Shown here in pieces: positions 1-19,691 of a DNA stretch of 19,691 nt (positions are counted from its first letter, which is position 1; each line of letters opens with the position of its first letter). The notes below the pieces were generated by a model that did no database searches, was not told the DNA's origin, and was given only the letters and a program-made list of their open reading frames with translations. Origin of the DNA: Prolixibacteraceae bacterium (GTDB lineage: Bacteria; Bacteroidota; Bacteroidia; Bacteroidales; Prolixibacteraceae). Where the stretch lies: NCBI GenBank assembly GCA_016788685.1, contig JAEUSS010000180.1, positions 1 through 19,691 of the forward strand, given 5' to 3'. The position numbers and the translations under genes were made by a program.

Positions 1-326
1 TGAAATTCGGCCAGAAATGTGCCAAAGGGAGCCAGCTCCGTCCGCATATTGTTTGGTTTGGCGAGGCGGTTCCGGCTATGGATGAGGCGATTCCGGTTGT
101 GGAGTCGGCTGATATTCTGGTAGTCATCGGAACTTCCCTGAATGTTTATCCGGCTGCCGGACTGGTTAATTATACCCGGAAAGGAACCCCGATTTTTGTG
201 ATCGATCCTGAGCGTCCGTCGGTTTACATCCGCAACGTCATTTATATTCAGGAGAAAGCCGGAAGGGGAGTGGAAGTCCTGAAAGAAAAGCTGGAAGAAT
301 TGATCCCGGGGAAAAGCACTTCCTGA
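1..326 (+). CDS. NAD-dependent protein deacylase, sirtuin family (3' end only)
   Basis: This is the C-terminal part of a Sir2-family NAD-dependent lysine deacylase, a cytosolic enzyme that removes acyl groups from protein lysines. The reading frame is open from the window edge (first whole codon at nt 3) to TGA at 324-326, so about 107 residues are visible and the start lies outside the window. Recognisable CobB-type pieces are a cysteine of the zinc-knuckle region, then LRPHIVWFGEAVP, the GTSLNVYPAA segment of the NAD-binding fold and VIDPE. An internal ATG at nt 78 is not the start, because conserved sirtuin sequence runs upstream of it. The gene is convergent with the comF-like gene, 7 bp away, and shows no functional link to the large operon. 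The family assignment is firm; subtype (deacetylase or desuccinylase) cannot be judged because the diagnostic N-terminal residues are missing. Confidence 0.93.
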   Translation, partial: KFGQKCAKGSQLRPHIVWFGEAVPAMDEAIPVVESADILVVIGTSLNVYPAAGLVNYTRKGTPIFVIDPERPSVYIRNVIYIQEKAGRGVEVLKEKLEELIPGKSTS

Positions 327-333
327 TCGGTTG

Positions 334-1023
334 TCAGGCGGTAGCCAGTGTGGCGATGCTCACCCGCGCATCGGTTTTGGACAGGACGGTATGAGCACAG
401 GCTTCGAGTGTCGATCCGGTAGTAACCACATCGTCAACCAGCAAAATATGTTTTCCTGAAAATGCTTCAGGGTTGGTGAGTTCAAATATTCCTTCCACGT
501 TTTGCCAGCGTTCGAATCGGGTTTTCCGTGTTTGGGTCTCGGTGGCGGTTATACGCTTCAGGTTATCGTCTGAAAGTTCCTTCTGCATTTGGCGGGCTAT
601 TCCCGAAGCGATCCACCAGCTTTGGTTATAACCGCGTTTCTTTTCTTTCTGCGGGTGTAGCGGAACCGGGCAGATTACATCAACCGACGAAAATTCCGGC
701 GATCGCATCAAGTCAATGCCAAAATGTTTCCCGATTTCCTCTCCCAGTTCCTTCATTCCTTTGTACTTCAGGTTGTGTAGCAAAGTCTGGTATTTGCTTC
801 CTTTGCTGAAATAGAAAAATGAAGTGGCAAATTCGATCGGCACTCTTCCGTAGAACAACTGGGCAACCGGATTGTCAGCTATCAGGTGGTGGTTTGTCCG
901 TGGAATATGGTGAAGGCAATGGAGGCAAATCCATCGTTCCTGTTCAATCAGCTTATCGTCGCAGATTACACACAAGCGAGGAAAGAGCAGCTCTGTCAGA
1001 TAGTTCAGGGAAGAGAAGTTCAT
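334..1023 (-). CDS. ComF family protein (phosphoribosyltransferase-like)
   Basis: A 229-residue ComF/GntX-family protein. The N-terminus carries a four-cysteine zinc-finger-like cluster (C18, C21, C33, C36), followed by the typical CPVPLHPQKEKKRGYNQS stretch. Near the C-terminus is the type I phosphoribosyltransferase PRPP-binding loop VDDVVTTGST at residues 196-205. Length is normal for the family. In Bacillus and Haemophilus homologues take part in DNA uptake or processing, but many non-competent bacteria carry one and its reaction is not settled, so a competence role should not be assumed here. It is separated by 155 bp from the end of the upstream minus-strand operon and meets the sirtuin gene tail to tail. 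I found no convincing promoter upstream, so it could be read by its own weak promoter or by read-through. Confidence 0.9.
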   Translation of the reverse strand: MNFSSLNYLTELLFPRLCVICDDKLIEQERWICLHCLHHIPRTNHHLIADNPVAQLFYGRVPIEFATSFFYFSKGSKYQTLLHNLKYKGMKELGEEIGKHFGIDLMRSPEFSSVDVICPVPLHPQKEKKRGYNQSWWIASGIARQMQKELSDDNLKRITATETQTRKTRFERWQNVEGIFELTNPEAFSGKHILLVDDVVTTGSTLEACAHTVLSKTDARVSIATLATA

Positions 1024-1081
1024 AATCCGGAATCTGTTGATTTGACTCTAAGTGCAAATGAAGCAGAAAGTTACGGAAAAT

Positions 1082-1109
1082 TCAGGAATTGAATTCACAT
1101 TCCGCCTGA
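1082..1109 (-). terminator. possible weak hairpin terminator at the end of the operon
   Basis: An imperfect inverted repeat lies 70-97 bp past the last gene of the operon. Outer arms TCAGG and CCTGA enclose inner arms GGAAT and ATTCC with a small bulge. Read on the minus strand the right arm is followed by ATTTTCC, a short and broken U-tract. It is in the right place to end the transcript of the metallophosphoesterase gene, but the stem is short and the U-tract poor. The rest of 1024-1178 shows nothing I can identify. Confidence 0.25.
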
Positions 1110-1178
1110 TTTTATGTCTGAAAGAAATCTTAGATGGAGAGTCTGCGCTGTTCCCGCAAATGTTTGGCTCAGAAAATT

Positions 1179-2384
1179 TTATTTGTTTATGGAATAGGTT
1201 TTTAAAACTTTTCCTGAAGCATCAACCAGCTTGGCCCGGATGCCGGATGAGGTGATGCTGACATCGGTGCGCCAAAGGTTTGAGTTGATCAGGACCGGGA
1301 AGTTGTTGTTTGCTGTTCCTTTTTCGACGAATGAATGCTTGTGGGTGTGGCCGCAAAGCATCAAATCAATACCTGCATCGTTCAGGACAGGCAAAAACAA
1401 ACGGTTAATTTCGGACATGCCATGCCAGCCGTTTCCGAAGGGAGGCATGTGCAGAACTACAATCTTCACAGGAGCTTCCCGGAATTCTTTGGTTTCAACT
1501 ACTTGTTTTAACCATTTTGCTTCCTCTTCCCTCATTTGATCAGAAACCGACAAGCCGTAGTACCGGATATCGCTGTCGGGTTTGTCTTCACCGCAATCCA
1601 TGAAGATAAAATACGCGGGTCCGTGGCGGAATGAATAATAGGCATTGTTGTTCGGGCTGGGGAAATAGTTGAAAAACTCGTATGAAAATGCGCCGCGGTT
1701 TTCGTGATTTCCTCTTACGGCATAAAAGGGTATCTGTGAGGCAAAAAGCTGTGCCGCCGAATTCAGATACCCGTCAATGATCTGGCTCTCCGATTCAATT
1801 TGAGTCAACATGTCGCCGTTAAATACCACAAAGTCCGTTGGTTGGTTTTTCACACCGGATGTAAGTTGCCTGAAGATAGAATCGTTGCCGTGAATGTCGT
1901 TGACCATCGAGAAATTGACTTCATTTTTATCGCGGTCGAGCGTCGTCACGGTGTATGGCTTTTTGTCTTTGATATCGCTTCCGAATCCTTCGCCCAAAAC
2001 TACCCGTTTGTTTCCTTCATTAATCAGCACTGCTTGCTGGAATATACGATAGCGGTATGTTGTTCCTTTTTCCAGCCCGGTTATCCGCACTCTGTGAAGT
2101 TTTCCGGTTAACCGCCGACCGTATTCCGAATGGTAATATTTGGGGCGTTCTTCGTGATAGAAGTTGGTTCCGTCATTGGGAGCGAGCTCAACCCAAACGG
2201 CAGCGTCGATAGTAGTAGTCCATACCACCGTAAACTCATCTTCGCCAACAGCCTGAATCCAGGGACCGCAGGCGATACGTGCGGAAGGAAGCATGCCGGA
2301 TTCGGGGGGGATGTTTATTGATTTGTTTTGAGCTTCAGCGGAGCCAAAACAGAAAAGCAAGATAAAGACCAATAGAGTTTTCAT
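1179..2384 (-). CDS. secreted metallophosphoesterase with purple-acid-phosphatase-like N-domain
   Basis: A 401-residue exported phosphoesterase. A Sec signal peptide (cleavage near residues 18-19, after SAEA) is followed by a fibronectin-III-like domain at about 35-115, resembling the N-domain of purple acid phosphatases and PhoD-type enzymes. A calcineurin-like domain then spans about 155-375. All metal-binding motifs are present: DIH (D163, H165), GD (D191), GNHE (N226, H227), H312 and GHTH (H346, H348). It should hydrolyse phosphate mono- or diesters in the periplasm or outside the cell. It is the last gene of the operon, 62 bp after the HAD gene. The context suggests a glycerol-phosphate-containing substrate; the domain layout recalls Bacillus PhoD, which cuts teichoic acid, but the sequence alone does not fix specificity. 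A run of seven G lies at 2304-2310 in the codons just after the signal peptide; the frame is intact. Confidence 0.88.
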   Translation of the reverse strand: MKTLLVFILLFCFGSAEAQNKSINIPPESGMLPSARIACGPWIQAVGEDEFTVVWTTTIDAAVWVELAPNDGTNFYHEERPKYYHSEYGRRLTGKLHRVRITGLEKGTTYRYRIFQQAVLINEGNKRVVLGEGFGSDIKDKKPYTVTTLDRDKNEVNFSMVNDIHGNDSIFRQLTSGVKNQPTDFVVFNGDMLTQIESESQIIDGYLNSAAQLFASQIPFYAVRGNHENRGAFSYEFFNYFPSPNNNAYYSFRHGPAYFIFMDCGEDKPDSDIRYYGLSVSDQMREEEAKWLKQVVETKEFREAPVKIVVLHMPPFGNGWHGMSEINRLFLPVLNDAGIDLMLCGHTHKHSFVEKGTANNNFPVLINSNLWRTDVSITSSGIRAKLVDASGKVLKTYSINK

Positions 2385-2446
2385 TTTTACTTACAATTAA
2401 TTTATGCTGTATTTTAAAAGTATTTACCTCTGCCCGAACAACAATC

Positions 2447-3319
2447 TTAATCCTGGTAAGCATCAATAAGCATCTGTCCGAATTCTTCCAAATCTTTCGC
2501 GATAATATCCGGCTTGATATCGGAACGTTCTGCAACTTCCGGAGTTGTTTCTCCGGACAAAACCAGCACCCCGAGAGCTTTTGCGTCGTGAGCCATTTTC
2601 ACATCCGTGTAAATGCGGTCACCAACCATGGCAATCTGCGAGGGCTGAAGGTTGCGATTCTGTAAAATGCCGCCGAGCATACGGGGGTTTGGTTTCCCGA
2701 CAACCATATCCGGGGTTTTTCCGGTTGCATGCTCGAGGGCAGCACAAATCGATCCGCAATCGACAAGGATAACTGGTTCGTCGGTCGGGCATACCCTGTC
2801 AGGATTAGTGGCTATATACAGCAAGCCTTTTGAAATCCACCAGGCCGCGCGGCAAAGGCGCGAATACTCCAGAGTGGTGTCGAATCCGATAACTACCGCA
2901 TCGGGGGTATCTGCTGCGTCATTCCGGGCAGACTCAAATCCGGCAGCTTCAAATTCGCCGATCATGCTTGGAGTTCCAAGGATGAATAAACGTTTCACTT
3001 CGGGATGGTTTTTCCGGAGGTACTCAATGGAAGCCAGGGCTGCGGTGTACATTTCGGAGCGCCTGGCCTCGATACCCATTTCTTTCAGGTGTGCCAGGTA
3101 ATCATCAATACTTTTTGACGGGTTATTCGTCAGGAATGAATATTCAATTCCCAGTTCTTTCAGAGTCTTCAGGAATGAAACAGTAAACGGGAACAAGGTA
3201 CTTCCGTTGTATATTGTTCCGTCCATGTCCAGGGCTACATGTCTGATGTTGCGTAAACGTTCCTGTAATTTGTCTGATGAACTGATCTTCATTTCAGTTG
3301 TATAGTTTTGTAAATTCAT
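2447..3319 (-). CDS. HAD-superfamily phosphatase, NagD/AraL type (class IIA)
   Basis: A 290-residue cytosolic HAD hydrolase. The four motifs are clear: DMDGT with nucleophile D31 and acid/base D33, TNN with T64, K209 in VGKPNP, and GDRIYTD with D234 and D239. The long insert between motifs II and III is the C2A cap of the NagD group, which includes Bacillus AraL and mammalian phosphoglycolate/glycerol-3-phosphate phosphatase. The start chosen is 3 bp from the stop of the transporter gene, implying translational coupling; an ATG nine codons further in (3290-3292) is a possible alternative, since the first nine residues look non-conserved. With a GlpT-type importer and glycerol-1-phosphate dehydrogenase immediately upstream, dephosphorylation of glycerol phosphate, dihydroxyacetone phosphate or a related sugar phosphate is a reasonable guess (inference). 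Confidence 0.88.
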   Translation of the reverse strand: MNLQNYTTEMKISSSDKLQERLRNIRHVALDMDGTIYNGSTLFPFTVSFLKTLKELGIEYSFLTNNPSKSIDDYLAHLKEMGIEARRSEMYTAALASIEYLRKNHPEVKRLFILGTPSMIGEFEAAGFESARNDAADTPDAVVIGFDTTLEYSRLCRAAWWISKGLLYIATNPDRVCPTDEPVILVDCGSICAALEHATGKTPDMVVGKPNPRMLGGILQNRNLQPSQIAMVGDRIYTDVKMAHDAKALGVLVLSGETTPEVAERSDIKPDIIAKDLEEFGQMLIDAYQD

Positions 3320-3322
3320 TTT

Positions 3323-4618
3323 TTAGTTGTTTGATCCGTATCCGTCGGCTTTGGCGGGCCATGCCAACAAGAAGGTAAGTGTTCCGGTAATTCCAATTCC
3401 AATTAATGCTCCGATGGCATAATTCCATCCCAGGTGTCCGGCCAGATATCCCAGTCCCCATCCTGAAACCAGCGTGCTCGCGTATCCGAAAAGTCCGGTA
3501 AACCCAACAGCTGTTGCGGCTGCACGTTTGGTGGCCAGATTAGCCGCTGCAATGCCGATCAATGCCTGAGGGCCGTAGATAAAGAAACCGGCAGTCATCA
3601 GGAGTAAAGTAGCAAGCCATGTTGGGGGGGCAGCCAAAGCCCAAAACAGGAAGATAAAAAAGGTGGCAAAGGCCATACAAAAAACGCAGACCCGGGGAGA
3701 GCGTCCTCCAAAAAATCGGTCGGTAGCCCATCCGGCGGTGAGCATGCCAATAATTCCTGAAATCTCAAAACCCGCGACCATCCATCCGGCATGATGGATA
3801 GAAATTCCTTTCCATTCACTCAGTAGTGTTGGTCCCCAGTCGAGCACGGCATAGCGTATGGTGTAGACAAAGAAATTGGCAATGGCAATAATCCAGATGT
3901 ACGGATTTTTGAATACTTTTTTGCGGACGAACTGTTTGAATTCGGCCGGGGTGTCTTTACGTTCTGCTTCTTCCTGTGAAACCCCTTCGGGGCGTATGGC
4001 AGGCAAACCTACCGAAGCCGGCGTGTCGCGCATGGTAAACCAAAGGGCCACAGCACCGGTGAGGGCGATGGCCGCCGGAAGATAAAAGCACCATCTCCAG
4101 CCCATCGTGACCACATAGCCGCAGGTAATCACCACCAGCCCTGCTCCGATAGAGTGAGATGTATTCCAGATCGACATTTTTGTTGCCAGTTCTTTGGGCG
4201 GAATCCAGTGCGTCATCAGGCGGGCGCAGGGTGGAAATCCCATTCCCTGAAACCATCCGTTGATCATCCACACGATCCCCAGTGCCAGCACGCCTGAACT
4301 AAAGCCGAAAATAATGTTGCACACGGCCGAAAGTACTAACCCGGAAACCATAAAGTAACGGGCATTAACCCGGTCGCCGATAAATCCGTTGGCAAATTTC
4401 GAAACCCCGTAGATTAACCCGTGCAGCGTCAGGAAAAGTCCTAATTCGGTTTTTGTTATTCCGAGGTCGGTTTGCATGGCAGGCATTGCAATACTCAGGT
4501 TTTTTCGGACAAAGTAGAATAAAGCATAGCCGATCATACTGGCTATTATTGTTCGGGTTTGCCAGTACTTAAATTTTTTGGCAACTTCCGGAGCCATTGT
4601 ATCTGCGTAATTACTCAT
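3323..4618 (-). CDS. MFS organophosphate:phosphate antiporter, GlpT type
   Basis: A 431-residue inner-membrane transporter with the twelve-helix look of the major facilitator superfamily, organophosphate:phosphate antiporter family. Residues known from E. coli GlpT to line the phosphate site have clear counterparts: R38 in FYFVRKN (GlpT R45), K74 in YGVSKF (K80), H155 in WNTSHSIG (H165) and R255 in VYTIRYAVLDW (R269). Related carriers take glycerol 3-phosphate, hexose phosphates or phosphoglycerate in exchange for phosphate. Between the secreted phosphodiesterases and the two cytosolic glycerol-phosphate dehydrogenases of this operon, glycerol phosphate is the most likely cargo; whether it accepts the sn-1 enantiomer is unknown. 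It follows the dehydrogenase gene by 55 bp and ends 3 bp before the HAD gene. A seven-G run at 3624-3630 leaves the frame intact. Confidence 0.92.
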   Translation of the reverse strand: MSNYADTMAPEVAKKFKYWQTRTIIASMIGYALFYFVRKNLSIAMPAMQTDLGITKTELGLFLTLHGLIYGVSKFANGFIGDRVNARYFMVSGLVLSAVCNIIFGFSSGVLALGIVWMINGWFQGMGFPPCARLMTHWIPPKELATKMSIWNTSHSIGAGLVVITCGYVVTMGWRWCFYLPAAIALTGAVALWFTMRDTPASVGLPAIRPEGVSQEEAERKDTPAEFKQFVRKKVFKNPYIWIIAIANFFVYTIRYAVLDWGPTLLSEWKGISIHHAGWMVAGFEISGIIGMLTAGWATDRFFGGRSPRVCVFCMAFATFFIFLFWALAAPPTWLATLLLMTAGFFIYGPQALIGIAAANLATKRAAATAVGFTGLFGYASTLVSGWGLGYLAGHLGWNYAIGALIGIGITGTLTFLLAWPAKADGYGSNN

Positions 4619-4673
4619 CTTGTTTTTTTCAATATTAGCTTAAATCAGAAACGAAAAGTTTTATTTACTCTTT

Positions 4674-6014
4674 TCAATTTTTTATTTCCCAGATTCCGTT
4701 TTTGCCAAATAATCCGTTCAGCCATTTTTCCAGGTAACCGGTTCGGACAGCAAGGTCGAGCACGGTATATCGGCGACGGATAAACTGGGCACGGATAAAG
4801 GTCTCGCGCAGGCGGGGGCGATCCATGCCGATATCTTCGGGTTCGGTGGGGGCGCCAACCAGTTTTAATCGCCTTTTTGCCTCTTCGTAAGGAACAATCT
4901 GGTTTTTCAGGCGTTCGTGAATTTCCGGCCAGTTGTCTTTAAACTGTTTTAGTTGATGGGCTAACTCTTCCCGCGAAATGTATTTTGCCAGCGCTTCCTG
5001 AGCTCCGATCGTGGGGAAATCAGTTCCGGCGAACATTTGCAGCGCTTCGGTTTCTAATTCTCCGGAAGTGGGCCAGGCTTTGCAGCAGGCATCAATATCC
5101 AGCTCGTTAAAAGGTGTTTTCAGAATTTGCTCGAACAACGCTGTTACAGCCAGCGTTCCGAGGCTAACCTGAAATCCGTGAGAAATATGTTCGCCGTTAT
5201 TTAAGAAATGTTCCATATTCCATAAATGACTGAACTGGTGTTCGGCTCCCGAAGCCGGGCGGCTCGATTTCGACCACTGCATGGCAAAACCACCCAGCAT
5301 CAGTCCTTCAATCAGTTTTGAAATAGCTTCAGGGTTTCCGTCAGCCACTCCCTGCGGATCCGAAAGTGCATCGGCCAAACCATCCTGAACAATTGACCAG
5401 GCTTGCTGATCGATAGGTTCAACGCCGATGCAGTCGGCCAGAATCCAATCGGCACCGGCTGTTATTTTTGCAAATAAATCGGCGTAGCCCGAGGCAGTCA
5501 TTTCGGCCGGGGCTTTGCATATAATATCTACATCGGCCAGGCAAGCCTGTGGTGCCGGACAATTAAACGTTTGTTTGGCTCCGTCAGCGGTTATCGATGC
5601 TCCAAAAGCGGTGTAGCCATCCATTGAAGCTGCGGTGGCCACACACATGTACGGCCTGCCGGTAAGATGTGATGCCAGTTTGGTCAGGTCGTTAATTGTT
5701 CCGGAACCCACGGCAACCGGGATGGCGTCGTGTACCTGCAGGGCAGCAATCAACTGGTCGACAAATGCATATTCGGCGTATAGTTCGGGGTCGTTAAAAA
5801 CAAAGGGGTTCTCTTGTTCAACACCTGCGGCTTTTAATTCTTCATAAACCGTTTGTCCCGCAACCCGGAAGGTTGTCTGGTCTGCAATAACAACGGCTTT
5901 TTTACCTGTAAACTGCTCTTTGAATAACTCAGGAACCTGGTTCAGAATCCCGTTTCCAATCCGCAGCGCGCGAGTCTCGCTCGCTGCAGCCAACGCCTTT
6001 TCTACTCTTGACAT
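4674..6014 (-). CDS. sn-glycerol-1-phosphate dehydrogenase (AraM/EgsA family)
   Basis: A 446-residue cytosolic NAD(P)-dependent dehydrogenase of the iron-alcohol-dehydrogenase/dehydroquinate-synthase-like fold, matching the glycerol-1-phosphate dehydrogenase family (archaeal EgsA, Bacillus AraM). The dinucleotide loop is GSGTINDL (103-110), followed by ATAASMDGY (about 126-134). Likely metal ligands are D179 in SGYADL, H259 in SGAEH and H279 in SHGFQV. The family interconverts sn-glycerol 1-phosphate and dihydroxyacetone phosphate. It is longer than Bacillus AraM (about 394 residues), with extra length mostly at the C-terminal end. In archaea the enzyme makes the lipid backbone; here, beside a glycerol-phosphate importer and secreted phosphodiesterases, the oxidative catabolic direction is more plausible (inference). 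It lies 49 bp after the phosphoesterase lipoprotein gene. Confidence 0.92.
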   Translation of the reverse strand: MSRVEKALAAASETRALRIGNGILNQVPELFKEQFTGKKAVVIADQTTFRVAGQTVYEELKAAGVEQENPFVFNDPELYAEYAFVDQLIAALQVHDAIPVAVGSGTINDLTKLASHLTGRPYMCVATAASMDGYTAFGASITADGAKQTFNCPAPQACLADVDIICKAPAEMTASGYADLFAKITAGADWILADCIGVEPIDQQAWSIVQDGLADALSDPQGVADGNPEAISKLIEGLMLGGFAMQWSKSSRPASGAEHQFSHLWNMEHFLNNGEHISHGFQVSLGTLAVTALFEQILKTPFNELDIDACCKAWPTSGELETEALQMFAGTDFPTIGAQEALAKYISREELAHQLKQFKDNWPEIHERLKNQIVPYEEAKRRLKLVGAPTEPEDIGMDRPRLRETFIRAQFIRRRYTVLDLAVRTGYLEKWLNGLFGKNGIWEIKN

Positions 6015-6063
6015 TTCTGTATCTTTATGTTTTTATAATTTATTCACTGATTTAGCGCAGTTC

Positions 6064-7671
6064 TTAATAGGAAGCTGCGGTAATGTAATTCGAAATAATC
6101 TGACTCTGCTTATAAACGGTACCAAACCGGTCAGTTGCCCTGATTTCCAGCGTGGCATTTGGATTTACCATGGTATGCACGTAGAGGTGTTTGCACGAGG
6201 TGGTGTAATTGTCCGGATTCCGGTTTAATACACCAATGTGATAGCCGACACTCCAGGCGTCAGTTGAGGTGGGCAATACATTCAGATCGGCCACTTTAAC
6301 TCCGTTCTCAAAAGCCTCCACTTTCCATTGGCTGTCCGAGTTCCATACGTTGGCAATCACAGTGTTTGCACCTTTATTAAATGTAAAAGATCCGTATTGT
6401 CCGCCAAAAGCTTCGTCTCCTTTGTGTAATCTGATCTGAAAGTCCTTGCTCAGCTTTGTTGGTTTATAGAACCAGTTGGTGATCTGGGCGCCGCTTATTT
6501 CGTAAACGGCATAACCGTTGGGGGTTCCGTCGCCGTTAAGCGTTGATCTCCACCATGCACCGCAAGCTGCCGAATGAATATGCTCATAGGTCGTTATTGG
6601 CGATGTAATGGTGTAGTTTTCAGTATAGTGAGTGTGGCCGCACATTAAGTGAACTTCAGCAAATCCGTTCAACGCATTAAGCATTTTCGTCCGGTTCTGA
6701 ATGCTGGAAGTATTCCGAATCGGAATATGATAGTAAACAATAACCATCTTGCTTTTCGGAACATAGCTCAGATCTTGCTCTAACCACGCAATCTGACTAT
6801 CGGTAAAACCTCCTGAATAGGTTGACGAGTTGGTGTAGATGACATTGTCGAGACAAACGAAATGCACATTTCCCCGGTTAAAAGAGTAATTCACCGGACC
6901 GTAGACCTTGTCAAAATCGCTTGTCGTCCGCGGGGCGCTGGTATTTGTCGTGGCTACCTTGTCATGATTTCCTATTGTTGTAAAAACAGGCATGGTGCCC
7001 GATCCGATTGTCACCTTCATTTGCTCGAAGAAAGCAGGTTTATCGCCAACCATGTCTCCCATAGCCAATCCGTAGCATGGCACGGTTGCTGATTCGGTAA
7101 ATGCTTTTATGTCGGGCATGGTTTCTGTTTTGAAACGGTTGATATCATCCGTGCTGGTGACCTGCGGGTCGCCGATACAGAGCAGGTTGAAATTTGTTTC
7201 AACGGCGGCAAGTTTTTTCAGTTTAAAATCGTGCCTTTGGGTTGTACCGATTTCAGAATAAAACGATGCCATTTTTACAGATTCGCTTGCCGTATTTATT
7301 GCGTATTCGGCTGGTGTTGAGTAAAACACGAATTTGGCATTCGAGTTTTTCTTCATTTGGTAAATTCCCTTTGTATCTGTTTTGGTGCAGGAGAATCCGT
7401 CGCTGACAACCACGTCTTTAACCGGGTTGCCGTTGTTATCGCCAATATATCCGTACAGGTTCATTCCGGCTTCAGGTGTTATCTCCACCACTGAAGGATC
7501 CGGATTATCGGGGATGTCCGGTGAGCTTTTGCTGCATTGCGTAAATGTGAGAACGACGGCCAGCATGAGTAAATATATGCGGGATAGCCTTCGGGTATTG
7601 ATGCTTACCCAACTTAAATAATTTTCTGAAATTGATTTATTCCTGTTCATATTCATTTCTTTTGTTTTCAT
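6064..7671 (-). CDS. calcineurin-like phosphoesterase lipoprotein with N- and C-terminal accessory domains
   Basis: A 535-residue exported phosphoesterase. The N-terminus has a basic stretch, a hydrophobic segment and a lipobox-like FTQC with C46 as the probable lipidated cysteine, so it should sit on the outer membrane or in the periplasm. Domain order is an Ig/carboxypeptidase-regulatory-like N-domain (about 70-150, MetallophosN type), the catalytic domain (about 160-360) and a beta-rich MetallophosC-type C-domain (about 390-520). Catalytic motifs are GDPQ (D168, with Q170 where many relatives have histidine), GD (D206), GNHD (N235, H236) and GHTH (H346, H348). The Q at the first motif is common in this subfamily and need not mean loss of activity. 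The leader before the hydrophobic segment is unusually long (about 30 residues); in-frame ATGs at codons 6 and 8 are alternative starts. It starts 16 bp after the GH78 gene. A phosphodiesterase or phosphomonoesterase acting on the locus substrate is likely. Confidence 0.87.
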   Translation of the reverse strand: MKTKEMNMNRNKSISENYLSWVSINTRRLSRIYLLMLAVVLTFTQCSKSSPDIPDNPDPSVVEITPEAGMNLYGYIGDNNGNPVKDVVVSDGFSCTKTDTKGIYQMKKNSNAKFVFYSTPAEYAINTASESVKMASFYSEIGTTQRHDFKLKKLAAVETNFNLLCIGDPQVTSTDDINRFKTETMPDIKAFTESATVPCYGLAMGDMVGDKPAFFEQMKVTIGSGTMPVFTTIGNHDKVATTNTSAPRTTSDFDKVYGPVNYSFNRGNVHFVCLDNVIYTNSSTYSGGFTDSQIAWLEQDLSYVPKSKMVIVYYHIPIRNTSSIQNRTKMLNALNGFAEVHLMCGHTHYTENYTITSPITTYEHIHSAACGAWWRSTLNGDGTPNGYAVYEISGAQITNWFYKPTKLSKDFQIRLHKGDEAFGGQYGSFTFNKGANTVIANVWNSDSQWKVEAFENGVKVADLNVLPTSTDAWSVGYHIGVLNRNPDNYTTSCKHLYVHTMVNPNATLEIRATDRFGTVYKQSQIISNYITAASY

Positions 7672-7687
7672 TTGCCTGGTATATTCT

Positions 7688-9994
7688 TCAATTTGTTTTT
7701 TCTAATTTGAATGAGGTGTTGTTTGTGATAAATACCTCATAATCTGTGGGAGCCGAATATTTGTAGATCAGTTTTTTCCCTTTCTTTTCCCACTGAAGAC
7801 GGAGCAGGTCGTTTCCGGCAGGCACAATTCCTTTGCACGATTTAATATCTGTATCGTTAAATGTAATGAAGATTTTTTTGTTAATTACATCCACTTCTTT
7901 CAGGCCTAATAAATCGCGGTAAAAAACATGGGCAATGTGCGAAGCAAATCCGTGGTTCAGGCTGGCGCGTGTATGGATATTTTCCCATAATGTTCCGGTC
8001 AGTTCGGCCATGTAGGCAAAGTTGTCAACAGACTCACTCAAAAGCTGCCTGACATGCCCGTTTCGCGAAAGGACTTCCAGTCGCAGATAGTTGCCGATAA
8101 AGGCGTTGGAAGGATAGATTTCATCGTATGCTTTGGTTTCTTTTCGTTTGGGGCCGAAGTCTTTCACCAGGATGTTCAGTAACCCGGGATACAGTTCGGG
8201 AGTAGCTGTTCCAAAGAAGAAGGCATAGTACTGGCAGGTTTCTGTCCGGTTATTTTTCTGAGGTTCCAGTTTTCCGTTCACGCGGATGGCATTATCGATG
8301 AAGAATGTTCCGTCGTAAGCTTGTTTCCGGATGGTGTCTTTAATTCTTTCCGCTTTTTGTTTCAGCTCGGGCAAATCATACAGTGCGGCAGTCACTTCAA
8401 GCATTTTTGCATACAACATATTGCTTGGGTAGTTCACGTCCTGAACAAAACTGTTGGCTTTTGACCATTCGATAAAAATCCATTTTTCGAGGTTTTCCAA
8501 TAAGCCGTCTTCGTTTTCGTATGCCTTAAAATAATTGAGCAGGGCCATGACCCGTTGCCGCGATGCGGTAATCATTTGGTGGTTGCCGCTGCGCTTAAAA
8601 TATTCTTCCAGCTCCAGGACGTACCACATGGCCCAGTTGGGAATGAAATTGGCGTTCGGATGATCGGAAGGGTAACACATCGGAAGCATGCCTTCCGGAA
8701 GAAATTCGAATTTTTCGGGCAGTAAAAAGTTTTCCAGAAAGTTGGTTTCAATCAGCGTATTTCCTGAAAGGTTAAAAGCTACCCGTCCGGTAAAATAGCT
8801 GTCGCAGAGCCATCCGGCGCGTTCGCGTTGAGGGCAGTCCATGAAAATGTCGAGGGCGTTTTGTTTATACGTTTCGACTGCAGCCTTGAAAATGAGGTTT
8901 AACCGCTCGTCGTTGCACGAGAATGATGCGTGCGACACATCCGAATTGACATATTGACGGATGTAAGGGTCGCGGATCGTGCAATCGCCCGATTCGACTT
9001 TTACTTTTAAATACTGAAGGGTATAGGGCTCAAAAGATTCCAGGTTGTATTCTCCCGGTTCGAGCTGATAATGTAAAAAGCTCTCGCTGTTCAGTCTGCG
9101 GGCATTCACATCTCCGCGGTCATTCAGGATTTCATCCCACGAGAATATGATTTTACACGGGGTGTTTACTTTTACTTTGGCACCGATGAAACCGGTTGAA
9201 TTACATTCAAATTTATAAATGCTGTCGCCAAGCAGGGCGGTATGTTTGCGGATGGTGTAATCGGGATATTTGACCCTGCGTTGTATGAGTTTTTTTGCTG
9301 CTGTTTTTTCCAGTGCCAGCGGATGAAACAGTTTATCTTTTCCATTCACCATCCATTCGTTGTAGTCGGGGGTGAGTACATACGATTCGGTGTGCGGGCG
9401 CTGAAAGCTGTATCGCGGGACATCTTTCACCCGCTGATCGAGCATACATGCTTCGAAATGCGCATCGGAACCCTGCGTTCCGGTTGAAACAATTACTTTG
9501 CCGTTCTGAGTGATTTCGGCTTGCAGAAAGGAGGGCTGGTTGAGCAGATAATAGCTGTAAACGTTGTATCCGGCCACTTCAACAGCCAGAATGTTTTCGC
9601 CCGGCTTAAGTACTTTTTGCAGATCATATTCGTCGACCCGGTAGTAACCGTGCCCGGCAACACAAGGGCCGTGTCCCAGGAATTGCCCGTTAATCCAGGC
9701 CCGGTAGTCTGACGATGCTGCTAATTTTAATGAAATCTCTGAAGTGGAGTCCACCGTTATTCTGGCTCGAAAACTTACTGTAAGATTCTGTTCTGCCTGA
9801 CGTGCGGTGTGGCGGCCGGAAGTTGTTATTACATAACGTTTATCTGTTTCCGTTTTCTTTACATTCCGGCTGTCAATCCATACAGGAATAGCTTTTTGAA
9901 AGAAAGCATCTTTTGCTTTTTCACAATAGTTTTGAGCCTGTCCCTTCAAAGACAAGACCAGGATGGCAAAAGTGAAAAACAACCGGTATTGCAT
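7688..9994 (-). CDS. alpha-L-rhamnosidase-like glycoside hydrolase (GH78 type)
   Basis: A 768-residue secreted protein with a Sec signal peptide ending near GQAQ (residues 18-21). A beta-rich lectin-like N-half (including an ASSDYRAWINGQFLGHGP segment at about 110) precedes an (alpha/alpha)6 barrel. The GH78 hallmark DCPQRERAGW has D386 and E391, followed by D398. This spacing (0, +5, +12) equals that of the D567/E572/D579 set of Bacillus RhaB. A late LWEN...SLNHG motif supplies E671 at the expected place of the other catalytic acid. The active site therefore looks intact. GH78 members release terminal alpha-L-rhamnose, though distant members vary, so exact specificity is open. It is the only recognisable glycoside hydrolase in the operon and begins 230 bp after susD, with the phosphoesterase lipoprotein gene 16 bp downstream. 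Confidence 0.85.
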   Translation of the reverse strand: MQYRLFFTFAILVLSLKGQAQNYCEKAKDAFFQKAIPVWIDSRNVKKTETDKRYVITTSGRHTARQAEQNLTVSFRARITVDSTSEISLKLAASSDYRAWINGQFLGHGPCVAGHGYYRVDEYDLQKVLKPGENILAVEVAGYNVYSYYLLNQPSFLQAEITQNGKVIVSTGTQGSDAHFEACMLDQRVKDVPRYSFQRPHTESYVLTPDYNEWMVNGKDKLFHPLALEKTAAKKLIQRRVKYPDYTIRKHTALLGDSIYKFECNSTGFIGAKVKVNTPCKIIFSWDEILNDRGDVNARRLNSESFLHYQLEPGEYNLESFEPYTLQYLKVKVESGDCTIRDPYIRQYVNSDVSHASFSCNDERLNLIFKAAVETYKQNALDIFMDCPQRERAGWLCDSYFTGRVAFNLSGNTLIETNFLENFLLPEKFEFLPEGMLPMCYPSDHPNANFIPNWAMWYVLELEEYFKRSGNHQMITASRQRVMALLNYFKAYENEDGLLENLEKWIFIEWSKANSFVQDVNYPSNMLYAKMLEVTAALYDLPELKQKAERIKDTIRKQAYDGTFFIDNAIRVNGKLEPQKNNRTETCQYYAFFFGTATPELYPGLLNILVKDFGPKRKETKAYDEIYPSNAFIGNYLRLEVLSRNGHVRQLLSESVDNFAYMAELTGTLWENIHTRASLNHGFASHIAHVFYRDLLGLKEVDVINKKIFITFNDTDIKSCKGIVPAGNDLLRLQWEKKGKKLIYKYSAPTDYEVFITNNTSFKLEKTN

Positions 9995-10096
9995 AACATT
10001 ACATTTTTACTGATTTAGCATTTTCAACCTCAGTCAATTTCCGATTGTGCAGATCAGAGTTCAAAAAGGCGTTGCTGCAATTTATGGATAAACCGC

Positions 10097-10164
10097 TCAT
10101 TGCGGGTGAAATAATATATTTTTTACAGCTGTTATGGCTTAACAATCATCTCATTCCGCAATGA
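10097..10164. repeat. inverted repeat with alternative pairings in the susD-GH78 gap
   Basis: The 230-bp gap 9995-10224 holds no plausible gene. Near its middle TCATTGCGG (10097-10105) pairs perfectly with CCGCAATGA (10156-10164) across 50 nt. Each arm can also fold alone: CCGC/GCGG around TCATT on the left (10093-10105), and TCATT/AATGA around CCGC on the right (10151-10164). Local and long-range pairings exclude each other. There is no strong U-tract right after the hairpin in the minus direction, so it is not a standard terminator. It could be an mRNA processing or stability element lowering expression downstream of susCD. The remaining gap sequence is A/T-rich and I found no TAnnTTTG promoter box in it. 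Confidence 0.5.
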
Positions 10165-10224
10165 ACAGGTTATCTCTTTTTTTGAAACAAGTTTTTTATT
10201 TGTTTACTTTTCTAGATGTCAGGT

Positions 10225-12000
10225 TTACTCCCAACCATCGTTTTGCGGTAATAAATTCGGATTTAAAGTGACTGCACTTTGAGGGATTGGCCTCAGGTAT
10301 TTTTTGTCGTCCCATTTCCGCTCAATACCCCAGGCCCAGATTAAATGTCCTTTGGTTACTTCAGAAAGCTTAATGTTTGCGCCCAGCACAACATATTTCA
10401 CTCCGGGAGTTGTTGTCGTTGGAGTTTTATCAACAATGCAGATATCAGCTTTTCCGTCGCCGTTCAGGTCATAGTTCACATTTTTGGCCGGAATATAAAT
10501 TCCTTTCCAGAGCATTTTTCCGGAATCCAGTAAATCGCCGGATTTCCATCTCATCAGGTCCTGGTAGCGGAGTCCTTCAAAACAAAGTTCGATGCCACGT
10601 TCGCGTCTGATTTCCAGTAAATATTTATCTGATATGTTTGGGAAAAAGGTTGTTTTCAGATAGTCGTCGGCCGTGGCAGGCACAGCACCCGAAACCCCGG
10701 CTCTGACCCGGAGTGGTTTGATGGTTTGTTCCCATTCCACCGGACCAAACTCTCCCAGCTCTGCTTTGGCTTCAGCATAGTTCAGGAGCACTTCGGCATA
10801 CCTGATGACAGGTATATTATTGGTACATTGGCCTTGTCCATCGTGCCACGAATCGTCCAGACTCCATTTTTTAATGTGGTAACCGGTTAGTGTAACAGCA
10901 AAGTCAGGAGGGGCAATGGTTCCGTTTTCCCGGTAATAACCTTCTGTCCGGATAGTTTGGCTCAGGCGGTAATCGCGGTTTTTCATCTCGGTATAAAATT
11001 CAATCTCGTCATAACCGGTTTTGTCGGTAAAGCGGCTTCCGTCGCGCATCAGGTATGAGTTTACGAATTGTTTGATCAGCGACCAGCGGCTGCCGTTGGT
11101 CGGAGAGTTGAAATTCCAGGTCAAATCGTGCCAAACCCGAGATTCGGTATTCATTACTCTGGCCAATATAACTTCTCCGGAGATTTTGGACATACTGCCC
11201 TGATCTTCTGAAACAAATAAGGTTCTGTAGTCAGTTTCCGGGTTTCCGGTGCTGTACAGGCGGTACTGGTTGGCATCCATCAGTGCTTTGGCGGCATCAG
11301 CGGCTTCGCGCAGCCAGGTATTGGCATCGGAGAGGCCCAGTTCTGGATGATATTTGCGGTAAGTACCTTCGTAGAGGCAGATTCTGGATTTCATGGCCAG
11401 TGCGGTGAACCGGTTAACCAGGCTGCTGTAGGTGTCTTTGGTTTCGCGCAGGTGGGTGGCGGCAAAAGTAATGTCTTCCAATACCTTGCCCATGACGAAC
11501 TCGCGGCTGTCGCGCCCTTTGTTCAATTCGGGGTCGTCCGGATTCATGGCTTTTTCATACCACGGGACGGCACCAAAAGTCTGTACTTTATTCAGATAAA
11601 AGACCGCTCTCCAATAGCGTGCAAGTCCGAGGTAATGGTTTAAAACAGCTTCAGAAACAGGAGCTTTCGGAGCACGTTCCAGAAAGTAATTGATGTTGCG
11701 CAGGGCACTCCAGTTGCTAATGCCCCAACCTGACTGGTCAACCGAGCTCCAGTCGCCCGAAAAGAACGTACTGGGCGTGTTTATTGCCCCGTAGTCTGAA
11801 GTTCCGTCAGCTTTTGCAATATCATCAGCTGTAGGGAGGTCGTTGGTATAGAACGAATAGGAGTATATTTTCAGATCATTTTCAGAAGTGAAAAAAGTAG
11901 CGGCTTCCAGTTGATGTATTGGTTCCTTCTCCAACAGATCGTCACAGGAGGAGAAAGCGATGCTGCCTGCCAGTAGTGAATATATAATTATCTTTTTCAT
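10225..12000 (-). CDS. SusD/RagB-like nutrient-binding outer-membrane lipoprotein
   Basis: A 591-residue surface lipoprotein of the SusD family. The signal peptide ends in a lipobox with C19, followed by DDLLEKEP, typical of SusD proteins. The N-terminal TPR-containing half (about 20-300) has conserved stretches such as NYFLERAP and LGLARYWRAVFYLNKVQTFG; the C-terminal SusD domain includes VIRYAEVLLNYAEAKAELG (about 420-440) and RRERGIELCFEG. It should act as the lid that delivers ligand to the SusC channel encoded 11 bp upstream. Length is in the normal range. The ligand cannot be read from the sequence; the neighbours suggest a phosphoglycerol-bearing oligomer. Confidence 0.95.
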   Translation of the reverse strand: MKKIIIYSLLAGSIAFSSCDDLLEKEPIHQLEAATFFTSENDLKIYSYSFYTNDLPTADDIAKADGTSDYGAINTPSTFFSGDWSSVDQSGWGISNWSALRNINYFLERAPKAPVSEAVLNHYLGLARYWRAVFYLNKVQTFGAVPWYEKAMNPDDPELNKGRDSREFVMGKVLEDITFAATHLRETKDTYSSLVNRFTALAMKSRICLYEGTYRKYHPELGLSDANTWLREAADAAKALMDANQYRLYSTGNPETDYRTLFVSEDQGSMSKISGEVILARVMNTESRVWHDLTWNFNSPTNGSRWSLIKQFVNSYLMRDGSRFTDKTGYDEIEFYTEMKNRDYRLSQTIRTEGYYRENGTIAPPDFAVTLTGYHIKKWSLDDSWHDGQGQCTNNIPVIRYAEVLLNYAEAKAELGEFGPVEWEQTIKPLRVRAGVSGAVPATADDYLKTTFFPNISDKYLLEIRRERGIELCFEGLRYQDLMRWKSGDLLDSGKMLWKGIYIPAKNVNYDLNGDGKADICIVDKTPTTTTPGVKYVVLGANIKLSEVTKGHLIWAWGIERKWDDKKYLRPIPQSAVTLNPNLLPQNDGWE

Positions 12001-12011
12001 GTGTTTAATGT

Positions 12012-15000
12012 TTAAAAAGTGATGTTAACTCCCAGCGTAAAAGTTTTCAGCATGGGGTAGCTGTATCCGTTTTCTGAATTTGAGTTAGAGGCAATGTCGC
12101 TGTCTCCGGTTTCAATTACTTCAGGGTCAAAGTTGTTCGTGTGTTTGGTCAGGCCGGTCAATGTCCAGAGGTTCTCTCCGGTGACGTAGAATTTGACAGC
12201 CGACATTTTCACTTTTGATGTCAGGTTCGACGGCAATGTATAATCTAACGTCAATGATTTTAGCCGGATGTAAGCAGCATTCTGCAGGTACCTGTTGTTT
12301 TTGACTCCCATGGGTTTAGAGGTCGAGTTTGCCATGTAGGTTCTCAGGCGCGGCCAGTAAGCATTCGGGTCTTCGTTCACACCTTCAATCCACATGTTTC
12401 CAACCTGATCGGTTGGGTAATATCCGTAATGACGGTTGTATTGCCCCCAGAAATAACCCGACTCAATGTCCGGATACCAATCGCGTTTTCCGACACCCTG
12501 AAAGAAAGCACTGATGCCAAATCCTTTATAGTTTGCGCCCAGGTTTATCCCGAAACGATACCGCTGTTCTTCGTTGCCAATGATGCTTAAATCACCATGG
12601 TCGTCCAGGGTATTTTTTCCTCGATAAACTTCACCGTCGTTGTTGGAGTCTCTGAACTTAAGGTCGCCGGGGAGTAATATTTTACCTTTTGAAACCGCGA
12701 TTTTTGACTGATCAGCATGGTTGGCAATTTCTTCGGCGCTGGTAAACAAGCCATCGATGGTATATCCCCAGATATCGCCAATGCGCTGGCCGACGTAGTA
12801 TGAACTAAGAAACTGGTTTTCGTTGCCCAGGTATTTGGTAATCCAGCTTTGGCTGTCCCAGATCATAAACTTAACGTTGTACGACAGATCGCTGCCTGCA
12901 ACCTTGACGCGGTCTTTCCAGCCAATTGTAAATTCCCATCCGATTGTTTTCAGGTCAGCATAGTTTCCTCTCGGAGAGGCCGAACCCAGCACCTGCGGGA
13001 GGTCTGGTCCTAAAACATACATGTCGGTGGTATTTCTGCGGTATAAATCGAAAGCAACATTAAGCTTGCTTTTCAACATGTCAGCGTCTAATCCAACGTT
13101 GTAGGTTGTCGCTTTTTCCCAGGTCAGGTTATCAGGAATAAGGTCCGGCAATGATGTGTAAGTCTGAAAGCCGCCGTTGAGGAGCAGCGAAGTTTTGGAT
13201 ACCTCCATCAAGTCGAGATAGTCGTAAGGCTCAACATTTCCGTTTCCTAATGTTCCGGCCGAAAGGCGGAGTTTCAGGTTATCCAGCCAGCTTTTGGTGT
13301 TGCTCATAAAACCCTCGTCTGAAATACGCCAACCGAATGATGCTGAAGGGAAAATACCCCATTGTTCATTGGTCGGAAATTTGGAAGATCCATCGTAACG
13401 ACCACTCATCTCAAACAGATACTTCCCTTTGTATGAGTAGTTTGCCCGCATGAAAACTCCAACAAAACCCCAGTCGGAACTTCTTTCTTCCATGACAAAA
13501 TTTATCCCGTCCATCAGTATAAAATTGGGTTTATCCGGATATAAGTAGCTGTCCCTTCTGTTGTAAAGATTCCTTCTGGTCGACGATTCGACATTACCAC
13601 CCAGCAGGACATTCAGCGAATGGTTTTCTCCGAGCTTGGGAGTCAGGTTTGCTGTGAAATTGCTGGCAAAATAATTGGTTTCCTGGTTCCACATTCTCCT
13701 CAGCGATTGTCCTTTTTCTGCAAACAGGGCGGGTCCTTCGCTGTACGGTGCGTAGCGGTTAACGCGTGTTCTTTGGTAGTCTTTGTAACTGTATGTAACA
13801 TCGCCTTTGAAGGTCAGGACATCTTTAACCGGAGAGTAGGTTACTCCGATGGTATTTCTGACATTCAGTGTGTTGTCGTCCTGATAAGAAGTCTTGTTGT
13901 GAAAATCGCCTACTCCGTTGTAAATGGACGAATACGTATAAGTTCCGTCGGGATTGAATAAAGTAGCAACCGGATAACCCTGGTGTTCAAGGTTGCGTTG
14001 TACCAGTTCATCGGCGTATGACAGCAGCGGATAACGATATTTGGTGTAATCGATAGCGAAGTTGTTGTCGATAGTCAGATTCGGACTAATCTTGATTTGT
14101 CCTTTCGCTCTTAAGTTGTATCGGTTCAGGTCGTCAGAATTATATCTGTAAACACCGTCCTGAGAGAAGTATCTTCCTGAAATGTAGTAGCTTGACTGGT
14201 CGTTGCCTCCGTTGATGCTCAGTTTGTGGTCGGTTCCCTGAGTCCAGTCTTTATACAAAAGTCTGTCCCAATCAGTATTCCCGAAATATTCGTATCGGCC
14301 ATCGGCAGTCACCCGGGTTCTGGGCAGTTCCGGATTGTCATTTCTCCTTTTTAATTCATCATACCATGATCTGGAGAACGGGAAAACGTTGTTGATCGTG
14401 GTTGGGTCGGCAGCTGAGTAATCGTTATATCCGTAGTAGGCATTTAAGAAAGAGGTGGTCCATTCGTAACCGTTGGTAACAAACGATGGTTCTACCGTTC
14501 TGGTCAGGAAAGAGAAATTTCCGTCGTAGTTGATCTTTACACCACCTTTATTGGCTTTTTTGGTTGTAATCAGCACAACCCCGAATGTACCGCGTGCGCC
14601 GTACACTGCAGCGGATGAGGCATCTTTCAGTACCGAAACGCTTTCGATGTCCTGAGGGTTAATGGTACTGGGGTCGCCTTCAACTCCGTCAATCAGAACC
14701 AATGCGCTACCGCCGGCTCCGATGGAAGTTTGTCCGCGAACGTTATAGCTTGCGCCGCTGGTTGGTTTCCCATCGCGCATGGTAATATTTAAATTGGGAA
14801 TCTGTCCTTGCAAACTGCGGGTGATGCTTGGATTCGGACGGCTTTCAATCGTTTCAGAAGTAATTTGGTCGACGGCACCAATCAGGTCACGTTTTTTTGC
14901 CGTTCCGTAACCAATGACCACAACTTCGTCAATTTCCGAAAGGTCAGCTTTCAAGGTTACATCTACTGTTGTCCTGCCGTTAACTTCTATGGTGGCAGTT

Positions 15001-15305
15001 GTAAACCCGATGTATGAGAACGATAACTTAGCCTGGCTGTCGGCCATTTGTATCCGGTATCGTCCGTTGGCATCAGTCACGGTTCCGTTGGTAGTTCCTG
15101 AAATATAAACCGTTGCGCCAACAAGAGGAGCGCCATCTGTATCAACAACGGCACCAGTAACGGTGTGCGATTGCTGAAGAGTTGCAGTTTCGGCCTCAAC
15201 ACCTTCTTTTTCCGTTGCGCGAAGTTCGGAGCTCCACGCAATAAAGAAGATGAAGGTTAAAGCAATTATTGGAATTTTCTTCCATAATTTATATGTTAAC
15301 AACAT
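12012..15305 (-). CDS. SusC/RagA-like TonB-dependent outer-membrane transporter
   Basis: A 1097-residue SusC-family transporter. After a signal peptide (about 1-30) comes a carboxypeptidase-D-regulatory-like domain (about 47-118, with VVDTDGAPLVGATV and NGTVTDANGRY). A TonB-box-like DEVVVIGYG lies at about 126-134, then the plug (about 135-250, with VRGQTSIGAGG and VLKDASSAAVYGARG) and the barrel to the C-terminus, which ends in the phenylalanine usual for outer-membrane barrels. There is no N-terminal STN domain, so direct anti-sigma signalling through this protein is not expected. It should import the locus substrate using TonB energy. The gene is 82 bp after the unknown lipoprotein gene and 11 bp before susD. 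Confidence 0.96.
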   Translation of the reverse strand: MLLTYKLWKKIPIIALTFIFFIAWSSELRATEKEGVEAETATLQQSHTVTGAVVDTDGAPLVGATVYISGTTNGTVTDANGRYRIQMADSQAKLSFSYIGFTTATIEVNGRTTVDVTLKADLSEIDEVVVIGYGTAKKRDLIGAVDQITSETIESRPNPSITRSLQGQIPNLNITMRDGKPTSGASYNVRGQTSIGAGGSALVLIDGVEGDPSTINPQDIESVSVLKDASSAAVYGARGTFGVVLITTKKANKGGVKINYDGNFSFLTRTVEPSFVTNGYEWTTSFLNAYYGYNDYSAADPTTINNVFPFSRSWYDELKRRNDNPELPRTRVTADGRYEYFGNTDWDRLLYKDWTQGTDHKLSINGGNDQSSYYISGRYFSQDGVYRYNSDDLNRYNLRAKGQIKISPNLTIDNNFAIDYTKYRYPLLSYADELVQRNLEHQGYPVATLFNPDGTYTYSSIYNGVGDFHNKTSYQDDNTLNVRNTIGVTYSPVKDVLTFKGDVTYSYKDYQRTRVNRYAPYSEGPALFAEKGQSLRRMWNQETNYFASNFTANLTPKLGENHSLNVLLGGNVESSTRRNLYNRRDSYLYPDKPNFILMDGINFVMEERSSDWGFVGVFMRANYSYKGKYLFEMSGRYDGSSKFPTNEQWGIFPSASFGWRISDEGFMSNTKSWLDNLKLRLSAGTLGNGNVEPYDYLDLMEVSKTSLLLNGGFQTYTSLPDLIPDNLTWEKATTYNVGLDADMLKSKLNVAFDLYRRNTTDMYVLGPDLPQVLGSASPRGNYADLKTIGWEFTIGWKDRVKVAGSDLSYNVKFMIWDSQSWITKYLGNENQFLSSYYVGQRIGDIWGYTIDGLFTSAEEIANHADQSKIAVSKGKILLPGDLKFRDSNNDGEVYRGKNTLDDHGDLSIIGNEEQRYRFGINLGANYKGFGISAFFQGVGKRDWYPDIESGYFWGQYNRHYGYYPTDQVGNMWIEGVNEDPNAYWPRLRTYMANSTSKPMGVKNNRYLQNAAYIRLKSLTLDYTLPSNLTSKVKMSAVKFYVTGENLWTLTGLTKHTNNFDPEVIETGDSDIASNSNSENGYSYPMLKTFTLGVNITF

Positions 15306-15387
15306 AATCTGTAGGTATTTAGGTTAATATTATATTTTTTAGAATAATCCATCTTTAAATCCCTGTTTATGAAGACTGATTGATGAT

Positions 15388-16875
15388 TTATTTGTCGACA
15401 AATACGGTGCAGTCGGTTGAGTTTTCAATATCAGCGACCGATGCGCCCGGAAGGTCTTTCATATTAAATACGAACGGAGTCCCGCTTCTCGGAACCAACC
15501 ATTCGGTTGGGGTAACCTGCCCGCCAAGTTTAATGAAAACGCCCACATCAGTTGCCGGAACCGGAAACAGGAATGTATTTGTGCCTTGTCCAAACAAAGT
15601 CTGAGGTTCGCCTGTAACCGGATTCGATCTTTCGTACACGTCGTTATCAGGAATCTGATAAGCCTGGAAAGTAATTTTGGTACCAAAGAAAATGGCATCG
15701 ACCGGGACCGTGTTTTCGTCAACATGGGTTCCTTTAAAAACAGCTATACCATCAGGATTGCTTTTGGTTACTGTTGCCTGAGATGTTCCCGAACCGTTTC
15801 CCAGAAGACCTCCGCCAGCTTTGGCGGCTCCGTTGTTGTTTCCTCCCGGAGTGGCAGAGTAATCAATTCCCCAGAATTTGCTTTTATCCAGCTGAGGGCT
15901 TCCCAATAACTGGTAATAACTGCATATCATTCGGGAGCCACCTCCTACGTAGAAATATTGACCTTTTTTTACCGAACCAGTTTCCAGATTCATCTGGTAA
16001 ACTTTTTTACTTGTTGCAGTGTAAATTCCGTCAGCCCAGCCTGTTGAGGTAGGAGTCCCGGTATTGGTAAAGATTACGCTATAATTCACTTCTGAGAAAT
16101 CAATATCTTTCAGAGCCATCAGCTGCACATACTCGTATTGTCCCGGATGAACAAATCCGTCACCTGAAACGGCTCCGGTGTTTGGACTGTCGGAACCTTT
16201 GGGGTCGCTCAGGAAACCGGTAATCACAATATCAGTATTGTGGAATATCCGGCGAAGCATAAATGACTCGGAATTGCTTAATCCTGCACCAACACTCGAA
16301 ACTGATTGTTTGAAAACCGACAGGTTCTCATCATCATAAACATAAACGTTGTAAGTTCCGACAACTGTTTTCGGAAAAGTAACTTTGCCTTGAGCGTCTG
16401 ACAGGCTTTCCTTTATTAAAACAGGATTGGTATCAGTCGTATATAAAGCCACTTTTCTGCCCGCGATCGGATTCTGTCTGTTGTCCTTTAGTAACACATC
16501 GAAGTCGTAATTTTCGACAAAAACATTGATAGACCATTCAATAACATTCAGTGAATTATCTTTTTCAATGATTATTTCAGTCGATCCGATTTCGTTTTCG
16601 TTCGCGTCAATGGCTTTAAGTGTGTATTTTCGGGGTTCGAGGCTGGTAAAACTTCCTTTACCCAGAACAGACGTGTAGGTTGAATCAACAACAAAGCCAG
16701 GTTTCTGATCAGTATAAAAAACCTTTAACCAAACGCCGGAAAGAGGTACTCCGTCATTGTTGGTTAGTGTCAGGCTGCAATCGTTAATCTCGGGCAAGGC
16801 CGGATCTTTAAATTTGTCACAAGCTGTCAGTAAAACAGCAGCCATGAAAAAAATAAAAACAATTTTTTGTTTCAT
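15388..16875 (-). CDS. outer-membrane-type lipoprotein of unknown function with duplicated beta-domains
   Basis: I do not recognise this 495-residue protein. The signal peptide ends in lipobox LLTAC with C19. Two similar Ig/carboxypeptidase-regulatory-like modules follow at about 32-90 and 123-181, both with an N-x-x-P-(L/I)-x-G entry, a YTD or TTD turn, a GKG or GKV strand and a K/TY exit, which suggests an internal duplication. Residues from about 214 begin DIVITGFLSDPKGS, then EYVQLMALKDIDFSE; this loosely resembles lamin-tail-type beta-sandwiches, but that is only a visual impression. A glycine/asparagine-rich linker lies at about 343-365. No catalytic motif is visible. It sits 82 bp upstream of susC, where surface glycan-binding proteins often lie in such loci, so a ligand-binding surface lipoprotein is the best guess. 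Confidence 0.8.
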   Translation of the reverse strand: MKQKIVFIFFMAAVLLTACDKFKDPALPEINDCSLTLTNNDGVPLSGVWLKVFYTDQKPGFVVDSTYTSVLGKGSFTSLEPRKYTLKAIDANENEIGSTEIIIEKDNSLNVIEWSINVFVENYDFDVLLKDNRQNPIAGRKVALYTTDTNPVLIKESLSDAQGKVTFPKTVVGTYNVYVYDDENLSVFKQSVSSVGAGLSNSESFMLRRIFHNTDIVITGFLSDPKGSDSPNTGAVSGDGFVHPGQYEYVQLMALKDIDFSEVNYSVIFTNTGTPTSTGWADGIYTATSKKVYQMNLETGSVKKGQYFYVGGGSRMICSYYQLLGSPQLDKSKFWGIDYSATPGGNNNGAAKAGGGLLGNGSGTSQATVTKSNPDGIAVFKGTHVDENTVPVDAIFFGTKITFQAYQIPDNDVYERSNPVTGEPQTLFGQGTNTFLFPVPATDVGVFIKLGGQVTPTEWLVPRSGTPFVFNMKDLPGASVADIENSTDCTVFVDK

Positions 16876-16934
16876 AAAATTTAGTTTTTAGTTGTAAATC
16901 AAATCTTCCGGATTTTCACTCGGAGGAACGTTTC

Positions 16935-16969
16935 AACCGGCTCTTTACATAGAAAATGAAAGGCCGGTT
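16935..16969. repeat. hairpin between the GDPD gene and the lipoprotein gene
   Basis: AACCGGC (16935-16941) pairs perfectly with GCCGGTT (16963-16969). On the minus strand the stem can be extended past one mismatch by a few A-U/G-U pairs, leaving an A/U-rich loop. The arm nearest the downstream gene is followed by GAAACG rather than a U-tract, so it is unlikely to be a terminator. It divides the two metabolic genes (glpD, GDPD) from the lipoprotein-susC-susD block, and may protect or cut the transcript to balance their amounts (inference). Confidence 0.45.
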
Positions 16970-17003
16970 CGTAATATATGGTTGCGGGTTTCTCTTTGTC
17001 GGT

Positions 17004-17909
17004 TTATCTTTTCTGAAGAACAGACCATATCTCGGTAGGAATATCTGACTCAATGATATCGGGGTTTGTCTTCAATTCTTCGGAATATGCTTTTTGACGG
17101 TCGGTGCTGTTACTCAGTTTGTCATGGGTGGGTGAATAAGAAACCATGCACCGCACGCCTTTGGCATGAAGTGATTCTACAATCTTGCCGTTTTTTGAGT
17201 TGATCGTCGGGCCAACGTAGGCAATCATGTTTTCCCACGGCACTCCGGATTTGTCAATGTCTTCATATTCCTTTTCGGTACGGGCAAAGGCTGACATCAT
17301 AATGCCGGGAAACCGGTCGTAGTAATACCGGGCTTGTTCTCCGGAGTGGACTGTCAGCATCACATGTTTCTGAGCCTTGTGTTTCTTGATCAGGTCTGCG
17401 ATCATGCGCATCGGAACATCTTTTTTGTCCAGATTGATGATTGTCTTCCCTTTGCTCCATACGATAACCTCTTCCAATGTTGGTATTTTCGACGGAGTAA
17501 CATGTCCTTCGCTGTCTTTCAGTCTTACCGACTGCAGTTCGGCCCAGGTATAGTCCGCCAGTTTGCCTTTCGCGGTTGTGGTTCGGTCCAGGGTTGCGTC
17601 GTGCATCAGCACAATAACACTATCCTTGGTTAGTCTCGGATCAATTTCGAAAAATGCGGGCATCTGTCTGAGGACATTCCCAAAGCCTTCCAGACTATTT
17701 TCCGGATAGCCTTTTTCGCGCCCGCCGCGATGCCCGCTAACCAGCACAGAACCGTCGTTCTTGTATTTAAAATAGCTTTGCAGCTTTTTGGTGTTCTTAA
17801 AATCGAGGTAGTTCTTTCCTGATTTTTGAGCCACCAGGTTGCTTCCGGAAAAAAGCATCAAAAAGGTGATTGCTGCAATTCTTAAAAAAGAAAATCTAAT
17901 TGGGTTCAT
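17004..17909 (-). CDS. secreted glycerophosphodiester phosphodiesterase
   Basis: A 301-residue GDPD-family enzyme with a Sec signal peptide (cleavage near residue 27, after LVA), so it acts in the periplasm or beyond. The family motifs are in order: HRGG (H60, R61), PENS (E70), FEID (E88, D90) and VLMHD (H103), with H60 and H103 as the expected catalytic pair and E88/D90 as metal ligands. A later INLDKK segment is also typical. The family hydrolyses glycerophosphodiesters to an alcohol and glycerol phosphate, usually the sn-3 form; GlpQ of Bacillus also trims poly(glycerol phosphate) teichoic acid. It lies 32 bp downstream of the glpD-like gene, which consumes the product, and 128 bp before the lipoprotein gene. 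The type is clear; the substrate is inferred only from context. Confidence 0.93.
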   Translation of the reverse strand: MNPIRFSFLRIAAITFLMLFSGSNLVAQKSGKNYLDFKNTKKLQSYFKYKNDGSVLVSGHRGGREKGYPENSLEGFGNVLRQMPAFFEIDPRLTKDSVIVLMHDATLDRTTTAKGKLADYTWAELQSVRLKDSEGHVTPSKIPTLEEVIVWSKGKTIINLDKKDVPMRMIADLIKKHKAQKHVMLTVHSGEQARYYYDRFPGIMMSAFARTEKEYEDIDKSGVPWENMIAYVGPTINSKNGKIVESLHAKGVRCMVSYSPTHDKLSNSTDRQKAYSEELKTNPDIIESDIPTEIWSVLQKR

Positions 17910-17941
17910 TTTGAGTCAGGTTTTATTTCAGTAATACTTTT

Positions 17942-19513
17942 TTATCCTACCAGAACATAGCCTTTAGCCAGCGTTGTGAAATCTCTCACTTGCTGTTTGA
18001 CCCATTCTTCCGTTTGGTTCATCTCCTTGGCCATTACAGAAGCGACTTTCGGAGCCATTTCAATGGCGGCTTTGGCATCGAGGAACAAGGCTCTTACGCG
18101 TCGCGCCAAAACATCTTCCACCGTTTGTGCTTGTTCTTCCCTCACTGCCCAGACCACATGAGCAACAGTAAACGTGTAGTCTTTATGCAAAAGAGATGCA
18201 TGCTCCTTGTCTTCTTTGATCAGGGCATTAATCTTTTCAGCATCGCTGCCGTAAACGTAGTTCCAGTTTGTCATGTCTGTTTTTTCGGCATAACCGTGCA
18301 CCTTCATATTTTTAGTCACGCATTTCTTTGGAGTCAGGTTACCCATTTCAATGGCGAGGTCAATAGCTTCTTCAGCCATTTCGCGGTAGGTGGTCCATTT
18401 TCCCCCGGTGATGGTAAGCAAGCCTGATTTTGATTTGTATATTTTGTGGTTTCTCGAAATCTCTTTGGTTTTCTGGGTGTCATTGTTGCTCGGGGCGGCT
18501 AAAGGACGAAGTCCGGCAAATACCGACAGAACATCGGCGCGGGTTGGCTTCATCTCAAGATACTGGCCAGCCTGATCGAGAATGAAATTCACTTCTTCTT
18601 CCAGTGCCTGTGGTTCCAATTCTGATTCTTTCAGCGGAGTGTCAGTTGTTCCCAAAACTACTTTTCCGTGCCAGGGGACACCGAATAATACGCGTCCGTC
18701 TTTGGTTTTAGGAATCATCAGTGCTGAGTTGCCGCCAAGGAACTTGCTGTCGACAACCAAGTGAACACCCTGGCTCGGACGAATCTTCTTTTTCGACTCC
18801 GGAATATCCATTTTCATGACATCGTCGACAAAAACACCTGTTGCATTAATTACGACTTTCGTTTTGAAGGTGTATGACTCGCCGTTCAGTTGATCTACTG
18901 CATATACTCCGGAGAGTTTTCCGGAGCTATCTTTGATTAGCTTTTCAACTTTTATATAGTTGAGGCATATGGCACCATGGTCTACCCCCGTCTGTGCAAG
19001 GGTGACGGCCATCCGGGCATCGTCAAATTGTCCGTCGTGGTAAACAACGCCTCCTTTCAGGCCTTCCTGTTTCAGTCCGGGAATTTCTTTTCTGATGGTT
19101 TTCCTCAGTAAAGGTAATGAGCGCCCCAAACCTAAGCGGCCGGCAAGGATATCATAGAGTGTTAGCCCGATGGTGTAAAAAGGCTGTTCCCACCAACGGT
19201 AGTTTCCGATAATGAAACGCATGTCTTTTACCAGGTGAGGAGCGTTCCGACGCATGCGGCCACGTTCGTGAAGTGCTCCTATTACCATTTGCACATCGCC
19301 TTGTGCCAAATAGCGCACTCCGCCGTGAACCAGTTTGGTGCTTCGGCTCGATGTTGCTTTTGCAAAGTCATCCTGATCAAGAAGCACCACTTTGTATCCC
19401 CGGGAGGCCGCATCCACGGCAGTTCCAAGTCCGGTAGCCCCACCACCTATGATTAAAATATCACATGTGTAGTCTTGTTGGCAAATTTCTTTCAACAAAA
19501 CATCTCGTTTCAT
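17942..19513 (-). CDS. glpD: FAD-dependent glycerol-3-phosphate dehydrogenase
   Basis: A 523-residue GlpD-type flavoenzyme that oxidises sn-glycerol 3-phosphate to dihydroxyacetone phosphate and passes electrons to quinone at the inner membrane. The FAD Rossmann motif GGGATGLG is at residues 23-30. It is followed by the family stretch TSSRSTKLVHGGVRYL (about 54-69), then INATGVFVDDV (about 226), GVPWHGKVVLGTTDTP and LLTITGGKWTTYREMAEEAID in the C-terminal part of the FAD domain, and the alpha-helical C-terminal domain. Length fits the family (about 500-555). It is the first gene of the operon, with a recognisable promoter about 50 bp upstream. Its quinone coupling implies a respiratory chain in the host. 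The gene symbol rests on clear family resemblance. Confidence 0.95.
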   Translation of the reverse strand: MKRDVLLKEICQQDYTCDILIIGGGATGLGTAVDAASRGYKVVLLDQDDFAKATSSRSTKLVHGGVRYLAQGDVQMVIGALHERGRMRRNAPHLVKDMRFIIGNYRWWEQPFYTIGLTLYDILAGRLGLGRSLPLLRKTIRKEIPGLKQEGLKGGVVYHDGQFDDARMAVTLAQTGVDHGAICLNYIKVEKLIKDSSGKLSGVYAVDQLNGESYTFKTKVVINATGVFVDDVMKMDIPESKKKIRPSQGVHLVVDSKFLGGNSALMIPKTKDGRVLFGVPWHGKVVLGTTDTPLKESELEPQALEEEVNFILDQAGQYLEMKPTRADVLSVFAGLRPLAAPSNNDTQKTKEISRNHKIYKSKSGLLTITGGKWTTYREMAEEAIDLAIEMGNLTPKKCVTKNMKVHGYAEKTDMTNWNYVYGSDAEKINALIKEDKEHASLLHKDYTFTVAHVVWAVREEQAQTVEDVLARRVRALFLDAKAAIEMAPKVASVMAKEMNQTEEWVKQQVRDFTTLAKGYVLVG

Positions 19514-19561
19514 ATCGATTCTTTTTTGTAATTGTTATTCTTATTGTGATTATTTGATGTG

Positions 19562-19596
19562 CAAATATATTTAAATGAAAATAAAAAAGAAACAAA
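19562..19596 (-). promoter_or_regulatory. Bacteroidota-type promoter of the glpD operon
   Basis: On the minus strand TATATTTG (19569 to 19562) matches the Bacteroidota -7 consensus TAnnTTTG. A TTTG (19596 to 19593) lies 23 nt upstream as the -33 element, at the long end of the accepted spacing. Transcription would begin near 19555, giving a leader of roughly 40 nt, A/T-rich and without a clear Shine-Dalgarno site. It is the only good promoter I found for the eleven-gene set. Confidence 0.65.
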
Positions 19597-19627
19597 ACGA
19601 AAAAAAAGTTTCGATTTGTTTCTTTTT
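19584..19627. promoter_or_regulatory. large palindrome, candidate operator between divergent promoters
   Basis: Left arm AAAAAGAAACAAAACGAAA (19584-19602) and right arm TTTCGATTTGTTTCTTTTT (19609-19627) are reverse complements at 18 of 19 positions (mismatch A19597/A19614), around the 6-nt centre AAAAAG. Within each arm TTTC/TTTG units repeat about every 5 nt. The left arm covers the -33 box of the glpD promoter, and the right arm lies about 30 bp upstream of the divergent promoter's -33 box, so a bound regulator could control one or both. Repeated TTTC-like units are typical of several DeoR-family operators (inference). Confidence 0.6.
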
Positions 19628-19657
19628 ATGGCAGGTTCGTGTCTGCAAAGGAGTCTG

Positions 19658-19688
19658 TTTGTTTGTTTTAATAAATCATTTACATTTG
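19658..19688 (+). promoter_or_regulatory. divergent Bacteroidota-type promoter for a gene beyond the window
   Basis: On the plus strand TTTG (19658-19661) and TACATTTG (19681-19688) match the -33 and -7 consensus elements with a 19-nt spacer, the usual distance. Transcription would begin close to the window edge at about 19695 and run to the right, away from glpD. The gene it serves is not visible. Confidence 0.6.
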
Positions 19689-19691
19689 TGG

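Follow-up and report, generated by a model that had tools for sequence, protein, structure and literature searches.

A SusCD operon of a Prolixibacteraceae bacterium with a candidate route for the uptake and catabolism of phosphoglycerol

Gene content of the operon

The window, i.e. the whole stretch of 19,691 nucleotides that was analysed, holds eleven intact open genes that are all encoded on the minus strand and run from 19513 to 1179 as one co-directional cluster, with intergenic gaps of 3 to 230 bp. The contig terminates 178 bp upstream of the GlpD gene, and the promoter and any regulator fall outside view. In the direction of transcription, the genes are as follows:

17942..19513, minus strand, GlpD-like FAD sn-glycerol-3-phosphate (G3P) dehydrogenase, 523 aa (PF01266 and PF16901, DAO/DAO_C)
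17004..17909, minus strand, secreted glycerophosphodiester phosphodiesterase (GDPD), 301 aa (PF03009)
15388..16875, minus strand, lipoprotein LP495, 495 aa (lipobox LTAC; prealbumin and SpaA/Ig-like matches)
12012..15305, minus strand, SusC/RagA TonB-dependent transporter, 1097 aa (TIGR04056, 844 bits, cut-off 368)
10225..12000, minus strand, SusD lipoprotein (SusD_RagB), 591 aa (PF07980; within the supported G1PDH-linked SusD clade)
7688..9994, minus strand, secreted GH78-like 6-hairpin glycosidase, 768 aa (PF17389, Bac_rhamnosid6H)
6064..7671, minus strand, lipoprotein metallophosphoesterase MPE1 (MetallophosN/Metallophos/MetallophosC), 535 aa (PF16371/PF00149/PF16370)
4674..6014, minus strand, sn-glycerol-1-phosphate (G1P)-type dehydrogenase (AraM/EgsA-like; G1PDH), 446 aa (PF13685, Fe-ADH_2)
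3323..4618, minus strand, GlpT-type organophosphate:phosphate antiporter (MFS), 431 aa (PDB 1pw4 GlpT, E 8.6e-78)
2447..3319, minus strand, cytoplasmic HAD-IIA phosphatase (NagD/PGP-like), 290 aa (TIGR01460, over cut-off)
1179..2384, minus strand, secreted purple-acid-phosphatase-type metallophosphoesterase MPE2, 401 aa (PF00149 and PF16656)

The initial annotation had described eleven co-directional genes with SusC/SusD, an extra lipoprotein, GDPD, two metallophosphoesterases, an antiporter and a HAD enzyme, and all of these were found, with matching families. The SusC and SusD genes are adjacent, with 11 bp between them, as in a PUL. The family search also bore out the claim of a single glycoside hydrolase: the GH78-like gene is the only carbohydrate-active enzyme in the operon, where a PUL has several. 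As in PusCD loci, the SusCD pair has secreted phosphodiesterase and phosphomonoesterase neighbours, here GDPD, MPE1 and MPE2.

Family assignments and conserved motifs

Two glycerol-phosphate dehydrogenases had been claimed, and one of them is indeed GlpD-like (G3P); that the other is of the sn-glycerol-1-phosphate type had been missed. The closest solved structure to the first is the G3P dehydrogenase 3da1 (8e-78), with GlpD 2qcu at 4.3e-48, and it scores 291 of 360 bits against the NCBIfam equivalog cut-off, i.e. under it. The closest solved relative of the second is the G1PDH 9h4x (profile E 1.3e-54); in the alignment, it has in common with archaeal G1PDHs the metal-site residues and the motif SRPASGxEHxxSH, which is found in 69/74 G1PDH cluster members. 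Judged by family, metal ligands and motif, the 446-aa dehydrogenase is of the G1P type, although it falls under the cut-off of NCBIfam equivalog NF002022 (180 of 413 bits). Because of this second enzyme, the operon appears to pair enzymes for both glycerol-phosphate enantiomers.

In the antiporter, both arginines and the histidine of E. coli GlpT (R45, R269 and H165) align, so the phosphate-site residues, which are this Arg pair and His, are intact as the initial annotation had it. The top solved relative of the protein is GlpT itself (1pw4); its top model is the PgtP subfamily TIGR00881 (363 of 408 bits), and it stays under the TIGR00712 equivalog cut-off (323 of 633 bits). As all three proteins lie under equivalog cut-offs, the exact substrates of GlpD, GlpT and G1PDH are uncertified.

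The hydrolases retain their motifs: HRG, ExD and HD in GDPD (PDB 3mz2, E 1.6e-90), DMDGT, TNN, GKPNP and GDR in the HAD-IIA protein (PDB 1vjr, E 2e-59), GNHD and GHTH in MPE1, and NDIHG, GD, GNHE and GHTH in MPE2. Aligned to RhaB 2okx, the GH78-like enzyme keeps the D, E and D of the DCPxxExxxWxxD region, presumably the catalytic residues. The structure model of MPE1 gives a weak match to the purple acid phosphatase fold (E 5e-8, TM 0.34), which fixes no substrate. The same holds for the all-beta model of LP495 (pLDDT 91), with pilin/Ig-like matches at low TM; LP495 is probably a surface ligand-binding protein, and a homologue in Myroides bears an Exo_endo_phos domain.

Conservation of the linkage in related genomes

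Among 119 genomes of relatives, G1PDH (at least 56%), GDPD (E<=1e-60) and GlpT (at least 58%) occur in the same five, the window's own included. Across 319 genomes of the order, G1PDH (E<=1e-100) and GDPD (E<=1e-60) are found in six each and together in four; two genomes have GDPD without G1PDH, and two have G1PDH without a matching GDPD. These two samples overlap (G000, G077, G090). In G035, G1PDH and GDPD lie on separate contigs. SusD orthologues at 80% or more are present in 5 of 140 family genomes (at most nine SusD candidates scored per genome, and at most three in the other SusD searches), and all five also have G1PDH, HAD and GlpT. A chance neighbourhood was rejected on the co-occurrence in the 119- and 319-genome samples.

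Around the 80 named G1PDH loci (the best 80 of 221), GlpT was found nearby in 58, HAD in 60, GDPD in 25 and GlpD in 12, with at least one of the four in 71; within 8 kb, 22 of these best 80 of 221 have no GlpT match and 55 no GDPD match. All four partners are missing from nine of the same best 80 of 221, one of which (L056) belongs to the SusD clade; some contigs in this set are short. In two Maribellus genomes the first seven genes stand in the same order as in the window, glpB and glpC clusters adjoin the module in three loci (L052, L068, L078), and the module also occurs in Pedobacter. Conserved linkage in relatives, on which the initial annotation had made its reading depend, was thus found in these samples (119, 140 and 319 genomes; 80 loci).

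SusD phylogeny and neighbourhoods

Nine G1PDH-linked SusDs form one clade (support 100/99). The G1PDHs of these nine loci are scattered in the G1PDH tree, with at least five label changes forced, in a tree that left out the 4/81 rows with a stop in the matched segment (L064, L066, L090, L093). The linkage is conserved with exchange of parts. Most of the 80 named loci (best 80 of 221) have no SusCD related to that of the window, and therefore the module works without that SusCD.

When the surroundings of other SusD homologues were inspected, one of 18 loci had phosphoglycerol genes and 17 had none. In the wider SusD branch, the other SusDs have an Exo_endo_phos-like gene beside them in 13/21 loci, compared with 1/27 other SusD loci of the window's own genome. 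In this comparison the control covered 30/33 SusD matches and about 1.5 kb on either side, whereas the cases reached as far as roughly 9 kb or to the end of the contig; the probes, moreover, had been drawn from 7 of these 21 loci, a choice that favours detection there. All but one (L127) of the 13 genes lie within about 1.5 kb of SusD, and Pfam confirmed 6/13. Such neighbours are no proof of phosphoester substrates, because 17 of the 18 loci above have no phosphoglycerol gene and because, according to the available part of one study, mutation of an endonuclease/exonuclease/phosphatase-family lipoprotein gene in Flavobacterium left phosphatase activity unchanged (PMC8812569). Together with the G1PDH-linked SusD clade, they weaken the case for a generic glycan-PUL SusCD.

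At one locus (L016), a PF00884 gene sits where the window has its GH78-like gene. It bears CAPSR, which we take to be the sulfatase motif, and its reading as phosphoglycerol-transferase-like was dropped.

A proposed route and its alternatives

With somewhat better than even confidence, the operon can be read as one in which a SusCD pair serves the uptake, and further enzymes the catabolism, of an oligomer or polymer that contains phosphoglycerol, the likeliest form being a teichoic-acid-type polyglycerol phosphate. LP495 and SusD would capture the substrate and SusC would import it; in the periplasm, GDPD and the two metallophosphoesterases would hydrolyse phosphodiester and phosphomonoester bonds, and a sugar would be removed by the GH78-like enzyme. 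The GlpT-type antiporter would then take up glycerol phosphate. Both enantiomers of glycerol phosphate would be oxidised to DHAP, sn-3 by GlpD and sn-1 by the G1PDH-type enzyme, while the HAD enzyme probably dephosphorylates any surplus. We infer the substrates, directions and localisations throughout. Of the full polymer or oligomer route claimed initially, what stands is a phosphoglycerol route that is conserved and linked with a single SusCD clade; the polymer state and identity we infer from stereochemistry and the poverty in glycosidases. Wall and lipoteichoic acids are enantiomeric G3P/G1P polymers (PMC7086022). The best fit is a phosphoglycerol polymer resembling teichoic acid, with head groups of lipids or phosphates of other alditols as the alternatives, and the GH78-like enzyme and the presumed sulfatase of L016 suggest a sugar or sulfate part beyond plain polyglycerol phosphate.

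Phosphate scavenging from assorted phosphodiesters (e.g. glycerophospholipid head groups), with phosphorus primary and carbon secondary, is unlikely, though the likeliest of the alternatives. It has a precedent in PusCD, where a SusCD pair lies beside phosphodiesterases and phosphomonoesterases (PMC8115612, available text), and it agrees with the two secreted phosphoesterases of the operon, the Exo_endo_phos-like neighbours of related SusDs and a GDSL esterase that Maribellus and Mariniphaga have close to the module. However, two dehydrogenases leading to DHAP and a GlpT-type antiporter suit carbon use, and a DeoR-type gene near the module in 28/81 loci (on the strand opposite to G1PDH in 26/28; one cluster member annotated) also speaks against it. 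Antiporters of the GlpT type export phosphate while importing glycerol phosphate. It is less probable still that the substrate of the dehydrogenase and the HAD enzyme is a different alditol phosphate (e.g. one derived from ribitol or arabitol), as in operons of the arabinose type, with glycerol phosphate incidental. Among the 80 named loci (best 80 of 221), 12 do have an RbtT/DalT/CsbX-cluster transporter, which in 7 cases is not accompanied by GlpT, and 4 have a ribulokinase-type kinase (one member of each cluster annotated); araM of B. subtilis lies within an ara operon (PMC5059525, as far as the available text goes). But GDPD, GlpD or GlpT accompanies 11/12 of these transporters, GDPD, GlpT and GlpBC are found among the partners, and SRPASGxEHxxSH is shared with characterised G1PDHs. 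In view of the transporter, and sometimes the kinase, in relatives, a second polyol may be part of the substrate.

An origin of the G1P in archaeal lipids, with the locus recycling their phospholipid backbones or head groups, is improbable. Marine bacteria import G1P via GpxB and UgpB, which the available part of PMC12718374 treats as a recycling of archaeal G1P. For such a source, however, the SusCD pair, the GH78-like enzyme and GlpD would be superfluous, the family search found no ether-cleaving enzyme family among the eleven genes, and the module is also present in Pedobacter. The latter is an aerobic genus; several other genomes with the module are MAGs that seem gut- or digester-derived, to judge by their isolate names, which would favour an archaeal source. 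Very improbable, finally, is an anabolic G1PDH whose product, G1P, goes into ether lipids or G1P-based phospholipids and which stands in the operon by accident. The available parts of four papers (PMC5059525, PMC7852524, PMC6431249, PMC13400652) present the bacterial G1PDH as an enzyme of lipid synthesis; in the last of them, PlsY and PlsC use both stereo-forms, a route without PcrB. Nevertheless, the G1PDH is strongly linked to catabolic genes, and PcrB/GGGPS, the prenyltransferase using G1P, is absent from 25/28 distinct genomes, the window's own (G000) included. These genomes, among which a duplicate pair (G090 and the genome of L053) counts once, represent 24 of the 80 named loci (best 80 of 221). 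Ether-lipid synthesis was judged unlikely on this absence; PlsY could still use G1P without PcrB.

Implications

If the phosphoglycerol reading holds, it would extend SusCD nutrition from glycans towards phosphodiester polymers, and bacterial G1PDH, discussed as biosynthetic in the available portions of the lipid-divide literature, would gain a testable catabolic role. It predicts that some Bacteroidota can feed on an abundant Gram-positive cell-wall polymer, which would affect how phosphorus and carbon are turned over in guts and in soils. A wider claim is offered tentatively, as one that may well prove wrong: Bacteroidota would possess SusCD loci that specialise in poly(alditol phosphate) of the teichoic-acid type, importing fragments of Gram-positive wall or lipoteichoic acid or like capsules and burning both glycerol-phosphate enantiomers; G1PDH in the phylum would be mainly catabolic, rather than a remnant or a forerunner of membranes of the archaeal type, and G1P would be transported by the neighbouring GlpT branch.

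Comparison with known systems

The initial annotation had called such a substrate unusual for a SusCD; a SusCD pair beside phosphodiesterases does have a precedent in the PusCD of Flavobacterium (Lidbury et al., PMC8115612, available text). There, too, a SusCD-like pair lies near secreted phosphodiesterases and phosphatases, and some clusters also include organophosphate transporters of the inner membrane; PusCD is induced under phosphate depletion only, whereas relatives of the present operon carry a DeoR-type gene. A term search of the main text, as available, gave no word starting with 'glycerol' or 'teichoic', and no published SusCD locus of such a phosphoglycerol type was found in the open-licence literature. 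GpxB and UgpB likewise serve bacterial G1P uptake and recycling, but these transporters of marine bacteria belong to the PhnT and CUT1 families; the available main text of PMC12718374 does not contain 'AraM', 'G1PDH' or 'GlpT', and 'glycerol-1-phosphate dehydrogenase' appears in its references only (term search).

AraM of B. subtilis and archaeal EgsA share the Fe-ADH_2 family, the metal-site residues and SRPASGxEHxxSH with the operon enzyme, which in contrast is longer (446 aa), lies under the NF002022 cut-off and stands in a catabolic context mostly without PcrB. With a classical PUL the operon has in common the SusC/SusD pair, an extra lipoprotein, secreted hydrolases and an inner-membrane transporter, but beyond its one glycosidase the remainder is phosphoester and glycerol-phosphate metabolism. 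In the glp system of E. coli, GlpQ, GlpT and GlpD are a GDPD, an antiporter and a dehydrogenase acting in this order, the same series as in the operon, to which the latter adds SusCD import, metallophosphoesterases and a dehydrogenase for the opposite enantiomer.

Operon content and genomic setting

The window is an entire contig (C125 of its own genome, G000), and its features are as follows:

19513 to 1179, minus strand: operon of 11 genes with intergenic gaps of 3 to 230 bp, in the order GlpD-like, glycerophosphodiester phosphodiesterase (GDPD), 495-aa lipoprotein (LP495), SusC, SusD, GH78-like, secreted metallophosphoesterase MPE1, 446-aa Fe-ADH_2 dehydrogenase, GlpT-like, HAD-IIA phosphatase (HAD), secreted metallophosphoesterase MPE2
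3-1023: comF and a Sir2 gene, adjacent to each other, downstream of the operon

Judged by eye without a predictor, the N-termini of LP495 (LTAC), SusD (SSC) and MPE1 (TQC) are lipobox-like and those of GDPD, the GH78-like protein and MPE2 carry ordinary signal-like peptides, while no N-terminal signal was seen in GlpD, the 446-aa dehydrogenase or HAD.

In all seven congeners inspected, comF and Sir2 lie at a distance of two to five genes from each other, and these stretches (9-14 kb) contained none of the operon's genes. Since, in addition, none of 22 congeners (the own genome not counted) has the window's SusD at E<=1e-150, the operon looks to have been acquired by this genome. Gene content beyond the other side of comF differs among the seven congeners, as at an insertion site.

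Predicted dehydrogenases for two enantiomers

The closest solved relative of GlpD is the sn-glycerol-3-phosphate (G3P) dehydrogenase 3da1 (8e-78). For the 446-aa enzyme, which is AraM/EgsA-like (here G1PDH, with its relatives), the top NCBIfam model is sn-glycerol-1-phosphate (G1P) dehydrogenase, at 180 bits against a cut-off of 413 and hence uncertified, and the nearest solved structures are the G1P dehydrogenases 9h4x (profile E of 1.3e-54), 4rgq and 4rfl. Specifically, it aligns with archaeal G1P dehydrogenases at the Asp and His positions of the metal site and at the motif SRPASGxEHxxSH (present in 69 of 74 cluster members). The operon is therefore expected, as far as homology indicates, to combine dehydrogenases for both glycerol-phosphate enantiomers, with DHAP as the likely product of each.

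Linkage of the module genes

Among 119 relatives (own genome included), G1PDH occurs at >=56% identity in five, with weak matches (33% or less) in four more, and GDPD at E<=1e-60 occurs in exactly the same five. The chance of this overlap is ~5.5e-9 if genomes are treated as independent, but they are related. GlpT reaches E<=1e-60 in eight of the 119, the five close ones being the same genomes (63-100% identity, with 58% for G035, which is one of the five) and the remaining matches reaching 47% or less. In 319 genomes of the order, a sample partly overlapping the first, G1PDH and GDPD are each found in six and together in four, versus ~0.1 expected (6 x 6 / 319). The two GDPD-only genomes (50-51% identity) showed no module genes in the stretches inspected, and the two G1PDH-only genomes, by coordinates those of loci L067 and L074, have GlpT, HAD and GlpD close by.

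A scan of named genomes kept the best 80 of 221 G1PDH loci, 12 of these 80 having Verrucomicrobia titles. Within 8 kb of G1PDH lie GlpT (58/80), HAD (60/80), GDPD (25/80) and GlpD (12/80), with none of the four at 9/80; the gene directly downstream is GlpT or HAD in 64/80. At L052, L068 and L078, G1PDH-GlpT-HAD adjoins a second GlpT as well as members of the glpB and glpC clusters (annotated in L068), an arrangement that may be a joint operon for the two enantiomers that lacks SusCD.

One SusCD clade, several G1PDH modules

SusD at E<=1e-150 is present in 5 of 140 family genomes (80-100% identity), each of which also has G1PDH, HAD and GlpT. Maribellus luteus XSD2 and Mariniphaga anaerophila DSM 26910 are among the carriers of this SusD orthologue. 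Both Maribellus genomes share GlpD-GDPD-LP495-SusC-SusD-GH78-MPE1 with the window in the same gene order, followed by an RbtT-G1PDH-HAD-GlpT of their own; identity to the window is 79-81% for SusCD, 59% for G1PDH and 54-55% for GlpT. Genome G024 (locus L016) has the order GDPD-G1PDH-GlpT-HAD-LP495-SusC-SusD-sulfatase-MPE1-RbtT-MPE2. The Mariniphaga contig begins at LP495, and the 20 kb covered there contain neither MPE1 nor GH78.

A 33-row SusD tree groups nine G1PDH-linked SusDs (two of them near-copies) in a single clade (100/99), with members from Prolixibacteraceae, Prevotellaceae, Porphyromonadaceae and Dysgonomonadaceae as well as the window's own; eight of the nine were first found by G1PDH-anchored searches, and SusDs close to G1PDH at L058, L059 and L063 fall outside the clade. 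The five SusDs at >=80% (window included) were later recovered by a SusD-anchored search, which in 140 family genomes returned no SusD orthologue without G1PDH. On a 77-row G1PDH tree the eight partners of this clade are scattered: the label switches six times, supported branches require no fewer than five of these switches, and SusCD losses elsewhere will have inflated the count. Some clustering of the label remains, with 13 of 500 shuffles giving a count this low. For instance, the SusDs of the window and of L082/L091 are >=80% alike and their G1PDHs are separated by a supported branch. Because the SusDs form one clade and their partner G1PDHs are scattered, we read these trees as one SusCD type that was probably exchanged, or repeatedly joined with different G1PDH modules.

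Related SusDs

Searches of 395 phylum and 393 order genomes gave 21 SusD homologues besides the window's gene (40-49%). Of these, 16 make up a clade that is sister to the one holding the window's SusD (99/94), and the other five sit on a further branch. An Exo_endo_phos-like gene lies near 13 of the 21 (six of the 13 confirmed by Pfam), a GDPD near one (L134) and a PF04185 phosphoesterase near one (L122); no phosphoesterase-type neighbour was found at six. In the own genome, such a gene occurs at 3 of 30 SusD loci, or 1 of 27 once the window's SusD and two homologues already counted are excluded. Because of this difference (13/21 versus 1/27), the wider branch appears to lean towards putative phosphoesterase neighbours, and the LP495 homologue of Myroides pelagicus (P0056), which bears an Exo_endo_phos domain, seems to point the same way.

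The Exo_endo_phos-like genes often follow the SusD homologue (L120, L121, L123-L127, L129, L131, L136, L138-L140), possibly another phosphoester SusCD type. A GDPD-PKD domain fusion adjoins a distant SusD homologue (L134:7531-8655).

Proposed direction and substrate of the pathway

The analysis shows which genes the operon holds, that their motifs are intact, how they are linked, how the SusD and G1PDH trees are structured and that PcrB/GGGPS (the prenyltransferase using G1P) is usually absent. The proposed pathway would run in the catabolic direction: SusCD would import an oligomer, the substrate would be cleaved in a presumed order, GlpT would carry both enantiomers and HAD may act on glycerol phosphate. 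Passages of four papers, PMC6431249 and PMC13400652 among them, treat bacterial G1PDH as part of lipid synthesis; the former reports orthologues in just 2 of 12 FCB phyla surveyed, and also raises GGGPS/DGGGPS reversal as a way to catabolise archaeal lipids. A supply of G1P for ether lipids is spoken against by the usual absence of PcrB/GGGPS (PF01884), which is missing from 25 of 28 distinct genomes (26 of 29 handles), the window's own included; G077 and the genomes that hold L066 and L079 do have it. Run on 14 control genomes, the search was positive in 7, including B. subtilis and four archaea. A lipid-synthesis role could still proceed through PlsY, which could use G1P without PcrB (as a passage of PMC13400652 has it). 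Marine bacteria import G1P via GpxB and UgpB according to the available text of PMC12718374, which mentions neither AraM nor GlpT.

For the proposed catabolic pathway, the SusCD pair suggests a substrate bigger than a head group on its own; with almost no glycosidases encoded, a decorated glycan seems less likely than a phosphodiester backbone. Work on GlpQ (PMC7086022, in part) describes wall teichoic acid as a G3P polymer and lipoteichoic acid as a G1P polymer that exposes G3P ends once cut; a cell feeding on such polymers would encounter both enantiomers, as the operon should oxidise. Against plain polyglycerol phosphate count the GH78-like gene, its replacement by a CAPSR sulfatase in G024 (L016:3826-5406) and, among the best 80 of 221 loci, an RbtT-cluster polyol transporter (12/80) or a ribulokinase-type kinase (4/80) near the module:

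L079:8714-9970, L016:917-2152, L082, L090, L091 and others: RbtT/DalT/CsbX-type transporters near G1PDH
L098:12215-13885, L040, L082, L099: L-ribulokinase-type FGGY kinases adjoining G1PDH

The four other SusD-orthologue loci all carry the transporter, but the window does not. These transporters and kinases could point to a second product, ribitol or arabitol; this is speculative, though it would remain compatible with teichoic acids.

Comparison with known systems

The kinase adjoining G1PDH in these four loci recalls the B. subtilis ara operon, which contains araM. The operon also resembles the PusCD phosphate utilisation systems of Flavobacterium, described in part of PMC8115612 as low-phosphate induced and polyphyletic, in setting SusCD beside phosphodiesterases. 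Searches of open-licence literature yielded no SusCD locus that also encodes glycerol-phosphate catabolism for the two enantiomers; within that scope it is this combination that appears new, SusCD beside phosphodiesterases being already known.
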